Below, piece by piece: positions 1 to 64,000 of a stretch of 64,000 bases of DNA. Numbering within the stretch: position 1 is the stretch's first letter; every line of letters starts with the position of its first letter. The notes under the pieces are model-generated. The model had not been told where the DNA came from. It was given only the letters and a program-made list of their open reading frames with translations, and did not search any database. The DNA comes from a bacterium ADurb.Bin243. GTDB taxonomy: Bacteria; Muiribacteriota; UBA9980. The stretch lies in contig MWBZ01000013.1 in the NCBI GenBank assembly GCA_002069765.1, positions 1-64,000 on the forward strand. The letters are read 5' to 3'. The translations under genes were made by a program, and so were the position numbers.

Positions 1-1622
1 GAAACGTCTATGCCCGAAGGCGATCCGGCCGCCGTAACGCCCGTCGCATATACTCCGGCTATCGTAAACGCCGATCCGGCCGCTATCGTAAAATCTATCT
101 GATTGTTCGTGCCCGCCACCAGCGCGCCCGTTCCGGCTATAGAATCGCCGGTCACCGGAAGCGCCAGGTCAGTATTGGCCACATTAGTATTATTCAATAT
201 GACTGGCTTGCTGAATACCATCAAAAGCTTGTCGCCCGCATTGACCGTGCCCGAATTATTTGAATCGGTGAATACCGGATTGGCATTTATATAAGGGCGC
301 GGCGCGTTCGGAAGTTCTATCGAAGCCGGATTCGTGAGCCGGTTTACTACTTCGTATCCCTGAACGCTGTTTGCGCTGTTAAGCGCGAGATCGCGTATGG
401 CGTTTGTCGCAGCCGGTGAATATCTTATGGAATTAATAAGGTTGTCGCCCGGCGTCGATATGAATTTAATTACCGGATTCGCGCCTAGAATTATAGTAAC
501 CTGAGTGTTGAGCGGCCCCGATGTCACTATCGCTCCCGTGCCGAAATTACCCGTTGCGTCCTGCGTGAATACTCCGCCCGCTATCCTGCCGAGCTGAAAA
601 GTGTTCGCATTAAGCGCGGTCTGGCCTACCTGGCCGGTCTGTATCTGTTCGCTGAAAGTCACTATTATCTGGTCGTTCGCGTCGATTCCCGGATTGGATC
701 CGGTTTCCATATAATTGATGCCCGTTATCGTAGGCGCGCCGGCATCTATCGTAAAGGTCACCTCGTCGCCCGCCAGCAATGTTTTAGGCGACGCCGTGCT
801 CTGTAAATTGTTGCCTACTGAATCGCGGCCCGTTACCCAGTATTTTATTACCGCGTTATCGGGGGCGGTCGTTAAATTCATCGTCGCCCTTAATGTAACT
901 ACTTCGTTTTCCGTAAAGTTTTGAGCGCCTTGTAAATTCATGGTAAGCGGGGCCTGCAAAGCTCCGTTTATGCTGTAGTTCAACTGAATAACCGCCGCGG
1001 CCGGAGTACCGAGCGTCCAGTCTATGTAATTGCACGTGACACGGACTTCATGGTTGCCCGGAGCCTGGCGCGATCCGTCCGCCGGGCCCTGCGCGAGACC
1101 GTTCACGTTCGGCGAGCGAGCGTCGCACCAGTGGACATATACCTCTAATGTGGCCGCCGTAGTGCTTGCCCAGTTAGTCGGATTGGTCGCGTCGGCGGAA
1201 TCTACCGCAAAAACGGTATATTTATATGACTGGCCGTAACGTTTTTGAGCGGCATCCCATGTTGTGCCGTCTTTAGCCGTATCGCCGGCCTGGCCGCCGT
1301 CGAAAGGCGCCACCGTATCAGTAAAATTCAAGCTCGTAGTGCTGTTTATTATTACAGTTCCCACTGCGTTCGCGACCGGATCGCGGTAAAGTCTGTATGT
1401 GATAGTGCTTCCGGGAAGCGCCGATGGCGGAACGTTCGACCATGTTATATTGGCCGTGCCGTTCGCGGAATTAGTAACGTTAATAGGAGTGGGCGCGGCG
1501 GGCGGGACCGCGAGCGCTTCCGCTACAAATATCTGCAGCGGCAGAATCGATACCAGTAAAAGTAATAAGAAATTAAATAGACCAAAACGCCTTTCGGCAT
1601 GTTTCCCCAAACATTGCTTCAT
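1..1622 (-). CDS. Secreted fibronectin/Ig-like surface protein (partial, 3' end outside window)
   Basis: An open frame runs from an ATG at 1620-1622 to the left edge with no stop (about 540 codons visible). A GAGGTG ribosome binding site lies a few bases upstream. The first 38 or so residues form a signal peptide: basic start, hydrophobic run LLLLLVSIL, then AEALA. Next comes a fibronectin-III-like module (about residues 40-180, starting near PAAPTPINVTN). Ig-like beta modules follow, with motifs such as ITVTFSEQ-type 'IIVTFSEQIQ' and later 'LLMVFSKPV', which match the bacterial Ig-like modules that describe gains and losses in large adhesins. I infer an exported or surface-anchored structural protein; no catalytic motif is visible. 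It probably continues well beyond the window. Function beyond surface location is not known. Confidence 0.82.
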   Translation of the reverse strand, partial: MKQCLGKHAERRFGLFNFLLLLLVSILPLQIFVAEALAVPPAAPTPINVTNSANGTANITWSNVPPSALPGSTITYRLYRDPVANAVGTVIINSTTSLNFTDTVAPFDGGQAGDTAKDGTTWDAAQKRYGQSYKYTVFAVDSADATNPTNWASTTAATLEVYVHWCDARSPNVNGLAQGPADGSRQAPGNHEVRVTCNYIDWTLGTPAAAVIQLNYSINGALQAPLTMNLQGAQNFTENEVVTLRATMNLTTAPDNAVIKYWVTGRDSVGNNLQSTASPKTLLAGDEVTFTIDAGAPTITGINYMETGSNPGIDANDQIIVTFSEQIQTGQVGQTALNANTFQLGRIAGGVFTQDATGNFGTGAIVTSGPLNTQVTIILGANPVIKFISTPGDNLINSIRYSPAATNAIRDLALNSANSVQGYEVVNRLTNPASIELPNAPRPYINANPVFTDSNNSGTVNAGDKLLMVFSKPVILNNTNVANTDLALPVTGDSIAGTGALVAGTNNQIDFTIAAGSAFTIAGVYATGVTAAGSPSGIDV

Positions 1623-2123
1623 GATCGTACACCTCATATATATTTATAAATATTCACTTGTCTTCCGCGCGGCCCTTTTTATTTATTTCTGGCCTCCGCG
1701 GGCGGCATGGCGTAAAACACCTCTGCCACTTTGTGTGTTTATCGGAAAAATATTGCAAATATTTATATTCGATTAATAAAAAAAGGCGTTTTTACCGCAA
1801 TATTCAAATTTACAAGGCGTTTTTCACATCCATTAAGACCGGTGACCAAACCTGAAAACTTCAAAAAATATTTCTGTTTCTTTTTTGATAAGGGAAGGCG
1901 AGGTTCCACGGCCCCTTCCTTCCCTTAAAATCCCTTCCAACCCCGAATTAGCCTGACGCTTTATTTTTGTGTACTGCAGGCCTTTCTGCCGTTACTTTAA
2001 TTCAGTTCTGCTATTGCTTATTTCGCTATAAATTATTTTCTGATTCTTTTACTTAACTGCCAAAATTTCTTTTCCGCTTCTTCTCTTCTATTTTTATATT
2101 TCTGTTTTTTATTTCTGTTTTTT

Positions 2124-2149
2124 GCAGACGCGCGCACGCGCGCGTCTGC
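2124..2149. repeat. Perfect GC-rich palindrome, alternating purine-pyrimidine
   Basis: The arms GCAGACGCGCG (2124-2134) and CGCGCGTCTGC (2139-2149) are perfect reverse complements around a 4-base loop. The core is an alternating CG tract, a composition known to favour Z-DNA or cruciform. It is flanked by T-rich tracts on its left, so neither strand has the T-run after the stem that an intrinsic terminator needs. Confidence 0.75.
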
Positions 2150-2242
2150 GCAGCATTAATGGCTTAATGGTTGTAAACATTAATGTTTTATTATACACTT
2201 TTTGGTTAATAAACTTTTTTTAAGTTGATTTTAAGCTAATAG

Positions 2243-2380
2243 CAGGGGCCAGACAAAATTTTTGAGGGGTGTAGCGGAGGCTCTGGAGCCCAGGGATGGG
2301 CGATAAGGGCCGAGCTCAAGCGGCGAAAATCCCGGAGGGATTTTTGAACGCGTCCCCGAAAAAACTTGTCTGGCACCCTG
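2243..2380. mobile_element. MITE-like / REP-like hairpin element, copy 1
   Basis: This 138-base element has imperfect terminal inverted repeats: left end CAGGGGCCAGACAA, right end TTGTCTGGCACCCTG. Inside are further short hairpins, for example AAAATCCC-GGA-GGGATTTT and GCCC-AGGGAT-GGGC. It has no coding capacity. Size, terminal repeats and internal palindromes fit a non-autonomous MITE or a REP-type element. No transposase that could move it is present in the window. Confidence 0.65.
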
Positions 2381-2481
2381 CCCTAACTACATGCTAAAAT
2401 GCAAAAGCCTTTGTTTAAATAGGGTTTTATATTTACCTTTCGGTTAATCAACTTTTATTTAAATTACTTTTAAGCTAATAG

Positions 2482-2619
2482 CAGGGGCCATACAAAATTT
2501 TTGAGGGATGTAGCGGAGGCCCTGGAGCCCAGGGATGGGCGATAAGGGCCGAGCTCAAGCGGCGAAAATCCCGGAGGGATTTTCGAACGCGTCCCCGAAA
2601 AAACTTGTCTGGCGCCCTG
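2482..2619. mobile_element. MITE-like / REP-like hairpin element, copy 2
   Basis: The second copy has the same length (138 bases) and the same terminal inverted repeats and internal hairpins as copy 1. The left terminus carries one substitution (GCCATACAA). The right terminus reads GGCGCCCTG instead of GGCACCCTG, which pairs differently with the left arm. It sits 239 bases after copy 1 in the same orientation. Confidence 0.65.
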
Positions 2620-2673
2620 CCCTAACTACCCGCTTAAAATGCAAAAGCCCTTGTTTAAATTTGGAATAGTGGC

Positions 2674-2723
2674 CCGAAAAAAATTGGGAGGAATCGGGAA
2701 TTACTCCCTTTGTTCCTCCCAAT
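2674..2723 (-). terminator. Intrinsic terminator of the NAD-glutamate dehydrogenase gene
   Basis: The inverted arms ATTGGGAGGAA (2683-2693) and TTCCTCCCAAT (2713-2723) form an 11-bp stem. Read on the minus strand, the stem is followed directly by a run of T (the A-run at 2677-2683 on the plus strand). It lies 37 bases past the glutamate dehydrogenase stop codon. Confidence 0.8.
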
Positions 2724-2759
2724 CTATTTATTCGATTTTAGCTTTTTTTATTTATTGAA

Positions 2760-5699
2760 CTAGATTTTAGCTTTTTTTATAGCTTCGATATATTTGAAGA
2801 AATCGACTTCGTTAGCATTGAGGCCGTTTTCGTAAATATAGCGGCTGGCCAGGTTGGTGGCGAATATCGCGCGCAGATAGTTCATGGGAACTCTCTTGAG
2901 TATGGTTTCGAGTCCGATTTCTTTTACTATTACTGCAGGGCAATGATTCTTTATAGCGTATTTCCAGATGTGCTCGTCTTCGTATAACGAAGATTCACGA
3001 AGCGCGTCGGTGATCTCGTTTATCTTGTTGGAGAGGACGTCGCTGAGGATAGCCATCGGAGTTTTGGTCCTCTGGTTTTCACGCCACATAGCTTCGAATT
3101 CCAGATGGGCGTTGACTTTGATCTTTTCTATGATCTGGTCGACGTAAGCGCTTCTGAATTTCATCGTGGATTCTTTCGTTACGTCTTTAGCGATGTTCTT
3201 ATCGGTGATCATCATTAATTCCTGGTACTGTTTGTCGTCGAGAGCGAGCGAAGAGAAAACTTCGAACGATGAAGACGTAACGCCGCCTTTGTTAGCCGAT
3301 GCGTCTTTAACGAGTACTACGCCTTTTTCTTCTAAACGCAGACGCGCTTCTTGCGTGATGAACAGGTTAGCGCCTTCGGATATGAACTTCCAGAAGGGTT
3401 TGCCTTCGGCGTCGAACAGCTGGCTGCAGTTATTGATGTTGATGGCTCTCGGACGGCCTCCGCACGGAACGAACAGGTCGGCCTTCGCGTATTTGGTGAG
3501 GTGGAATGTGTTGCGGAACGTTTCGCCGTTAGCTATTATTTCACCGTTAGGAAGTTTTACGTCTTTTTCTTCGATAAGAACTCTGAAACCGCCTTTGCTG
3601 AGTTTCGAAACGTCAAAATGGCATATCATTTTACGCTCTTTTGCAAGGCGAGTAAGTTCTTTTCTATCGAATCCGTTAGGATCGTACATAACGCCGGATC
3701 CGTCAACAATGCCCGTAGTTTTATCTTTTGATATCAAAATTTCGTTGCTGCCGAGATCGCCGTCAGGTCCGCCGGTCATGAATTTGGTTACGCTTTCTTC
3801 CTTGATGCCGTGTTTGGCGAGGATCTGCAATGCCATTTCATGCACGCCTCTGGTGGTCATGCCATAACGATCGTGAGGAATGCCGCCGATCGATACGTCT
3901 TTACCTGTCGTGAACGCTTTCCAGAATTTGTAGCCGCGATAGTGAGCGCGTTCGCAAGCCCAGAGCATAACTTCGGCCGTATTTTCGTCCGGGCCGAGGA
4001 AGAGTATTTCTTCTTTGCCGTAATAGTCGACGACTTCTTTATTGGGAAGCAGTAAGAGATCGAGCACGCCGTCGATATATTTTTTGAACGCGGGTTCAGC
4101 TTTGTCCTGCGACTGCCAGTTTAATAATACTGTGCCTTTCGAGCCGCCTTCGGGGATGTCTTTGTTCTTTCTCTGCTGAGTGTGGGCAAGGCCGTAGTTT
4201 TCGTCGAATATGAAATCGGCTTTGAATTCGAAATCTTCGTAAGTTCTCGATTTAACGAGACGGATGCCGCCGCGGGCGATATCGCGGAAACGGATGTGAT
4301 ATCCGATAAATTCTTTGCCGACGAGGAAGAATAAGCCGAACGGCGTATCGGGATAATCTACTTTGTTTAAGAATGTAGGATTGAGCCTGTAAGCAAGGCT
4401 GACTTTTTCGGTTTTATAGAAATTTGTTTTAAGAACATGGTTATTGAATGTGATGAACGAATTCAATATAGCGATTTCTACTTCGTTAACCGCATGCGTT
4501 TTAACGAGTTCGGCAAGCTTCTGATTAGCTTTTTCGTAATCGCGTTTTTTGAGTTCGGGATTGAATTTTTCATGGAATGCGTTGTAAGCCGCTTTTATGA
4601 ATTCGGGATTGTTCATTAAAACGTCGCTTATTTTAGCGCGCGTAAAAGTGTCTTTTACAAGGCTGGTTTTAAGCGTACCGAGTTTTCCGATTAATTCGGG
4701 CTGGTCTTTTAACGCTTTTGAAATGCTTACATATTCTTCGTTATGCGAAGTGAGGAACTGATGAGCGTATTCGGAAACCGATACCGCGTAAAGCATCTGC
4801 TGAGCGTTTAAAGTGTTATTGTAAAACAGCTGGTTGATTTTTGATTTAGGGAGAATAGCCACCAGCGTTATATCTTCAACTATGTTGCTGATTAATTCTT
4901 TATCGTTGGTTTTGTTGATATAGAACGAATATATGGTTTTGCCGTTAGCGAAAGGAACGACGAATTTACGGTTGGTGTAAAGATTATAGGTGGATAATAC
5001 GTCGGAGAATTTTGAAATGAAAGTTTCGCTGGAATCGGTATTTAAGGAAACCATGATACGGGTTTCGTTGCCGTCGGTGGTGTTTGAAACGTCTACGTAA
5101 GGAGTAGCCCAGCTGGCTGATTTTTCCCATACGTTTTTATAGCGTTTCTGTGTTTCGGGCTGAGCGGTTTCAAAGAAACCTATTTCACATGAATTTTCAT
5201 AAGTGAAGTCGCCTTTTACATTTTTGAATTTCGGGGTGTAAACGAAGTAAATCCTCATGTGGGATTTTTTATTGGTCATGCCTGATGTTCTGTAGCATTC
5301 GAGGCGATATGCGGGATATTTTGCTTCGAAAGCGCGTTCCGTATCGACGGCTCTTTCCGGGTAATCGTCGATCATATATATTGCGCGGTCGGCCAATTCC
5401 TGTTTGAGGTTGATGCCGCCCTTTTCCTGCGGGAAGTTCTGGGAAATGATTTCAGCCGCTTTTATCGATTCGATATGCTTTGCGATCTCTTCGACGGCCG
5501 TGGTCTGGAAGTAATATTCATGAAGGCCGAGATTATTCAGGTACCACTGTAAAGTCTGACGGATAGTTTCCTGCGCGTAATTGCCGCTTTCGTTCAATAA
5601 GTTTTCTAATTTTTCGATTTCTTTTAATCCGAGTTTTGCTTTTGCTGCGATTTCTTTTAATTCAGGAACTTTTGTAGAATTTTTCTGGGTCGTTGCCAT
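2760..5699 (-). CDS. NAD-specific glutamate dehydrogenase, large (GDH2-like) type
   Basis: This 979-residue protein converts glutamate and NAD+ to 2-oxoglutarate, ammonium and NADH in the cytoplasm. The C-terminal half holds the Glu/Leu/Phe/Val dehydrogenase core: substrate-side motif 'IRFRDIARGGIRLV', catalytic-lysine region PEGGSKGTVLL, 'GPDENTAEVMLWACE', 'GGIPHDRYGMTTRGV', and 'FMTGGPDGDLGSNEI' at the nucleotide-binding part. The first 450 or so residues form the long N-terminal region typical of the roughly 115-kDa class best known from fungal Gdh2, rather than the common 450-residue hexameric enzyme. ATG start at 5697-5699 follows a GGGGGC ribosome binding site. It is transcribed alone, with an extended -10 promoter and its own terminator. 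Family assignment is confident; cofactor preference follows from family. Confidence 0.9.
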   Translation of the reverse strand: MATTQKNSTKVPELKEIAAKAKLGLKEIEKLENLLNESGNYAQETIRQTLQWYLNNLGLHEYYFQTTAVEEIAKHIESIKAAEIISQNFPQEKGGINLKQELADRAIYMIDDYPERAVDTERAFEAKYPAYRLECYRTSGMTNKKSHMRIYFVYTPKFKNVKGDFTYENSCEIGFFETAQPETQKRYKNVWEKSASWATPYVDVSNTTDGNETRIMVSLNTDSSETFISKFSDVLSTYNLYTNRKFVVPFANGKTIYSFYINKTNDKELISNIVEDITLVAILPKSKINQLFYNNTLNAQQMLYAVSVSEYAHQFLTSHNEEYVSISKALKDQPELIGKLGTLKTSLVKDTFTRAKISDVLMNNPEFIKAAYNAFHEKFNPELKKRDYEKANQKLAELVKTHAVNEVEIAILNSFITFNNHVLKTNFYKTEKVSLAYRLNPTFLNKVDYPDTPFGLFFLVGKEFIGYHIRFRDIARGGIRLVKSRTYEDFEFKADFIFDENYGLAHTQQRKNKDIPEGGSKGTVLLNWQSQDKAEPAFKKYIDGVLDLLLLPNKEVVDYYGKEEILFLGPDENTAEVMLWACERAHYRGYKFWKAFTTGKDVSIGGIPHDRYGMTTRGVHEMALQILAKHGIKEESVTKFMTGGPDGDLGSNEILISKDKTTGIVDGSGVMYDPNGFDRKELTRLAKERKMICHFDVSKLSKGGFRVLIEEKDVKLPNGEIIANGETFRNTFHLTKYAKADLFVPCGGRPRAININNCSQLFDAEGKPFWKFISEGANLFITQEARLRLEEKGVVLVKDASANKGGVTSSSFEVFSSLALDDKQYQELMMITDKNIAKDVTKESTMKFRSAYVDQIIEKIKVNAHLEFEAMWRENQRTKTPMAILSDVLSNKINEITDALRESSLYEDEHIWKYAIKNHCPAVIVKEIGLETILKRVPMNYLRAIFATNLASRYIYENGLNANEVDFFKYIEAIKKAKI

Positions 5700-5730
5700 A
5701 CTTATCTGCCCCCGTTATTTAACTTCATAC

Positions 5731-5770
5731 CAACTTGGAGAACATACTCTTACTCCATACAGAGTTGGTT
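5731..5770 (-). promoter_or_regulatory. 5'-leader hairpin of the glutamate dehydrogenase mRNA
   Basis: The inverted repeat CCAACT...GGAG / CTCC...AGTTGG lies between the predicted -10 and the ribosome binding site, so it would be transcribed. No known riboswitch consensus is recognised. It could protect the mRNA or bind a regulator. Confidence 0.35.
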
Positions 5771-5792
5771 ATTTTTTTTATTGTGTAGTGAT

Positions 5793-5798
5793 ATTATA
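5793..5798 (-). promoter_or_regulatory. Extended -10 promoter element of the glutamate dehydrogenase gene
   Basis: On the minus strand the element reads TGGTATAAT, an extended -10 (TGnTATAAT) without a clear -35 box. It is 94 bases upstream of the ATG. Between them the leader can fold into a hairpin (5731-5770, CCAACT..AGTTGG with GGAG..CTCC inside). Confidence 0.5.
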
Positions 5799-5856
5799 CC
5801 AAAAAAAAAGGAAAATAGGTATTTTTTTTAATAATTTTTTATATTTTTTTTAGAGG

Positions 5857-7680
5857 CTACTCTTCCAGCAATAATCCGCGTACAAGATTGCTCGTCATAT
5901 TGACCTTTTTAAGGACATCCGAAAAGTTAAAAGCGGTTTTGCCGTCGGCGAAAAGTTTGCGGCTCACGCAGATCACCTGAGGCCTGGCTATTTGAGAGCC
6001 GATTTCACGCGAAACCTTCTCAATCTTCTTTTCGTCGCTTTCGTTGAACCTCAAAAACAGCATATCTATGTTGTTTCCCCACTGTTTGAACTCGCATAAC
6101 CGGGTGTCGAATTTTCGCGAATAATAATCGGCGTCGCAAATAGCATAAAACGGGACTTTTTTTGAAGCGAAAAACTTTCTGAGCATGGATACGAAATTTT
6201 CGAATTTAGATATGGCGAATTTTTTAAATATGGCCTCGTGCGCCTCGCTTAAAACAGAAACGCTCACTCCGGTATTTTTTTCGAACTCCCTCACAGGGCC
6301 GTCGTTGAAGATGAAAAGCGCCCTGATATCGTTAGCCGCCGAAGGATAATAAGGCATTTTAAGGTTGTCTATGATAACGGCGTCGAAATATCCCGATTTA
6401 ATAATATCCTCGAGATATTTACGGATCAATCCGTCCACTTCGGGGTTTGTGAAATCGACAAAATAACGGTCTTTTTCGATAGCGTTAGAGTATTCGCCGA
6501 AAGCGTTTTTCATAAAATACTCTTTTTTATTATCGAAATAAGTCTTTCCGAAGTTCAAAACATCTACCAGAGCATATTTTTTTATACTACGGTAGTCGCA
6601 CTCCTGCTTGATATCGTTAAGCACGATTTTATCACGGGCTTCGTCGCCGCAGGCGAATACCGATGTCGGCACCATGCTTCTTCCGTCTTTCAATACTTCC
6701 ACGGCCACGGCGTTAATTGCCGAAGACTGCAATTCGATGAGTTTTTCGGCGAATTTATAGTCCAGCACGTCTTTGTATCCGACGTTTATAACCGCTATTC
6801 TGTGCTTGATGGGATTTTTAGAATTATATAAATCGATTTTCTTTGACAGGTCCTGAGTTTTTGACCTGAATATGGTGAGGTTCTTTTCTCCCTCGATCAG
6901 CTTGCCCGCTTTTATTTCGTAAGGCTTATATTTATCGCCCATTACCAGCGAGCTTTTTAATTTTTGAAAGCTGTCTTTAAGCGAATCTATATCTGCCGAA
7001 TAAACCTGCCTGAAATCCTGAAGCCTGTCGTCCGCCAGGTATTGCATATCCTCCCCGGATATGCCCGCACCGTAACCGCGTTCGCCCGAGTAATCCAGTT
7101 CGGCCGCGTTAATGGTAATGTTTTCGCTTCTTATATATCCGCGCGAGCCGCTGTCGAGAATAACGCTGTACCATTCGTCCTGCCTGGAAAGTATCTTGAA
7201 TTTATCGTCTTTTTTTATTCTCATAACGCTGGTAGATTCGAACCCTGGACTCTGCATCAGCCTTGCGCTGTTGGTTTTTACGAAACCCGTGATTTCGTTT
7301 TTGAGGAAGTATTCGTCGGAAGAAGTGAGTTCGTCGATGATCGAAAGCCTGCTGGTGCCGGAACCGACGAGACTCACGAATTTAGTCAGCTCCGAGTCGG
7401 AAGGCTCCTTTTTTAAAAGTATTTTAAACGCTTTCTTTATAAAAGATATGTCGTCGTTAGACCTGTCGAGTATTTCATCGAGTATCTTCTTGTTTTTAAA
7501 ATAAGCGGCCTCGCTCTTTTTTAATTCTTCTTTGATTTTTGCGCTGTCTAAAACGCTTTCAACCGCGGATAGTTTGCCGCAAGCTATATGCAGGGCCATA
7601 ATAACCGTAAAAATTATAAGAACCGCGCGATTTATATTACCTGCAAGCGTATTATTTATTAACTTAACTTCATTATTCAA
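5857..7680 (-). CDS. Exported protein: DUF4214-like, SH3-like and TIM-barrel hydrolase-like domains
   Basis: This 607-residue protein has an N-terminal hydrophobic export signal (about residues 18-40, AVLIIFTVIMALHIACG). A short helical domain at about 65-135 resembles DUF4214 ('DISFIKKAFKILLKKEPSDS'). A bacterial-SH3-like module follows at about 138-190 ('VMRIKKDDKFKILSRQDEWY' then SRGYIR). A large C-terminal domain (about 290-607) has alternating strands and helices ending in acidic positions, for example 'FDAVIIDNLKMPYYPS' and 'VPFYAICDADYY', as in glycoside-hydrolase-like TIM barrels. The start is TTG at 7678-7680 behind GGCGGT; no in-frame ATG fits better. SH3 modules usually bind cell wall, so a periplasmic role on wall or surface glycans is an inference. 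No specific enzyme family is claimed. Confidence 0.6.
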   Translation of the reverse strand: MNNEVKLINNTLAGNINRAVLIIFTVIMALHIACGKLSAVESVLDSAKIKEELKKSEAAYFKNKKILDEILDRSNDDISFIKKAFKILLKKEPSDSELTKFVSLVGSGTSRLSIIDELTSSDEYFLKNEITGFVKTNSARLMQSPGFESTSVMRIKKDDKFKILSRQDEWYSVILDSGSRGYIRSENITINAAELDYSGERGYGAGISGEDMQYLADDRLQDFRQVYSADIDSLKDSFQKLKSSLVMGDKYKPYEIKAGKLIEGEKNLTIFRSKTQDLSKKIDLYNSKNPIKHRIAVINVGYKDVLDYKFAEKLIELQSSAINAVAVEVLKDGRSMVPTSVFACGDEARDKIVLNDIKQECDYRSIKKYALVDVLNFGKTYFDNKKEYFMKNAFGEYSNAIEKDRYFVDFTNPEVDGLIRKYLEDIIKSGYFDAVIIDNLKMPYYPSAANDIRALFIFNDGPVREFEKNTGVSVSVLSEAHEAIFKKFAISKFENFVSMLRKFFASKKVPFYAICDADYYSRKFDTRLCEFKQWGNNIDMLFLRFNESDEKKIEKVSREIGSQIARPQVICVSRKLFADGKTAFNFSDVLKKVNMTSNLVRGLLLEE

Positions 7681-7720
7681 AACTTTACCGCCATTTCTAT
7701 TTTTTTATTTTGCAGCAGAA

Positions 7721-8428
7721 TTATTTTTCAACCCTTATGAACGCGAGATAGAATGAGTTCAGCACCTTGATCGACGAAAAAATGTCGCAGACCAGCCCGA
7801 AGCGTTCGATAAGACGCCTTAAGATAATCGGATTCAAGACTATCCTGTAGCACGCTTCGGGCCGCGCGCCGAAAAGCTCGGTGAAATGAGCGTATTTGAG
7901 AGGCGCGAGGTTCGCGTTAAAAGGGTTGGTATGAAGCATATCGTAAGATATTATATACCCGCCGTTTTTTACGACGCGTTTCATCTCGGACGCTATTTTC
8001 GTTCTCAAACCTTTGTCTATCACGGACGAAAAAACGGTGAACTGCGAGGCGTAATCAAAGCACGAATCACGGAACGGAAGGCTGGCAGCGTCCGCGTTCG
8101 TCATGCCGCCGCGTACGCCACCGGCGGCGGCCTTTATGCGCTCATAAGAAAGCTCGGCCCCGAAAAGAGACTCAGGCTTAAAACCCAGCTGGGCGAACAT
8201 ATTGAAAAACGCTCCGCCCCCGCAGCCGATATCGATAAGCTTCGACTCCCCCGGCGCGCCGGCCGTCCGCTTCCCGCCGTTAAAAAAGTGCGCTAAATGC
8301 CTTTCTATTTCATGCCTTATGTGTATGACTGCAGGGTTCAGGCGGTCGTAAAGCCCGCTGAGGCGCGCGTCCGAATCTCGGCGGTTATATTCAGCTTTAA
8401 TTCTATTTATTTCTCCATTATGGTCCAT
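7721..8428 (-). CDS. Class I SAM-dependent methyltransferase
   Basis: This is a Rossmann-fold methyltransferase. The glycine-rich SAM loop is LIDIGCGGGAFF; the acidic ribose-binding position is in 'LFGAELSYERIKAA'; motif 'NADAASLPFRDSCFDYASQF' and a post-motif 'MKRVVKNGGYIISYD' follow. These match the Methyltransf_11 type. The substrate is unknown. An upstream in-frame ATG at 8477-8479 would add 17 residues but has no ribosome binding site. A consensus promoter (8438-8466) lies inside that extension, so I place the start at the ATG 8426-8428 (MDHNGEI). The messenger would then be leaderless or nearly so. It is followed 40 bases on by the TIM-barrel-like exported protein on the same strand. 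Confidence 0.75.
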   Translation of the reverse strand: MDHNGEINRIKAEYNRRDSDARLSGLYDRLNPAVIHIRHEIERHLAHFFNGGKRTAGAPGESKLIDIGCGGGAFFNMFAQLGFKPESLFGAELSYERIKAAAGGVRGGMTNADAASLPFRDSCFDYASQFTVFSSVIDKGLRTKIASEMKRVVKNGGYIISYDMLHTNPFNANLAPLKYAHFTELFGARPEACYRIVLNPIILRRLIERFGLVCDIFSSIKVLNSFYLAFIRVEK

Positions 8429-8437
8429 CGGGAAATA

Positions 8438-8466
8438 ATTATAACACAGTCCGCCCGGTTTATCAA
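8438..8466 (-). promoter_or_regulatory. Consensus sigma-70 promoter at the 5' end of the methyltransferase gene
   Basis: On the minus strand: TTGATA (8461-8466), a 17-base spacer, TATAAT (8438-8443). Only 9 bases separate the -10 box from the ATG at 8426-8428, implying transcription starts at or within about two bases of the initiation codon. Confidence 0.7.
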
Positions 8467-8492
8467 GTATATCCGGCATTATTGATTTCTAT

Positions 8493-8521
8493 TTTACATT
8501 TTTTTTTATTTTTGTTATAAT
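8493..8521 (+). promoter_or_regulatory. Sigma-70 promoter of serine acetyltransferase gene
   Basis: TTTACA (8493-8498), 17-base spacer, TATAAT (8516-8521) preceded by TG (extended -10). It is 28 bases upstream of the ATG at 8550 and divergent from the methyltransferase promoter. Confidence 0.75.
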
Positions 8522-8549
8522 ACGCATCAAAAAAAATGGTCGTGATAAA

Positions 8550-9557
8550 ATGTCAAAAAAAGTCGATCTTATTCTTCAAAACGCCGCATGCGTAAAAACG
8601 CAGGAAGCGGAACTCGAAAACCTTTATACCGCGAAACTTCCGCTTATAACAAAAAGCATAGTCAAATCGCTCGAATCTAAAACTTCGCTCGATCATGTGG
8701 GCTTCCCCATGGTCCCCTCTCACGAATCGCTGGTTGAAATAGTAAGCCTTATAAGGGCTATATTCTTTCCCGGCTATTTCGGCGAACAGGAACTGGACCG
8801 CCCTAACGTAGAATATTACCTCGGCGGAAAAATAATAGCGCTTTATAAGATACTGTCTCAGCAAATCGCCAAATGCCGCATGCACGACTGCAAAGACAAG
8901 CTAAAAGTATGTTCGAAGTGCACCGCGGTAGGCAAAGTCGAAGCGATCAATTTTATAAGCAAAATCCCCGCTCTTCGCGAAAAACTTTCAAAAGACTGTC
9001 AGGCGGCGCTTAACGGCGATCCGGCGGCGCAGTCGGCTGATGAAATAGTGTTCTGCTATCCCGGATTTTTCGCTATAACCATATACCGGGCGGCCCACGA
9101 GCTTTATCTGCAGAATATTCCGCTGCTGCCGCGCATGCTCACCGAATACGCCCATACCGTCACCGGCTGCGACATACATCCAGGCGCCGATATCGGCGAA
9201 AGCTTCTTCATAGATCACGCTACCGGCGTAGTTATCGGCGAAACCACGTCCATAGGCGATAACGTAAAACTTTATCAGGGAGTCACTCTCGGCGCGCTCA
9301 GCTTCCCGCGCGACAAGGACGGAAATATCATAAGGCACCAGAAACGCCATCCGACTATAGAAGACAACGCTGTAATTTACTCCAACGCCACTATTCTCGG
9401 CGGGGAAACGCTCATCGGCAAAAACGCCATAATCGGCGGCAACGTCTGGATAACTAAATCCGTTCCGGCCAACACTAAAGTAATAGTGAATCCGGGCGAA
9501 GCCCAGCAGATAATCATTAAACCCGATCAAAAAAAGAAAACAGCGAAAAAACGATAA
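8550..9557 (+). CDS. cysE: Serine O-acetyltransferase
   Basis: It transfers acetyl from acetyl-CoA to L-serine, the first step of cysteine synthesis, in the cytoplasm. The C-terminal half (about residues 205-320) is a left-handed beta-helix of hexapeptide repeats with the family signature 'CDIHPGADIGESFFIDHATG' and 'VVIGETTSIGDNVKLYQGVT', including the catalytic His-Asp region and GALSFPRD. At 335 residues it is longer than the classical roughly 270-residue CysE. It carries an N-terminal insertion with four closely spaced cysteines and a histidine (residues 109-125, CRMHDC then CSKC) that could bind a metal. No O-acetylserine sulfhydrylase gene is adjacent. ATG 8550 with only a weak ribosome binding site. 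An AAA+ ATPase gene follows after 34 bases. Confidence 0.88.
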   Translation: MSKKVDLILQNAACVKTQEAELENLYTAKLPLITKSIVKSLESKTSLDHVGFPMVPSHESLVEIVSLIRAIFFPGYFGEQELDRPNVEYYLGGKIIALYKILSQQIAKCRMHDCKDKLKVCSKCTAVGKVEAINFISKIPALREKLSKDCQAALNGDPAAQSADEIVFCYPGFFAITIYRAAHELYLQNIPLLPRMLTEYAHTVTGCDIHPGADIGESFFIDHATGVVIGETTSIGDNVKLYQGVTLGALSFPRDKDGNIIRHQKRHPTIEDNAVIYSNATILGGETLIGKNAIIGGNVWITKSVPANTKVIVNPGEAQQIIIKPDQKKKTAKKR

Positions 9558-9591
9558 ACAATATAAAAATACAATTTTACGGAGGTAAAAA

Positions 9592-10893
9592 ATGGCGGAT
9601 CACAAACCAAAGAAACCCACTAAAATGGAAGAACTTAGAATACCGGACCGCGTTATCGTCTTTCTGATATTATCGGTCCTTAAAGACTCGGCGATAAACG
9701 GCGAGAGCGAATTCGGAATAGCGGAAAAACTCAAAGTGCCGAACTTCGTTATAAAGCCCATCATAACCGATCTGAAAGAAAAAAGCAAGATGATAGAAAC
9801 TTTCACGTCGCAGATTACAAATCAGCTCCATTATAGAATTCTATCGCTCGGCGAAATCGCCCATAACGAAATGATGGACAGATATAAATACAAAAGCTAC
9901 ATAGCCCCCGTGGCGTTCGAAGATTACTGCAAGAGCGTCGAAGAACAGTCGGCCAGGCTTAACCTGAACATAAAAATGGACGATATCAACGCTATATGCA
10001 AACAGCGAGGCCTGCACCTTTCCGACGATTTCAAAATGGAGCTCAAAACGCTCGTAACCAACAGAAGGCCGTTTTTGATTTACGGCCCTCCCGGAAACGG
10101 CAAAACCGCCATAACGGAAGTTTTGCACAATCTTTTAAATTATACCATCTACATACCTTACTCGATTTATCTCAACGGCGATATTTACCCTTTCTTTATC
10201 GACGGCGTGCACGAATCGCTCGACGCCTCCATAGACAAAGAAACTCTCAAAACCTACGACAACCGCTGGATATACGCCAAACCTCCGAAGATAGTGGTCT
10301 GCACCAACTCCAGCGTGGAATATTTCGATATGCGCGGCCTGATACTTCCGCCGCAGGTCATAGCGAATCTCGGCATGATGATAATAGACGATTTCGGCCG
10401 CAACCCGCCGCGCAACCCCAATCAGAAAAGCTCGATCGAAATACTTAACCGCTTCATCACTCTGTTCGAATCCGAAGCGGACGTGCTGGAGCTGGCTAAC
10501 GGCCGCGCGCGCTTCCCTGTTAAAGAAAGAATCGTGCTGTCTTCGAATATGAAAATGGACGACATCCTCGATCAGGCGTTCAGGCGCCGCCTGCCTTTCA
10601 ATCTCGCCACCTTCAACCCGCCTACCGACGTGGCCGAAAAAATATTCGTAGATACTTCCAAAAAACTCGGCTCCCAGCAGAGCGACGCCGAGCTCAAAGA
10701 GCTTTTCACGGTATTCGAAGGGCTTTACAAGAAAAACAACCTTTCGGTCCCCGGCTCCGACGCGCGCGATATGCTTACCTATATCCGCTCCACCAAAGAC
10801 GTTCCCGACCCGCTCACTATCACGAAGCAGGATCTCGAAAGAGCGTTCGGAAAGCGTTACGATGTAATCAAAGAAAACGTGAATATGTTCTAA
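9592..10893 (+). CDS. AAA+ ATPase with N-terminal winged-helix-like region, role unknown
   Basis: This 433-residue cytoplasmic protein starts behind a perfect GGAGG site. Residues 15-95 look like a winged-helix module ('VIVFLILSVLKDSAI', 'FGIAEKLKVPNFVIKPIITD'). The AAA+ core has Walker A GPPGNGKT (about 164-171), Walker B MMIIDDFGR (about 261-269), a sensor-1-like 'RIVLSSNMKMDDILDQAFRR' and an arginine-rich 'FRRRLPF' close. The Walker B acidic pair is followed by F-G-R rather than the usual E. It resembles general MoxR/ATPase chaperones only in the core. It is probably cotranscribed with cysE, but nothing links the two functionally. A bidirectional terminator follows. Confidence 0.7.
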   Translation: MADHKPKKPTKMEELRIPDRVIVFLILSVLKDSAINGESEFGIAEKLKVPNFVIKPIITDLKEKSKMIETFTSQITNQLHYRILSLGEIAHNEMMDRYKYKSYIAPVAFEDYCKSVEEQSARLNLNIKMDDINAICKQRGLHLSDDFKMELKTLVTNRRPFLIYGPPGNGKTAITEVLHNLLNYTIYIPYSIYLNGDIYPFFIDGVHESLDASIDKETLKTYDNRWIYAKPPKIVVCTNSSVEYFDMRGLILPPQVIANLGMMIIDDFGRNPPRNPNQKSSIEILNRFITLFESEADVLELANGRARFPVKERIVLSSNMKMDDILDQAFRRRLPFNLATFNPPTDVAEKIFVDTSKKLGSQQSDAELKELFTVFEGLYKKNNLSVPGSDARDMLTYIRSTKDVPDPLTITKQDLERAFGKRYDVIKENVNMF

Positions 10894-10920
10894 TAGAACA
10901 AAATATAAACTGGCGCATTA

Positions 10921-10960
10921 AAAAAGGCCGTCAATTTAATTATTGACGGCCTTTTTTTAT
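10921..10960. terminator. Bidirectional intrinsic terminator between convergent genes
   Basis: Stem AAAAAGGCCGTCAA / TTGACGGCCTTTTT around an 8-base loop, with T-runs on both strands. It ends the AAA+ ATPase gene (plus) and the convergent TPR gene (minus). Confidence 0.92.
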
Positions 10961-10985
10961 TTAAAGGTTTTTGATAGTTATTGCC

Positions 10986-12251
10986 TTATCTCATTTTGTT
11001 GTAAGTTTCAAGCGCCTGAGCGTATTCCTTGCTGTCCGGATATTTTTCAACTACCGCTTTATACATCAGACGGGCGTCCAGGCCGTTCGCCATATCGGTA
11101 TTCAATATATCGCCTATTTTCATAAGCGCCGCCGGAGCGTATTTGCTCTGCGGAAAATTATCCACGATTTTAGTGTAATATTTAACGGCTTCATTGAGGT
11201 TATTCTTTTCCAGTCTGAAATAAGTTTTATCGTCTATTCGTTTTTTCTTATATTCGCGAAGATTAATTTCGTATATCTGGGCGATTTCAAATAAAGTTTT
11301 ATCAGCTTTTTCATGGGTCGGATATGCTTCGTAAAGCTTGTTGTACGTTTGAGCTAGATTTTTATAATCTTTGTTTTCTTCATGAATCCTTGCGATTTCC
11401 ATGTAGGCGTCATACGCTTTCGGGTCCTTTTCAAACTTTTCTATAACCTGCTGATAGGTTTTAATCGAATTTTCTGCGTCGCCCTTTTTTTCTTTATAAA
11501 ATTTAGCGAGCTCCATAAGCACTTCCGGAGTTTTTTTATTTTCGGGATAGTTGTTCAGGACTTCATAATACGCTTCTATGGATTTATCGATAGTTTTATT
11601 GTTCTGTTTCATTTTAGTGGCGTATATGTCCTTTACGCGAAGCAGCGAATCCACCGCTATTTGATATTTTGCGAAATCGTTCGAAAGCCTCTGATAGGCT
11701 ATTATAGCGCCTTCGTAATCTTCGCGCGATTCGTAAATCTGGCCTGTGCGGTAAAGCGAGGAAGCCGCGAAAGTGGTAACCGGATACTCTACGACGCATT
11801 TTTCATAAAATTTTAACGCTTCGTCGTTATCTTTCAATTCTTTCTCGTAAATCTGGCCGATCTGAAAGCACGCTTCCGCGCCGAGTTCCGAGTAAGGGTA
11901 TTTATTTATTATTTGCTCGTATGAAGCGATTACGCTCTTCGCCATTACGGAACGGTTCTTTTCATAAATATCTTTTTCGCATTTGGCTATCAAAACAAAT
12001 AATTCCGCAGCCGCCTCTGCTTCGGGATACTGCTGGACGTATTTTTTCATAAGCTCCAACGCCTTTTCCTGTTCGCCGGCATCCATACGCTTTTTAGCTA
12101 TGGATATAATGTTCCCTGACGCCACGGCGGCGTCATCGGCCTTTACGCTCGACGCCGCGCAATCGGAGTAAAAGCCGGAAACGAAGGTAAAAAGCGCCAT
12201 AATCAGCAAGCCGTTTAACCGGTAAATCGATTTTCTTTTTAAATTAAGCAT
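10986..12251 (-). CDS. Exported tetratricopeptide-repeat protein
   Basis: This 421-residue protein has an N-terminal signal or anchor (about residues 12-32, LLIMALFTFVSGFYSDC). The rest is nearly all TPR-type helix pairs, about eight, recognisable from 'GEQEKALELMKKYVQQYPEA', 'YEKCVVEYPVTTFAASSLY' and 'KSIEAYYEVLNNYPE'. The spacing and the recurring 'YP' before each turn resemble the periplasmic TPR family that includes YbgF/CpoB and BamD. A cysteine after the hydrophobic stretch might be lipidated, but the lipobox is poor. Probably an envelope scaffold protein; partner unknown. ATG with GAGGTAG site. The next TPR gene lies 30 bases upstream, suggesting one operon. Confidence 0.8.
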   Translation of the reverse strand: MLNLKRKSIYRLNGLLIMALFTFVSGFYSDCAASSVKADDAAVASGNIISIAKKRMDAGEQEKALELMKKYVQQYPEAEAAAELFVLIAKCEKDIYEKNRSVMAKSVIASYEQIINKYPYSELGAEACFQIGQIYEKELKDNDEALKFYEKCVVEYPVTTFAASSLYRTGQIYESREDYEGAIIAYQRLSNDFAKYQIAVDSLLRVKDIYATKMKQNNKTIDKSIEAYYEVLNNYPENKKTPEVLMELAKFYKEKKGDAENSIKTYQQVIEKFEKDPKAYDAYMEIARIHEENKDYKNLAQTYNKLYEAYPTHEKADKTLFEIAQIYEINLREYKKKRIDDKTYFRLEKNNLNEAVKYYTKIVDNFPQSKYAPAALMKIGDILNTDMANGLDARLMYKAVVEKYPDSKEYAQALETYNKMR

Positions 12252-12281
12252 ATCTACCTCACTTATTTATATAATATTATT

Positions 12282-13514
12282 TTACTCGTTGTAATACACG
12301 CAGAAATAATCCACCAGTTCGTTTATCTTAAGTTTCTTTTCAACCATATCGGATATCAGCTTGCGCTCGTAAAGGTCCGTCAGCTCGTTAAGATAGGCCG
12401 CCTTTATCGCGGGACCGCCCTCGGTCACGGCGAAAAGAAGTTCGAAATAAGCCTTGTCCGTATCGCCGAACGCCTCCAGTATCTTGGAGTACAAAAGGTG
12501 CGGCTTATAGTTGAGCTGGTCTATGTGAATGGCTTTTACGCACGCCTGCTCGGCGCTTTTGATATCGTAAAGCCCGCTTAGATATGTTTCGGTTATTTCA
12601 AGAAGCGCGTCTATATTGAGCGGATCGGCCTGCACGACTTCTTTGAGCTTGAGTATTTTTTCGCTCTGGACCTCGCGCTCGCTTTTAAGGCGGGGAAATT
12701 CATCTACCAGCGAGGTTATTACCTCCTGAAACTCCTTGTGCTCGTGAAGCGTCATTTTTTTTCTCATGCCCAGCTCATAAATGCCTCTGGCTATCGTGAA
12801 ATTTCCGAATTTCGACGAAAGATGACAGATTTTATAATACGGCCTGAAATCGTACGGCCTTATCTCCATTATCAGTTTCCAGTGCTCGATGGCCCGGTTG
12901 TAATCCATGCACTGCTCATATAGTTCGGCTATTTTAAGATGCGCGTCAAGAAAATCGCGGTTCAGCCGGATAGCCCTCTGCAGATTGTATATAGCCAGCT
13001 TTCGATTGAAATCGGCGCACAGCAGGGCCGATTGGTAATAAAGCATCGATGAATTAGGATAAATTTCGAAGCGGTTGTCGATTTCCCTCATCGTCCTCAA
13101 AACATTCACGAAACGGTTCACGAAGGGTTCGTACTTGCTGAGCGGATGAGGCTTGAATTTATAGTATCTTACTTTATTGGCTTTTTTAATATTTCTAACA
13201 AAGCTTTCGACGTCGCTCGACGCAAGTTTGGCTATCGCGAGAAGCACGTACGTTTCGGCGGTAGGAGAGCCTTTTTTTATCTCGGCCTCCATCGTCGCGG
13301 CGAGCGAAGACGCCGTGATATCCATATAATTATCCAGCCGTGAAAATTTCTGGTATAAAATCGAACCGCCGTTTACGGCGGCCGCGGCAGGCCGCAAAGG
13401 AAAAACTATAGCGGCGGCCGTAATTAAAAAGATAAATAAAGCGGCGGCAACAATATATTTAAAATTAAGCATGCCGCAGTTTGAAACGGTTTTAAAAATA
13501 TTATCCCTTCTCAT
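12282..13514 (-). CDS. Exported TPR-like protein
   Basis: This 410-residue protein has a signal sequence after a short cytoplasmic start (about residues 16-46, 'YIVAAALFIFLITAAAIVF', then PAAAAVNGG). TPR-like helix pairs follow: 'NLQRAIRLNRDFLDAHLKIA' and 'YNRAIEHWKLIMEIRPYD', plus a C-terminal set from 'DPLNIDALLEITETYL'. It shares an operon-like arrangement with the TPR gene just downstream. It has no enzyme motif, so a structural envelope role is inferred. The upstream ATG (13512-13514) has a GGAGAG site; an internal ATG at MLNFKYI would remove 14 residues. Confidence 0.72.
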   Translation of the reverse strand: MRRDNIFKTVSNCGMLNFKYIVAAALFIFLITAAAIVFPLRPAAAAVNGGSILYQKFSRLDNYMDITASSLAATMEAEIKKGSPTAETYVLLAIAKLASSDVESFVRNIKKANKVRYYKFKPHPLSKYEPFVNRFVNVLRTMREIDNRFEIYPNSSMLYYQSALLCADFNRKLAIYNLQRAIRLNRDFLDAHLKIAELYEQCMDYNRAIEHWKLIMEIRPYDFRPYYKICHLSSKFGNFTIARGIYELGMRKKMTLHEHKEFQEVITSLVDEFPRLKSEREVQSEKILKLKEVVQADPLNIDALLEITETYLSGLYDIKSAEQACVKAIHIDQLNYKPHLLYSKILEAFGDTDKAYFELLFAVTEGGPAIKAAYLNELTDLYERKLISDMVEKKLKINELVDYFCVYYNE

Positions 13515-13698
13515 ATCGTATTCTCTCCGGTTCTGAATAATGGAATCACGCTCCGGTTTTACCGGTAAAAACGCCAGATAGATTACACACTATCATCATG
13601 GATTAATATCGGCAATTATTTGCTTTTCTTAAAAATATTTAAAATCGAGCGTTATTATAAACGAAAACCTTTGATATATCTTATTTATGAAAAAAGAA

Positions 13699-13727
13699 TT
13701 GACATTACAAAATAAATGAAGTAAATT
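13699..13727 (+). promoter_or_regulatory. Possible promoter of the stand-alone receiver gene
   Basis: TTGACA (13699-13704), 17-base spacer, TAAATT (13722-13727). The -35 is perfect and the -10 matches at four of six positions. It is 62 bases upstream of the ATG. Confidence 0.4.
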
Positions 13728-13789
13728 ATACAAGAATTATTTAATCCGGTATAGTTTTTTAAAAATTGTATCTTAAAGGTGTTGTGATT

Positions 13790-14242
13790 ATGAACGATCG
13801 GATCAGCGAAAACAATATCGACGCCGGCAGCGCAGCTAACGAAAACAAGCCTGAACTCCCATTAATAATGATAGTCGAAGATTCTCCCATGAACATGAAA
13901 TTATTCATTTCGCTTTTTAAAAAACTTATCCCCGAAGCGGAAATTATAACGGCCGACGACGGCGCAAAAGCGCTCGAGCTTTTCAAAAAATCCAGGCCCG
14001 ATCTAATTTTTATGGATATCCAGATGCCGGTTATGGACGGCTACGAAACCGTCCGCAATATCCGCGAATTTGAAAAAGCCTTCCCTGAAAAGAAAGCACG
14101 AATAATTGCCCTCACGGCAAGCGCCGTAAAAGGCGAAAAAGAAAAATGTGAAAACGCGGGCATGGATTGCTTTATGTGCAAGCCGCTCGATTATAAATTC
14201 ATAAAAAGTTTAATAGAAAATTTTCAAAAAGAATTGCTGTAA
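13790..14242 (+). CDS. Stand-alone response regulator receiver domain protein
   Basis: This 150-residue protein is essentially one CheY-like receiver domain: acidic pair in MIVEDSPMNMKLF, phospho-acceptor Asp in 'PDLIFMDIQMPVMDGYE', switch Thr/Ser in 'IIALTASAVKGEK', and conserved Lys in 'CKPLD'. This subtype is the one commonly found as the C-terminal receiver of hybrid kinases. No output domain follows, so it is likely a phosphorelay intermediate. No kinase gene adjoins it. I start at ATG 13790 because AAAGGTG lies at proper distance; an upstream TTG would place that site inside the gene. Confidence 0.85.
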   Translation: MNDRISENNIDAGSAANENKPELPLIMIVEDSPMNMKLFISLFKKLIPEAEIITADDGAKALELFKKSRPDLIFMDIQMPVMDGYETVRNIREFEKAFPEKKARIIALTASAVKGEKEKCENAGMDCFMCKPLDYKFIKSLIENFQKELL

Positions 14243-14270
14243 CCGTAAAATAAGGCCGCCCGTTTAGTTT

Positions 14271-15158
14271 TCAACCTATTTCCCGGTGCTTTATTATCAC
14301 GGTATAGTTTTTGGCGCTCAAATGGGAAAAAAGCATTTCGCAATACAGCACCGAACGGTGCTGGCCGCCCGTACAGCCGAGGGCAATTTCTATCTTCGAC
14401 TTGCCTTCCCTAACGTATTCGGGCAGAAGAAAGTCTATGAAATCGAAAAGTTTGTCTTTGAAAGTAAGCGCTATGGGGTGGCTCAATATATAATCGGCCA
14501 CCTTTTTATCCATGCCGGTAAGCGCTTTGAGCTCCGGCTCGTAAAAAGGGTTGGGCAAAAATCTCAAATCGAGTATGATATCGGCGTCGTCAGGTATGCC
14601 GTGCTTATAGCCGAATGAAACGATATTCACGATCAGGCTGGCGTTTTTCTTTATTCCGGCGAATACCTTTCCGACCATTTCTTTAAGCCTCGCCACGCTC
14701 AATTTTGAAGTGTCTATGGTAAAAGTAGCCTTTTCGCGGATCGGCGCGAGCAACTGGCGTTCTTTTTCTATGGCGTCTTTTAGTATGAGCTTATCCGCGA
14801 GAGGGTGCTTGCGGCGCGTTTCCGAAAACCTCTTTACTAGAGCCTGATCGGACGCCTCCAGATAAATTATGCGATAGGATATATTCATTTTGATGAGTTC
14901 GCCCAGCGCCGTAAAAAGCTCGTCGGGCGTGAAACCGCCCCTGATATCGAGCACCAGCAGAACGCGGTTGATCTTCTTCTGCGATTTGATGCATATTTCT
15001 CCGAACTTCGGGATAAGCTCCGGCGGCATGTTGTCAACGACGAAAAAGTTGAGGTCTTCGAAGGCGTGCGAAATGGAAGTGCGTCCGGCACCCGAAAGCC
15101 CCGTCACTATAACGAATTGAATATTTTCACTGCCGTTTTCCGCCGCGGGTTCGATCAT
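14271..15158 (-). CDS. rapZ: RapZ/YvcJ family nucleotide-binding protein
   Basis: This 295-residue cytoplasmic protein aligns with RapZ over its whole length. The N-terminal P-loop is GLSGAGRT (residues 19-26), followed by 'FEDLNFFVVDNMPPELIP'. The C-terminal half has 'FLPNPFYEPELKALTGMD' and IALGCTGGQHRSV, the hallmark of the family's RNA-binding half. In E. coli, RapZ presents the GlmZ small RNA to RNase E to control amino-sugar synthesis; in other bacteria the role is less clear. The P-loop lysine is replaced by arginine, as also happens in some other lineages, so nucleotide use may differ. No PTS or HPr-like gene is nearby. Confidence 0.9.
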   Translation of the reverse strand: MIEPAAENGSENIQFVIVTGLSGAGRTSISHAFEDLNFFVVDNMPPELIPKFGEICIKSQKKINRVLLVLDIRGGFTPDELFTALGELIKMNISYRIIYLEASDQALVKRFSETRRKHPLADKLILKDAIEKERQLLAPIREKATFTIDTSKLSVARLKEMVGKVFAGIKKNASLIVNIVSFGYKHGIPDDADIILDLRFLPNPFYEPELKALTGMDKKVADYILSHPIALTFKDKLFDFIDFLLPEYVREGKSKIEIALGCTGGQHRSVLYCEMLFSHLSAKNYTVIIKHREIG

Positions 15159-15238
15159 AATTTTTCAGGCCTTTTTTATTTTTATACGCAGGGCTCGAGA
15201 GGGACGCAGTTTTTGCCGTGCGCCATAAGCTCGCGCCG

Positions 15239-15736
15239 CTAATACAGCGCGTCGAGAAGCATGCCTTTAATTTCATAATGCTTGGATAAAATATTGATTT
15301 TCGCCTTCTGCATGAACTGCACTTCCAGTTCGCTCAAAGTTTCATCCACTTTTGATATCACCACGAGAAACTGCGATGGAAGCCGTTCGGCCGCGTCTTT
15401 AGAAGTAAGGTTGTCTTTGACTTTATATAAATTTGCGCATATCTGCTGCAAAATAGCCTTGACCTTATTGCGATAATCTTCATAATGCTTGAACGACGGC
15501 GATTTATAAATCAAGATGGCGTGAGTCTCGAGGCTTTCGATCATTTTTTTGATTTCTTCGATGCTGTATTTTTTCTGCTCGGCGTCTAAAAAAGATGAAA
15601 AAACCTGTCCCGCGGCGCTTACACCGCCCGGAGCCTCGCCCGCGCCGCCCTTGAACTGCCCGGAGTTAACTTTATTATCGGAGCTTTTGCGTCCGTCCAA
15701 TCCGCTTTTTTTTACATGCATGGCATTTATCCTCAA
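15239..15736 (-). CDS. yaaR: YaaR family (DUF327) protein
   Basis: This 165-residue protein has a flexible Gly/Ala-rich start followed by the compact helical YaaR domain (about residues 50-165): 'YSIEEIKKMIESLETHAILI', 'HYEDYRNKVKAILQQI' and 'LPSQFLVVISKVDETLSELE'. Its place next to tmk matches the tmk-yaaQ-yaaR order known in Bacillus. Its function is not established. Here it begins 56 bases after the tmk stop and has a good promoter of its own. Confidence 0.8.
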   Translation of the reverse strand: MRINAMHVKKSGLDGRKSSDNKVNSGQFKGGAGEAPGGVSAAGQVFSSFLDAEQKKYSIEEIKKMIESLETHAILIYKSPSFKHYEDYRNKVKAILQQICANLYKVKDNLTSKDAAERLPSQFLVVISKVDETLSELEVQFMQKAKINILSKHYEIKGMLLDALY

Positions 15737-15760
15737 ACGCTTTAATTAATAGCGGTAATA

Positions 15761-15789
15761 ATTTTACATAATAACGGGATATTTGTCAA
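15761..15789 (-). promoter_or_regulatory. Promoter of yaaR (and probably rapZ)
   Basis: On the minus strand: TTGACA (15784-15789), 17-base spacer, TAAAAT (15761-15766). It starts just four bases after the tmk coding end, giving yaaR-rapZ a transcript independent of argS-tmk. Confidence 0.7.
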
Positions 15790-15792
15790 TAT

Positions 15793-16452
15793 CTATGATA
15801 TTTTCTTCTCGACGATAGCTATTATTTTATTATAAATCGCGTCCGGCTCTTCTTCGGCGTCGATAACTTTTATCCGTTCCGGCTCGAGCGCGGCGAGCTT
15901 GAGATAGCCTTCGCGGACCTTTTTATGGAACTCCAGATTTTCAAGCTCCATCCTGTCCGCCGATTTTTCGATCTTGTTCGGGTTGCGCTTTTTAAAAGTA
16001 CGCTCGAGGCCTATTTCCGTTGGAATGTCGAGCATGATTGTAAGGTCTGGCCCGATGCCCATCGTGGCTATTTTCTGCACGGCCCCGACGGTTTCGTATC
16101 CGATTTCCCGTGCGAACGCCTGGTAGGCGAGCGAAGAATCGGTGAAGCGGTCGCAGATGACGATGCCGCCTTTTTCTATATGAGGTATGATTACCTCGCA
16201 GACGTGCTGGGCGCGGCTCGCCGCGTAAAGAAACATTTCACAGCAGGGCGTCATTTTTACGTTATCGCGCGAGAGTATAACGCTTCTTATCTGATTTGCT
16301 ATGGGCGTCCCGCCCGGCTCGAAAGTCATTATGGCGTCGCGCCCGTTTTTATTTAGATAATCACACAGCCGCTGGCTCTGCGTGGATTTTCCGGATCCTT
16401 CCGGCCCTTCAAAAGTTATAAACCAGCCTTTGTATTTATGGTTTTTAGACAT
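15793..16452 (-). CDS. tmk: Thymidylate kinase
   Basis: It phosphorylates dTMP to dTDP with ATP, in the cytoplasm, for DNA precursor supply. Motifs: P-loop FEGPEGSGKST near the N-terminus, the DRY-like 'ICDRFTDSSLAYQ', and a LID region 'RNPNKIEKSADRME'. About 219 residues, normal for the family. The ATG at 16450-16452 lies 7 bases from GGAG; an in-frame GTG two codons upstream would leave almost no spacing, so the ATG is preferred. It begins 14 bases after argS. Confidence 0.93.
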   Translation of the reverse strand: MSKNHKYKGWFITFEGPEGSGKSTQSQRLCDYLNKNGRDAIMTFEPGGTPIANQIRSVILSRDNVKMTPCCEMFLYAASRAQHVCEVIIPHIEKGGIVICDRFTDSSLAYQAFAREIGYETVGAVQKIATMGIGPDLTIMLDIPTEIGLERTFKKRNPNKIEKSADRMELENLEFHKKVREGYLKLAALEPERIKVIDAEEEPDAIYNKIIAIVEKKIS

Positions 16453-16466
16453 GTTCACTCTCCGCG

Positions 16467-18218
16467 TTACATTCTCTCAGGCGTGCTTAATTTCATGACT
16501 TTCAATATATTTCTGGTGGTTATTAAAACAACGTATATCAAAAATAACCTGGCGCATGAAAGTTCTTTATCGTCGGTCACGATCCTGAAATTTTTATCGA
16601 TCTTGCCTTTGGTGTAAAAGCTCTGAAACAATTTGACGAAATCTTCGGCGTAATGGCACAAAAGATGCGGCGCATAATTTTTAACGCATTCTTCTATAAT
16701 CTTTGGAAAATCGGCGGCCCTTTTTAGAATTGCCACTTCTTCCGGCGAATCGAGCTTCTGGACGATATCCTGCGGAAGCGAGGCTATTTTATCGAGCGCG
16801 ACGTCGAACCCTTTGGCTCTGGCTTCGTTTAAGACGCCATGGCAGCGGGCGTGGCAGTATTGCAGATAAAAAACCGGATTATCCGTGGATTGCGACTTGG
16901 CCAGATTTATATCAAAATCGAGATGGGCGTCCATTTTTCTCATTATAAAAAAATAACGGACGGCATCCACGCCGACGTCGTCGATAAGTTCGTTGAGTTC
17001 TACATAATTAGCCGCGCGTTTGGACATTCTTACCACCTGTCCGTCTTTGAGCATGGTGACGAACTGGTGGATCAATATGGTAAGCGTTTCCTGCGGCACG
17101 CCCAGAGCGCTGACCGCGGCGTGCAGCCTTTTTATATAGCCGTGGTGGTCGGCCCCGAGAAATGTGATAAGCTGGCGGAAACCCCTGGAGTATTTAGTTT
17201 TATGATAAGCTATATCGCTCAAAGCGTAAGTGCTTTTTCCGTCGGATTTTACCAGGACGCGGTCTTTTTCGTCGTTGAATTTAGTGGACAAAAACCATGT
17301 GGCGCCGTCTTTTTCGTATGTGAGCTCGTTGGCTTTTAAAAATTCGAGCGTCTGGGCTATGATGCCGTCTGAGTAAAGCGAACGTTCAGAATAAATGGTG
17401 TCGTATTTGACGCCCATTTTTTCGCAAACGCCTACGATTTCTTTTATCATTTTTGTCTGGGAATAATCGCCGAAAAGCGTTATCACGTCTTCGTCGGCCG
17501 GACTTTCGGCGAGGTATTTTTCGCCGTGCGCGGCGATGAGCTCCCTGGCAATTTCCATTATGTAATCTCCGTGGTAGCCGTCTTCGGGAAATTCCACTTT
17601 GGCCCCGAGAGCCTGGCGGTATCTTACGAGCACGGATTTGCCGAGATTTCTTATCTGATTGCCGGCGTCGTTGCAGTAATATTCGCGCGCGACAGAATGG
17701 TTGGTGAATTCGAGCATAGAAGAGAAGATATCGCCCAGGACCACCTGGCGGCCGTGGCTGACGGAAATGGGGCCGGTAGGGTTAACCGAACCGAATTCCA
17801 CGTTCACTTTTACGCCGTTTCCTATATTTACCCGCCCGAAATTTTCGTTTAATTTCAACACGTTATAAGCGTTCTGATAGATAGTATCGTTTGAAAGATA
17901 AAAATTTATGAACCCCGGGGCCTTGATTTCTATTTTAGAAAACATGGGCGCTTTGATAAATTCGGCTATAGTTTCGGCGAGCTTTACCGGCGCGAGCCCA
18001 TAGGCTTTTGTAAGCTTCATCGCCACGTTGCACGCGAAATCGCCGAACGCTTTGTCGCGCGGCGGTTCGAGGTTTATCCGGGCGGCGTCGAAGCCCGCCG
18101 GCATCCCGTTTTCAGAAATTTCACAATCCTTGAGCACGAGCTTTCCTTTTGAAACGGCCTGCTGAATAGCCTCGTAAATATACCTTTTTACTTCCGACAT
18201 TATGGTCTGTTCGCTCAT
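16467..18218 (-). CDS. argS: Arginyl-tRNA synthetase
   Basis: Class I aminoacyl-tRNA synthetase that charges tRNA-Arg. The 583-residue protein shows the N-terminal Add-1-type region, the HIGH-type signature in 'VNPTGPISVSHGR', a KMSKS-type signature 'GQVVRMSKRAANY', and the C-terminal DALR anticodon-binding domain ('VFYLQYCHARCHGVLNEA' onward). ATG 18218 follows GAGGAG. It lies between the lptF/G-like gene (54 bases upstream) and tmk (14 bases downstream), forming a likely operon. Confidence 0.95.
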   Translation of the reverse strand: MSEQTIMSEVKRYIYEAIQQAVSKGKLVLKDCEISENGMPAGFDAARINLEPPRDKAFGDFACNVAMKLTKAYGLAPVKLAETIAEFIKAPMFSKIEIKAPGFINFYLSNDTIYQNAYNVLKLNENFGRVNIGNGVKVNVEFGSVNPTGPISVSHGRQVVLGDIFSSMLEFTNHSVAREYYCNDAGNQIRNLGKSVLVRYRQALGAKVEFPEDGYHGDYIMEIARELIAAHGEKYLAESPADEDVITLFGDYSQTKMIKEIVGVCEKMGVKYDTIYSERSLYSDGIIAQTLEFLKANELTYEKDGATWFLSTKFNDEKDRVLVKSDGKSTYALSDIAYHKTKYSRGFRQLITFLGADHHGYIKRLHAAVSALGVPQETLTILIHQFVTMLKDGQVVRMSKRAANYVELNELIDDVGVDAVRYFFIMRKMDAHLDFDINLAKSQSTDNPVFYLQYCHARCHGVLNEARAKGFDVALDKIASLPQDIVQKLDSPEEVAILKRAADFPKIIEECVKNYAPHLLCHYAEDFVKLFQSFYTKGKIDKNFRIVTDDKELSCARLFLIYVVLITTRNILKVMKLSTPERM

Positions 18219-18272
18219 CGTTTACTCCTCGATAATTTATAATTTTATAATTTTTTCAAAATAAAAACCGCT

Positions 18273-19358
18273 TTATTTCCGCCTGATATATATTAAAACT
18301 AAGCCGACTATGCCCATTACAATGTTTGGAAGCCACGCCGATAAAGAAGGAGGCAAAAGCTGCGCCTCGCCGAGCGCCCTTCCGGAGGACATTATGATGT
18401 AATAAATAAATATGATTATAATGGATACTCCCATTCCGATAGAGCCGCCAGAACGCTTTGACGTAACGGCGAGCGGGGCGCCGATTATTACGAACACGCA
18501 TGACGCGAAAGGCAGCGCCGTTTTGTTCCACAGCTCTATAAGCATATTGGTGGTGTCTATTCCGGCGGCTTTATTTTCTTTGATTTTCTGGCTCAGCTTG
18601 ACGAAGCTCATTTCGCGCGGAGTGGTATAAGTGCTTGAAAACCCGTCCTGTGAAGTGTCCGTCGGCATGACCATCTTCCTGTAATGGCCGAAATGCTTTT
18701 CCTCGCCTTTAGAATTGAATTCCCTGAGAACTCCGTCATAAAAGCACCAGTTATAATTTTCCCAGTTGCCGTAAGAAGCCTCGATTATATTGGGGTATTT
18801 GTTGCGGCCGGTAAGTTCAAAAACGGTTATGTTACGCATTTTATCTTCTTTCTTGTCGTACTTTCTAACGTAAAACATCCTGTTTTTGCCGCCTTCGAAA
18901 AACACGTTCTCGGCGATTTTTGGCAGGGGCCTTTTAAGAATCACGCGCCTGTAAAGCTCGCGCCTTAAATAGGTGGAATTGGGCACCAGCACTTCGTTTA
19001 GAAAAACGGTAACGGCGCTCATGAGAAGGCCCACCCAGAAAAGGGAAAAGACTATCCTGTAAAAATGTATGCCGCTGGCCTTCATGGCTATGATTTCATT
19101 GTCGGACTGCATTCTGCTCAGCGCGATTAAAACCGAAAACAACAGGGCCATAGGTATTACGAGCACCAGCACCGCCGGCAGCGCGTATAGAAAAAGCTTT
19201 ATGGTAGTATCGACAGGAATGCCTTTCGATATTATGTAATCGATAAGCTCCATAAGGATATCGACCAGGAAAATCGAAAGGAAAGTGAATGTGCCGAAGA
19301 AAAAAGAACTGCCGACTTCCTTTAAAATATACCTGTCTATAATTTTAAGCTTTAACAA
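18273..19358 (-). CDS. LptF/LptG family LPS export permease
   Basis: This 361-residue inner membrane protein has the family plan: three N-terminal helices ('GTFTFLSIFLVDILMELIDY', 'FLYALPAVLVLVIPMALLF', 'VGLLMSAVTVFLNEVLVPN'), a periplasmic beta-jellyroll region (about 130-255), and three C-terminal helices. LptF/G with LptB2 drive LPS extraction toward LptC/A/D. Only one paralogue is here, and I cannot say F or G. It implies an outer membrane with LPS-type lipid. The start is a TTG at 19356-19358, with a stop codon two codons upstream in frame and no good ribosome binding site. Confidence 0.85.
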   Translation of the reverse strand: MLKLKIIDRYILKEVGSSFFFGTFTFLSIFLVDILMELIDYIISKGIPVDTTIKLFLYALPAVLVLVIPMALLFSVLIALSRMQSDNEIIAMKASGIHFYRIVFSLFWVGLLMSAVTVFLNEVLVPNSTYLRRELYRRVILKRPLPKIAENVFFEGGKNRMFYVRKYDKKEDKMRNITVFELTGRNKYPNIIEASYGNWENYNWCFYDGVLREFNSKGEEKHFGHYRKMVMPTDTSQDGFSSTYTTPREMSFVKLSQKIKENKAAGIDTTNMLIELWNKTALPFASCVFVIIGAPLAVTSKRSGGSIGMGVSIIIIFIYYIIMSSGRALGEAQLLPPSLSAWLPNIVMGIVGLVLIYIRRK

Positions 19359-19385
19359 TAATTATCAGAGCACCTTAAATCAAAT

Positions 19386-19418
19386 AAAAAAGAGAGATTA
19401 ATAAAAATCTCCCTTTTT
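19386..19418 (-). terminator. Intrinsic terminator after the CBM48 gene
   Basis: Imperfect stem AAAAAAGAGAGATT / AATCTCCCTTTTT with a T-run on the minus strand, 30 bases past the CBM48 stop codon. Confidence 0.75.
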
Positions 19419-19448
19419 ATTATGATTCTCAAAATTTAAAATTACTTA

Positions 19449-19817
19449 TTACTGGACCACTACGACCGATCTTTTTCCGCCGTAGCCGTCGTCTACGAAT
19501 TCTTTAGCGTTGGGGTCGGCGATCCATTCGGTATCGTCGACGACGAATTTATATTCATAGCGGCCGGGTTCCAGGAACATGGTAATGCTCCAGTTGCCGT
19601 CGCCGAGGTCGAAAAGCTGATCAGAGTTGATATCCCAGTTGTTAAAATCGCCGGTTAAAACGACTTTTTTAGCGTTTTTGTCCTGATGTTCGAAAACGAC
19701 GCTTTTCTTGGGAACGCAGGATTTTTCTTCGTATAATTCTTCTTCTATTTCCTTCTGACCGTAAAATTTACCAACAAAAAAGGCCACTACTGCTACAACC
19801 AGCATTCTAAACCACAT
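19449..19817 (-). CDS. Small membrane-anchored CBM48 / AMPK-type glycogen-binding protein
   Basis: This 122-residue protein has one N-terminal membrane segment (MLVVAVVAFFVGKFYG), a short charged linker, then a single carbohydrate-binding module 48 (about 38-120). Module motifs are 'VVLTGDFNNWDINSD', 'LGDGNWSITMFLEPGRYEYK' and 'DPNAKEF'. In AMPK beta subunits and isoamylase N-termini this fold binds alpha-glucans. Nothing else is attached, which is unusual. With an N-in anchor the domain would face the periplasm. Ribosome binding site AGGAGG. Ligand is inferred from fold only. Confidence 0.83.
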   Translation of the reverse strand: MWFRMLVVAVVAFFVGKFYGQKEIEEELYEEKSCVPKKSVVFEHQDKNAKKVVLTGDFNNWDINSDQLFDLGDGNWSITMFLEPGRYEYKFVVDDTEWIADPNAKEFVDDGYGGKRSVVVVQ

Positions 19818-19913
19818 TATAAATACCTCCTGAAAATTTTAATATTTTTCTCGCTTATTATTTTTGGCTTTTAAGCGCCCCCGGCGCGGTTAATATTAGA
19901 TTTAAAAAAGATT

Positions 19914-20366
19914 TTAAGCGGGCTGCCCCTCGATTTTTTTGAGCTTCTCGCTCAGATTTTCAGCCTGCTTTCCGTTAGGATATTTCTGCAGGTAATTTTT
20001 GTATTCGTGAACGGCGAGCTCTATGCGGCCCAATCTTTCATAGCAATCGCCTATCATAAACTGCACGAGTTCAGCGAAATCGCAATCGGGAAATTCCGAT
20101 ATAATCTGTTGAAAATACCCTATGGCTTTTTCAAAATCGTGAGTTTTATCGTAATACATGCTGCCGAGCGTAAAGAGGTTTATCGGAATGTCTTTTTTTC
20201 CGTTATCGGATTTTTCGGACAGTTCCTTCAGCTTGTTTTCGTACTTGACTATCTTTTTGCCCAGCAGGTAATTACCTACGATAAGGTCTAACACCTTGGT
20301 TTTTATAATATAGCATATCCATAAAAAAAATGCAATAAAAAATATTAATTTTAACTTTTTAGCCAA
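19914..20366 (-). CDS. Small membrane-anchored TPR protein
   Basis: This 150-residue protein has an N-terminal transmembrane helix ('LIFFIAFFLWICYII') and two to three TPR motifs ('NLFTLGSMYYDKTHDFEKAI', 'IGDCYERLGRIELAVHEYKN', then YLQKYPNGKQAE). It starts at a TTG (20364-20366) behind AGGAGG. It probably acts as a protein-binding adaptor at the inner membrane; partner unknown. It lies just after dnaN on the same strand. Confidence 0.78.
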   Translation of the reverse strand: MAKKLKLIFFIAFFLWICYIIKTKVLDLIVGNYLLGKKIVKYENKLKELSEKSDNGKKDIPINLFTLGSMYYDKTHDFEKAIGYFQQIISEFPDCDFAELVQFMIGDCYERLGRIELAVHEYKNYLQKYPNGKQAENLSEKLKKIEGQPA

Positions 20367-20419
20367 AATAAGCCTCCTTGTTTTTTTGCTTATTTATCCT
20401 TAAAACCGGACATACGCGA

Positions 20420-21574
20420 TTAAACGTTAAAACCGGGGCGAACCGGCATCAGCACATGAATATGCGTCTCGCCGTCGATTTCTTCCTTGGGATATATTTT
20501 AACGGGAGACTGCACCAGATTAAATTCCAGTATGCATTCGTCGGATTTTATCGTGGAAAGCACGTCTATGAAATATTTGGCGTTGAAATTGATTTCAAGC
20601 TCGCCCGGCTCGATGGCCGTGACCGTGGATTCGGACTTGATGGAGCCGCTCTTGGGAGAACGCGCCGAATATAATATTTTATCGCCTGAAATATTAAGTT
20701 TTACGGTATTGCTGCTTTCGGAGGCTATAGGCATCATTTTGCGCAATTCACGGAGCATTTCGGCGACTCCGGCGGACAGCTTTATTTTATGTTCTTTAGG
20801 TATGACCATATTGTAATCGGGGAATTTGCCGTCGATCAGCCTTGAATAATATGAATAGTTTTTAGTTTTGAACGCCGCCTGATTGGAGTAAATGGATATT
20901 TCCACTTCGTCGCCGGGCTGCTCGCATGTATTTTTAGACAACTCGTTTATGACCTTGGATATTATAATAATTTCGCCGTGCTCTTTAATGGAGTCGTTAT
21001 CAAATTTGTATTCGGCCATGGTGAGGCGTTTCCCGTCGGTGGCCACGGCCCTTACGGCCTTTTCTATGGTTTTAAAGTACAGCCCGCAGTAAGCCGGCTT
21101 GACCTGATCTGTAGAAATGGCGTAGCTGGTGTTTTTGACTATCGACTGAAGTTTCAGAAGCGGCAGTTTAAAGGTATAAGGCGTTGACGAATCGAAGATC
21201 GGCAGCTGCGGAAAATCGTCGGGAGGCATGCCGAAAAGAGTGCTTTCGGTCTTGCCGCCGCTCAATTCTATATTGAAATTTTCTTTGTTGCAGGAAAAAG
21301 TAACCGTATCGGCCGACGAAAAAACGTCGAGAATGCTCGAAAACATCTTTGACGAAACCATTACCTCGCCGCCGTCTTCGATCTGGGCCTGTATGAAAAC
21401 TTCGTAATACATTTCAAGATCGGTCGCGAAAAGCCTTATCAAGCCGGAGTCTTTTCTGGACGTACAGTCGATGAGAATATTCGTCAATATAGGCGACGGA
21501 GACGCCGATACTATAACGCGCGAACAGCTCTGGACGGCTTTTATTAAATCCGTTGATTTTGCGACAAATTTCAT
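20420..21574 (-). CDS. dnaN: DNA polymerase III beta subunit (sliding clamp)
   Basis: It forms the ring-shaped dimer that tethers DNA polymerase III to DNA. The 384-residue protein shows the three-domain clamp layout, with family motifs 'SPSPILTNILIDC' near the start, 'GKTESTLFGMPPDDFPQLP', 'AVATDGKRLTMAE' in domain 2, and the C-terminal end 'THIHVLMPVRPG'-like 'HIHVLMPVRPGFN'. ATG 21574 follows AAAAGGTGG. No dnaA, recF or gyrB gene adjoins it in this window, unlike many bacteria, so it cannot be used here as an origin landmark. Confidence 0.95.
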   Translation of the reverse strand: MKFVAKSTDLIKAVQSCSRVIVSASPSPILTNILIDCTSRKDSGLIRLFATDLEMYYEVFIQAQIEDGGEVMVSSKMFSSILDVFSSADTVTFSCNKENFNIELSGGKTESTLFGMPPDDFPQLPIFDSSTPYTFKLPLLKLQSIVKNTSYAISTDQVKPAYCGLYFKTIEKAVRAVATDGKRLTMAEYKFDNDSIKEHGEIIIISKVINELSKNTCEQPGDEVEISIYSNQAAFKTKNYSYYSRLIDGKFPDYNMVIPKEHKIKLSAGVAEMLRELRKMMPIASESSNTVKLNISGDKILYSARSPKSGSIKSESTVTAIEPGELEINFNAKYFIDVLSTIKSDECILEFNLVQSPVKIYPKEEIDGETHIHVLMPVRPGFNV

Positions 21575-21630
21575 TTATGTATATACCACCTTTTCATTAA
21601 TAAATTAAAAGCATTACATAATCAGCTGCG

Positions 21631-21659
21631 ATTATATCATAATTTAAATTAAATTGCAA
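21631..21659 (-). promoter_or_regulatory. Promoter of dnaN
   Basis: On the minus strand: TTGCAA (21654-21659), 17-base spacer, TATAAT (21631-21636) preceded by TGA (extended -10). It is 57 bases upstream of the ATG. Confidence 0.75.
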
Positions 21660-21731
21660 TTTATATTCATATTTTTTAATTTATTTTTATAAAATTGCGT
21701 GCCGGTTAAGTAAAAAAAAAATTTACATTTA

Positions 21732-21760
21732 TTGACATTTTTAGCTCTTTAATATAATAT
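21732..21760 (+). promoter_or_regulatory. Promoter of the APC permease gene
   Basis: TTGACA (21732-21737), 17-base spacer, TAATAT (21755-21760). It diverges from the dnaN promoter. Confidence 0.65.
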
Positions 21761-21800
21761 TATAAAAATTTCTTTAACATATAAAAAAAATAGAGAGAGG

Positions 21801-23420
21801 GTGGTTTATATTCAATCGAGCACTCAAAGCGGCAGTACGGCATCGGCCGGCTTATTATCAAAAATTTTTCGCATAAAGTCGGTCGATCGCATAATCGGCG
21901 ATGACAAAAAAGCCAGGGAACATTTGAAACGGTCTCTCAAGGCTCCCGACCTGGTTTTCATGGGCATAGGCGCCGTCATCGGCGCGGGAATATTCGCTAC
22001 CATAGGCTCCGCCGCGGCAGGCGATATCGGGCGCCCCGGCGCCGGCCCCGCCCTGATGCTTTCTTTTGTATTAACCGCTATCGGATGCGGCTTTTCCGCG
22101 ATGTGCTATGCGGAATTCGCAGCCATGGTCCCTATCGCCGGAAGCGCATATACTTATTCATACGCCACTCTCGGCGAACTTATCGCATGGATAATAGGCT
22201 GGGACCTTATCGTCGAGTACGCCATAGGCAACGTGGCCGTCGCGATCAGCTGGAGCAGCTATTTCTGCTCTCTCATGGAAGGCTTCAACCTCAAAATACC
22301 TCTGTGGCTCGCAACCGATTACCGCACCGCGCTCGCCAAAGACCCGGGCATAATATCGGGGGCGCCTCATTTTCTGGGAATCCCCATCGTCTTTAACCTG
22401 CCGGCGGTGGCCATAGTGGCCCTGCTTACATATCTTATCGCCATAGGCATAAAAGAAAGCGTGCGCGTAAACGAAGCCATGGTTGTCATAAAGCTTCTCG
22501 TACTGGGTTTTTTCTGCTCCATAGGCATTTTTTACGTCAGGCCCGAAAATTTTTCGCCTCTCGCCCCTAACGGATTTTCAGGGATATTGACCGGAGCGGC
22601 TATCGTATTTTTCGCCTATATCGGCTTCGACGCGGTTTCAACGCTCGCCGAAGAGACCGAAAACCCCGCTCGCGACCTGCCCATAGGAATCATAGGAACA
22701 CTCGTCGTATGCACCATAATATATATAGTGGTAACCGCGATATTCGTCGGGCTGATACCTTTTTCAAAGCTGGTTTCAATGCCCGCCAACGACAAGGCGG
22801 AGCCTCTCGCCTACGCGCTAAAATATATCGGCACGCTTCCCGACGCCGGAGCGTTCGCTAAAAAATTCATGAACTACGCCGCCGGATTCGTGGCGTTCGG
22901 CGCTGTTATCGCCAGCACGGCCGTGCTTCTGGTTTTCCAGATAGGCCAGCCGCGAATTTTATTTTCGATGTCGCGCGACGGGCTTCTCCCCAAGATATTC
23001 AGCTCCATACATCCCACATTCAGAACGCCGTTTTTCGCGACTATAGTCACCGGCGTTTTCGTGGCAGTATTTTCCGCGTTTATGAGCATAGACGAAATGG
23101 TCGATCTCTGCAACATAGGCACGCTTTTCGCATTCGTGCTGGTCTGTGCGGGAATTCTTGTGCTCAGGATAAAAGAGCCCGACCGCAAAAGGCCTTTCAA
23201 GGCCCCGGGCGGCATCGCCACGCCCATACTCGGAATACTTTCCTGCCTCTTTCTTATGCAGGGCCTTCCGCTTATCACCTGGATACGTTTCGCGGTGTGG
23301 CTTATAGTCGGCATGTGCGTTTATTTCGCTTACGGTTATCATAACAGCCGCCTTGACCCTAAAAACGCCTCTAACGGCAACGGCGATTTGCCTAAAATAG
23401 ACAACGCAGATCATTTTTAA
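21801..23420 (+). CDS. APC family amino acid permease
   Basis: This 539-residue inner membrane transporter of the amino acid-polyamine-organocation superfamily has about 12 or more helices. The first-helix signature is 'FMGIGAVIGAGIFATIG', followed by 'AMCYAEFAAMVPIAGSAYTY' and 'FFAYIGFDAVSTLAEETENP', all typical of the cationic amino acid (CAT/YfnA-like) branch. The substrate is not determinable here. The annotated GTG at 21801 touches the purine-rich GAGAGAGG directly, leaving no spacing. Initiation may really be a few codons later, for example at a non-ATG codon near 21810. Confidence 0.88.
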   Translation: MVYIQSSTQSGSTASAGLLSKIFRIKSVDRIIGDDKKAREHLKRSLKAPDLVFMGIGAVIGAGIFATIGSAAAGDIGRPGAGPALMLSFVLTAIGCGFSAMCYAEFAAMVPIAGSAYTYSYATLGELIAWIIGWDLIVEYAIGNVAVAISWSSYFCSLMEGFNLKIPLWLATDYRTALAKDPGIISGAPHFLGIPIVFNLPAVAIVALLTYLIAIGIKESVRVNEAMVVIKLLVLGFFCSIGIFYVRPENFSPLAPNGFSGILTGAAIVFFAYIGFDAVSTLAEETENPARDLPIGIIGTLVVCTIIYIVVTAIFVGLIPFSKLVSMPANDKAEPLAYALKYIGTLPDAGAFAKKFMNYAAGFVAFGAVIASTAVLLVFQIGQPRILFSMSRDGLLPKIFSSIHPTFRTPFFATIVTGVFVAVFSAFMSIDEMVDLCNIGTLFAFVLVCAGILVLRIKEPDRKRPFKAPGGIATPILGILSCLFLMQGLPLITWIRFAVWLIVGMCVYFAYGYHNSRLDPKNASNGNGDLPKIDNADHF

Positions 23421-23485
23421 ACAGCCGTTAATAAATAGTGTAGTCGCTCAAAAAATATCAAAGATAAAAGAAAGGGTACTTTAAA

Positions 23486-24265
23486 ATGTCAATAATCCAC
23501 GACCAGGTAAAGGCCGAAAATATCGAAAAAATCAAAGAGCTGATCGCTGAGTCCGCAACTATAGTTAACGAAAAAGATTCCGACGGCTGGACTCCGCTAC
23601 ATTTCGCGACGGTTTTCGGAAGCGTCGATATAGCGAAACTGCTTCTGGCTTCGGGCGCGAACGCTAACGCCCAATCCGGCGACGGAGTTACGCCGCTGCA
23701 TCTGGCCATAGAAAATAACGAACGCGAAATCGCGAAGCTTCTTACTACAAGCGGCGCGGATATCAACACTAAAAACGACGACGGCGAAACGGCACTGCAC
23801 CTGGCCGTTAACCTCGAATATTACGAATTCGTGGAATTCCTCGTCCAGAGTGGCTCCGACGTTAACCTTTCCGAAAATATGGGCGAAACAGCACTGCACC
23901 TGGCGGCACGAAACGGCTTTCTTCAGATGGCCGAACTTTTCATCGCCGCCGGCGCCGCAATCGACGCTAAAAACCGCTACGGATGCACGCCGCTTTTCCA
24001 CGCCATCAATATGCAGCACCGCGACTTAATAGACCTGCTGCTCGCAAAAAAGGCCGACGTCAATATAGCCGACAACAACGGCTGGACGCTCGTGCACGAA
24101 GCCTGCGAAAAAGAAGACATCGAAATACTGGAGCTTCTTATCAACTACGGCGCGCTTGTGGAGGTAAAAGATAAAAACGGCGAATCGCCTTATAATATCG
24201 CATCCCAGCGCGAGGCTAACGATATCTGCGAACTTCTTATAAAAAACGGGGCGAAAGGGGAATAA
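23486..24265 (+). CDS. Ankyrin repeat protein
   Basis: This 259-residue protein is built almost entirely of about seven ankyrin repeats, recognisable by 'DGWTPLHFATVFGSVDIAKL', 'DGVTPLHLAIENN', 'DGETALHLAVN', 'MGETALHLAARNG' and 'YGCTPLFHAINMQHRDLIDL'. No signal peptide or other domain is present, so it is probably a cytoplasmic protein-binding scaffold. Three bases separate it from the M29 aminopeptidase gene, so the two are surely cotranscribed. Partner unknown. Confidence 0.9.
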   Translation: MSIIHDQVKAENIEKIKELIAESATIVNEKDSDGWTPLHFATVFGSVDIAKLLLASGANANAQSGDGVTPLHLAIENNEREIAKLLTTSGADINTKNDDGETALHLAVNLEYYEFVEFLVQSGSDVNLSENMGETALHLAARNGFLQMAELFIAAGAAIDAKNRYGCTPLFHAINMQHRDLIDLLLAKKADVNIADNNGWTLVHEACEKEDIEILELLINYGALVEVKDKNGESPYNIASQREANDICELLIKNGAKGE

Positions 24266-24268
24266 TAA

Positions 24269-25369
24269 ATGACGACAAATATTTTTGAAAAATACGCAAA
24301 GCTGCTTGTAAACTATTCGTTAAAAATAAAAAAAGGCGACAGGCTGTTGATCAACTCAACCTATCTCGCGGAGCCGCTCATCAAAGAAGTATATAAGCAC
24401 GCGCTTATAAACGGCGCCAACGTCGAATTTAAAATTGCAGTAAACGGCATTGGCAAGATATTTTACGATAACGCCGGCGACGATCAGCTCAATTATATCC
24501 CGCAACTTTATAAACACGCCGTCGAAAACTTCGAAGCGATCCTTTCAATCAACGCTCCTTTCAACCTCAAGGAAACCCAGAGCGTATCCAGCGACAAAAA
24601 AAAGATAGTCAACATGGCAAACTCCTCAGTCAGCAAGCGTTTCATGCAGCGTTCCGCCGAAGGCTCTCTTAAATGGAGCTACTGCGAATTCCCAACCGAC
24701 GCGGGCGCTCAGGAATCGCAGATGTCGCGCGACGAATACGAAAATTTCGTTTACGGCGCGTGCTTTTTATACGACGACGATCCCTGCGCTAAATGGGAAG
24801 AGCTGAAAAACAACCAGCAGAAGTGGGTGGACTATCTCGCTAAACGCAAAACAATCCGTTTCGTCAATAAAGACTCCGACGTTTCATTTTCAGTGGCCGA
24901 CCGCATCTGGATCAACAGCTCCGGCGACGCCAATATGCCTTCGGGGGAGGTATTCACCGCCCCGGTAGAAGATTCGGTCAACGGAAAGATCAGGTTTTCC
25001 TACCCCGGCATATTCATGGGACAGGAAATCGAAGATATTTCGCTCGAAATTAAAAACGGCGAGGTCGTAAAATGGGACGCCAGAAAAGGCCGCGAGCTTC
25101 TCGATAACGTATTCTCGATTCCGGGCGCGCGCCGTTTCGGCGAAGTAGCCATAGGCACCAATTACGGAATCCAGCGCTTCATAAAAAACATGCTCTTCGA
25201 CGAAAAGATCGGAGGCACCATACACATGGCCGTCGGCGCGGCCTATCCGCACACCCGCGGCACCAACGAATCCAGCGTCCACTGGGACCTTCTCGCCGAT
25301 ATGAAAGACGGCGGAGAAATATACGCCGACGGAGAAATAATATATAAAAACGGTAAATTTATAATTTAA
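24269..25369 (+). CDS. M29 family aminopeptidase (AmpS/AmpT-like)
   Basis: Metal-dependent cytoplasmic aminopeptidase that removes N-terminal residues from peptides. The 366-residue protein has the M29 C-terminal catalytic set: Glu in 'NMPSGEVFTAPVEDSVNG', Glu in 'FGEVAIGTNYGIQRF', His in 'GGTIHMAVGAAYP', and the His-Trp-Asp of 'SSVHWDLLADMK'. The N-terminal half is the smaller alpha/beta domain ('KKGDRLLINSTYLAEPLIKE'). The order ankyrin, peptidase, DUF6790-like membrane protein on one strand suggests an operon. Length is slightly short for the family (about 370-410). Confidence 0.88.
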   Translation: MTTNIFEKYAKLLVNYSLKIKKGDRLLINSTYLAEPLIKEVYKHALINGANVEFKIAVNGIGKIFYDNAGDDQLNYIPQLYKHAVENFEAILSINAPFNLKETQSVSSDKKKIVNMANSSVSKRFMQRSAEGSLKWSYCEFPTDAGAQESQMSRDEYENFVYGACFLYDDDPCAKWEELKNNQQKWVDYLAKRKTIRFVNKDSDVSFSVADRIWINSSGDANMPSGEVFTAPVEDSVNGKIRFSYPGIFMGQEIEDISLEIKNGEVVKWDARKGRELLDNVFSIPGARRFGEVAIGTNYGIQRFIKNMLFDEKIGGTIHMAVGAAYPHTRGTNESSVHWDLLADMKDGGEIYADGEIIYKNGKFII

Positions 25370-25400
25370 CTTTAAATTTTTATTTTAAGGAGCCGGCTTT

Positions 25401-25874
25401 ATGCTTTCAGCCTATATAACGCTATTAGCTGCTATATTAATCGGCGCTTTTCGCATGTTTTACATGCGCGAAAAATTCGCCGAAGCTTTTCTTCTGGGAT
25501 TTTTGATATGCTGCGTGGGCTTTACCGGCCTTTACGCATTTATGGGGCATTTTTTCTTCGCCGACAGGGTGGCGCAGGGCATCGGCTGGCCCGCCGGAAA
25601 TCCTTTCCAGAAAGAAGTGGCGTTCACCAATCTCGGCATTGGAATTTTAGGCTTTCTGTGCATATGGATCCGCGGAAATTTCTGGGCGGCGGCCGTTATA
25701 ATGAATTCAACCTTCCTCCTTGGTGCGGCTTATATACACTATATGGAAATAATTCAAAAAGCCAACCTGAATCCGCTCAACGCCGGAACTGTTTTCTATT
25801 TCGACATTTTAATACCGGTTATCACGCTGGGGCTGCTAATAGCTTCACGGCTCACAAAATCGGAAAATAAATAA
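25401..25874 (+). CDS. DUF6790-like integral membrane protein
   Basis: This 157-residue protein has four predicted membrane helices: 'YITLLAAILIGAFRMF', 'LGFLICCVGFTGLYAFM', 'FTNLGIGILGFLCIW..WAAAVI' and 'FYFDILIPVITLGLLIA'. Conserved polar positions are in 'GIGWPAGNPFQKEVAFTNLG', which resembles the DUF6790 family. Function unknown. ATG with AAGGAG site, 31 bases after the aminopeptidase gene; a terminator follows. Confidence 0.75.
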   Translation: MLSAYITLLAAILIGAFRMFYMREKFAEAFLLGFLICCVGFTGLYAFMGHFFFADRVAQGIGWPAGNPFQKEVAFTNLGIGILGFLCIWIRGNFWAAAVIMNSTFLLGAAYIHYMEIIQKANLNPLNAGTVFYFDILIPVITLGLLIASRLTKSENK

Positions 25875-25903
25875 ACCAGAAAATATTCGGTTAATATTTT
25901 ATT

Positions 25904-25940
25904 AAAAAAGCCTGCGGCTGTATTGGCCGCAGGCTTTTTA
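25904..25940. terminator. Bidirectional intrinsic terminator
   Basis: Stem AAAAAGCCTGCGGC / GCCGCAGGCTTTTT with a 7-base loop and T-runs on both strands. It separates the plus-strand peptidase operon from the convergent HINT-protein gene. Confidence 0.92.
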
Positions 25941-25986
25941 ACTTCAATTCACATAACGAGGGTTTATATTCGCGCTTTATAAGCTT

Positions 25987-27735
25987 TTATTTATTGTGTA
26001 CCAGATAATAACTTTTGCCGTCAAACACGAAGTAATTCTTTACGCCTTCAACGGAAATATTATACACCTCGATCGTTTCTATCACTTCTTCATGAGCGTA
26101 TATCGCAACGAATTTATCCGCGCCACGGCCTTTAACGCGGTCTCCAATTTTAAGCTCCTTCACCTTTTTCCACTCGCCGTTTCCAAAAGCGAATGGGTGT
26201 TCGCCCGTAACTTTCAGGCCGTTAAGTTTAAAATAACCCGATACGCTTCTGTTGATTGTTTTACTTACAGCGGAATCTAATTCGCGGCCGCTCGTAAAAT
26301 CGTAAGATTTTACTTTATCGCCAGCCGCTATAGTTTCGATCGGCTTCAACGAACCGTCGGCCATAACTACGAGCGTGCCCGCGGCGAAGCAAACAGTCTC
26401 CGCCCTGACGAATTTAGTTCCGTTCCAGACATATTCGCCGGCGCGAAGTTCATTATTCGTTCCAGGTCCAACATCTGCATCAAGAACGTTCTTACTCAGT
26501 GTTGCAGTTGTAAAATCAGCCTCAACATCGCAGAAATGAACGGTTGCATTATTCTGCTGATATTTGGCGTTTTTATTAAATACGACTTTTGAACCCGCGG
26601 CGCCGGTTAGCATACCAAACACCCGCAATTGATCACCTAATCTTATAGTCAGCGTTTTGCCGGCCGCGATAGCAAGCGCCGATTCAATGAACAGATCACC
26701 ATTCTCCATATGCAATTCGTTCAAAGTCAGGTCGCTTTCAATAGTAACGGTTCCGCCACTTATTGTGATATTGCCTTTTATATTGTCCGCTATTGCAGGC
26801 GCGAGTTTAATTATCGCTGTATTATTGTTTTCAATTGTTAAATTTCCGCCGGCGGCGGTTACCGTTATATGGCCTGAAAAGCCATCAGCAAAAAACAAAA
26901 GGCGATTTCCCGTGTTATTGACTGTTATATGGCCGCCGCGCGGAAGTAATTTTGGGGTGCCGTCATCAAGAAGACTTGTGACGGTAAGCATGCCGCTTGC
27001 GTCAGCCGGCCCCTGAATGTATAAATGACCATTAACCGCTGCGCAATCAGCATTTGAAATAGTTATATCGGCAGTAGCCGCGGTTGAATTTTTAGTTATC
27101 TGTACGAGCCTGCCTAAACTATCGAGTTCAAACGTGTCGCCGGCGACAAGTTTTCCAGCACTGAGAATCGATTTAAGCAAATTTTTAATACCCGCAGTGT
27201 TACTTGATATATCAAAAACATACATTTTAGCGGAACCGCTTGCACCGGCCGCGATTTTTAAAAGGTTTCCGGATGTGAGCGCGGCGTTGCTCGCGGCGGC
27301 GGATGTAGCTGCTAAATCGATTCCCGCGCCGTCGGCATTAGCTTTTAAATTATATAAGTTGCTCACCGGCATAGCGCCTAAAACTTCATATACACTATAA
27401 GTCGTGCCGTCAGTGAGCCCGGTTATCTCCGTTACGCCGGCGTCGAGCGCCACTGATTGCTGCGCGGCTATTAAAAGTCCGGCGTCGGTCGCGGCGGGAA
27501 CGCTGGAATCAGCCGCGGTACCGTTAGCTATAACTTTTTGCCAGTTAGCGCCGTCGGCTTTTATCACATATTTTTTACCGGCGGTAAGTCCCGTAACTTT
27601 CGCGTATCCGGCCGTGCCGTGCGAACCGGCGGCTAACTTTATGCCCGGCATTGTCATTGAAATGATTTCGGAATAACCGTTATAAGCAGGACTTCCCGTA
27701 TCGCCGCTCGATTTGAGGCGTACGAAATAAGTCAT
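25987..27735 (-). CDS. C-terminal part of giant lipoprotein 1, with HINT domain (frameshifted from upstream part)
   Basis: This open frame (582 residues from its first ATG) continues the upstream giant lipoprotein after a one-base frameshift. The same frame remains open upstream of this ATG to about 27870 (residues KIQAHFLESTKPFTD...), and lengths agree with one missing base. Residues up to 445 are beta-rich ('GNITISGGTVTIESDLTLNE'), suggesting a beta-helix. From Cys449 it is a HINT (intein/Hedgehog autoprocessing) domain: N-terminal block 'CFAAGTLVVMADGSLKPIET', block B VTGEHPFAF with its TxxH histidine, and C-terminal 'YNISVEGVKNYFVFDG' ending VHNK-stop. HINT domains cleave at the N-terminal Cys and after the terminal Asn; only a single Lys follows here. 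Confidence 0.75.
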   Translation of the reverse strand: MTYFVRLKSSGDTGSPAYNGYSEIISMTMPGIKLAAGSHGTAGYAKVTGLTAGKKYVIKADGANWQKVIANGTAADSSVPAATDAGLLIAAQQSVALDAGVTEITGLTDGTTYSVYEVLGAMPVSNLYNLKANADGAGIDLAATSAAASNAALTSGNLLKIAAGASGSAKMYVFDISSNTAGIKNLLKSILSAGKLVAGDTFELDSLGRLVQITKNSTAATADITISNADCAAVNGHLYIQGPADASGMLTVTSLLDDGTPKLLPRGGHITVNNTGNRLLFFADGFSGHITVTAAGGNLTIENNNTAIIKLAPAIADNIKGNITISGGTVTIESDLTLNELHMENGDLFIESALAIAAGKTLTIRLGDQLRVFGMLTGAAGSKVVFNKNAKYQQNNATVHFCDVEADFTTATLSKNVLDADVGPGTNNELRAGEYVWNGTKFVRAETVCFAAGTLVVMADGSLKPIETIAAGDKVKSYDFTSGRELDSAVSKTINRSVSGYFKLNGLKVTGEHPFAFGNGEWKKVKELKIGDRVKGRGADKFVAIYAHEEVIETIEVYNISVEGVKNYFVFDGKSYYLVHNK

Positions 27736-27758
27736 GCTGATGGCAGCATTAACGCCCG

Positions 27759-30700
27759 TTATTTCAGCAAGCGCCTGCGTGTTATCGACAGCGGCATCAG
27801 GTTTATCAGTCCATGCGTCAGTAAACGGCTTCGTCGATTCAAGAAAATGCGCCTGTATTTTTGGAGCACCGCGGGGGCTGAGCCTTTAGCGGCAAATGTA
27901 ACATTAATATTGCCGTCGTCGCCGGCTTTTTTAGCTAGGCTGGTTTTTATAAAAAGTCTCTCAGGAACGGTATCGCCGTAATAATAACCATAGTTATAGT
28001 TATTCTCCGGCCAGGCGAGCATATCAAATTTCGCGCCGCCCTGATTTAGATTATTGAAAGTATTGCCTGTACCGATAAGGTTTGTAATCTGAGCGGAACC
28101 ATATTCAAAATTACCGCCATAATAATTAACACTGCCAGAATCAATAATATCGAAAAGATATTTGTTCGTCGCACCGCTGATTGTCAGATAAGGATCGCTA
28201 AAAGTATTTGCGGTATTCGACGAAAATAACGAAACTATAGAGCTTAATTCAGCCCCGCTGTATTTATGCTCGACCCTAACGCTTCCTTTAACGGTATTAC
28301 CGGTAAAAGTAATCGTGCCTGATTTTATAAAATAAATGGCCGGCCGTGTATTGGTTTTAGCTTCGATCGTATTATTTTTAATAGTAAGCCCGCTGCTGTT
28401 TGAAATGTACATAGTCCCTTCAGATGTGCCGCTGCTGCTATTCGATAAATGAAGGCCTTCAATAGTACTGTTGCTCAAATTTATTATATCTACGACAAGT
28501 TTATCAGCATTATCGAGTGCGATCGCAAAATTTTTAAGGGTAATATTATTCTGATCATATATTCGAAACCATTTTTTAAATAAAGTTTTATTATCACCAG
28601 TCGCACTCACGCCTGTCATTGTAAAATTCGGTCTGTTAATAACAAGTTTATTATCATATTCATCGGCATTAACGTAACTCGAAAAGTCGCCGCTTACAAT
28701 ATTAATCGTAGATATGGCATAGTCGGAAGCGCCCGGCATGCCATAAAGCGGCCGCTGGGGCGCATATAATTTCGGCGCTTTTATACTTGCAGGATTGGCA
28801 TTATGAAAAGCAATGTCAAATGCGTCTATACGCCCTGCAGAAGTTCCTTCGCGGGCTGATATCGTTACGATTTTATTCGGTTTTATACCGCTTAATGTTT
28901 CTTTAAATATGAAAGTTTTATCTATAGTATGATTACTGTTGTTATAGTTCGTCCCGCCGGCAACGACAAACGGCGCATTCGAGGTATCTTCTATAGCGGC
29001 GTTTAATGAAGCATTATCTTTCGCTATAACGATAGACGCGGCATCGGATTGAACGCCGCCGGCTATAGCTATGGCCTTCAGCGCGCCGCCGAGGCCGGGA
29101 GTGTCGAACGCTATCAGAATTTTCGCGTTCGCGTCGTATAAAGAACTCGCGGCGGTCGGCGTGCTTCCATCGAGCGTATAATATATTTTTGCGCCGGATG
29201 TCGAGCAGCTTAACGTAAGCTTGCCGGCATCTATTCCCGTGGCTTCACCAATAACCGGCGTAGCGGGTTTGGGCGGCGCCGGATACGCGATATTAAACAC
29301 AGCGGAAACCGCCGTCATGGAATAAAACATTCCCGATTTAAACGCGGCCGCTTTGACCTTTGTAGCTCCGATTCTATTAAGCGTGAAAGGCGCTTCGTAT
29401 TTTGTCGAAAGTTTAGAAGGTTCGCTGCCGTCAGTCGTATAATAAATTGCGGCGCCTTCGGTCGCGCAGCTTATCGTTACATTTGTCTGATAGTAAAAGA
29501 ATCCGCCGTTTGGAGCGATAACGGGAGTCGCAGCCATTTCGGTCGGAACTACATACGCCGCTTCGAGTACAATCGATTGCGACATTTCGGCTTTTACCGC
29601 TATAGCTTTAATAGTGAGCGGGCATGTTATTTCAACCGGCGCGGTATAAAGAATCGCGGTTTGAGGCGTTGGAACGCAGCCGTCAGTCGTATAATAAATT
29701 GCGGCTCCGGGCGTCGCGCAGCTAATCGCTACTTCGACGGTGTTTTCGTAAGAGCCTGGTTCTATCGAAACCGCAGGCGCAGAAACAGGCCATAGCACGG
29801 GATAATTAGCTTCACCAACCGGCGAATCGGTCATGCCGTCTTTAACGGCGAACGCTTTTATCATGGTAGTTTTTGTTATTACAACCGGCGCTTCATACTT
29901 CATACTTTCGCGTGAAGGTATGCTTCCGTCGAGCGTATAATAAATTATCGCGCCGGATGTCGCGCTCGTTATTTCGACCGACTGCGTCGAGGTGAATACC
30001 GTGCCGCCTGCCGGTATAAATACCGGAGTCGCCACAGGCAGCTTTATAATATAAACCGATCCGGTCGCAGGCGAATCTTTCATTCCGTCTTTAACCGCAA
30101 AAGCTTTTATAGTAGTATTTTCAAAAACCGTTATTGGTTTTTCATACCTAAGGCTGCCGCGCGAAGGCAAGCTGCCATCGAGCGTATAATAAATCGACGC
30201 GCCGGGCGTCGCGCATATTATTTCAACCGATTGCGTCGATTTATACGTTCCAGCGGCCGGGTTAAATTCGAGCGCGGCTACAGGAAGCGGTTCAGGTATT
30301 GTTATAAAGTATTCGGCGGAGCTTACCGTAGAATTTGTCATTCCGTGCTTCACCGCTATAGCCTTTATTGTAACGTTCGATGAAATTTCGAGCGTTCCAT
30401 TGTAAAGAATACCAGATTCAGCTGCCGGCATGGTCCCGTTTATAGTATAATAAATAGCGGCGCCTTCAGTCTTAGAAGAAAGGGCCACGCTCTGCGTGCC
30501 TGTGTATTGCCCGCCTTCAAGGCTGAATTCAGGCGCGTCAACCGTCTTTATGTTTATATAATGCGCTGCGGCTACATCTGAATCGGCCATATCGGATTTA
30601 ACTGTAACCGCTTTAAAAATTGTGGTTTTAGAGATAGTAACCGGCCCAGCATAGCGAGAGCCGTTCACTATCGAAGGAACGCTGCCGTCAGTGGTATAAT

Positions 30701-32825
30701 AAATGGAAGCGCCGGGAAGCGCCGGGGTTATTTCAACGATTATCTGCGTCTCAAAAGTTCCGGAAGCGGGTGTTATAACAGGCACAGGGGCTTTTTCGAG
30801 AGGCATATTCATAGTGTATAACGCCGTAGCCACGTCGGAATCGAGTATCCCTATTTTTGTCGCAATCGCCTTTAAATAGCACGATTTGACGAGAGTGATC
30901 GGAGTTGTATAAACCGCGCCGTTAGAGACCGACGGTTCGCTGCCGTCGAGCGTGTATCTGATGACCGCTCCCGCGGTAGCGCAAGTTAAAGAAACGCTTT
31001 GCGTCGTCGAATACAAACCGGCGGGAAGCGAAATAACCGGGCTGGCAGTTTTATCTGTCGCCAGCTCGATCGTGTATATGGCGACGGCCGGCGACGAAAT
31101 TTCCATTCCGACTTTATAGGCAATAGCAAGCGCTTTTAAAGAGGTGGAAACTGTAAATGGCCCGTTATATGTGATGCCGTGGTACCTGTCAGGTTTCGAG
31201 CCGTCGAGCGTATATTTAATGATCGCGCCTTCAGTAGGCGAAGTCAGCGTTACGCTTTGCGTAGAAAAATATGTACTGCCGACCGGATGAAAAACGGGTG
31301 GTAGGGATGTCGGTATTTGCATGAACTCGATAAAATAAAAAGTTGAACTGATGCCTGAAATGTTCTGGCCGGAAATTGCGACGGCATGTAAATGAGTATC
31401 GTTGTTTATAGTGATAGCGCCGTCATATACCTGACCTTTATTCAATGACGGATGGCTTCCATCGGTCGTATATTTAATTATCGCACCCGGGGTTTTAGTA
31501 GTCAAAGTTACGCTGATAGTCGATAAATAAGAGCCGCCGGGCACCGAAATATCAGGCGCCGCCACAAAAGTATTTCCATCGATAACGGTTTTACTGCCAT
31601 CGGTCGTATAGGTTACCCTTGCGCCGCGGTTACCGTATTTATCGTAAATATCGTCGATAACGAACGACACTTCCTTCTCCTCGGTAATATAAGGATTAAT
31701 ACTTAATTCGGCTGAAAATGAACTTTCAGAATTTTTTCTAATAATCGCCGGCCTGCCAAGTATCTTGATCGACGGAATGTTTATTAACGGCTTATTTGAA
31801 CGTATGTTAAGAGTTACGGTTCCGTCTCTTCCGACTAACGACGGCGATATTGATACGAATTCCAATACCGGCGGCGTTTTATCAACGGCTTCCTGCACGG
31901 TATTTTGTATAACGTTTGTAACTACAGACGCACTTGAACGCGCGTCTATTAATGTTTCAGATAATTGAATGCTGCGCGGAAGGTTTGCTTCGTTAAATAA
32001 GTTTATAACCTCGCCGTTATTAGAATTAAGAGCCGTTACATAAGAGTTTAAAATTGCGGCGGCGTCAGGCCTTGGACTGGATATGAAGGTATTTTTAAAG
32101 GACCTGTTTATAGCAGGCGAAGCAATTATAGTTGTAACCGTTTGAACTGCCCTTGAAAATTCATGAACGACGGCCGACCCGCCGACATTATTTGTGATTA
32201 TGGTATCGAAATCAGTCGGCAAATTCGGTTGTGTTTCACGAATTATATTTTCCTGAGTCTCTTCTTCCGGCGCTATATTTACCATTAAAAAATCTGTATT
32301 GATATTATTTGCGTTAGCCAGAAGAAAGCGCGAAGTTGACTGCGGATTTACTGAAAAACCGCGGACAATTATTTGACGAACTGATTCAGGCACTTCATTA
32401 TAAGACGGAATACGACCCGGCATAGCCAAAAGCAAATTATTTCCGCTTTCTCTTTCTGTTACTGCTATAAGCGGGGATATTCTCGATTCCTCAAGCGGAA
32501 TAGTTATATTAAATTGATTGCCTTTATACGATACTGATGCAATTTCTCTTGATTGCGTGAGATCATTGCTGTCAACGACAGTCAGCAAAAAGCGATCGTT
32601 AAATTCAGAATTTACCATTGCCCTTGAAGGAGAAAACGCTATTCCGCCGCCTTTAGACATATCAGGCAACGGCCCTTCTATAATAAATACTTTATCAGAA
32701 GACGGCCTGGGATTAGGATTGATTTGTTCATTCGCCGTATCTTCGTCGCATCCGCAACTGCCGAAAATAACGTAAAGAATAAGCATTACTAGAAAGATGA
32801 AATTCTTTGTGGCACTCGATTTCAT
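27759..32825 (-). CDS. Giant modular surface lipoprotein 1 (N-terminal 1655 or so residues genuine)
   Basis: Lipoprotein signal peptide with lipobox VIFGSC (Cys24). A roughly 280-residue N-terminal region is shared with the two other giant lipoproteins in this window ('EGPLPDMSKGG', 'ARFLL'-type 'STSRFLLANANNI', 'NNVGGSAVVHEFSRAVQTV'). An Ig-like module follows at about 315-410. Then come ten chitobiase/hexosaminidase-C-type repeats (about 412-1260), each with a 'YYTLDGSxPS'-like core, as in GASIYYTLDGSLPSRGS. Residues 1300-1650 are beta-helix-like ('NTIEAKTNTRPAIYFIKSGT'). The last 33 residues (after KGSAPA) are out of frame: the other frame continues sensibly into the HINT-containing part, so the true protein is about 2279 residues (25987-32825). 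ATG 32825 with GCGAGG site. Confidence 0.82.
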   Translation of the reverse strand: MKSSATKNFIFLVMLILYVIFGSCGCDEDTANEQINPNPRPSSDKVFIIEGPLPDMSKGGGIAFSPSRAMVNSEFNDRFLLTVVDSNDLTQSREIASVSYKGNQFNITIPLEESRISPLIAVTERESGNNLLLAMPGRIPSYNEVPESVRQIIVRGFSVNPQSTSRFLLANANNINTDFLMVNIAPEEETQENIIRETQPNLPTDFDTIITNNVGGSAVVHEFSRAVQTVTTIIASPAINRSFKNTFISSPRPDAAAILNSYVTALNSNNGEVINLFNEANLPRSIQLSETLIDARSSASVVTNVIQNTVQEAVDKTPPVLEFVSISPSLVGRDGTVTLNIRSNKPLINIPSIKILGRPAIIRKNSESSFSAELSINPYITEEKEVSFVIDDIYDKYGNRGARVTYTTDGSKTVIDGNTFVAAPDISVPGGSYLSTISVTLTTKTPGAIIKYTTDGSHPSLNKGQVYDGAITINNDTHLHAVAISGQNISGISSTFYFIEFMQIPTSLPPVFHPVGSTYFSTQSVTLTSPTEGAIIKYTLDGSKPDRYHGITYNGPFTVSTSLKALAIAYKVGMEISSPAVAIYTIELATDKTASPVISLPAGLYSTTQSVSLTCATAGAVIRYTLDGSEPSVSNGAVYTTPITLVKSCYLKAIATKIGILDSDVATALYTMNMPLEKAPVPVITPASGTFETQIIVEITPALPGASIYYTTDGSVPSIVNGSRYAGPVTISKTTIFKAVTVKSDMADSDVAAAHYINIKTVDAPEFSLEGGQYTGTQSVALSSKTEGAAIYYTINGTMPAAESGILYNGTLEISSNVTIKAIAVKHGMTNSTVSSAEYFITIPEPLPVAALEFNPAAGTYKSTQSVEIICATPGASIYYTLDGSLPSRGSLRYEKPITVFENTTIKAFAVKDGMKDSPATGSVYIIKLPVATPVFIPAGGTVFTSTQSVEITSATSGAIIYYTLDGSIPSRESMKYEAPVVITKTTMIKAFAVKDGMTDSPVGEANYPVLWPVSAPAVSIEPGSYENTVEVAISCATPGAAIYYTTDGCVPTPQTAILYTAPVEITCPLTIKAIAVKAEMSQSIVLEAAYVVPTEMAATPVIAPNGGFFYYQTNVTISCATEGAAIYYTTDGSEPSKLSTKYEAPFTLNRIGATKVKAAAFKSGMFYSMTAVSAVFNIAYPAPPKPATPVIGEATGIDAGKLTLSCSTSGAKIYYTLDGSTPTAASSLYDANAKILIAFDTPGLGGALKAIAIAGGVQSDAASIVIAKDNASLNAAIEDTSNAPFVVAGGTNYNNSNHTIDKTFIFKETLSGIKPNKIVTISAREGTSAGRIDAFDIAFHNANPASIKAPKLYAPQRPLYGMPGASDYAISTINIVSGDFSSYVNADEYDNKLVINRPNFTMTGVSATGDNKTLFKKWFRIYDQNNITLKNFAIALDNADKLVVDIINLSNSTIEGLHLSNSSSGTSEGTMYISNSSGLTIKNNTIEAKTNTRPAIYFIKSGTITFTGNTVKGSVRVEHKYSGAELSSIVSLFSSNTANTFSDPYLTISGATNKYLFDIIDSGSVNYYGGNFEYGSAQITNLIGTGNTFNNLNQGGAKFDMLAWPENNYNYGYYYGDTVPERLFIKTSLAKKAGDDGNINVTFAAKGSAPAVLQKYRRIFLNRRSRLLTHGLINLMPLSITRRRLLK

Positions 32826-32846
32826 AAAAAAACAACCTCGCTATTC

Positions 32847-32902
32847 AAAAAAAATTAAACAATTTTATAAAAAAATTAAATAATTTTATAAAAAAATTAA
32901 AC
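32847..32902. repeat. AT-rich 21-bp tandem repeat in the leader of giant lipoprotein gene 1
   Basis: About 2.6 copies of an AAAAAAATTAAACAATTTTAT-like unit, 21 bases long (two helical turns), lie between the predicted -10 box and the ribosome binding site. The repeated A-runs are in helical phase and may bend the DNA or form a regulator site. Confidence 0.6.
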
Positions 32903-32909
32903 AGAACTT

Positions 32910-32938
32910 AATATAGCCTAAAAAATTTTAAAATGCAA
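32910..32938 (-). promoter_or_regulatory. Promoter of giant lipoprotein gene 1
   Basis: On the minus strand: TTGCAT (32933-32938), 17-base spacer, TATATT (32910-32915), 85 bases upstream of the ATG. Confidence 0.55.
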
Positions 32939-33007
32939 GCTAAATGAATTATAATTCATTAACGTCGGCTTTTAAAATATCCGATAAAATCAAGCCTCGG
33001 ATGGCTA

Positions 33008-33530
33008 TTACGCAGAAGGCAGATCGACGGTTAATAAGCTGCCTGCGCCCGGTTCGCTAGCAGCGGAGACGGCGCGCCCATTAGTTTAACGAAATCGCGG
33101 CATATAAGAAAGCTGAGGCCCGATCCTGATTCGCCTGCGATGCCGAATTTAATGGCCGACTTGTTGTCGAGCGTAAACAGTTTTTTGAGCGAAACGGCGT
33201 CTATGCCGATCCCCGTATCGATGACGCGGATTATCGCCCTGCCGCCGTTTTCGCCGTTCACGACTCCGGAAATTCTTATGGTCCCGCCGTCGGACGTAAA
33301 TTTGACGGCGTTAGAGAAGAGGTTGCGGATTATAGTCGAAAATAGAGTGGGATCGGCGTGAACGCACAGCCCGCCGTTGAACGCTTTCTGCGCTGCCATC
33401 TTAACATGCCGAGCTCGAAGGTGCCGGGATACATCTTCTTTGACCGGCTGTAAAATATGAATATCAGCCCCAGAACAAGAGATTCGATGAGCGCGACAAA
33501 AACTATTGTTTGCAGGTTTAGAAAATCCAT
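33008..33530 (-). pseudogene. Decayed 7TM histidine kinase (internal deletion plus frameshifts)
   Basis: The first 42 codons (33405-33530, MDFLNLQTIVFVALIES...) match the start of the intact 7TM kinase at 54300-55721 position by position, ending at the shared G-M. The sequence then jumps, in another frame, to the kinase ATPase domain: 'VHADPTLFSTIIRNLFSNAV', 'IDTGIGI' and 'GESGSGLSFLICRDF' correspond to the intact 'RADRRMFSTILRNLVNNAI', 'VKDNGVGM' and 'GETGTGLGLLICREF'. About 310 codons (all other membrane helices and the HisKA domain) are missing. Near 33060 a second frameshift is needed to recover the C-terminal tail (SEPGAGSLLTVDLPSA-stop). It is clearly a dead paralogue. Confidence 0.85.
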
Positions 33531-33637
33531 AACTCGAATTAACTTTCAGATCTAAATTTCAGGCTCTTTTTCATTTCGCGCGGATAACTTTCGGCGTGCT
33601 ACCAAGCTTAAACCTGATTGATCTTCGGAGCGGACAT

Positions 33638-33941
33638 TCAGAAAACGCCTCCCTTGCAGTACGCGCTTTCGGCGGTGAGCCGGCCCACGCACTTCGCCAT
33701 CAGGTCGGCGCTGGCAAGGCCCACGCCGGCGCCTCGCGGGCAGGACGAAACGAGGTAATTGCCGCCGGAAAAGATCGCCTTTAGGCTGCTTAATTGATCG
33801 GCTGGCCGTCCACTATGAGTAAATGTGGCCAGGCATCAAACTTGAAAGGCATTACAAACCTCTTCCGTCACCATTGTGAGGGGTGATACCGAGTGTATAG
33901 TCTTCAGCCATAAGCAATTTTAAGGTGCCGTTCTTCATGAC
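33638..33941 (-). pseudogene. Unassigned gene remnants in graveyard region
   Basis: Three protein-like stretches occur on the minus strand in shifting frames: 28 codons from 33941 (MKNGTLKLLMAEDYTLG...), 20 codons overlapping its stop (MPFKFDAWPHLLIVDGQPIN), and a 53-codon stretch ending at 33638 with 'KAIFSGGNYLVSS' and 'RGAGVGLASADLMAKCVGRL'. Composition looks coding (GC-rich third positions, no long biased runs), but no intact frame joins them. They look like the decayed 3' half of one gene. I do not recognise the family with confidence. Confidence 0.4.
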
Positions 33942-33987
33942 AGCCGACCACCTTTATTTTTAATACAAACCATTTAAAAGCATATCA

Positions 33988-34041
33988 CAAAAAAACAAGA
34001 GTATCAATATTTTACTTAAATAGTAAAGATTGACACTCTTT
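33988..34041 (-). terminator. Long inverted repeat, terminator of the cupin gene
   Basis: AAGAGTATCAATATTTTACT and AGTAAAGATTGACACTCTT form a stem of about 19 bp with two imperfections. On the minus strand it is followed by a T-run (A-run 33988-33995 on the plus strand). The right arm also contains the -35 box of a plus-strand promoter. Confidence 0.7.
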
Positions 34042-34059
34042 TCGGATGACTTTTATAAT
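34030..34059 (+). promoter_or_regulatory. Orphan consensus promoter, plus strand
   Basis: TTGACA (34030-34035), 18-base spacer, TATAAT (34054-34059). Both boxes are perfect. No plus-strand gene follows: downstream are 120 AT-rich non-coding bases with a T7 run (about 34150-34157), then the antisense strand of the cupin gene. Confidence 0.55.
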
Positions 34060-34182
34060 GAAACGCATTTTAAGAGAGCGACAATTTAAAAAGACTTGCC
34101 AGACCGATCTGAAATAATATTATTCGAATTATGATAATTTAAGTTATATTGTTTTTTTCGATGTTTGTCAACCGTAATTTTA

Positions 34183-34509
34183 TCAAAAAAAAACGCAAAC
34201 CCACACGCACGGCGGCTCCGCGCTCGTATATTCGACGCGGTGACGCCGGCGCGCCTCTATCAGAATGTGATCGCCCGCCTTCAAAACGAGCGAAGAGCCG
34301 TCATCGAAGGCCAGGCGCGCCTCGCCCTGAACGAGCAGCACCCACTCGTTCTCGGGCTGGTCATACCAGAACCCTTCAGGCGACGCCTGGCCGGCTGAAA
34401 GAATGCGCTCGATGCGAACGCGATGGACGCCGGCCGGCAATGTCGATTCGTGGATAGTTTCGATGATCTCTTCGGGGATGGACACCGGCATGTTGAAAAT
34501 GTTTTCCAC
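34183..34509 (-). CDS. Cupin domain protein
   Basis: This 108-residue protein is a single conserved-barrel cupin. It has the first motif region 'WYDQPENEWVLLVQGEARLA', glycine turn 'KAGDHILIEARRRHRVEY', and an intact C-terminal strand (VWVCVFF). Metal-type ligands (His/Glu pattern) are partly present, Glu in NEW and His in RRHRVEY, so a metal site is possible. It starts at GTG (34507-34509), 4 bases from AGGAGG. It is the only intact gene in the graveyard between giant genes 1 and 2 and follows a broken amidohydrolase, which was probably its operon partner. Confidence 0.82.
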   Translation of the reverse strand: MENIFNMPVSIPEEIIETIHESTLPAGVHRVRIERILSAGQASPEGFWYDQPENEWVLLVQGEARLAFDDGSSLVLKAGDHILIEARRRHRVEYTSAEPPCVWVCVFF

Positions 34510-34519
34510 AATACCTCCT

Positions 34520-35250
34520 GAGGCAAATATTTAACTTTACTTTTTATTTTTAAAGTTTCGGAAGCGTCATATACTTTGTGTCCGTCAACCCAGGTGGCGA
34601 GGACTTTCGAATTATTTTTATCGAGTTTTTCGACCGGCGTGGTATAAAGGTCGGTTTCATAAAACTACCATATCGGCTTTATAACCCGCGTAAAGTTTTC
34701 CCGTATCGCCATAGCGTCGTGGCGGCACTGCCGGCGCTAAAACCGTGGACTATTTCCTTCACGCTGAACGGTTTATACTTTCCGGCGTGCCCGCCGCCTG
34801 TGGCCGCGTCGATTTTTTCAAGGTCGGAAAGCGTCCATGCGTCGTAATCCCTTAATAAAAAAGCGATGCCGAGCATCATTTCATCGGCCAGCGCAGCGGC
34901 TATCGAAGCCGAATCCGTACATTTGCCCAGATCGATCCCTTTCAAAAAAAGATGCCCGTTTCGGCAAGATGAACGTGGCTGGCATTAAAGCCCGGGTAAA
35001 GCGCGGCGCCTTTTAAATCGATGATCTCTATGTTCCTGAATTTTGAAGCGTCAACGTTAACCCCCTGAACGGTGTCGTTTTTAATGAGAAGATTATCGAC
35101 GCGGCGGTTGGCGTCGATATAAATAGAGCCGTTGGTAAAAAGCTTAAGCCGGCTTTTCGCGTAAATTTCAGCGTAAGCGCCGCTTAAAATTAAAATAAAC
35201 AAAAGAATTAAAACCAACCGTACCTGTTTCATGAAATTATTCATAACCAT
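34520..35250 (-). pseudogene. Decayed exported amidohydrolase
   Basis: The N-terminal 102-residue piece has a signal sequence ('LVLILLFILILSGAYAE') and the amidohydrolase start 'LFTNGSIYIDANRRVDNLLI', then 'AALYPGFNASHVHLAETG', containing the metal-binding HxH. A run of seven T (a slipped homopolymer) breaks the frame at 34953-34959; the next frame resumes 'KGIDLGKCTDSASIAAALAD'. A large internal deletion then brings in a C-terminal part ('FSVKEIVHGFSAGSAATTLW'). Another shift is needed to read 'YGDTGKLYAGYKADMVVL', and one more for 'NNSKVLATWVDGHKVYD'. This matches an Amidohydro_3-type enzyme of about 550 residues reduced to about 240 codons. Not functional. Confidence 0.8.
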
Positions 35251-35582
35251 CTTCTCGATTTAATAAAGTGTATATTTTTTTATTCTACTATAAACCGTAC
35301 GTTATATTTATAAAAATCTTACATGCAGTCATATAATAGAATTGATTTTAATAGAACAATTTAAATCAATTAAATAAAAAATGCAACAGTTTTTATTATG
35401 TTTTTAATGTTTTTTTTAGTACAAATAACTCAAAAAAGGGCCTCATGCTTTTAACGGCAAAAGGCCCTTATATCATTTTAAACGGTTGAATCGCCGGCTG
35501 GCTTATATTTTTATAAACATTATCAGGGCGGGCGGAGAAGCAATCCATTTACGCTAAAAAAACGCTCCCCGCCGCGCCTGAA
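35251..35582. other. AT-rich intergenic stretch
   Basis: No gene. It contains the upstream region of the dead amidohydrolase with an inverted repeat AATTGATTT (35340-35348) / AAATCAATT (35363-35371), the terminator of giant gene 2 (35432-35469), and a GC-rich imperfect inverted repeat at about 35527-35578. Confidence 0.6.
35432..35469 (-). terminator. Intrinsic terminator of giant lipoprotein gene 2
   Basis: Stem AAGGGCCT (35436-35443) / AGGCCCTT (35462-35469). On the minus strand it is followed by a T6 run. It lies 114 bases after the stop codon. Confidence 0.8.
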
Positions 35583-38500
35583 CTAATTTGATATCGTAAG
35601 GTTCGTCAGGCTGTGTTTTTCCCACGAACCGCCGGTAGCTGCAGAAACGCCTACATATAGATATTTTCCATCGACAAGCGTTATGCCGCTCGTTGAAAGC
35701 TTATAGGTATATGTAATTTTTGCAGTTGTCATATCATCATAATAAATTTTCCATTCACCGTTACTAGCATTGTATGTAGTTTTCACATTATGTGTTCCTT
35801 GAAACTCAGTAGTAGTATTAATTGGATTCCACGTGGCTTTTTTTGCCATCTGTTGAGACTGAAGCGAAGAATGGCCAAGAGCGGCCTGCTGATCGGCAGG
35901 ATATTTTATGCTTATGCTATGCGCCTGTGAATCATAAGGTGCGTTACGATAAGTATCGAACTCCACATAAAAGCAATTATTAATATAGCTTGTCAACCAG
36001 CCATTTCCGGGCGGCGTGTAACCGGCCAATTCTGAAGGACTATGACTGGTAACCATAAATATGATGCCGTCGGCGCCGCCGCCGAACGGAGCAGATATAT
36101 CGAACGTGTAATTCACGGTAAAGTTTTGCGTTACGTCAACTTTGTCTTTGAAAACCGCTACGCCATTCTTAGCTCCTATTGACGGAGTAAGAATCATTTC
36201 ACTTCCGCTGATACTTGCATCTTTAATCAATCCGACCGCGTTGCCGCTGAAAATGGTTCCTGCCGTGGGTGTAGCTAATTTCGAAACCGCTACGGAATCG
36301 TTCGTGCCATCCGTAGTAGTGATTGTGAAAGTATATGCCGCACCATCATTTGTTAATCCTGTTATAGTTTTTGAAGTATCAGTATTATTGCCAGTAGTCA
36401 TGTTTGCACTGGAAGGGCCGGTATAACTTATTTTTATGTCAGTGAAAACGGTATCGGCAGGGTTGGTCCAGTTTAATGTTACCTGAGCGTTGCCAACTGA
36501 TGTGATCAAACCAGCCACCGGCGACAACCCCACTTTGAATGAAGGCGGTACAGACGTGGTTATAGCGCCTTTCGACGCGGTTATGGTGTCGCCGTTTTTC
36601 GCCTTCGATATCTTGACGTTGCCCGTCCATGCGCCGTTCGTGAAATTGCCTGTAATGGTAGGCGAAATAGATGTTGTGGTATTAGTTAAACCGACCGCCG
36701 TTGCGGATTCATAAACGGAAGAATCATATAGAGAAACGGTATTGCCGCCGGCGTCTTTAGCGGTAACGGTGATCGCGAATTCCACGCCGGTTTTCTGAGG
36801 GCTACTAGCCGCTATTTCAAATTTAGCAAGAGGGAAGGCTACATTGGATTCGTTAGTTACAGCCCTCGCCGAAAAATTAGAAAGCTCTAGCCCTTCGACG
36901 CACCTGACCCCAGAGTCGCCCCTGGTATAAGCTATCTTAATAGAACTGATATCGCTGTAAATCGTTTTTGTAAGCGTTAACTCGACAATGCTCTTATCAT
37001 CGGCATTTAACGCCACGCCGGTAACGGCGTCGTTATAAGACGAGCCGAGTGTTACCGTGAATCCGCCAGGCGCCGCAGGCAGGGTCGAAGATATAGTTTT
37101 ATTGAATTTAACCAGAATTTTCGTGCCGTCCGCGCTTGTTTCGACGCTCGAAACCGAAGGCGGAACGAGAGCTATTGTATAAGCGCGCGTTTTGGTCACT
37201 GCCGTTTGCGCGACGCCGTATTCATTCACCGCGGCGGAATATATATCATAGGGCGTTCCGACACCGAGGTTCGCAAAGTTGATGTAGCCTGTAGTGTTAG
37301 CCGCGACCTCGACCGTGCCTTTAAAATTCGAAGCAAGTTCCACGTCCGAAGCGTTTTTGCCCGCTATAACCTGCGCCACGGTAGGTTCCGGCGCGTTAGA
37401 CGAGAGGCATACCGCGTAAACGATAGATTTTTTATCGACGCTCGCGCTCAGGCGCAGCGAAGTATAACCGGTCGGCTGGCCCTGCGGATAGCCCGAAGAC
37501 CATACCGGCGGCAGGTCGTCGATGGTTTTAATCTTAACGACCGTCGGATTGGCCTGCGATTCGCCGTATTCATCTTCGGCGACAGCGTATATGTCATATT
37601 CAACGGCGCTTTCAAGGCCGACGAATATATGCACGGCTTCAGAATCGGCCGCGGTCATGGTTATAACCGCCTTCATTGACGCGCTCAAAGCCGAGCCCGA
37701 CGCGTCGGCGCCGGCTTTTACCTGCGCGGCCGAAAGCGCCGCGGCGCCCGATTTCAAGCACGCCAGGTAAACCGAACCGGTTTCATTCATTTTAACCGAC
37801 GCGCTTAATTTATTAAAGTCCGGCGCGGCGGCTTTCGGATACCCCGAAGCCCATACAGGCGAGATGTTGTTAAGCGTTTTCATTTTAACTACGGCCGCCT
37901 GCGCCTGAAGATTTTCATAAAGATCTTCGGCGACAGCGTAAACCGAGTATTCTGTATTATTTGCAAGGCCGGTGAATTCGCGGATAACCGCGCCGCCGTC
38001 AAATGTGAAATCGAGCGCCGCTTTCATTCCGGCGGCGACGGCCGCGCCCGAAGCGTTCTGGCCGGCTTTTATTTGTGCCGCCGTTGGAGCGGCTTCCGAC
38101 GATTTCAGGCAGACGAGATATATCTTTCCGTCTTCGTTAATCCGCAGGCCCGCATTAAGTTTGAAATACGCCGGCGCGGAAACGGCCGGATAGCCGGAAA
38201 CCCAAACAGGAGGCGCGATGTCAGCGGCAATATATGCCTTTGAAGCAGGCGACACATTGCCGAGGATATCGGAATGGACCGCCGACACTTCCACCGTTCC
38301 AATTATAGATACGGGCGTTCCGCCCGGATTATTCAAATTAAATGAGCCGGTCGTTATGCTGCCGTTCCCGGCCGCGCCGGCTTCATAAGTTACGCCCGGA
38401 GTCGTTCCTCCGAATACCGGCGCCGCGCCGTCAATAAGGGCTCTGGCAGCCATTGTAACCGCTCCGCCGTTAGAAAGCGTCACTTTAATCGATTCGCCGT

Positions 38501-41500
38501 TTTTAAGCGTTACGCCCGGTCTTATCGTAACGGCAGGCTTTCCGCTTTCTTCTATCACGCCGGGTTTCGCGCCCGCGCCGCCGTCGCCGGCAAGAATCAT
38601 TTTAACCGGCGAGTTTAATTTGGGGCCCGCGGCGTTATAAACTTCAGAAACTGAGCTTGTATTGCCTTCGCTATCCATAAAAACAGCGGCGATCTTATCG
38701 CCCTGATTAACCGTTAGCGAGAATTCTTTATCGCCCGCAGTCAAAGCCGGACCGATATCTTTCCAGATAAGGCCGCCGTCGGTTGAAATTAAAGGCGTCA
38801 AACCCGAAACCGCTCCGCCGGAATTTTTAAATGTAATTTTTCCGTTGAACGCGTTCACGAAAAAATCGCCGTCCGCGAGTTTATTGTTGCGAGGCCTTAA
38901 GACCGGCTTAGATTTAGAAACAAGCCAGGTATTTCCAGATAGATCCGCGTAATAAAGTTCCACTTCGTCCGAAGAACCAGGCAAATAAGAAAAAGTGTTT
39001 TCATCCGGGCCGATTTTTCCTGCCTGCATTCCATTTATATAAACTAAATTACCGTTGAGTAAATTATCAGCGTTATTCACGCTAACCTTTTTCATGCCTG
39101 CATTTACCGTATAATCGCCAGCAGCCGCTCCGCTGGTAATATTATTAGCCGATTTAAGAACATAGCCGGCCGAAGCGAACGAAGCGTTGCCGGTTTTCCA
39201 TTCAAGTAAAGCTATTTTTATTTCACTTCCGGAACGTAAAAATTCAGGAAGGCTTATTTTTTGCCTTCCATCGCCGGCGACCGCTTCGGTGGAACTCCAG
39301 CCGGCCCCGCCATCAAGAGAATACAACAAATTAAAGCCGTTCAAAGAACCGTTCGAATTATCCACTTCAAGCTTTTTTTCATGCCCGAGTATCAGAAAAG
39401 CCTTATCGCCGGACGCGGCATTTACCGGCGCCCGCAAAAGCGAAACGCCTTCCTGCTGGGTAAGCGAGAAATTACCGTTTTTATCGCGCATAGCCAATTT
39501 TATTTTGCTGGTAGCCGTCATCGTAATGTTAAAATTCTGTCCGACATTTGCGCTTATTTTTCCGAGTTCTTTCCAGCTGGAGCCGTTGTCGGTGGATGCG
39601 AAAGCCGTATAACCGTCGCGGCCGCTGTCTAAATTCGTAACCGCGATCTGGCCCAGCAGAGCCTTAACGCTGAAATTGCCAAAACCCTCCGCCATGTTGC
39701 CCGGAGCTTCAACCACCGTAAACTTCGCCGCGCCGCTGACGCTTCCGTCTTTATATTCCAGCGCGATAGATATTTCACCCCACGCTGAAGGCTGGAAAGG
39801 AAGTTCGTAAGAGCGAGACGCGCCCGAAACGGTCGGCTTATTAAGCCTTACGATCTCTTTGCCGGCTATAGAAACCAGAGGAGTAATTTCAGACATGGCC
39901 GTTGCGCCGCTCTGAAAAACGATCTGATTTGAACGGCCGTCATAAATAAAATTCATGTCTCCCGCGGCCGCTGAATTGAGCGGGGCTGGTTTTACCGAAA
40001 CCCCAGCGGCGGGCTGAATATAAACATCGTCTTCGGTAATATAAGGAGTTCCATTATTGGATTTCAAATAAAAACTTACAAATTCTCCGCCCGTCCATGA
40101 AGATTTTATAAAAGATGGAACCGCAACCTTACCGGTATAACCAGGTTCCACTTTATCCATATAATACTGCATCACCGGGGTTCCGTCCCCAGTTGACGAG
40201 CCCGAATAAATGTGAATGGAAAACATGCTTTCATCAAGGTCATTCAAGCCGTCATTGAAGTTCGTAAGGATTACGGACCCGCTCGAAGCGTCAAAAGCCC
40301 ACCTGTTGTTAGATTTCAATTCGTCGATGCCGTAAGCCGGAGCCGCTATTATCTTTCCAAGACATTGAACGGAAGTTGAAATGCCTTTCTGACGGACAAA
40401 AATATATTTAACGCCGGATATGCCGCTCAAATCGACATCGGCGCCTGCTCCGCTATACCATGTGACTGGAGTTTTTTCGGAAACGCCGTCCAGGCAGTAT
40501 TCCATTGCGTCCGGAACGGCCGAAAGATAAAGTTTATTCACGCCGTTTTTTCTGAAAATATTAAAAGAGGAATTTCCCGGCCCTTTTTTAATAACGGGAA
40601 TTTCTCCTTCGTTAATATCTTTTTTACTCAGAGGATAAGAAACGGAATTTCCCGCGAGATCGGTAAAATTGACGATGAAATCGAAATCAACCGAGTCCTC
40701 GGAGCCGTCTAAATACCTCGCTATCGTCCAATTACGGGAATCGGTATTTCTTATGGTCACTGGCTTATTCATAATGGAGGCTGATAAATTTTTTACGGGC
40801 TCGTCGGTTGAAAGCGAAACCACTATCCTGTCGCCGAGCTCCGCTATGGAAGGTCCGCCGGCGTTAGATGAAACGGCCGACAATTTTTCACGACGCGGTG
40901 CGACTGTATCTTTTTTCACGCGTACGATCAATTCGCCTTTCGAATCGCCGGCGAGGCCGACGGCCGTTATTTTAATTTCACAAGTCCTGCCTTCTATAAG
41001 TTTCGATATATTTACCGGCAAAACCGCCAGGTTATTAACCGCCGGAACCGACGCTGCGCCGTTTAGAACGTTAACGCCGGAAAATGCCGCAGTTAAACGC
41101 CAGCCAGAAGCGGCTTTGACAGTGAGATCGAAGTCGGCGTTAACGGCCGTGCCGTCAATCTTAGGTTCGATTTCACTCAAAGCTGACGGAGTATCTATAG
41201 ACACTTCACCCGTTATCTCGAAAACCTCTCTGGATATGTCCGAATCGGCCATACCGTCTTTAAAGGCAATAGCATTAATCACGGTATTTTTACCTAGCAT
41301 AAAAGACGACGAATAAAGCGCGCCTTCAGAAAACGACGGAACGCTTCCGTCTAAAGTATATCGAATAGAAGCGCCAGGCGTCGCGCATGAAATAGACACG
41401 GCCTGCGGCTTGTCGTAAATACCCGCGGCAGGCCTTATTACAGGCGCGCTAACCCGTTCGAGCGGGGAATTATCTATATCGTAATACGCCGTCGTAACCG

Positions 41501-43385
41501 AAGAATCGGCCATATCAACGGCGAAGGCAACCGCGTTGAGCTCCGCGCTTTCTTTTATGAGTATGGGCTCTGAATAAAGATTGCCGACCGTTATTGCGGG
41601 TACGCTCCCATCGAGCGTATAACGGATCGAAGCGCCGGGCGTGGCCGTGGATATAGCTACAGTTTGAGCCCGGTTATAAGAACCGCCGGCGATATTGAAG
41701 CGCGGCGCGAAAACTTTCGGCGGCGGCGCCATAATACGGTAAGAAGCCTTCATGACGGAAGATTGTGAGCCATTCAAGACCGCGACGGCGTTTATTACCG
41801 CATTCGAATCAACTAAAAATTCTTTCTGATAAACCGTTCCGGCGCTCACTGAAGGCATCGAGCCGTCAGTAGTGTATCTGATAAAAGCGCCGGGCGTTTT
41901 AGTTACAAGCCCGACTTTTACGGCCTCTTCGTAGGTTCCTGCCGGCGGCTCGGCGATAGGAGCCGCTACTGAGGACGAACGCAGAATAACTACCTTCGAA
42001 GAGTCGGTCGTGGTTCTAATAATCTGTTGAGAGGTTTTTCCGTTTATACCGATAACCTTTTCGATCGAAAAACTAAAATCCTTGTCGGCCTGTTCTACAT
42101 CGGCGCGGGCGGCATATTCGGAATCGGATATTTTATAAACCGCCGCTTTACGGCCGAACATATAAACGACCGGAAGCGCCGCTAACGCCATATCGCTTTT
42201 AATACTTAGCGTAATCGTTTCGCCCGCGGCGGCCGACGACGGCGAAACGGAAACGGCCGTAATTTTGGGAGGATTCGAAACTGGTACCGCTGTAAATTTC
42301 GATTGAACGCTGTCTATAATTTTATTGGTAGAACGCGAATTAATAACCATTCCGCTTATATTAATAGAAGTGGTTAAATTGGGAACGATTTTAATTATTG
42401 AATCGTTTTTAACGCAGCCGGTAAAGCAGCTCAGCGTACCGCCTAAAAAACTGGTTTTCGATTTAAGAAGCGATGCGAGAGGTTTTTTATTATCTTTAGA
42501 TACGATGCTCGAATTAAAAACGGTATTTACCGTCGTAACCGCTTTCGAAAATTGATCGACGCTCGTCGAATCTTTAAACCAGGAGCCGACGACTTTTTGA
42601 ACGGTCGAAATATTTGTTATAGACGAATTTTTCGAAGAAAAGACCGGATTTTTTGATGTATCCTGACTGATAATCTTTTTTGCGGCCGATGAAAAAAAAT
42701 TGACGTTCGAGCTTATTTTATTTTCGATATTGGCCATCGAAAGAACGGTAGTCCGGCTGTTTAATTCAAAATCATTAATTAAAAGGTTTGTGAACCCGTA
42801 ATTAATAGCGCGCGAAACTTCTCCGGCGGATGGAACGCTCGAATCGGAAGTGAAAAAAGATTTATCGGGAAGGCATCCGAGCGGCGCCGAAAGCATAGCT
42901 ATACCTGTGCTTTTCTCCACCAGCGCGAGGGTGGCGTCAGGCGCGTTATCATTGATCGCAACGTTAATACTGTAATTCAACTTTCCGTTAGCGGCGTTTA
43001 ATTTATCGGAACTCGCGATAACGGCCCCCGAATTAACCAGCCGGACGAAGTCGCCCGCTTGTTGATAAGACGGCGCGTAAGCCGGACCGTTCATCGACGA
43101 TGCAGTCTCGGCCGCGAGCCCTCTTTGAAAATCCAGATATGATTTGTTTTCAAGCACTATGATCGAAAATTGCGATAAATCGCCTGACGGCGAAAGCGAC
43201 GAAGCGTCGATCCCGAGCGATATCGGATCGATTTCGCCTTCGAGCGTTATCGAAGGCCCGGACGCGGTTGCGTCTCCCGGAGCAGTCTGCGCTCCGCCGC
43301 CGCCTCCGCCGCAGCCGGAAAAAAATGACATAAATATTATTAACGCAATTAAAAATATTGAATTTATCGAATTTATTTTTTTCAT
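35583..43385 (-). CDS. Giant modular surface lipoprotein 2 with L-type-lectin-like tip
   Basis: About 2600 residues. I start at ATG 43385 (MKKINSINS) because GGAGG lies 7 bases upstream; a further ATG 24 bases upstream has no such site. Lipobox FFSGC, then a poly-Gly stretch. The N-terminal region and Ig-like module are related to giant lipoproteins 1 and 3. Three chitobiase/hexosaminidase-C-type repeats lie at about 475-725 ('GASIRYTLDGSVP' cores). A long series of Ig/beta modules follows, with three 'PVWxSGYP' modules at about 1723-2080. A fibronectin-like module precedes residues 2378-2600, which show L-type lectin hallmarks: 'GGGADGIIFMVTSHSP' and 'CFYVEFDTYRNAPYDSQ' (Asp and Asn ligand pattern). 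Inferred surface carbohydrate binder; sugar unknown. Confidence 0.85.
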   Translation of the reverse strand: MKKINSINSIFLIALIIFMSFFSGCGGGGGGAQTAPGDATASGPSITLEGEIDPISLGIDASSLSPSGDLSQFSIIVLENKSYLDFQRGLAAETASSMNGPAYAPSYQQAGDFVRLVNSGAVIASSDKLNAANGKLNYSINVAINDNAPDATLALVEKSTGIAMLSAPLGCLPDKSFFTSDSSVPSAGEVSRAINYGFTNLLINDFELNSRTTVLSMANIENKISSNVNFFSSAAKKIISQDTSKNPVFSSKNSSITNISTVQKVVGSWFKDSTSVDQFSKAVTTVNTVFNSSIVSKDNKKPLASLLKSKTSFLGGTLSCFTGCVKNDSIIKIVPNLTTSINISGMVINSRSTNKIIDSVQSKFTAVPVSNPPKITAVSVSPSSAAAGETITLSIKSDMALAALPVVYMFGRKAAVYKISDSEYAARADVEQADKDFSFSIEKVIGINGKTSQQIIRTTTDSSKVVILRSSSVAAPIAEPPAGTYEEAVKVGLVTKTPGAFIRYTTDGSMPSVSAGTVYQKEFLVDSNAVINAVAVLNGSQSSVMKASYRIMAPPPKVFAPRFNIAGGSYNRAQTVAISTATPGASIRYTLDGSVPAITVGNLYSEPILIKESAELNAVAFAVDMADSSVTTAYYDIDNSPLERVSAPVIRPAAGIYDKPQAVSISCATPGASIRYTLDGSVPSFSEGALYSSSFMLGKNTVINAIAFKDGMADSDISREVFEITGEVSIDTPSALSEIEPKIDGTAVNADFDLTVKAASGWRLTAAFSGVNVLNGAASVPAVNNLAVLPVNISKLIEGRTCEIKITAVGLAGDSKGELIVRVKKDTVAPRREKLSAVSSNAGGPSIAELGDRIVVSLSTDEPVKNLSASIMNKPVTIRNTDSRNWTIARYLDGSEDSVDFDFIVNFTDLAGNSVSYPLSKKDINEGEIPVIKKGPGNSSFNIFRKNGVNKLYLSAVPDAMEYCLDGVSEKTPVTWYSGAGADVDLSGISGVKYIFVRQKGISTSVQCLGKIIAAPAYGIDELKSNNRWAFDASSGSVILTNFNDGLNDLDESMFSIHIYSGSSTGDGTPVMQYYMDKVEPGYTGKVAVPSFIKSSWTGGEFVSFYLKSNNGTPYITEDDVYIQPAAGVSVKPAPLNSAAAGDMNFIYDGRSNQIVFQSGATAMSEITPLVSIAGKEIVRLNKPTVSGASRSYELPFQPSAWGEISIALEYKDGSVSGAAKFTVVEAPGNMAEGFGNFSVKALLGQIAVTNLDSGRDGYTAFASTDNGSSWKELGKISANVGQNFNITMTATSKIKLAMRDKNGNFSLTQQEGVSLLRAPVNAASGDKAFLILGHEKKLEVDNSNGSLNGFNLLYSLDGGAGWSSTEAVAGDGRQKISLPEFLRSGSEIKIALLEWKTGNASFASAGYVLKSANNITSGAAAGDYTVNAGMKKVSVNNADNLLNGNLVYINGMQAGKIGPDENTFSYLPGSSDEVELYYADLSGNTWLVSKSKPVLRPRNNKLADGDFFVNAFNGKITFKNSGGAVSGLTPLISTDGGLIWKDIGPALTAGDKEFSLTVNQGDKIAAVFMDSEGNTSSVSEVYNAAGPKLNSPVKMILAGDGGAGAKPGVIEESGKPAVTIRPGVTLKNGESIKVTLSNGGAVTMAARALIDGAAPVFGGTTPGVTYEAGAAGNGSITTGSFNLNNPGGTPVSIIGTVEVSAVHSDILGNVSPASKAYIAADIAPPVWVSGYPAVSAPAYFKLNAGLRINEDGKIYLVCLKSSEAAPTAAQIKAGQNASGAAVAAGMKAALDFTFDGGAVIREFTGLANNTEYSVYAVAEDLYENLQAQAAVVKMKTLNNISPVWASGYPKAAAPDFNKLSASVKMNETGSVYLACLKSGAAALSAAQVKAGADASGSALSASMKAVITMTAADSEAVHIFVGLESAVEYDIYAVAEDEYGESQANPTVVKIKTIDDLPPVWSSGYPQGQPTGYTSLRLSASVDKKSIVYAVCLSSNAPEPTVAQVIAGKNASDVELASNFKGTVEVAANTTGYINFANLGVGTPYDIYSAAVNEYGVAQTAVTKTRAYTIALVPPSVSSVETSADGTKILVKFNKTISSTLPAAPGGFTVTLGSSYNDAVTGVALNADDKSIVELTLTKTIYSDISSIKIAYTRGDSGVRCVEGLELSNFSARAVTNESNVAFPLAKFEIAASSPQKTGVEFAITVTAKDAGGNTVSLYDSSVYESATAVGLTNTTTSISPTITGNFTNGAWTGNVKISKAKNGDTITASKGAITTSVPPSFKVGLSPVAGLITSVGNAQVTLNWTNPADTVFTDIKISYTGPSSANMTTGNNTDTSKTITGLTNDGAAYTFTITTTDGTNDSVAVSKLATPTAGTIFSGNAVGLIKDASISGSEMILTPSIGAKNGVAVFKDKVDVTQNFTVNYTFDISAPFGGGADGIIFMVTSHSPSELAGYTPPGNGWLTSYINNCFYVEFDTYRNAPYDSQAHSISIKYPADQQAALGHSSLQSQQMAKKATWNPINTTTEFQGTHNVKTTYNASNGEWKIYYDDMTTAKITYTYKLSTSGITLVDGKYLYVGVSAATGGSWEKHSLTNLTISN

Positions 43386-43436
43386 TATCCAACCTCCATT
43401 AGAGTTCATTTATTAAAAATTTCACGCGCATAAAGG

Positions 43437-43459
43437 CGGCCGAAAACCTTTTCCGGCCG
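43437..43459 (-). other. Hairpin between giant genes 3 and 2
   Basis: Near-perfect inverted repeat CGGCCGAAAA / TTTTCCGGCCG in the 79-base gap between the two giant genes. On the minus strand only a short CCTTT follows, so it is at best a weak terminator or an mRNA processing/attenuation point that would let part of the transcription read into giant gene 2. Confidence 0.45.
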
Positions 43460-43464
43460 GTTCG

Positions 43465-46400
43465 TCATCGCGCCATGAACTCCATCTTGTTGACGTTATA
43501 AAGCTTTCCGTTTACATCAGCCATAACGTAATACATGTCGTATTCAGCCCAGCGGGTCAGTTTAGTGAAGAGTATATGCTGATCCGCAGCCCAATAATCT
43601 GTACTGAATTCCGGTGGCTTGATAGCACCCTTATCCGGGGCCGCTTTTCCTTCCGCGTTCAATCCGTTTTTAATCTGCTCCGCAGAAGGGACTTTCGATC
43701 CTCTCGGCACCGCGACCGCGTAAACGGTTCCTGGCGAATTCAAGCTGACTCCCCAACGGCTTTGAGCATTCCAGTTGACTATAGAATACGGGTGGCCCGG
43801 AAGCATTATCGGCTCGAGTCCTCTGGTAATCTGATTACTTGAAGCTACAGATGAAACCATATTATTATCGCTCTCGATCGCCGCGAAAAAATAATATTGA
43901 GTAGATTCGGAAAGGCCGGAAACGGCTATGGTTTTTTCAGAATTCGCTTCAAGATCCAGCTCGCCTTTAAAACCATTAGCTACGGAGCCTCCGGAAGCGT
44001 CCGCGCCGTTTTTAAGCTGTTCGAGCGAAGGCGCGGAGGAATTTTTAGAAACTATATAATATGCCCTGCCGGAAGAGTCCGAACTGATTTTTACGCTCAT
44101 CGAATTTTTTGTAAGGCTGTTGGAATCATTTGGAATCGATATTTTAAGAATAGGCGACTTCCAGTTTATTTTGACTGGTTTATCCATCAAATTTCCATTC
44201 GCGTCTTCAGCCACAGCATAAAGAATGTAATTACTTTGTGGTTCCATTCCCGGCATATCCATATACATCATCATCATCGGATCGACCATCATCATATCTA
44301 TCGACTGCGTCATTTCAGTGCCGGCGGTCATGTCGATTTTCATCACGGAAGGCCTTGCACGGTAATAACTCCAACGCCCGTCCTTAACTTCAGTTGAAGT
44401 CGGCGGCGCCGGAACGGGCTCGAACGAATACAAATTGAAGCCTGATATATAAACCTTGCCGGCCTCGCCTGTTTTCACCCTGATATTAATTTTCATGCTG
44501 TAGCTTTCGCCGCTCTGTGAAGCCGCCGGATAACCAGACGAGAAGGCGATCCCCTTTGAAAGCGTCGTTACGCTGATTTTCTGGGGCTCTTTCTGCATTA
44601 TCATGTTCGAATCTTCGATAATCAGGAAAATGTCATATGCGCTGGAAACGTTTAATTCTTTGACTTCAAATGAAAGCTCGGTTGACGCGGTTATATCAAC
44701 CGCGCCGGAAGCCGTTTTAACTGCGCCATCAAAATTTCCGGCCTTTACGTTTGCGGCCGGCAACGAAGCTATGCCTGCGGAACCAGGAAAAACCATATAG
44801 TAAAGCTTTCCGCCACGGTCTGATTTCGCCGTGACTTTGAAGCTCGACGAAGACGACGCTTCGGCCTTTGGATAGCCAAGGCTCCATGATGGGCCTGAAG
44901 ATATTATGGTAAAAGGATTCCTGGACGGCGAAGTGGAGCGGTTGCCCACTTTATCTACCGCGCTTACGCTCACTTTTGCGGTGGAAAGATCTACCGAAGG
45001 CACTTTCCAGTCATAAGTTCCGCTGTTGGCCAGGCCGGTTTCAACTGTCGTCCAGTTAAGGCCGTTATAAAAAGCTATCGTTACAGGCGCAGGGTCCAGG
45101 CCGCCGGAATCGGAAGCTGACCATTTCAACGTATAGGTTGACCCGCCGATAAGCTTCTCTGCGCCGTCATTGAGAGAAAGCAAGGCGACCGCGGGCGGCG
45201 TGGTGTCTATCGAAAAAGTGTTTCCGCCCGTTATTTCTATTTTGCCGCCCATATCGTCCAGCAGACTGACAATAGCCGTGCCGTCGATAAAATCGACGCC
45301 GTTATTATCGTTTATGACATAATCATAGGTCCATATTTTTCTGCTGGCGCCCTGCGTCATCCATTTCTGCATAACATCAGCTTTTCCGGGCTGCTCGATG
45401 CTTATGCGCGGCCCCCCAGCGCCGGAATAATCATCTTTGAACACAGCCGTCACGGTCATTTTCCCAGCCCGGGCCGGATTGGAGCCGAACGTAAGAACCG
45501 CGTAATTCGCGACCGCCGTTCCTATAAGGAATGTCGAATTATAAGGGCGCTTTGAAATGTTTCCTGCCGCGTCGGTCACAGGCGAAAGTAAAACCATTGC
45601 CTTGCCGTCTTTGAATTCCTTCAGATCTGAAGATTTAACGGTGTATTCATAGGTCCAGACATCGGAAGAAGCGCCGCGCGTCATTACCGCGTCAACGAGC
45701 TCGTAGGAACCCTGCTGGAAGATCGAAATATAAGGCGCGCAACCCTCCTGCAATAATTCGGAATATTTCGCGGTAATCGTCAGTTTTCCGGCCGGGGCGG
45801 GATTTGAGCTGTACGAAAGTTCCACCGAAGGCATCCGGGTGTCTATGGTAAAAGTCCTGTTGGCGGGCTGTAAAAACAACCTGCCGGATTCGTCCATGGC
45901 GTTTGAGATGGAAACGCTCGCCTGGCCGTCGATATACGCCTGGCCGTCTTCGGGTTTTATCGAATACTCATAAGTCCAGACGCGGCGGCTCGAGCCTATA
46001 GCCATGGGCTGATCTTTAACGTCGCCGTAACCCGGCTGATCGATAAATATCTTCGGCGTCTGGCCTGTTTTTATGTCGTTAGCGAAAGAAACTATTACGG
46101 TCAGCTTCCCGGCCCTGAAAACATTGGCTTTCGAAGCGGCCGGGCTCCTGTCAGGCGCGCCCTTAGACATATTCTGCGAAACGGCGGGCGTGAAACTGTA
46201 ATTTATTGCAGCTGCCGGCGCGGATGTGTTTATGACAAACGAATCGTTCTGCGCGGCCTGCGAGACATTTCCGGCCGGATCGGATACGTCCGACAATTTA
46301 ACCGTGGCGACTCCGTCTATATAGGCTGAACCGTCAGCGGCCTTTACTGTATAATCGTAATACCAGCTGGCCGGATTGGATGAGTCCTGAGTCATGGCCG

Positions 46401-49400
46401 CTCCAGTAATGTCTGCGCTGCCGGGCTGATTAATGGATATTTTGGGTACGCTCCCCTTAGCGAGGGTTTCGGAATAAAAGGCCGTTATTCTCATAACGCC
46501 TTCTGCGGCTGGATTGGCGCTATATTTAAGAACGGCCGAAGGGCGGGTGGTATCTATTATAAAAGCTGCCGTCGTTTTCGAGCTCATATTGTTAGAGGAA
46601 TTCGCGGCGGTGACTTCCAGGATATAGCTGCCGTCATCCGTTATCTTAGTAGAATTGACTATAGCCGAAGGCTGATTTCCAAATTTAGTCAAAATCGCGG
46701 ATATTTTTGCGCCGTCAATTTCTTTCCAGAAAGGCGTCACGGCCGCGTTGTAATACTTTCCGTTTTCTACGCCGCTAACTTGAGGCGCGGCGGGACCTTT
46801 TTCAATCTTAACGCCGGTTCTCGTGAAATTGACTGAAGATTTTACCGAGAGACCGTTAGAAACTTTAACAACCGTCAGTTCAAGCGTATAAAAGCCGTCT
46901 TCGGTTATGGAATTGCCATTTTTATATTCTTCGGCGATGCCGCCTGTTTTAGATATTTTAGCCGAATATGAAAAGCCCTGATTTTCGATCCAGGTTGCCA
47001 TAGTGGCGGCGTCTTTTGAAACAATCGATATGGCCGGCGCTTCAGGGGCCGACCGATCGACGACAAAAGACAGAACGGTTTCATTTGAAAGGTCGTTGGC
47101 GCCGTAAGCCGTAACTGAAAGCATATATCTGCCATTTTCGGCCACGATAGAACCTTTAATGAAATCTACCGCCGAAGCCCCGTCTTTTGAAAGTTTCGCC
47201 CTGACGGAAACGCCGGATGGCTCTTCCCATAAAGGCTTAACGGGAGAATTATAAATTTTCAGATTTTCTACGCCGGAAACGCGAGGCGTCTCAGGAATGC
47301 TTTTATTGATTATAAAAGATTTAGAAGATTTACTGGAAAGGCCGTTAGAAACTTTATACGCGGTAACTTCTATTTTGTAAGAACCGTCTTCAAGCAATGT
47401 AGTGCCGCTTGCGAAGGCCCTCGGGCTTCGGCCGTCGCGATAAATTAAAGCGGCAGTTTTAACACCTTCCTGCGTTTTCCATTCAATGGAAACCGGCTTA
47501 GGGGTTGTCGATCCGGTTTCGACGCCTAATATAACAGGCTCTTCAGGCGGATTTTTATCGATCGTAAAATTTAACGCCGTCTTAGATTTCAAGCCGTTAG
47601 ACAGCTTCGTCGCGGTCACCTCGAGAACATAACGGCCGTTTTCCGTTATCGGAAAACCGTTGCCGTAACTGGTTATAACATCATCGTTCTTCTTTATCGA
47701 AGCGGAATAGTAAACGCCTGCGATTTCCTTCCAGGAAAGGCTCAGGGTCGAAGCCGAAACGCCATCAGGTGAAATGCCTTCGATAACAGGGACCGCGGGA
47801 AGCGAAGTGTCGACTTTAAATGAAATGGCGGCCCTGTTGGTTAATCCGTTCGATTCCTTCCTGGCGGTCACTTCAATATCGTAAGACCCGTCGTTCGAAA
47901 TTTTTGAACCGTTAACGAATTCTATAGGGTTTCCGCCATTTTTCGTAAGCCTGGCGTAATAAGAAACGCCGGGTTCCTCCTGCCATGAAACGGCCGCTTC
48001 CTTTGAATTGACCGAACCCGCAACGACGCCAGTGAATTTAGGGGCTAAAGGGCCGGCGTCGAAGCCATCCGGCATTCTGCTAAAACGCATGGACGATTTA
48101 CTCTGCATGCCATTTTTTGTTTTAACGGCCGTAACTTCTACAAAGTATTTGCCTTCCTCGTTTATGGGAGAGTCTTTCTGGTATGAAACCGATTCCACGC
48201 CATTTTTTGAAATTGTAGCGCTTGTCACGCATCCTTCCTGCTCGTTCCAACCTACCAGCGTGGGCCCGTTTATGGGCTGTTTTATAAGGCCGCCATAAGA
48301 AGGGGCCGGCGCGCCTCCGCCGGAGCCGTTTTTAAGCTCTATAACAGGGGAAGCCGGCGATTTTTTATCGATCCTAAATTTGACAGCGGATTCGCTCGTA
48401 AGGCCGTTGGCTTTTATCGCGGTGACCGCGATTCTGTAATCTCCGTCCACGCTGACGGGAGACGCGCTTAGATAATCATTTAAAGCGCCGGATTCTTTGA
48501 CTATAAATGCCTTGTAAACGATTCCAGGCTGAAGCTGCCACGCGGCGCTTACCGCATAACCATAAACGCCGCCGTCGGTTATGCCGCTAATGACGGGCGC
48601 GTCAGGTTTTTTTCTATCGATCGTAAAATAAATAGTCTTCTTATTTGAAGTTTTTGTAACAGGATTGGTTACACTTAATTCAAAGGCGTAAGCGCCTTCT
48701 TCTACGAGCTTCGCGCCTTTTTTGTATTCCCGGGCGGCAGAGCCGTCTCTGGAAATTTTCGCCGTGATAGACATCGATTCTACATCGTCCCATGATATTT
48801 CAACGTCTTTAGCTATTGAATCGCCTTCGCTGATCCCTTTTATAACAGGAACCGCCGGAGCCGATCTGTCGATTTTGAATTTTTTTGAAACACTCGCCGT
48901 TTTACCGTTAGCTTCCCTCGTAGCTACTACTTCGAGATAATAGGTTCCTTCGACGGTTATAGGCGAACCGTTTTCATAAGCCAGAGTCATGGTACCGTCT
49001 TTTACAAGTTTGGCCGAATATTTGACGCCCTCGGATTTCTGCCAGTATAATTTAACGTCGTCCGCCGTTACCATTCCATTTTCTATTCCCATTATATATG
49101 GAGCGTCGGGAGCTTTGGTATCCACGGTAAACTTGATTTTAGAAGAAGCGCTCAAACCGTTCAATAGTTTTTTAGCGGTAACTTCCAGTTCATATTCTCC
49201 GTCCTCGGCCACCGCCGAATTTTTTTCATACGCAGTTTCCTGGCGCTGAGTTTCATTTACATTAACATTGCTTCTCAAGTTATAAAAACGGTAAAAATAA
49301 AACTGATAATATAACGGGTCGTGATAATCTCCAGGATACATGCCCATTCCCGGATACATCCCCGGATAACCGGGAAAGTAATGGCTATCAGAGTTAGATT

Positions 49401-52400
49401 TGTTTAATTGCCCTGTTTTAGTGAGTTTAGCGGTAGTTTCACAGCCGTTTTGCTCGTTCCATGAAATCTTAGCTTCGGCCGCGGTTACCGCGCCATCGTT
49501 AATGCCCGCGATCACAGGGGCATAAGGGCCCTTTTTATCTATAGTAAACGAAATAACGCTTTTAGCCGAAAGCCCGGTCGCGGGATCGACGGCTTCTACC
49601 TCAGCTAAAAAAGACCCTTCGTCTTTTATAATCGCGCCTTTTTTATACTCCAGAAACTCTCCGCCGCTTCGTTTCAGCCTTGCCGAAACTATAGCGCCTT
49701 CGATCTCTTTCCAGCCGAGCGATACGTCGGAGCCTGTAACCGCTCCATTTTCAACGCCCGTTACTTGCGGGGATTTCGGCCCCAATACCAGCCCGGTTAA
49801 AGTACGATTAAAAGAAGCCTTCGAAACGATTTCAGTTTTCGTATCCTTGCGTCTGGCCGTTACAGTAACCGTATAAATGCCTTTCTCGCTAACCGGCGTT
49901 TCACGAATGTAAGATGAAGGCGCACCGTCGTCCCTGGACAATGTAGCAAAATATTCGATTTTATCCTGTTCTTCCCAGCTTATGCTTGTCATGCCCTTGC
50001 CGTTATCGTAAATGGAAATAACCGGCGCATCCGGGGCGTACCTGTCGATTACAAAAGAAAGTTTTGAGGATTTTTTTCGGCCATTCGGCTTTGCCGCCGT
50101 GAGGGTTACGACATAACTGCCGTTAGCGTTAATTAAAGTATTTTTAACATACGGTTCAAACCGGCCTGAATCTTTTGAAATTTCGGCTGTAATAGTAGTT
50201 TTCTTTAAACCGCCTGTTTTAGAAAGTCCGGCCGCGCCAGGTTGATTTACGATATCTTCCCATGAAATTCTTACTTCGGAAGAAGTTACCGCGCCGTCAG
50301 CCACGCCAGAAATTACAGGCGCATCGGGTTCGGCCTTATCGATCTCGAATTCTATAGAGCGGCTGTTCAAAGCGCCGCCGGCATTGTTTTTAGCGTAAAG
50401 AGTCAGTTTATAAAAACCCGATTCGGATATAAGCGCCTTTTTGATATATTCGACTGGTTCTCCGCCGTTTTTGGAGAGCTTGGCGGTAAGAGTCACCCCG
50501 TCGATATCCTTCCACTCCAGGGCGACATCTTCGGAAACTATATCGTCGTTATAAACGCCTGTAATGTAGGGCACATCGGGCAAAGCAGAATTCACTGCGA
50601 ACGATATCGACGAAAACGCAGTAACGCCGTTTCTTTCATTTGTAGACAAAAGTTCCAGCGTATATTCGCCGTCTTCGTTTATTTCATAACCGCTTACGTA
50701 ATCCGATTTCAACCCGTTTTTTTTAACCAGCTTAGCAGTGCTTTTCGTCCAGCGTTCGTCCTGCCAAAAAAGCGTTACCGGCTTTGCGGAAACTTCACCA
50801 GTGCCGATTCCCAATATGGCAGGCACCGCCGGCAAACTTTTATCGATAACGAATGACAAAGAAGCCTTATTAGAAGTATTGTTCGCGGTTTTAGTAACGC
50901 CGACTTCGAGCGTATAAGAACCTTCTTCGGATAAAATCGTGTTTTTAGAATATTCAGAATTTTGATTATTCTTTAACAGGCGTGCCTTACTCGTAACGCC
51001 TTCCTGCTCATTCCACGAAAGCGAAACATCTTTAGCGGTGATGGCGCCGTCATTTATGCCAAGTATAACCGGAGGAGCCGGCGGGGCGTTATCGTTTTTA
51101 ATCTCATAAAACTCTGAAACCACTTCAGAATCGAGCATATTCTCTTTCACCGCGACCGCCTTCAGGGTAGTCGATTGAGCGAGAGTTATGGGCTCGGAAT
51201 AAACCACTCCGTTAGAAGCGGAAGGCGTTGTTCCGTCGGTAGTGTATATTATTTTAGCGCCTTTGGCCTGCGCGATTATCTTAACTTGAAACCGATTGTA
51301 ATTAGAGTATTTTCCACCCTGAGGATAAAAAACCGGCGGCGCGGCGTTTTCGAGTACCGGGCCTACTATATTAACATCATAAAAACCGCTGACGACGGCC
51401 GAATCCTGCATACCGTCATTAATTACGACAGCCTTTAAGGTTACGGGCTCCATAATAACGATAGGCGCGGTGTAAACCATGCCGTTCGTAAATGACGGAA
51501 CTGTACCGTCGAGAGTATATTTAATGGTCGCGCCGTTTAACGAGCTTACTATCGCTACGGTCTGTCTTGATATAAACTTGCCCGGCGCCGGGTTAAAAAC
51601 AGCGGCAGGGGCCGTAACGACGGGCGCTTTAACAACATATACCGCCTGATTCACTATTGATGAAGCCGCGTCTTTTACCGCCACCGCTTTTATGGTGGTA
51701 TCGGCCGAAACTATTACCGGCGAGGAAAAAATCGTGCCGTTGGAAGCCGACGGCTCGCTGCCGTCTATAGTGTAGTAAATATCAGCGCCTGGAGTGCGCG
51801 AAGCCATCGTCACGACCTTCGACATTTTATAAACGCCGGTCGGCGGGTCGAAAACAGGCGGATATATAGAAGTAATACCGTCATTGATAACGGGCTTTTT
51901 ACCGTCGGTCACATCGGTTACTGGCGGTGATGTCTTGCCGTTTTCGCCGACGAGATTGTCTATTTTGAAGGTCACGTCTTTTGGATCAGAATCGCTAACG
52001 GTAGTATTTGCAACATAAGTCGTGCCGTCGATTTTAGTGACGGTCACTTCACGGTCATAAATCACTACTTTAGGCGGAAATATAAGAAGCTTACTAGTGG
52101 TAAACGCGAGCTGCAATTCATCTCCGACATTTAGCGTTCTGGGCGTAATCGTAACTGAAGTAACCGAAGGCGGCGCGTCATCTGCATTTACGCCGGCATT
52201 TTTAGCGCTTCCGTCGACGACCGCTACGCTCGTGCGGCCGTCTATCTTGGTGCCGGCTATTTCTATGCTCGTATTGATCGAAAGGTCCGAGGCCTTCTGT
52301 TGCACCTTTGCGTTCTTAAGCGTAAGCACGTAATCGGATATTACGCCCGACGCGCTTGGCACGACGCTTTTCTCACGTGTATTTTCGAATATCGAATGTT

Positions 52401-53172
52401 TTTCGGCCGCGCTGAGTTCAGCGGTTACAAGCACGGTCTTAATAGCGTCAACCGCCTTGGACATTTCACGTATTACATCCGCCCCTCCGACTTTGTTTTC
52501 AATAACCAAATCGGTGAGAGTTTTTTCTTTAGCGCTAAGTACGCGAACTACAACTTCCTGCGACTGCTCGTTGCTGCCGAGCGTTATCAGGGGAACGGTT
52601 ATTTCCATTTTATTATCATTGGCAAGAACCGCGCGCGCGGTTGACTCGGAATTGATAAGAACGCCTTTAACGTAAAGTTTTTTAACGTCTTTAGGAATCT
52701 CAGAATATGCCGGTACCTGACCCGGAATGCTCGACAGGACTACCTTATTCAATATCTTACTCTTGATTGCTATAAACGGCGTCTTTTTACCGGTTTCTAT
52801 ATTGATCGTCGTTTTGTACTTATACCTGTACTGCACGTCGTCGCTCGCTTCGATGACCACCGGCGCAAGCTCTTTCGACATCGATGGATCGTCCCGGTCT
52901 ATAACGGCTATACTGAATTCTTTCAAATCGCCGAATTCGGCGGCGCGTTCGATTCCCGACGGCGCGCCCGGAACGGGAACTGTTGTATTTTCAGCTATAT
53001 CGTTTGGAATGGGACCTTCGATTATCATCTGCTTTTCGGCAACGCCGGTCTGAGTTCCACCGCCGGGAACAGCCGAGCTTCCGCCGTCGCCGCAACCGGA
53101 AATAATAAAAAATGTGAATAAAGAAAAAATCAATGCAACCAAAAAATAATGATTACGAGACATTTTACGCAT
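43465..53172 (-). CDS. Giant modular surface lipoprotein 3 with 17 tandem 85-residue repeats
   Basis: 3235 residues. Lipobox IISGC (Cys27). Residues 30-330 are the N-terminal region shared with giants 1 and 2 ('EGPIPNDIAEN', 'IENKVGGADVIREMSKAVDA'), followed by an Ig-like module and three chitobiase/hexosaminidase-C-type repeats (about 437-687). From about 695 to 2205 there are 17 tandem repeats of roughly 75-100 residues. Their pattern is P-x-x-P-x-I-x-G-I-x-x-G ... W ... L-x-K ... G-x-Y-x-L-x-V-x-A ... F-x-I-D, a beta-sandwich-like period. Four roughly 105-residue repeats ('ISIEQPGKADVMQKWMTQ' type) cover 2205-2650, then further Ig-like and 'SGYP' modules. No enzyme motif. ATG 53172 with GGAG at 8 bases. 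It lies directly downstream of a three-gene sensor operon. Inferred stalk-like surface protein or adhesin. Confidence 0.85.
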   Translation of the reverse strand: MRKMSRNHYFLVALIFSLFTFFIISGCGDGGSSAVPGGGTQTGVAEKQMIIEGPIPNDIAENTTVPVPGAPSGIERAAEFGDLKEFSIAVIDRDDPSMSKELAPVVIEASDDVQYRYKYKTTINIETGKKTPFIAIKSKILNKVVLSSIPGQVPAYSEIPKDVKKLYVKGVLINSESTARAVLANDNKMEITVPLITLGSNEQSQEVVVRVLSAKEKTLTDLVIENKVGGADVIREMSKAVDAIKTVLVTAELSAAEKHSIFENTREKSVVPSASGVISDYVLTLKNAKVQQKASDLSINTSIEIAGTKIDGRTSVAVVDGSAKNAGVNADDAPPSVTSVTITPRTLNVGDELQLAFTTSKLLIFPPKVVIYDREVTVTKIDGTTYVANTTVSDSDPKDVTFKIDNLVGENGKTSPPVTDVTDGKKPVINDGITSIYPPVFDPPTGVYKMSKVVTMASRTPGADIYYTIDGSEPSASNGTIFSSPVIVSADTTIKAVAVKDAASSIVNQAVYVVKAPVVTAPAAVFNPAPGKFISRQTVAIVSSLNGATIKYTLDGTVPSFTNGMVYTAPIVIMEPVTLKAVVINDGMQDSAVVSGFYDVNIVGPVLENAAPPVFYPQGGKYSNYNRFQVKIIAQAKGAKIIYTTDGTTPSASNGVVYSEPITLAQSTTLKAVAVKENMLDSEVVSEFYEIKNDNAPPAPPVILGINDGAITAKDVSLSWNEQEGVTSKARLLKNNQNSEYSKNTILSEEGSYTLEVGVTKTANNTSNKASLSFVIDKSLPAVPAILGIGTGEVSAKPVTLFWQDERWTKSTAKLVKKNGLKSDYVSGYEINEDGEYTLELLSTNERNGVTAFSSISFAVNSALPDVPYITGVYNDDIVSEDVALEWKDIDGVTLTAKLSKNGGEPVEYIKKALISESGFYKLTLYAKNNAGGALNSRSIEFEIDKAEPDAPVISGVADGAVTSSEVRISWEDIVNQPGAAGLSKTGGLKKTTITAEISKDSGRFEPYVKNTLINANGSYVVTLTAAKPNGRKKSSKLSFVIDRYAPDAPVISIYDNGKGMTSISWEEQDKIEYFATLSRDDGAPSSYIRETPVSEKGIYTVTVTARRKDTKTEIVSKASFNRTLTGLVLGPKSPQVTGVENGAVTGSDVSLGWKEIEGAIVSARLKRSGGEFLEYKKGAIIKDEGSFLAEVEAVDPATGLSAKSVISFTIDKKGPYAPVIAGINDGAVTAAEAKISWNEQNGCETTAKLTKTGQLNKSNSDSHYFPGYPGMYPGMGMYPGDYHDPLYYQFYFYRFYNLRSNVNVNETQRQETAYEKNSAVAEDGEYELEVTAKKLLNGLSASSKIKFTVDTKAPDAPYIMGIENGMVTADDVKLYWQKSEGVKYSAKLVKDGTMTLAYENGSPITVEGTYYLEVVATREANGKTASVSKKFKIDRSAPAVPVIKGISEGDSIAKDVEISWDDVESMSITAKISRDGSAAREYKKGAKLVEEGAYAFELSVTNPVTKTSNKKTIYFTIDRKKPDAPVISGITDGGVYGYAVSAAWQLQPGIVYKAFIVKESGALNDYLSASPVSVDGDYRIAVTAIKANGLTSESAVKFRIDKKSPASPVIELKNGSGGGAPAPSYGGLIKQPINGPTLVGWNEQEGCVTSATISKNGVESVSYQKDSPINEEGKYFVEVTAVKTKNGMQSKSSMRFSRMPDGFDAGPLAPKFTGVVAGSVNSKEAAVSWQEEPGVSYYARLTKNGGNPIEFVNGSKISNDGSYDIEVTARKESNGLTNRAAISFKVDTSLPAVPVIEGISPDGVSASTLSLSWKEIAGVYYSASIKKNDDVITSYGNGFPITENGRYVLEVTATKLSNGLKSKTALNFTIDKNPPEEPVILGVETGSTTPKPVSIEWKTQEGVKTAALIYRDGRSPRAFASGTTLLEDGSYKIEVTAYKVSNGLSSKSSKSFIINKSIPETPRVSGVENLKIYNSPVKPLWEEPSGVSVRAKLSKDGASAVDFIKGSIVAENGRYMLSVTAYGANDLSNETVLSFVVDRSAPEAPAISIVSKDAATMATWIENQGFSYSAKISKTGGIAEEYKNGNSITEDGFYTLELTVVKVSNGLSVKSSVNFTRTGVKIEKGPAAPQVSGVENGKYYNAAVTPFWKEIDGAKISAILTKFGNQPSAIVNSTKITDDGSYILEVTAANSSNNMSSKTTAAFIIDTTRPSAVLKYSANPAAEGVMRITAFYSETLAKGSVPKISINQPGSADITGAAMTQDSSNPASWYYDYTVKAADGSAYIDGVATVKLSDVSDPAGNVSQAAQNDSFVINTSAPAAAINYSFTPAVSQNMSKGAPDRSPAASKANVFRAGKLTVIVSFANDIKTGQTPKIFIDQPGYGDVKDQPMAIGSSRRVWTYEYSIKPEDGQAYIDGQASVSISNAMDESGRLFLQPANRTFTIDTRMPSVELSYSSNPAPAGKLTITAKYSELLQEGCAPYISIFQQGSYELVDAVMTRGASSDVWTYEYTVKSSDLKEFKDGKAMVLLSPVTDAAGNISKRPYNSTFLIGTAVANYAVLTFGSNPARAGKMTVTAVFKDDYSGAGGPRISIEQPGKADVMQKWMTQGASRKIWTYDYVINDNNGVDFIDGTAIVSLLDDMGGKIEITGGNTFSIDTTPPAVALLSLNDGAEKLIGGSTYTLKWSASDSGGLDPAPVTIAFYNGLNWTTVETGLANSGTYDWKVPSVDLSTAKVSVSAVDKVGNRSTSPSRNPFTIISSGPSWSLGYPKAEASSSSSFKVTAKSDRGGKLYYMVFPGSAGIASLPAANVKAGNFDGAVKTASGAVDITASTELSFEVKELNVSSAYDIFLIIEDSNMIMQKEPQKISVTTLSKGIAFSSGYPAASQSGESYSMKINIRVKTGEAGKVYISGFNLYSFEPVPAPPTSTEVKDGRWSYYRARPSVMKIDMTAGTEMTQSIDMMMVDPMMMMYMDMPGMEPQSNYILYAVAEDANGNLMDKPVKINWKSPILKISIPNDSNSLTKNSMSVKISSDSSGRAYYIVSKNSSAPSLEQLKNGADASGGSVANGFKGELDLEANSEKTIAVSGLSESTQYYFFAAIESDNNMVSSVASSNQITRGLEPIMLPGHPYSIVNWNAQSRWGVSLNSPGTVYAVAVPRGSKVPSAEQIKNGLNAEGKAAPDKGAIKPPEFSTDYWAADQHILFTKLTRWAEYDMYYVMADVNGKLYNVNKMEFMAR

Positions 53173-53519
53173 CTTACCAACTCCATTATTTAAATTTTAT
53201 TTGTTTATTTTTACTTACAAAAACAAAATAGGATGAACAATATATGAAGATATTATCCAAAGTATAATTAGCGGCTTAACGAAAAGAATGTCGAGCTTTA
53301 TATATTTTTTAACGCTCAATAAAAAGCGTTTTTCGCTCAACACCAATATTTTATCAGAGTTATTTTAATGAAAATCAATAATCATGACTCTTCAAAATTA
53401 AAATAATTTATAAAATACATAAGACGTATTATATAACAAATAATTTGCAATTTTATTGCGCATTTATCGCATTTTAATTGCATTTTAATTGTATTTTTAT
53501 TGCATTGTGAGGAAGAGAT
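53173..53519. other. Regulatory-looking gap between response regulator gene and giant gene 3
   Basis: 347 AT-rich bases without a gene. It holds an array of six 11-bp direct repeats (53445-53510) and an AACGCT/AGCGTT hairpin at about 53311-53330. A possible -10 (TAATAT on the minus strand, 53250-53255) has no recognisable -35 box, 78 bases upstream of the giant gene start. Confidence 0.6.
53445..53510. promoter_or_regulatory. Array of six 11-bp direct repeats (possible OmpR-type regulator sites)
   Basis: Six consecutive units on the plus strand: TTGCAATTTTA / TTGCGCATTTA / TCGCATTTTAA / TTGCATTTTAA / TTGTATTTTTA / TTGCATTGTGA. The TTG (once TCG) recurs exactly every 11 bases, starting at 53445, 53456, 53467, 53478, 53489 and 53500. 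OmpR/PhoB-family regulators bind tandem direct repeats spaced about 11 bp. The adjacent gene encodes such a regulator, and the next gene downstream is giant lipoprotein 3. Confidence 0.6.
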
Positions 53520-54251
53520 TTAAGAAGAAGTTTCTACCGCTTCAAAATTTATAGTATAGCCTATTTTGGAAATATTTACGATAAGGGTTTCATAAGGCGC
53601 GATTTTTTTTCGCAGCCTCGAAATATGCGGTGGAAGGCCGTTTGATTCGATAATATTATTTTTCCAGACGATATCGATAAGTTCTTCGCCGGCGATAACG
53701 CGCCCGGGATTCATGACTAGAGTTTTAAAAAGGGCAAGCTCAGTATAACTCAACTGGTTTTTTCTTCCGTTGGAAACTATTTTTCCCGATTCGAAATCCA
53801 CTTCCAATTTTTTAAACTTAAATTTTTTAAGCGGCTTTTTGTTTGAAGCTCCGCGGTTATTAACGTAACGCTTGACTACCGCTTTTATTCTGGATTTGAG
53901 TTCGAGAAGTGAAAAAGGCTTTGAAACGTAATCATCGGCGCCGAGTTCAAGACCGGCGACCCGGTCAGTTTCTTTATTTTGCGATGAAAGAACTATAACA
54001 GGAACGTTAACCGCGAAAGCTCTCATACTTTTTAATAAATCGAATCCAAGGCCGTCGGGTAAAACGATATCCAGAATGATAACGTCAAAATTATAAGCCG
54101 AGATAAAATTATCTCCGAGACATGCGGCCGCTTCGTTCAGCGAACACACGCGGCGAGCCTGCCAGCCTTCGGCCTCGAATACTCTGATAAGCCCGTCTGA
54201 AAGCAAATCATCATCATCTATGATTAAAATTTTATATTTATTATTTATCAT
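53520..54251 (-). CDS. OmpR/PhoB-family response regulator
   Basis: About 243 residues. Receiver domain with acidic pocket ILIIDDDDLLSDG, phospho-acceptor Asp in 'DVIILDIVLPDGLGFD', Ser/Thr in PVIVLSSQ and Lys in DYVSKPFSL. A winged-helix output domain (about 150-240) has 'LSYTELALFKTLVMNPGRVI', 'LPPHISRLRKKIAPYE' and a terminal hairpin 'IVNISKIGYTINFE'. Start taken at ATG 54251; a TTG eight codons upstream (54272) is possible. It is the last gene of the sensor operon, and an 11-bp repeat array follows 10 bases after its stop codon. Confidence 0.9.
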   Translation of the reverse strand: MINNKYKILIIDDDDLLSDGLIRVFEAEGWQARRVCSLNEAAACLGDNFISAYNFDVIILDIVLPDGLGFDLLKSMRAFAVNVPVIVLSSQNKETDRVAGLELGADDYVSKPFSLLELKSRIKAVVKRYVNNRGASNKKPLKKFKFKKLEVDFESGKIVSNGRKNQLSYTELALFKTLVMNPGRVIAGEELIDIVWKNNIIESNGLPPHISRLRKKIAPYETLIVNISKIGYTINFEAVETSS

Positions 54252-54299
54252 CTTATCAACACGTTCTTTCAAAAAAACTTAGATAATACCTTATCGAAA

Positions 54300-55721
54300 C
54301 TAATCCTGCCACAGCGGCATGGTAAGTTTCACTTCCGTCCCGTTTCCCGGCGAACTCGTTATCCGCATAGCGCCGCCGTTAAGTTCGGCGAACTCCCTGC
54401 AGATCAATAATCCAAGGCCCGTTCCGGTTTCGCCGGCGGTCCCTTTTGAAATATGATTATACCTGTCGAAGTTAAAAATACCGTCAACAACCTCGCTTTT
54501 CATTCCGACGCCGTTATCTTTTACTATAACCGCGGCCGTGTCTTTTTCAACTGCCGCGGCAATTATTATTTCGCCGCCGGCATTTGTAAACTTAATCGCG
54601 TTATTGACCAGATTTCTAAGTATGGTAGAAAACATTCGGCGGTCGGCGCGAAACCCGATATCGGAAACAATATGGTTTTTAATGAATATATTTTTCTGGC
54701 GAGCTCTTAATTCAAGGATTTTCATCACTTCTAAAACGATCTCGCTCACAGTCACGCGCGAAGGATTACATTCGATATTACGCGTCTGGGCCTTCGCCCA
54801 TTCAAGCAGATTTTCGAGCAGCGCGGCGACGCCGTGCGAAGTTTTTTTCAATAATTTCAGATCCGCGGCGATTTCCGGCGGAATATCGCGTTCGCCGCCC
54901 ATAGCGGATAGTAATGATGCCATGCCATCGACCGGATTTCTTAAATCATGGGAAATTATAGAAATAAATTTTGCCTTTGCCGCATCGCTTTTTTCCAGTT
55001 TTGATATGTTTTTACGAAGAATATCTTCGCTTTCTCTGAGGCTATCTTCCAATCTTAAATTGAGCATTAAAAGAAAGATCGTATAAGAGCCGACAAAATA
55101 TAAATTTATGAAAATAAGCGTTAAAACATATAAATCTTTTTCAATCCCTTCTTTTGCGCTCATCATATTAAACGAGAGCGGACCGTCATGCAAAATAAAA
55201 ACAACGGCCCTGAATAAAAAAAATAAAGAGATTGATAGGTAAATAAGCGCCGCCACACGGCCTGTGCTTTTTATCGAAGTTATATCGTTGTAAAAAAATA
55301 ATACATGAAAAAGGTGGTAAAACAAAGCAAAATGAAGCGCGCAAATAAACGCCAGCCTGATTTTTAAATATTGCGGCGATATAAAAGTAGTGTGATACAC
55401 CACGATAAAAACCGCGGCGATCAGCGCGGCATAATAACCCGGCACGGTGCGAAGGCCGATAAAATTTTTAATCCCGAAGGTCAATAAAGCGACCCCGGCG
55501 GCAGTTACGCTATTGGCCAGAACTATAGAAATAAAAGGCGTGGTAAAGTTTTGCGATGAAAACAACATCAGAGCTATCGAAATGACTACAAAGCTCATGC
55601 CGAGCTGAATAGTGCCGTCATACCTCTTTTTTATATGGCTGAAATATAAAAACATTATGCCGAGCAAAAAGCCTTCGATAAACGATAAAAGCAGTAATGT
55701 TCTTAAATCGAGAGATACCAT
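54300..55721 (-). CDS. 7TM-type sensor histidine kinase
   Basis: 473 residues. Seven hydrophobic helices fill residues 5-225 ('LLLLSFIEGFLLGIMFLYF' first, 'VGSYTIFLLMLNLRL' last) with little periplasmic loop, so sensing may be in the membrane. A short coiled coil follows. HisKA has the phospho-acceptor in KFISIISHDLRNPVDG. The ATPase domain has N-box 'NLVNNAIKFTNAGGE', VKDNGVGM and ETGTGLGLLICREF. It sits between a receiver-kinase gene (25-base gap) and the OmpR-type regulator (48-base gap), its likely partner. A decayed paralogue lies at 33008-33530. Confidence 0.9.
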   Translation of the reverse strand: MVSLDLRTLLLLSFIEGFLLGIMFLYFSHIKKRYDGTIQLGMSFVVISIALMLFSSQNFTTPFISIVLANSVTAAGVALLTFGIKNFIGLRTVPGYYAALIAAVFIVVYHTTFISPQYLKIRLAFICALHFALFYHLFHVLFFYNDITSIKSTGRVAALIYLSISLFFLFRAVVFILHDGPLSFNMMSAKEGIEKDLYVLTLIFINLYFVGSYTIFLLMLNLRLEDSLRESEDILRKNISKLEKSDAAKAKFISIISHDLRNPVDGMASLLSAMGGERDIPPEIAADLKLLKKTSHGVAALLENLLEWAKAQTRNIECNPSRVTVSEIVLEVMKILELRARQKNIFIKNHIVSDIGFRADRRMFSTILRNLVNNAIKFTNAGGEIIIAAAVEKDTAAVIVKDNGVGMKSEVVDGIFNFDRYNHISKGTAGETGTGLGLLICREFAELNGGAMRITSSPGNGTEVKLTMPLWQD

Positions 55722-55746
55722 AATTAATAAAACCTTTTTCCGTAAT

Positions 55747-56829
55747 TTATCCGGCGAAAGTGAAAGAAAATTCGCTTCCTTCGCCTAATTTACTTTTGAC
55801 CGATATTTTTCCGCCGCAAACGGCGGCGAGGTCTTTGCATATCATAAGCCCTACGCCCGAACCCTTTTCCTTCATCGTACCGGCGGTCGAAAGCACCTCG
55901 CGGCTTTCCATTATTCGTGAAATCATAGCCGGATCCATGCCTATGCCAGTATCTTCAACGCTGATCGTAATTAAAGCGCCTTCTATAGACGCCTTTACGC
56001 AAATAAAACCCGAAGCGGTAAATTTTAACGCGTTACGAATAAAGTTTCTGACGATTATCTCGATCAGGCGACTGTCAGCGGTAATTTCAATATCATCTGA
56101 AAAATCAGATTTTATAACTATATTTTTATCTGAAGCGTATGCGCCGTAATCGCCGATACAGCGGTCTATCAATGATTTTAAAGTGAATTTTTCGCGGCGC
56201 ACCGACGCGCCGGAGCTCTGTAATACCGACCATTGCAGTAAATTTTCCATTAAATCGGTAACCGACGATATTGAATTTTTAATTTTTTTAAAGCTATCGC
56301 TGAAATACGGAGAAGTTTCACCGAGTTCCTTTTCGAGCATCTGCGTATAAAGCGCAAGATTGCCAACCGGCCCTCGCATGTCATGAGAAAGTATCGATAA
56401 AAGCCGGTCTTTCCAGACGCTTAAAGCCGCGAGCCGGTCGGACGCGATTTTTGATTCAAGATGCGCCCTGACGCGCGATTTAACTTCGCGAGGGTTGAAC
56501 GGCTTTGAAATATAATCTATTCCCCCGCTGTCGAAACCGCGCTCTATGCTTTCGGCGTCGTTGAGAGAAGTTATGAAAATAACCGGGATAAAAGCCGAAG
56601 CAGGATCGTTTTTAATTTTTTTACATAACTCGAAACCGTCCATGCCGGGCATTAATACATCTAGAAGTATAATATCGGGCGTGTCCGCTTTGATCGCGTC
56701 GACGGCTTCGTTTCCGTTTAAAGCCACGCTGAATCGGATTTCTTCGATTTGCGACAATATTTTTTTGAGAGCGGCCGCATTAATCGGCTGATCGTCGACA
56801 ATTAATACGTGAGCTGCCTGGAATTCCAA
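55747..56829 (-). CDS. Response regulator receiver-histidine kinase fusion
   Basis: About 360 residues, cytoplasmic. The N-terminal receiver domain has VLIVDDQPIN, phospho-acceptor 'IILLDVLMPGMDGFE' and 'YISKPFNPREV'. A HisKA domain follows (LLSILSHDMRGPVGNL, with His), then an ATPase domain (NFIRNALKFTASG, VEDTGIGMD, 'EKGSGVGLMICKDLA'). Receiver-first kinases of this kind are usually phosphorylated by, or feed, another kinase in a phosphorelay. I choose TTG at 56827-56829 because GGAGG lies 12 bases upstream; the longer frame from 56853 would place this site inside the gene. It is the first gene of the sensor operon, with a strong promoter. Confidence 0.86.
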   Translation of the reverse strand: MEFQAAHVLIVDDQPINAAALKKILSQIEEIRFSVALNGNEAVDAIKADTPDIILLDVLMPGMDGFELCKKIKNDPASAFIPVIFITSLNDAESIERGFDSGGIDYISKPFNPREVKSRVRAHLESKIASDRLAALSVWKDRLLSILSHDMRGPVGNLALYTQMLEKELGETSPYFSDSFKKIKNSISSVTDLMENLLQWSVLQSSGASVRREKFTLKSLIDRCIGDYGAYASDKNIVIKSDFSDDIEITADSRLIEIIVRNFIRNALKFTASGFICVKASIEGALITISVEDTGIGMDPAMISRIMESREVLSTAGTMKEKGSGVGLMICKDLAAVCGGKISVKSKLGEGSEFSFTFAG

Positions 56830-56873
56830 AATATTGTAAAACCTCCGTTTCAATAGATATTAACAACTGGTTT

Positions 56874-56902
56874 ATTTTATCAGAATATGTCCGATTTGTC
56901 AA
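56874..56902 (-). promoter_or_regulatory. Promoter of the three-gene sensor operon
   Basis: On the minus strand: TTGACA (56897-56902), 17-base spacer, TAAAAT (56874-56879) preceded by TGA (extended -10). Confidence 0.75.
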
Positions 56903-56935
56903 AATAATCGCACGAAAATCGCAAGTTATTTTAAT

Positions 56936-56965
56936 TTGACAATACGTCCGGGTTTAATATATAAT
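56936..56965 (+). promoter_or_regulatory. Promoter of the alcohol dehydrogenase gene
   Basis: TTGACA (56936-56941), 18-base spacer, TATAAT (56960-56965), 68 bases upstream of the ATG. It diverges from the sensor-operon promoter. Confidence 0.75.
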
Positions 56966-57033
56966 GAAAAATTAAATTTCCTGTTTATAAAGTTAATATT
57001 TAAAATTTTAAAAACAAACGAGGATTATATTTA

Positions 57034-58266
57034 ATGGACAGTTTCACTTTAGACGGATTATCTCCGATCGCTTTCGGCTCGGGCGCCTTCCGCGAAGCAG
57101 GCGAGCTCATAAAAAACGCCGGATTAGGCGGCAAAGCGCTTATAATTACGGGCGCGAATTATCTTCAAAAAACCGGTAAAATAGCGAAACTTGACGACCA
57201 GCTCGCGGCAGCCGGCATTGCGTGTGAAATTTATTCTAAAATTTCGCCAAACCCTCGCGCGAGCGAAGTAAACGAAGCGGCTAAAATCATAAACGAAACC
57301 GCGTGCGACTTCGTAATAGGCTTCGGCGGCGGTTCAGCGATGGATGCCGCAAAAGCCGCAGCCGCACTTGCTGTTTGCGGAGGCGATATCTGGGATTATA
57401 TCCGCCACTGGGACGATTTCGAAACAAGACCCGTCGCCGGCGCGCTGCCTGTAGTGACGATTCCAACCCGCTACGGTTCCGGCGCCGAAATTTCTATATT
57501 TTCGGTTATTTCCAACGGCGAAACCAACGAAAAGGCCGTGCTTACCTCGCCTGAAATAATGCCGTCCCTGGCTATAATCGATCCTGAATTCTGCCTGGAC
57601 CTCCCTCTGGAGCAGGCGGGATACGCCGTGACCGATATTATGGCGCACCTTATCGAAACTTATATTTCCGGTAGCGGCTCCTCTCCCGTGGCTGATTCGC
57701 TTACTGAAACGCTGGCGTGCGATTTAATTAAAAACGCCTCTAAAATAATCCGCGGCGAAGCATCCATCGGCGAGCACGAAAATATATTTTATATATCGCT
57801 TCTCGCCCTCACGGGCATAACCCACGTCGGCCGCGGAGGCGATTTTCCCCTGCACGACCTCGAGCATCCGCTTTCCGCTTATTTCGACGTGCCGCACGGC
57901 CTCGGCCTCGGAGCGCTCTTTCCGCACCTTATGCAATATTCTTTTGAACACGCCGCGGACCGTTATGAAAAGCTTTATCTGAAAGTATTTAAAAGAATGG
58001 CCGACGAAGGCTTCCAGCCAGTTAACGCTTATAAAACCGAAACCGGCGCACTCGAACGCGCGGCTAACGCTGTAGATTGCTTCACTGAATTTTTTACCGC
58101 GCTCGGTTCGTATAAAAAGCTTTCTCGATATGGGCTCAGCGAAGACAAGCTCGACAAACTGGCCTCCGACGTCATAAGGCTTTACGGCCACGGGCAGCTT
58201 TTCATACCGAACGCTAAAAAATTAAGATATTCCGATATTATAGAAATTTATAAAAAAGCGATTTAA
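57034..58266 (+). CDS. Iron-dependent alcohol dehydrogenase (BDH/YqhD-like)
   Basis: 410 residues, cytoplasmic NAD(P)-dependent alcohol/aldehyde oxidoreductase of the iron-containing group III. Cofactor motif GFGGGSAMDAAKAAA; metal ligands Asp and His in 'GYAVTDIMAHLIETYISG', and two His in 'LHDLEHPLSAYFDVPHG'. The substrate (probably short-chain aldehyde to alcohol) is inferred from the family. ATG with GAGG at distance. The next gene encodes a lipoprotein on the same strand, 55 bases away. Confidence 0.9.
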   Translation: MDSFTLDGLSPIAFGSGAFREAGELIKNAGLGGKALIITGANYLQKTGKIAKLDDQLAAAGIACEIYSKISPNPRASEVNEAAKIINETACDFVIGFGGGSAMDAAKAAAALAVCGGDIWDYIRHWDDFETRPVAGALPVVTIPTRYGSGAEISIFSVISNGETNEKAVLTSPEIMPSLAIIDPEFCLDLPLEQAGYAVTDIMAHLIETYISGSGSSPVADSLTETLACDLIKNASKIIRGEASIGEHENIFYISLLALTGITHVGRGGDFPLHDLEHPLSAYFDVPHGLGLGALFPHLMQYSFEHAADRYEKLYLKVFKRMADEGFQPVNAYKTETGALERAANAVDCFTEFFTALGSYKKLSRYGLSEDKLDKLASDVIRLYGHGQLFIPNAKKLRYSDIIEIYKKAI

Positions 58267-58321
58267 TAAAAAATATATTCAATTTTAATAATATTCAAAA
58301 TCGTTGAGAAAGGGTGATTTC

Positions 58322-60235
58322 ATGAGAAAAAGTTCTAATTTTTCAGGCGCTTTTAATTTTAATTCGTTATTATCTTCGATGTTGTTATTAACCGCGGCTT
58401 TGTTTTTGTTTTCAGGCTGCGTATTCGACGAAAGCGGCGACCCTTCGGCCGCTCCTGACGGCGCGAACGGCTTATACGAATTAAAAGGCGTCATCACAAG
58501 CCCTCTCACCCGTCTTCCGTTAAGCGGAATCAACTGCATTTTAATTTCGTCGCCCGAAGCCGGCGGCGAGCCTTACGACATATATAAAACGGCCGTCACC
58601 GGCCCCGACGGAAGTTATTTTTTCGGCGGCCTCAAAGCCGGAAGGTATAAAATGGCAAGCTTCGCCGACGGTTATATTCCCTGCGAAACCTTATTTTCGG
58701 TCGACTCAGACGAGCGGCATTCTCTCACGCAGATTTCTAAAGCAGAATGGACGGCGGTTTTCGGCCCGGCCCGCCCCTTCGACCCGGCAAAAGCTTACAT
58801 AAGAGTAACTGCGGATGTTTTTCCTCAGCTCGCCGGCACCGAAGATTCCGGCGTACAAATTTCCGTTTCTAAAAACGGCGATACTTCTTCTGCTCAGCCT
58901 TACGAAGCCAGGGGCCACCAGAAAACCGACGGCACGATCGACTGGAACGCTTCGGCCACTTACGACACCGGCACGGCCTTGTTCTACGGCGTAACGCCGA
59001 ATCAGTCCCACACCGTTTCGGCCGGAAAACAGGGGCATGAATTCGCTTCGGCTTCCGACGTAACCCCTTCTCCCGGCGTTCTGACGACGCATATATTAGC
59101 GGGCAACGCGGCCGTTGACGGTTTTGCGGTAACGATCGAAAACAACACGCTGGCTTATAAAGCGGAAAACATTTATTTAGCGGTGACCGGCAAGGACAGC
59201 GGCGGCGCTTTTCATTATTTCGATATCAACAAAAAAGACATGGTCAATATACTCGATCCTAACGCGGCGGCCAATTTCTGCTTCAGCCTTTCCAGCATAG
59301 CCACGGTGGAAAACGGCGTCACAAAATATAGATACACGCAGCCGTTCAGGTGCATGATCTCGGGAAAATCATATATTTTTCTCGGCAAACCCGGCCATAT
59401 CGGGGTGGATAAAATCGCGAAATCGCTTTCCGAGCCTTCGGCGGACAATGAGACGCTCGATAAATATACCATATTCGATAAATACGAGCTTACGTGCGAC
59501 GGCCAGGTAACGCTTAACACAACGGTCGTCGACTTTTTAGGCATAGCTTTCAAATTGAAGTTCAATAGCGACGGCGTAGACCGTGGATTCGAAGTAATTA
59601 GCAACGACGATATAGCGAACGAATTTTTAAAACGCACGGACGATTGGAAAAAATGCGTCATAAAAGACGCTAAAGGCAATATCATGCGCGTCAGCGCTCC
59701 TTATACCCTTTCCGATTTCGATAATTACCTGTCCAAATCCATAGCCGGCGCGTGGGCGCACTACGGCACGAACGAGCTCAACGTAACCTACGACTGGAAC
59801 TTCAGAGGAAAAGTGCAATCCGACGGCACCTTTAAAATCGACATAAGAAATTCGAATTCCGATACCATAATCGAAACCAGGACCATACCTTACAAACCCG
59901 ATTCAAAAATGGTTTTCAAATGCGACGGCGAGCCTATGCCTAACACCAAAACGCCAGCGGTCAACAAGCTTCACGCTTTCATTTGCGCCGCTTTGAACAG
60001 GGGCGTTTTCGGCCAGAGCGATATGAGCAAGAACTTTTATACGGACAACACTATAAACGCCGGGCGGTTCAATGTTTACGCTCAGATTCTCCATCAAAAA
60101 GCTATCGGAAACAGGGTTTACGGATTCGCATACGACGACTTCTACGGCAAAGACACCACGGGCACCAAATCTTACGCCGAAGCCAGAAAAGGCATCGTAA
60201 TAACGCTTCCTAAAATGCCGGCCGTTAAAAAATAA
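58322..60235 (+). CDS. Lipoprotein with carboxypeptidase-regulatory-like domain
   Basis: About 637 residues. Start at ATG 58322 (MRKSSNF) with AAAGGGTG five bases upstream; a TTG six codons earlier lacks a site. Lipobox LFSGC. Residues 45-125 form a carboxypeptidase-regulatory-like (transthyretin-fold) module ('YELKGVITSPLTRLPLSGIN', then 'TGPDGSYFFGGLKAGRYKMA'). The remainder is beta-rich with no recognised motif. Probably an envelope or surface protein; no link to the preceding alcohol dehydrogenase is evident. Confidence 0.72.
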   Translation: MRKSSNFSGAFNFNSLLSSMLLLTAALFLFSGCVFDESGDPSAAPDGANGLYELKGVITSPLTRLPLSGINCILISSPEAGGEPYDIYKTAVTGPDGSYFFGGLKAGRYKMASFADGYIPCETLFSVDSDERHSLTQISKAEWTAVFGPARPFDPAKAYIRVTADVFPQLAGTEDSGVQISVSKNGDTSSAQPYEARGHQKTDGTIDWNASATYDTGTALFYGVTPNQSHTVSAGKQGHEFASASDVTPSPGVLTTHILAGNAAVDGFAVTIENNTLAYKAENIYLAVTGKDSGGAFHYFDINKKDMVNILDPNAAANFCFSLSSIATVENGVTKYRYTQPFRCMISGKSYIFLGKPGHIGVDKIAKSLSEPSADNETLDKYTIFDKYELTCDGQVTLNTTVVDFLGIAFKLKFNSDGVDRGFEVISNDDIANEFLKRTDDWKKCVIKDAKGNIMRVSAPYTLSDFDNYLSKSIAGAWAHYGTNELNVTYDWNFRGKVQSDGTFKIDIRNSNSDTIIETRTIPYKPDSKMVFKCDGEPMPNTKTPAVNKLHAFICAALNRGVFGQSDMSKNFYTDNTINAGRFNVYAQILHQKAIGNRVYGFAYDDFYGKDTTGTKSYAEARKGIVITLPKMPAVKK

Positions 60236-60271
60236 GCCGGCAGCTCATAATCACCTATTTTATTGGTATAT

Positions 60272-60314
60272 AAAAAAAACGGAATAAGCCTTTAAAGGTT
60301 CATTCCGTTTTTTT
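60272..60314. terminator. Bidirectional intrinsic terminator
   Basis: Stem AAAAAAAACGGAAT (60272-60285) / ATTCCGTTTTTTT (60302-60314), T-runs on both strands, between the convergent lipoprotein gene and the RsbW-like gene. Confidence 0.92.
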
Positions 60315-60349
60315 AATATAAAATTTTATAATTTATGAAAAATTAATTT

Positions 60350-60874
60350 TTAAGTCGGGATCGGAGGTATATCGTCGAGCGAGAACGGCAGCGCGATGAC
60401 GGGGGAAGGCGAAGAGCCGGCGCCTTCTTCTCCCTCGGCGCGTTTCTGCTTGACCATATATAAAGTGGTGCTCTGGCCGGTCACAAAAAAATACATGACT
60501 TCGTCCATTATTTCTTTAATGATTTTAATGCCGCGCCCGCCGACGCCCCATGTTTTCTTGTCGGCTATGCGCTCGAAGAAATCAGGGTTAAAAGGCTTTC
60601 CGCCAAAATCTTTTATTATTATGATCAGCTTTTCGCCTTCTATGATGCATTTGATATGGACTTCTTTTTCGCGGCTGCATTCGGAGCCGTGATCTGCCGC
60701 GTTGGCATAAGCTTCATCGACGACGAGCTCTATCTGAAACATTTCGATCGGCGAAAATTCGAGCTTTTCGGCTATGCTTACCACGAACTGCTTCACCTTT
60801 TCGATATGTTTCAAAGTGGCGGCCACTTTTAATTCATGTATCTGCCTTTTTACAGGGCTTTGTTCCAATTGCAT
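60350..60874 (-). CDS. RsbW/SpoIIAB-like ATP-binding regulator
   Basis: 174 residues with an HATPase_c_2 domain: N-box 'VVDEAYANAADHG', G1 'IIKDFGGKPFNPDF', G2 GVGGRGIKIIKEIMDEV. This is the serine kinase / anti-sigma type found in partner-switching systems. A Pro/Glu-rich C-terminal tail is extra. No anti-anti-sigma (STAS) protein or sigma factor is nearby, so its target is unknown. It follows the GAF/PAS kinase-like gene by 48 bases and is probably cotranscribed. The ATG lies unusually close to its GAGG site. Confidence 0.85.
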   Translation of the reverse strand: MQLEQSPVKRQIHELKVAATLKHIEKVKQFVVSIAEKLEFSPIEMFQIELVVDEAYANAADHGSECSREKEVHIKCIIEGEKLIIIIKDFGGKPFNPDFFERIADKKTWGVGGRGIKIIKEIMDEVMYFFVTGQSTTLYMVKQKRAEGEEGAGSSPSPVIALPFSLDDIPPIPT

Positions 60875-60922
60875 CTACCTCATCCTCGCGCCAGGCGCGC
60901 ATCGATAAAAACCGCTATGGTT

Positions 60923-62503
60923 TTAATGAATAAATTTGGGCATGGTTATAATAACTTCGGTGCCCTTTCCGACTTCGGAATTTATTTTTATGGTTCCGCC
61001 GTGCGCCTCGACTACATGCTTGATATAAGCCAGGCTGAGAGACGCTTCGCTGGAGTTCAATACGTTTTCGAGATGATATTGCTTGTCGAGCAGCTTTGGC
61101 AGGACTTCTTCCTTGATGCCTATTCCGTCGTCCTTTACGGTGATTTCAAGCATTTCTGAAACATTGGCGATTTTAACGTCGACGCGGCCTTCGCTCGAAA
61201 CGTATTTTATGCAGTTGTTTAAAAGCAGGCATAAAATAGTTTTAATGCGGTCGCGGTCCACTTCGACGTCCATGCCGTAAACGTCGCTTTCACAAACGGT
61301 ATTTAATTTTATACGCTTGAAAGCATACTTGTCGCGGACGCTCTCGAGCGCGGAATCTATAACCGGCCCTATGGAGCCGAGCGAACGATCGAGGCGGAGC
61401 GGGCCTGATTCCATTTCGGAAAACTGGATCAGCTTATTGACTTTTTCTTCTATGGACTCGGCGATGCATTTCACGCCGTCACTCGATATTTCGTTATTTT
61501 TAAGGCTTTCGCGAAGCCTCTGGATCTGATCGGAAATCTTGTAATTCATCATGCTGGTGAACTGCGCGCGGATATTTTCGCGGTGCTTTAAATCGGTTAT
61601 ATTTCTCATGGAAACTATGGAACCGGTAATTTCGTTGTCGGCGCCGCGCAGGACCGTCATTTTATTTGAAAGAATGGTGTTTTCAGGCTTCATGAGCACG
61701 AGATCGAAAGTGGTGTCCGACTTGAGCTGCGAGAGCTCCGATAGTATTATTTTAAGCTTGAACACGTCTTCGAAGCTGGACGCCTTATCGCCAAAAGCAG
61801 CTTCGGAAGCCGGATTGGTAAGCACTATATCGAAATTTTCATTGGTGACGATTATGCCGTCGCCCATGGAATTGACGATAGATACGATTTTATTTCGCTC
61901 TTCCAGGACGCTTTTATAAAGGCGCGCGTTTTCGATGGCCATGGCTGCCTGGCTCGCAAGGGCCATAAGCAGGCTCTGGTCGTTAGAATCGAATTTTTCG
62001 CCCTCGACTTTGTTTAAAACTTCGAGAGCGCCTATGGTGCCGTCTTTTGTTTTAAGAGGAACGCATAATATTGAAGTCGTTTTGAATTGGGACTTTTCAT
62101 CGACTTTTTGATAAAAGCGGCTGTCTTTCGACACGTCTTCTATTAAAAGAGGCTCGCCTTTAAGCGACACCCAGCCTATAATTCCAGTTCCTTTGGGAAG
62201 CCTTATTTCTTTTAAAATATCTTTCTTTTCGCCCACTACCACTTCGAAGCAGAGTTCGTCGGTTTTCTGGTCAATAAGCGCCAGCGAAGAGGCTTCGGCC
62301 GAAGTGAGGACGGCGGACTGCTGCAGGATAATTTCAAGCAGCTTTTGAAGATCGAGGGTGGTGTTTAAAAGCGCGCACGCGTTCATTAGCGCGCCGGATT
62401 CCTTGCGCGCGGCCTCGAGCTCTTTTGTGAGCTTATTTATTTGTTCGGCTACCGAAACGTCGCAATTAACGGAGCCGATAGAATTATCGTTCAATAATAC
62501 CAT
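60923..62503 (-). CDS. GAF-PAS kinase-like protein without phospho-acceptor histidine
   Basis: 526 residues, cytoplasmic. Coiled-coil start, GAF domain at about 45-200 ('LPKGTGIIGWVSLKGEPLLI', 'ILCVPLKTKDGTIGALEVLN'), PAS domain at about 205-300 ('INSMGDGIIVTNENFDIVLT'-like 'MGDGIIVTNENFDIVLTNP'), then a HisKA-like helical region and an ATPase domain. Where HisKA normally has SHELRTP, this protein has MMNYKISDQIQRL, so the phospho-acceptor His is absent. In the ATPase domain the N-box (LLLNNCIKYVSSEG) and DDGIGI are kept, but the GTGLGL loop is replaced by SEASLSLAYIKHVV. It is likely a pseudokinase or regulator of the RsbW-like protein encoded just downstream. Confidence 0.8.
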   Translation of the reverse strand: MVLLNDNSIGSVNCDVSVAEQINKLTKELEAARKESGALMNACALLNTTLDLQKLLEIILQQSAVLTSAEASSLALIDQKTDELCFEVVVGEKKDILKEIRLPKGTGIIGWVSLKGEPLLIEDVSKDSRFYQKVDEKSQFKTTSILCVPLKTKDGTIGALEVLNKVEGEKFDSNDQSLLMALASQAAMAIENARLYKSVLEERNKIVSIVNSMGDGIIVTNENFDIVLTNPASEAAFGDKASSFEDVFKLKIILSELSQLKSDTTFDLVLMKPENTILSNKMTVLRGADNEITGSIVSMRNITDLKHRENIRAQFTSMMNYKISDQIQRLRESLKNNEISSDGVKCIAESIEEKVNKLIQFSEMESGPLRLDRSLGSIGPVIDSALESVRDKYAFKRIKLNTVCESDVYGMDVEVDRDRIKTILCLLLNNCIKYVSSEGRVDVKIANVSEMLEITVKDDGIGIKEEVLPKLLDKQYHLENVLNSSEASLSLAYIKHVVEAHGGTIKINSEVGKGTEVIITMPKFIH

Positions 62504-62524
62504 CTACTTTTCAAAATTAAAAAT

Positions 62525-62553
62525 AGTATAATTATTTTTCAGTTAAATGTCAA
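62525..62553 (-). promoter_or_regulatory. Promoter of the GAF-PAS / RsbW-like operon
   Basis: On the minus strand: TTGACA (62548-62553), 17-base spacer, TATACT (62525-62530), 22 bases upstream of the ATG. Confidence 0.75.
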
Positions 62554-62575
62554 TTATTATTTTTTTATTGTTCGT

Positions 62576-63487
62576 TCAAGATTTCTTAAAATTTCCCCAG
62601 CTGAGCTTGGTCCTTAAAATATCGAAAAAGTTGTTTTCGCTGAATTTGACGAGCCTTGCCGAAAATTCGGCCCTGGACATAAGGACTTTGTCGTCTTTCA
62701 TAAGCTTGAAAAATTCCTGGTTATCGGTAGAAAGAAGAGTCTGTCCCTCCGAACGGTTGACTATTTTTATTTTCGCTTTGTCCGAAACTATCAAAGAACG
62801 GGATGAAAGCGTAAAAGCGCAAATCGGAGTTATAACAAAAGCGTCGAGGTCGGGAGATAAAATGGGGCCTCCGCATGAAAGCGAATAAGCCGTAGAGCCT
62901 GTGGGAGTAGATATTATAAGCCCGTCGCCGTGATATTTATCCACGAATTTATTATCGATATAAGCCTCAAGCACCGACATTTTTGAAGAAGAGCGCCTGT
63001 GCATGACGATATCGTTTAAAGCGTAAAAAGTCATTTGCTTTTTCTGATTTCGCTCTACCGTGCATTTTATCATAAGCCTTTTTTCTATTTCGTAATCCTT
63101 GTCGCCGAAAATGCGCTCGATGGAACTCGCGTAATCGTCGGGCATCACCTCGGCGAGAAATCCTAAATTGCCCAGATTTATTCCTAATATGGGCGTTTTA
63201 TGCCTGGCGAAAAGGCGGGCGGTAGAAAGGATGGTGCCGTCGCCGCCGAGCGTGAGCGCGAGATCGAATTTCAAATCGCAGTCGAGGCAATCGATATCGA
63301 TAATTTTTATAAGAGAAAGATCAATTTTTTTACGAAGGTTTAAAATATTATAAGTTTCAGAAGTAGTATAGATATCGCATTCGTTTTTATTCAAAAGCGA
63401 TATTATTTCGTTGAGATAAGCGAATTTATCTATTTTATTCGAGTTAATTATTAAAATAACCCTTTTTGTCTTTGACATGCTTTCCAT
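62576..63487 (-). CDS. nadK: NAD kinase
   Basis: It phosphorylates NAD+ to NADP+. The 303-residue protein has the family signature ALTLGGDGTIL with the catalytic Asp, 'LGINLGNLGFLAEV' and the C-terminal 'DGLIISTPTGSTAYSLSCGG'. ATG at 63485-63487 overlaps the upstream XdhC-type gene by 44 bases, suggesting translational coupling. A second ATG three codons on is an alternative start. Confidence 0.93.
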   Translation of the reverse strand: MESMSKTKRVILIINSNKIDKFAYLNEIISLLNKNECDIYTTSETYNILNLRKKIDLSLIKIIDIDCLDCDLKFDLALTLGGDGTILSTARLFARHKTPILGINLGNLGFLAEVMPDDYASSIERIFGDKDYEIEKRLMIKCTVERNQKKQMTFYALNDIVMHRRSSSKMSVLEAYIDNKFVDKYHGDGLIISTPTGSTAYSLSCGGPILSPDLDAFVITPICAFTLSSRSLIVSDKAKIKIVNRSEGQTLLSTDNQEFFKLMKDDKVLMSRAEFSARLVKFSENNFFDILRTKLSWGNFKKS

Positions 63488-64000
63488 CTTTCGAGTATTT
63501 TACCGCGAGCATCTGAGCCGCTATTGAAACCGCTATTTCAGCCGGAGTTTCCCCGCCGATATCCAGGCCCACCGGCGCAAAAACCCGGGCCAGTTTATCT
63601 TTTGGGCAGCCCTTATCCACGAGGCCTTTCATGCACTCGAATACTTTATTTTTAGATCCTATCATACCCGCATATTTAAAATTAAACGGCAGTCCGATTA
63701 AATAGTCCAGCACTTTGCCGTCGGAAAGTTCATGGCCGCGGGTTATGATTACAACGTAATCCGAATCTTTCAAATCAATTTCAGAGCAACTCTTTTCAAG
63801 TTCCTCGATTCCGTAGCCCGGCGTCAATATTTTTTCGCAATCGGCGTATCTGTCGCGCTGCAGATATTCCGAGCGGTCTTCGACGATCGCGGTCCTGAAT
63901 CCGATAGAGTTTAAAAGCGGCACCAGCTGATAGGCGATGTGGCCGCCGCCGAAAATAACGGCTCTGTCGCGCGACGGGTGCGGTTCGAAAAACACTTCCA
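63444..64000 (-). CDS. XdhC family protein (partial, 5' end outside window)
   Basis: The frame is open to the right edge. The visible 185 residues are the C-terminal Rossmann domain of XdhC/CoxI-type proteins: 'AVIFGGGHIAYQLVPLLNSI', 'DYVVIITRGHELSDGKVL', 'KYAGMIGSKNKVFECMKGL' and 'FAPVGLDIGGETPAEIAVSI'. XdhC binds the molybdenum cofactor and inserts it into xanthine dehydrogenase-type enzymes; related proteins with only this domain have other roles. The start of the gene, with any CoxI-type N-terminal domain, lies outside. Its stop codon falls inside nadK. Confidence 0.85.
   Translation of the reverse strand, partial: EVFFEPHPSRDRAVIFGGGHIAYQLVPLLNSIGFRTAIVEDRSEYLQRDRYADCEKILTPGYGIEELEKSCSEIDLKDSDYVVIITRGHELSDGKVLDYLIGLPFNFKYAGMIGSKNKVFECMKGLVDKGCPKDKLARVFAPVGLDIGGETPAEIAVSIAAQMLAVKYSKDGKHVKDKKGYFNN

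Follow-up and report, generated by a model that had tools for sequence, protein, structure and literature searches.

In chitobiases, CHB_HEX_C_1 is a single accessory domain. The LapA-like RTX adhesins, such as AhLap of Aeromonas hydrophila, have an N-terminal retention domain, an Ig-like extender and distal ligand-binding domains that include carbohydrate-binding modules (PMC12077191). BIL domains have no +1 nucleophile and yield mainly cleaved products (PMC7664689). Features reminiscent of these systems occur in three giant lipoproteins encoded in the window, which is the whole stretch of 64,000 nucleotides that was analysed. A search by lineage name found no useful literature on this lineage. 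Our analysis indicates, with reasonable though not high confidence, that the giants belong to a family of paralogues, very large modular proteins with a lipid anchor, each composed of a base, a repeat stalk and one of a varied set of tips.

The three genes lie at 25987-53172 of the window, all on the minus strand, as are the parts of them whose coordinates are given below. Giant 3 (3235 aa) occupies 43465-53172, giant 2 (2608 aa) occupies 35583-43409 and giant 1 (1688 aa) occupies 27759-32825, with a continuation of 582 aa in another frame at 25987-27735. A lipobox-like motif can be seen by inspection at the start of each giant, as the initial annotation had claimed. The order of transcription on the minus strand is a kinase/regulator trio (56853-53520), giant 3, giant 2, a stretch of 2.8 kb and giant 1. 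The trio (53520-56853, minus strand), which is directly upstream of giant 3, encodes an OmpR-type response regulator, a histidine kinase and a receiver-kinase hybrid (Pfam) and is syntenic in two congeners, namely G001 and the sister species G003 (corresponding record DIVV01000064.1, "bacterium UBP16_UBA6123"). Its DNA identity there is 66-70%, versus 81-88% for giant 3 itself, and its conserved position suggests that it may regulate the giant cluster. The stretch between giants 2 and 1 (32826-35583) contains short or broken ORFs, which on a reading of the sequence alone include apparent histidine kinase and amidohydrolase-like fragments as well as a small ORF resembling a cupin; the corresponding region of G003 spans about 0.9 kb. 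A GH64 beta-1,3-glucanase domain (Pfam E 2e-41) is found near the giants in a lipoprotein-like protein encoded at 58304-60235 on the plus strand. LptF/LptG are also encoded within the window (Pfam), thus the genome is probably diderm.

The base is the part that defines the family. It comprises mature residues 24-328 of giant 1 (31842-32756; family profile match of 371 bits), residues 33-388 of giant 2 (42246-43313) and residues 27-341 of giant 3 (52150-53094; family profile match). The N-terminal regions of giants 1 and 3 are 29% identical over 333 aa (BLASTP E 1e-43), and that of giant 2 is matched to those of giants 3 and 1 at E 1e-3 to 5e-10, depending on direction and partner and with the signal peptide included. 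The bases of all three align with those of eight further ORFs of the same genome as one 321-position profile, so that the N-terminal regions, which the initial annotation had taken to be shared, did not prove unrelated on profile comparison. The giant 2 base is the weakest profile member of the three, and its orthologue in G001 aligns with it collinearly. A profile of the mature base built from 34 aligned members gave 17 matches in the same genome and 14, 9 and 15 in three congeners, counts that include a few matches that are partial, internal to larger proteins or cut by contig ends. Thus, the family is larger than the three proteins noticed at the outset. The base tree contains well-supported orthologue clades, one of which places giant 1 with L028 and L011, and gene duplication within one genus is the best explanation for the growth of the family. 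Assemblies from the genus (four genomes) are broken into 250 to 730 contigs, so that several tips are truncated.

In the remaining 36 genomes of a 40-genome phylum set, the mature-base profile had no match over its full length; a single weak match (E 8e-6) was the only one outside the genus. Matches of an earlier profile in most relatives within the phylum were rejected as mainly similarity of signal peptide and Gly-linker, and all but that weak match disappeared when the mature base was used. The E 8e-6 match, together with the weak matches of the earlier profile, points to remote homologues in a family of shorter lipoproteins (f5). A profile of 18 f5 lipoproteins, from which the Gly-rich linker had been removed, aligned with the initial ~120 base columns (probability 92%), and ten column-shuffled control profiles gave at most 0.1%. 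The beta part thus appears to be a lipoprotein module of long standing in the phylum, and the helical part appears to be genus-specific as far as tested within the 40-genome set. Occurrence outside the phylum was covered by a close-relative pattern scan of contigs (alignment A2) alone, which returned two congeners only. The base was not found in viral contigs or plasmids, the 34 members had no credible Pfam or NCBIfam match, and there were 0 matches to PDB sequences.

An AlphaFold2 model of the base from eight sequences (mean pLDDT 81, pTM 0.84) consists of a beta domain and, after it, a helical region; a model that also took in the Ig-like module reached 76 and 0.73. Foldseek found nothing in the PDB for the base model at E ≤0.001 (best E 0.087, base alone). 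The best viral-structure match to the model was set aside, as it was not mapped to query residues and lower-ranked IPT/TIG proteins suggest that it reflects the Ig-like module and not the base. Since the base model is moderate, a new fold is possible but not established. The initial annotation had called the N-terminal region undescribed, and this is borne out by the lack of a match in Pfam, NCBIfam and PDB sequences or folds, with the qualification that remote relatives of its first ~120 residues exist in the phylum. Nor is the base a known widespread domain with a constant tip, as it has no known match and its tips vary. A lipobox pattern was matched in most full family members; in L015, L039, L040 and L043 the base is internal or behind another N-terminal domain, with no recognised lipobox, and thus the term "anchoring base" does not apply to every member. 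In such members, for example L039:5861-12598, the base would not be the membrane-proximal part.

The base is followed by Ig-like modules and then by tips of many types. In giants 1, 2 and 3, and also in L011, an Ig-like module of the PPxxxxVxISP type is next to the base, as had been described for the giants; most other family members pass directly from the base to the CHB_HEX_C_1 repeats. In giant 1 this module (PPVLEFVSISP...; 31564-31872 by alignment, boundaries approximate) corresponds to the AlphaFold2 beta domain at model residues 297-383. The stalk consists of 1-18 tandem CHB_HEX_C_1 repeats across the family. The initial counts of 10, 3 and 3 for giants 1, 2 and 3 were confirmed with all copies above the Pfam threshold, at 29046-31541, 41232-41948 and 51115-51846 respectively (Pfam and genome scan coordinates). 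A PADLOC match to DUF499 on these repeats was rejected as a sign of defence, because it reflects the repeats themselves.

All three tips named by the initial annotation are present, with two reservations, namely that the lectin is below the Pfam cut-offs and the HINT is in a separate open frame. In giant 1, a post-stalk region (27759-29045; 82% identity to the G003 orthologue) leads to a frame break, after which come a segment before the HINT (26395-27735) and the C-terminal HINT itself (25987-26394), which matches PT-HINT above the cut-off (E 2e-8). No other PT-HINT was found in this genome by profile scan. Giant 2 ends in an L-type lectin-like domain (35607-36218; 61-62% identity in G003) with E 5e-19 and scores of 69.6 bits against a cut-off of 78.3 (PF18483) and 22.5 against 24 (PF03388). 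Its EFDTYRN...D...H motif (VEFDTYRNAPYDSQAH) resembles the metal site of L-type lectins in its E, D, N, D and H residues, the E being D in the G003 orthologue. Giant 2 also contains SGYP-type modules (37140-38177, boundaries approximate) in common with giant 3 (BLASTP of giant 2 to giant 3, E 1e-14). The distal part of giant 3 (43465-51114) is made up of Ig-like repeats, with Big_13 above threshold, and of SGYP-type modules at the end, and is conserved over its whole length in G003 and G001; the Ig-like/SGYP-type terminal modules have no Pfam name.

The claim that different tips occur on a common base holds for the wider family. In addition to the HINT and lectin, Pfam identified PEBP, BspA-type LRR_5 with SbsC_C, PD40 propellers, Kelch propellers, FGE-sulfatase with LRR_5, Shr-like HID and carboxypeptidase-regulatory-like modules, and several tails are unnamed, including one of ~697 residues common to four orthologues. 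Nearly all PEBP matches in the genus are in large base-bearing proteins (one match is a short fragment). A protein of ~2590 aa that is conserved in the genus (L012:7611-15410, L057, L058) has the reverse order, with PEBP followed by a partial base match.

In the explanation favored here, the giants would be exported as lipoproteins and tethered by the N-terminal cysteine. The base of ~290 residues, modelled as a beta-sandwich and a helical bundle, would sit at the membrane and the stalk of 1-18 Ig-like CHB_HEX_C_1 repeats would project outward. The C-terminal modules would make the contacts, with glycan binding by the lectin and presumed ligand binding by propellers, LRRs and PEBP, and the HINT would act by self-cleavage. 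Recombination within the repeat stalk would give new members their tips or alter them, at times even at an orthologous locus. Surface display, as suggested in the initial annotation, is the most likely reading; indications of an outer-membrane location are the lipobox, the types of domain present and a genome that is probably diderm. The lipobox, being the only established anchor feature, would in a diderm also suit a scaffold that faces the periplasm, held on the inner leaflet of the outer membrane or on the inner membrane and not reaching outside. This alternative is considered doubtful, because great length (up to 3200 residues) and tips such as lectins, LRRs and propellers are typical of cell-exterior proteins.

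The exchange of tips was assessed by taking orthologue groups from the base tree and comparing them end to end. Tips were kept in giant 3, in the L014 group (four genomes), in L015/L043, in the L017a group (three genomes), in L054/L045 and in L048b/L051. For example, giant 3 is 83-88% identical to its orthologues over the whole distal part. Such stability in most groups is what would be expected from ordinary domain accretion, in which an N-terminal domain is common by descent, the tips slowly diverge and there is neither a platform nor any real exchange. However, two loci have an abrupt switch of tip on a collinear base and stalk. In the first, L050 (G002) and L051 (G001) are collinear at 70% DNA identity for 7.8 kb, covering the upstream gene, base and stalk; the tip that follows is PEBP in L050 but an Fn3-like tail in L051 and in L048 (G003), and collinearity returns immediately after the stop codons. 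In the second, L046 (G003) and L047 (G001) are 82% identical over 1021 aa and about 1 kb upstream and fall to background from residue ~1030, the tips being propellers versus FGE-sulfatase and LRR. As L047 runs to the end of its contig, this replacement was tested on one flank only. In addition, PEBP tips are found on two distant base clades. Accretion as the whole account is therefore unlikely, and the "exchangeable tips" of the initial annotation are retained as an infrequent event, replaced at two orthologous loci and kept at most others, giant 3 included.

The switches could also be assembly chimeras, since the short-read metagenome bins are fragmented and the genes repeat-rich, but this is improbable for two reasons. 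First, the L050/L051 replacement has orthologous DNA on both sides, the ORF is uninterrupted and the alternative tip was found in two independent genomes. Secondly, the L047 junction occurs once in G001 and has at most 17 exact bases in common with the other G001 loci examined, thus repeat-driven misassembly is unlikely there as well.

Divergence between species is not restricted to the tips. In giant 2 the base, and not the lectin tip, differs most between the two species: the base is 29-48% identical to G003 (residues 100-400 just 29-39%), and most of the remainder is 78-92% identical. The same base is 65-75% identical to its G001 orthologue. G003 keeps the lectin and does not have the ~195 residues before it. 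Giant 1 varies in the segment immediately preceding the HINT, whereas the HINT itself is 92-96% identical in G003; residues ~150-450 of the continuation ORF fall to 25-48%. Both the giant 2 base and the segment before the giant 1 HINT may reflect either replacement or fast divergence.

The reading frame of giant 1 changes near 27780 (within 27740-27820), close to C5 and A5 runs. Because of this frameshift, the HINT is in a separate ORF from the lipoprotein signal. The G003 orthologue (L028:2898-9875) is a single intact ORF of 2325 aa that spans both halves, thus giant 1 in the window is either broken or affected by an assembly error. Five family members are interrupted (the window at ~27780, L013 at ~13370, L044 at ~2110, L052 at ~637 and L011 at 7099). 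In L011 the cause is an in-frame stop and in the other four a shift of frame, and some of the breaks are near A5-A7 runs. The breaks in about five members may represent decay, assembly error or phase variation.

The HINT contains the catalytic Cys1 (CFAAGT), TxxH (TGEH) and terminal HN motifs, and in both species it ends the ORF at VHNK-stop with one residue (Lys) after the Asn and no +1 nucleophile. By the precedent of BIL domains (PMC7664689) it is expected to cleave rather than splice, and, given the lack of a downstream nucleophile, cleavage at its own Cys is the most likely reaction and would release or transfer the preceding segment. That giant 1 is instead a relic of polymorphic-toxin proteins, or is related to them, with a pretoxin HINT at the delivery end, is very improbable despite PT-HINT being the best Pfam match and the preceding segment being hypervariable, because the VHNK-stop in both species leaves no downstream toxin module and no adjacent immunity gene was recognised beside giant 1. 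A more ambitious version of the preferred reading, in which the giants form a genus-specific display platform with a structurally new base, recombination at stalk repeats swaps the tips across loci and across species and the giant 1 HINT covalently transfers, or else releases, the hypervariable segment that precedes it, is put forward only tentatively and as unlikely.

These results are of use for several reasons. First, an uncultured genus gains a recognisable, probably cell-surface system of ~15 giants per genome. Secondly, the base domain can be used to collect the tips attached to it. Third, the locus at which a tip was replaced between two intact flanks neatly illustrates the evolution of modular adhesins among lipoproteins, as opposed to RTX or cell-wall-anchored proteins. 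Lastly, the terminal HINT of giant 1 poses a directly testable question of autoprocessing.

Compared with described systems, the giants are familiar in their parts. Their stalk repeats are clear members of CHB_HEX_C_1 (PF13290) and differ from other proteins with this domain in having 1-18 tandem copies in the middle of the protein. The giant 2 C-terminus spans nearly the full L-type lectin domain (PF18483/PF03388) and keeps EFDxxxN...D...H, but is below both cut-offs and is thus a distant member. The giant 1 HINT resembles BIL/Hedgehog HINT domains in having Cys1, TxxH and HN and no +1 nucleophile (PMC7664689), and differs in that it ends a lipoprotein-type giant, with Lys as the sole residue beyond the Asn. 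The LapA-like RTX adhesins likewise have a conserved N-terminal part, an Ig-like stalk and variable distal domains (PMC12077191). However, the giants have a lipobox anchor, an unrelated base and CHB_HEX_C_1 repeats; in Pfam scans they contained no recognised RTX family or type I secretion signal, and they gave no Pfam match to an N-terminal retention domain of the LapA type, having a lipobox in its place. The architecture of the giants is of the known kind seen in RTX adhesins, with an anchor, an extender and a ligand-binding tip (PMC12077191), built here on a lipoprotein anchor with an undescribed base.

Follow-up and report, generated by a model that had tools for sequence, protein, structure and literature searches.

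A six-copy 11-bp repeat array as a probable OmpR/PhoB-family operator upstream of two giant lipoprotein genes in bacterium ADurb.Bin243

Between the gene for an OmpR/PhoB-family response regulator and the gene for a lipoprotein of 3235 residues, the genome of bacterium ADurb.Bin243 carries six 11-bp direct repeats in exact register. We judge it probable, at about three chances in four, that this array is the multi-copy operator of the adjoining regulator, which when phosphorylated would activate a two-gene operon of giant lipoproteins. The array, a -10 hexamer, the spacing between them, their conservation, the family of the regulator and synteny were all read from sequence. A sequence-only reading had already proposed that the regulator controls the giant protein through an OmpR/PhoB-type site. 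That proposal gains from a sister species, where the array, its position and its 11-bp distance to the -10 hexamer are kept; no second such array occurs in either genome, and the regulator belongs to the expected family.

The window analysed here is the stretch of 64,000 nucleotides at positions 1 to 64,000 of contig MWBZ01000013.1. All genes of the locus lie on the minus strand, in the order hybrid kinase, membrane kinase, regulator, array, giant gene 1, giant gene 2. The features are as follows.

35583-43409, minus strand: giant lipoprotein gene 2, 2608 aa, with a legume-lectin-like C-terminal domain below the Pfam cut-off
43465-53172, minus strand: giant lipoprotein gene 1, 3235 aa, the proposed target, with chitobiase C-terminal-like, Fn3-associated and Ig-like repeats
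53173-53421, minus strand: predicted 249-nt leader of the giant-gene transcript, with a stem-loop near 53300-53345
53428-53433, minus strand: proposed -10 hexamer TATAAT, lacking a -35 partner, 11 bp from the array edge
53445-53510, minus strand: six 11-bp direct repeats, the proposed regulator-binding site upstream of giant gene 1
53520-54251, minus strand: OmpR/PhoB-family response regulator, 243 aa (Response_reg and Trans_reg_C)
54300-55721, minus strand: membrane sensor histidine kinase, 473 aa, the probable partner kinase (HisKA and HATPase_c)
55747-56853, minus strand: receiver-histidine kinase hybrid, first gene of the regulator operon (Response_reg, HisKA and HATPase_c), start codon uncertain
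56874-56902, minus strand: sigma70-type promoter of the regulator operon, TTGACA-17-TAAAAT (TTGACA-17-TATAAT in the sister species)
56909-56924, minus strand: weak candidate two-copy site, TTGCGATTTTC-GTGCG, conserved, in the gap between the regulator operon and an Fe-ADH gene

The array and the giant-gene promoter

Read on the plus strand, each unit of the array consists of a TTGCAT-like core and five AT-rich base pairs. The units are TTGCAATTTTA at 53445, TTGCGCATTTA at 53456, TCGCATTTTAA at 53467, TTGCATTTTAA at 53478, TTGTATTTTTA at 53489 and TTGCATTGTGA at 53500, so the recurrence of TTG or TCG at these six positions, noticed earlier, is confirmed in exact 11-bp steps. The centre-to-centre spacing is that of OmpR/PhoB-type direct-repeat operators, with six units here and four in the sister species. 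Nine base pairs separate the array end at 53510 from the regulator stop codon at 53520. Tandem Repeats Finder reports only 53469-53506, at period 11, which is the right-hand and more regular part of the array.

The period-11 self-match of the array, 41 of 55 positions, is the top value in the window, where the runner-up reaches 31. Stretches of the same genome totalling 237 kb served as background for periodicity, and their highest score was 29. Dinucleotide shuffles of the intergenic region never attained 41 (0 of 5000; maximum 34 at period 11), nor did shuffles scored at every period from 7 to 21 (0 of 1000; maximum 36). Across 301 kb of the genome the array is the strongest 11-bp periodicity, and the only run of six TYG trinucleotides, for periods of 7 to 15, is the array itself.

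On the strand of the giant gene, the -10-like hexamers nearest to the array are TATAAT here and TATATT in the sister species (L004 1352-1357). Both stand 11 bp from their arrays and both are preceded by TGTT; no -10-like hexamer lies close to the regulator-side end of the array in either species. With a 17-bp spacer, the -35 position falls inside the array and reads ATAAAA here (3/6) and ATGACG in the sister (4/6). The earlier remark that the best -10 box has no -35 partner therefore holds, and with a poor -35 in both species the giant-gene promoter looks weak without help. A site over the -35 region, about 10-12 bp from the -10, together with a poor -35, is the layout of a class II activator-dependent sigma70 promoter.

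Transcription of the giant gene is predicted to start near 53421, with the start of giant gene 1 about 250 nt beyond. The 150 bp before its start codon are also partly conserved with the sister species, so the gene may have a second, closer promoter. The leader contains nested hairpins at 53306-53345 (GAGCG/CGCTT and AACGCT/AGCGTT), a possible attenuator or terminator. A structured RNA leader was rejected as an explanation: the leader matched no Rfam family, and its fold z-score of -2.3 stems from the simple hairpins.

Giant gene 2 follows giant gene 1 after a gap of 55 bp and is probably the second gene of the target operon, sharing the array promoter. The sequence-only reading, which named giant gene 1 as the target, had missed this second giant gene. 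Two other repeats were seen in the window. Directly before the start codon of a third giant gene (27759-32825), a 21-bp AT-rich repeat, AAAAAAATTAAACAATTTTAT, is present in 2.7 copies (32848-32903), with a period of about two helical turns. At 2185-2660, a 239-bp unit occurs in two tandem copies that match at 92%.

The regulator and its operon

The regulator has the receiver and winged-helix Trans_reg_C domains that define the OmpR/PhoB family, scoring 80.6 bits for Response_reg (cut-off 30.2) and 49.2 bits for Trans_reg_C (cut-off 26.2). It matches structures of the family over its full length, among them RegX3, PhoP, PmrA and KdpE. A predicted structure (mean pLDDT 84, pTM 0.57), good within the domains and uncertain in their relative orientation, was used for fold confirmation only; its fold matches DNA complexes of KdpE, PhoP, PmrA and VbrR, with KdpE-DNA at the top. 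The receiver has the expected active-site residues: D13, D61 and K111 are the same in all 13 aligned regulators, and D14 is present in at least 90%. In the region of the recognition helix, residues 201-218, the two species share 14 of 18 residues. The genome encodes five Trans_reg_C proteins, this regulator included.

Three genes make up the regulator operon, the regulator coming last, and the operon promoter lies about 3.4 kb upstream of the array. The sequence-only reading had added that the operon perhaps controls itself. This found no support, and autoregulation through the array was rejected as the main reading: the operon has its own near-consensus promoter far upstream, no three-copy array is found at that promoter in either genome, and the array lies downstream of the regulator gene, the last of the operon. 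The near-consensus promoter there, set against a giant-gene promoter that lacks a -35 box, suggests that the regulator operon is basally expressed and the giant operon activator-dependent.

What the regulator-operon promoter region does hold is the conserved two-copy candidate. In both species TTGCGATTTTC-RTGCG keeps an 11-bp distance to the -35 of the Fe-ADH/GH64 genes, which are divergently oriented, and 56909-56924 could possibly be a second site of the regulator, statistically a weak candidate. Control matches turn up about as often as such pairs do, and the stretch is conserved anyway, for which reasons we treat the site only as a lead.

Conservation and occurrence elsewhere

Conservation was assessed in three genomes of the genus: this one, a sister species (G001) and a third genome, G002, which is 76% complete. 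The whole locus is present in G001 with the same gene order. Its array, between the regulator and the giant gene at L004 1369-1412, has four copies in exact 11-bp steps: TTGCATCGTCA at 1369, TTGCATCATCA at 1380, TTGCATTTTTA at 1391 and TTGCATTTTTC at 1402. The core TTGCAT is perfect in all four; the spacers and the copy number differ from those of ADurb.Bin243. An invariant core with varied spacers and copy number is the pattern expected of selection on binding sites. A hairpin followed by a T-run (minus strand) lies between the regulator stop codon and the array in G001, which places the array there at the head of the downstream transcription unit.

The third genome has no close regulator, no array and no close relative of the giant protein (best 30% identity). 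A profile search of genome contigs with the regulator alignment returned distant regulators only (best 33% identity) and no further orthologues. Loss of the repeat from relatives that keep both genes had been named as evidence that would speak against the proposal; G001, the only relative found to have both genes, keeps the repeat.

Identity to G001 is 59% for the regulator, 58% for the kinase and 63% for the hybrid kinase, about 82 and 75% for the giant proteins and 85-98% for flanking genes. The three two-component genes (53520-56853, compared with L051) are thus 58-63% identical between the species, and their neighbours on both sides about 75-98%, which indicates that the signalling genes are changing much more quickly than the genes around them. 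In G001 the first gene behind the array promoter (L004 902-1315, minus strand) encodes an orphan receiver with no other domain (Pfam Response_reg, 37 bits). The acidic pair is missing from it, and Glu appears to occupy the phosphoacceptor position and Ile that of the active-site Lys. No remnant of this receiver gene was found in the giant-gene leader of ADurb.Bin243.

Pattern searches covered whole genomes. Searched genome-wide with up to three mismatches allowed, the 26-mer TTGCATTTTAATTGCATTTTAATTGC matches at the array locus only. The pattern TTGCAT-N5-TTGCAT-N5-TTGCAT, with up to two mismatches, finds the array, the orthologous sister site and one further place common to both genomes; with one mismatch, it has one further match among 39 genomes of the phylum, inside an open frame in G037. 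These occurrences led us to reject a regulon. Similar runs at many unrelated places, which had been named beforehand as evidence against the proposal, are absent, and the array is unique in both genomes.

Two observations from these searches are recorded separately. An identical 28-mer, TTGCATACTGGTTGCACCTCCGTTGCCT, is found in both genomes (L021 1072-1099 and L022 1501-1528) and fits the three-copy pattern in part; it had no Rfam match, and the open frames overlapping it are short only. In G020, which belongs to another family within the phylum, 11-bp direct repeats, TGTTACAAAGC TGTTACAAAAG (L009 2176-2200), lie behind a different OmpR-type regulator gene and ahead of a further gene on its strand; the layout parallels that of the array, with another core sequence.

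Known systems, alternative explanations and mechanism

Published sites of ArcA, KdpE and PHO/PhoP agree with the earlier statement that tandem 11-bp repeats are the binding geometry of OmpR/PhoB regulators. KdpE recognizes 6-bp half-sites that begin with TT and have 5 AT-rich bp between them (PMC3264566). Its site at kdpFABC in E. coli resembles the array in its TT-led 6-bp half-sites and 11-bp period (PMC3264566), but has two half-sites, TTTATA and TTTACA, where the array has six TTGCAT-like ones, and serves another target and signal. The PHO box of E. coli PhoB and the related PhoP boxes are likewise made of 11-nucleotide direct repeat units, with seven conserved and four less conserved bases, and are bound head to tail (PMC4415409). 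Unlike the array, they have a basic site of just two units, whose core is CTGTCAT or GTTCACC, and their targets are phosphate genes. With its TTGCAT core and giant lipoprotein targets, the array does not belong to a Pho regulon.

The position of the array has its counterpart in class II PhoP boxes, which lie about 12 nt from the -10 and overlap the -35 (PMC3335776). The architecture I PhoP box of Salmonella mgtA and phoP sits over the -35 for class II activation, as the array would (PMC3335776). Half-site orientation matters for PhoP activation at such a distance (PMC3335776); it is established for the PhoP box, a single box of two half-sites, whereas a monomer may read the TTGCAT/ATGCAA of the array in either direction. 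As regards copy number, E. coli ArcA sites contain two to five 11-bp repeats, most having three to five elements predominantly 11 bp apart (PMC3798270). Like the array, they have more repeats than the two a dimer needs (PMC3798270). With six copies the array goes beyond what is reported for ArcA, but it is a site of the same kind. ArcA, however, is a global regulator with many sites and no fixed promoter position, whereas the array occurs at a single locus and at a fixed distance from the -10.

The regulator might bind the array and repress the giant operon, or act both ways depending on the units filled. ArcA, whose sites are similar arrays, is a repressor of many operons, at which it occludes RNA polymerase (PMC3798270); occupancy of an array that adjoins the promoter could also block the enzyme. 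We consider this unlikely, since the promoter, with no -35 here and a weak one in the sister, looks weak without help, and since the array leaves the -10 uncovered in both species. The regulator might instead be a bystander, with a different DNA-binding protein on the array. We infer binding by this regulator, and the genome has four other members of the family; nevertheless, its adjacency to the array is conserved, the array occurs only beside it in both species, and no comparable 11-bp array is present at the other OmpR/PhoB-family regulator loci of the genome. A bystander role is, in our estimate, quite improbable.

The units are also AT-rich, with A-runs on the strand of the giant gene and a near-helical period, as would suit an AT-rich upstream element or phased A-tract acting by DNA bending or by contact with the alpha subunit of RNA polymerase, with no specific regulator involved. 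Two of the four spacers in the sister (CGTCA and CATCA) are free of A-runs and TTGCAT is present in all four copies, so it is the core that is conserved, and we give this explanation very little weight. Adjacent units resemble one another as recent duplications would, which might point to a functionless tandem repeat produced by chance or slippage. This we find scarcely credible: the shuffles fell short of the array score, the invariant core amid changing spacers and copy number counts against plain slippage as it does against phased A-tracts, and the orthologous array keeps an identical distance to the -10.

Activation by the adjoining regulator, the reading we prefer, would begin with the membrane kinase, possibly together with the hybrid kinase, phosphorylating the regulator on Asp61. 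Phosphorylated dimers would then fill the half-sites head to tail on one helix face, one monomer per 11-bp unit, so that six units could take three dimers. The proximal copies would stand in for the absent -35 box and bring sigma70 RNA polymerase to the -10 hexamer at 53428-53433 (minus strand). Giant gene 1 would be switched on, and giant gene 2 would follow by read-through over the 55 bp. Binding, phosphorylation, activation as the direction of control and co-transcription of giant gene 2 are the inferred parts of this scheme. In a more elaborate version, which we regard as unlikely, the system would be dedicated to this single target, the giant operon would have its dose response set by the number of repeats (six here, four in the sister), and the degenerate Glu receiver behind the array promoter of the sister would feed back on the regulator or kinase.

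The mechanism is ordinary and its principle already known; what is new is this case of a regulator, an array and a target. It offers a concrete, testable link among the three, in which a dedicated two-component system probably controls two giant surface lipoproteins. With six in-phase half-sites at a single locus, it is suited to studying how copy number relates to cooperative activation by OmpR/PhoB-family regulators.
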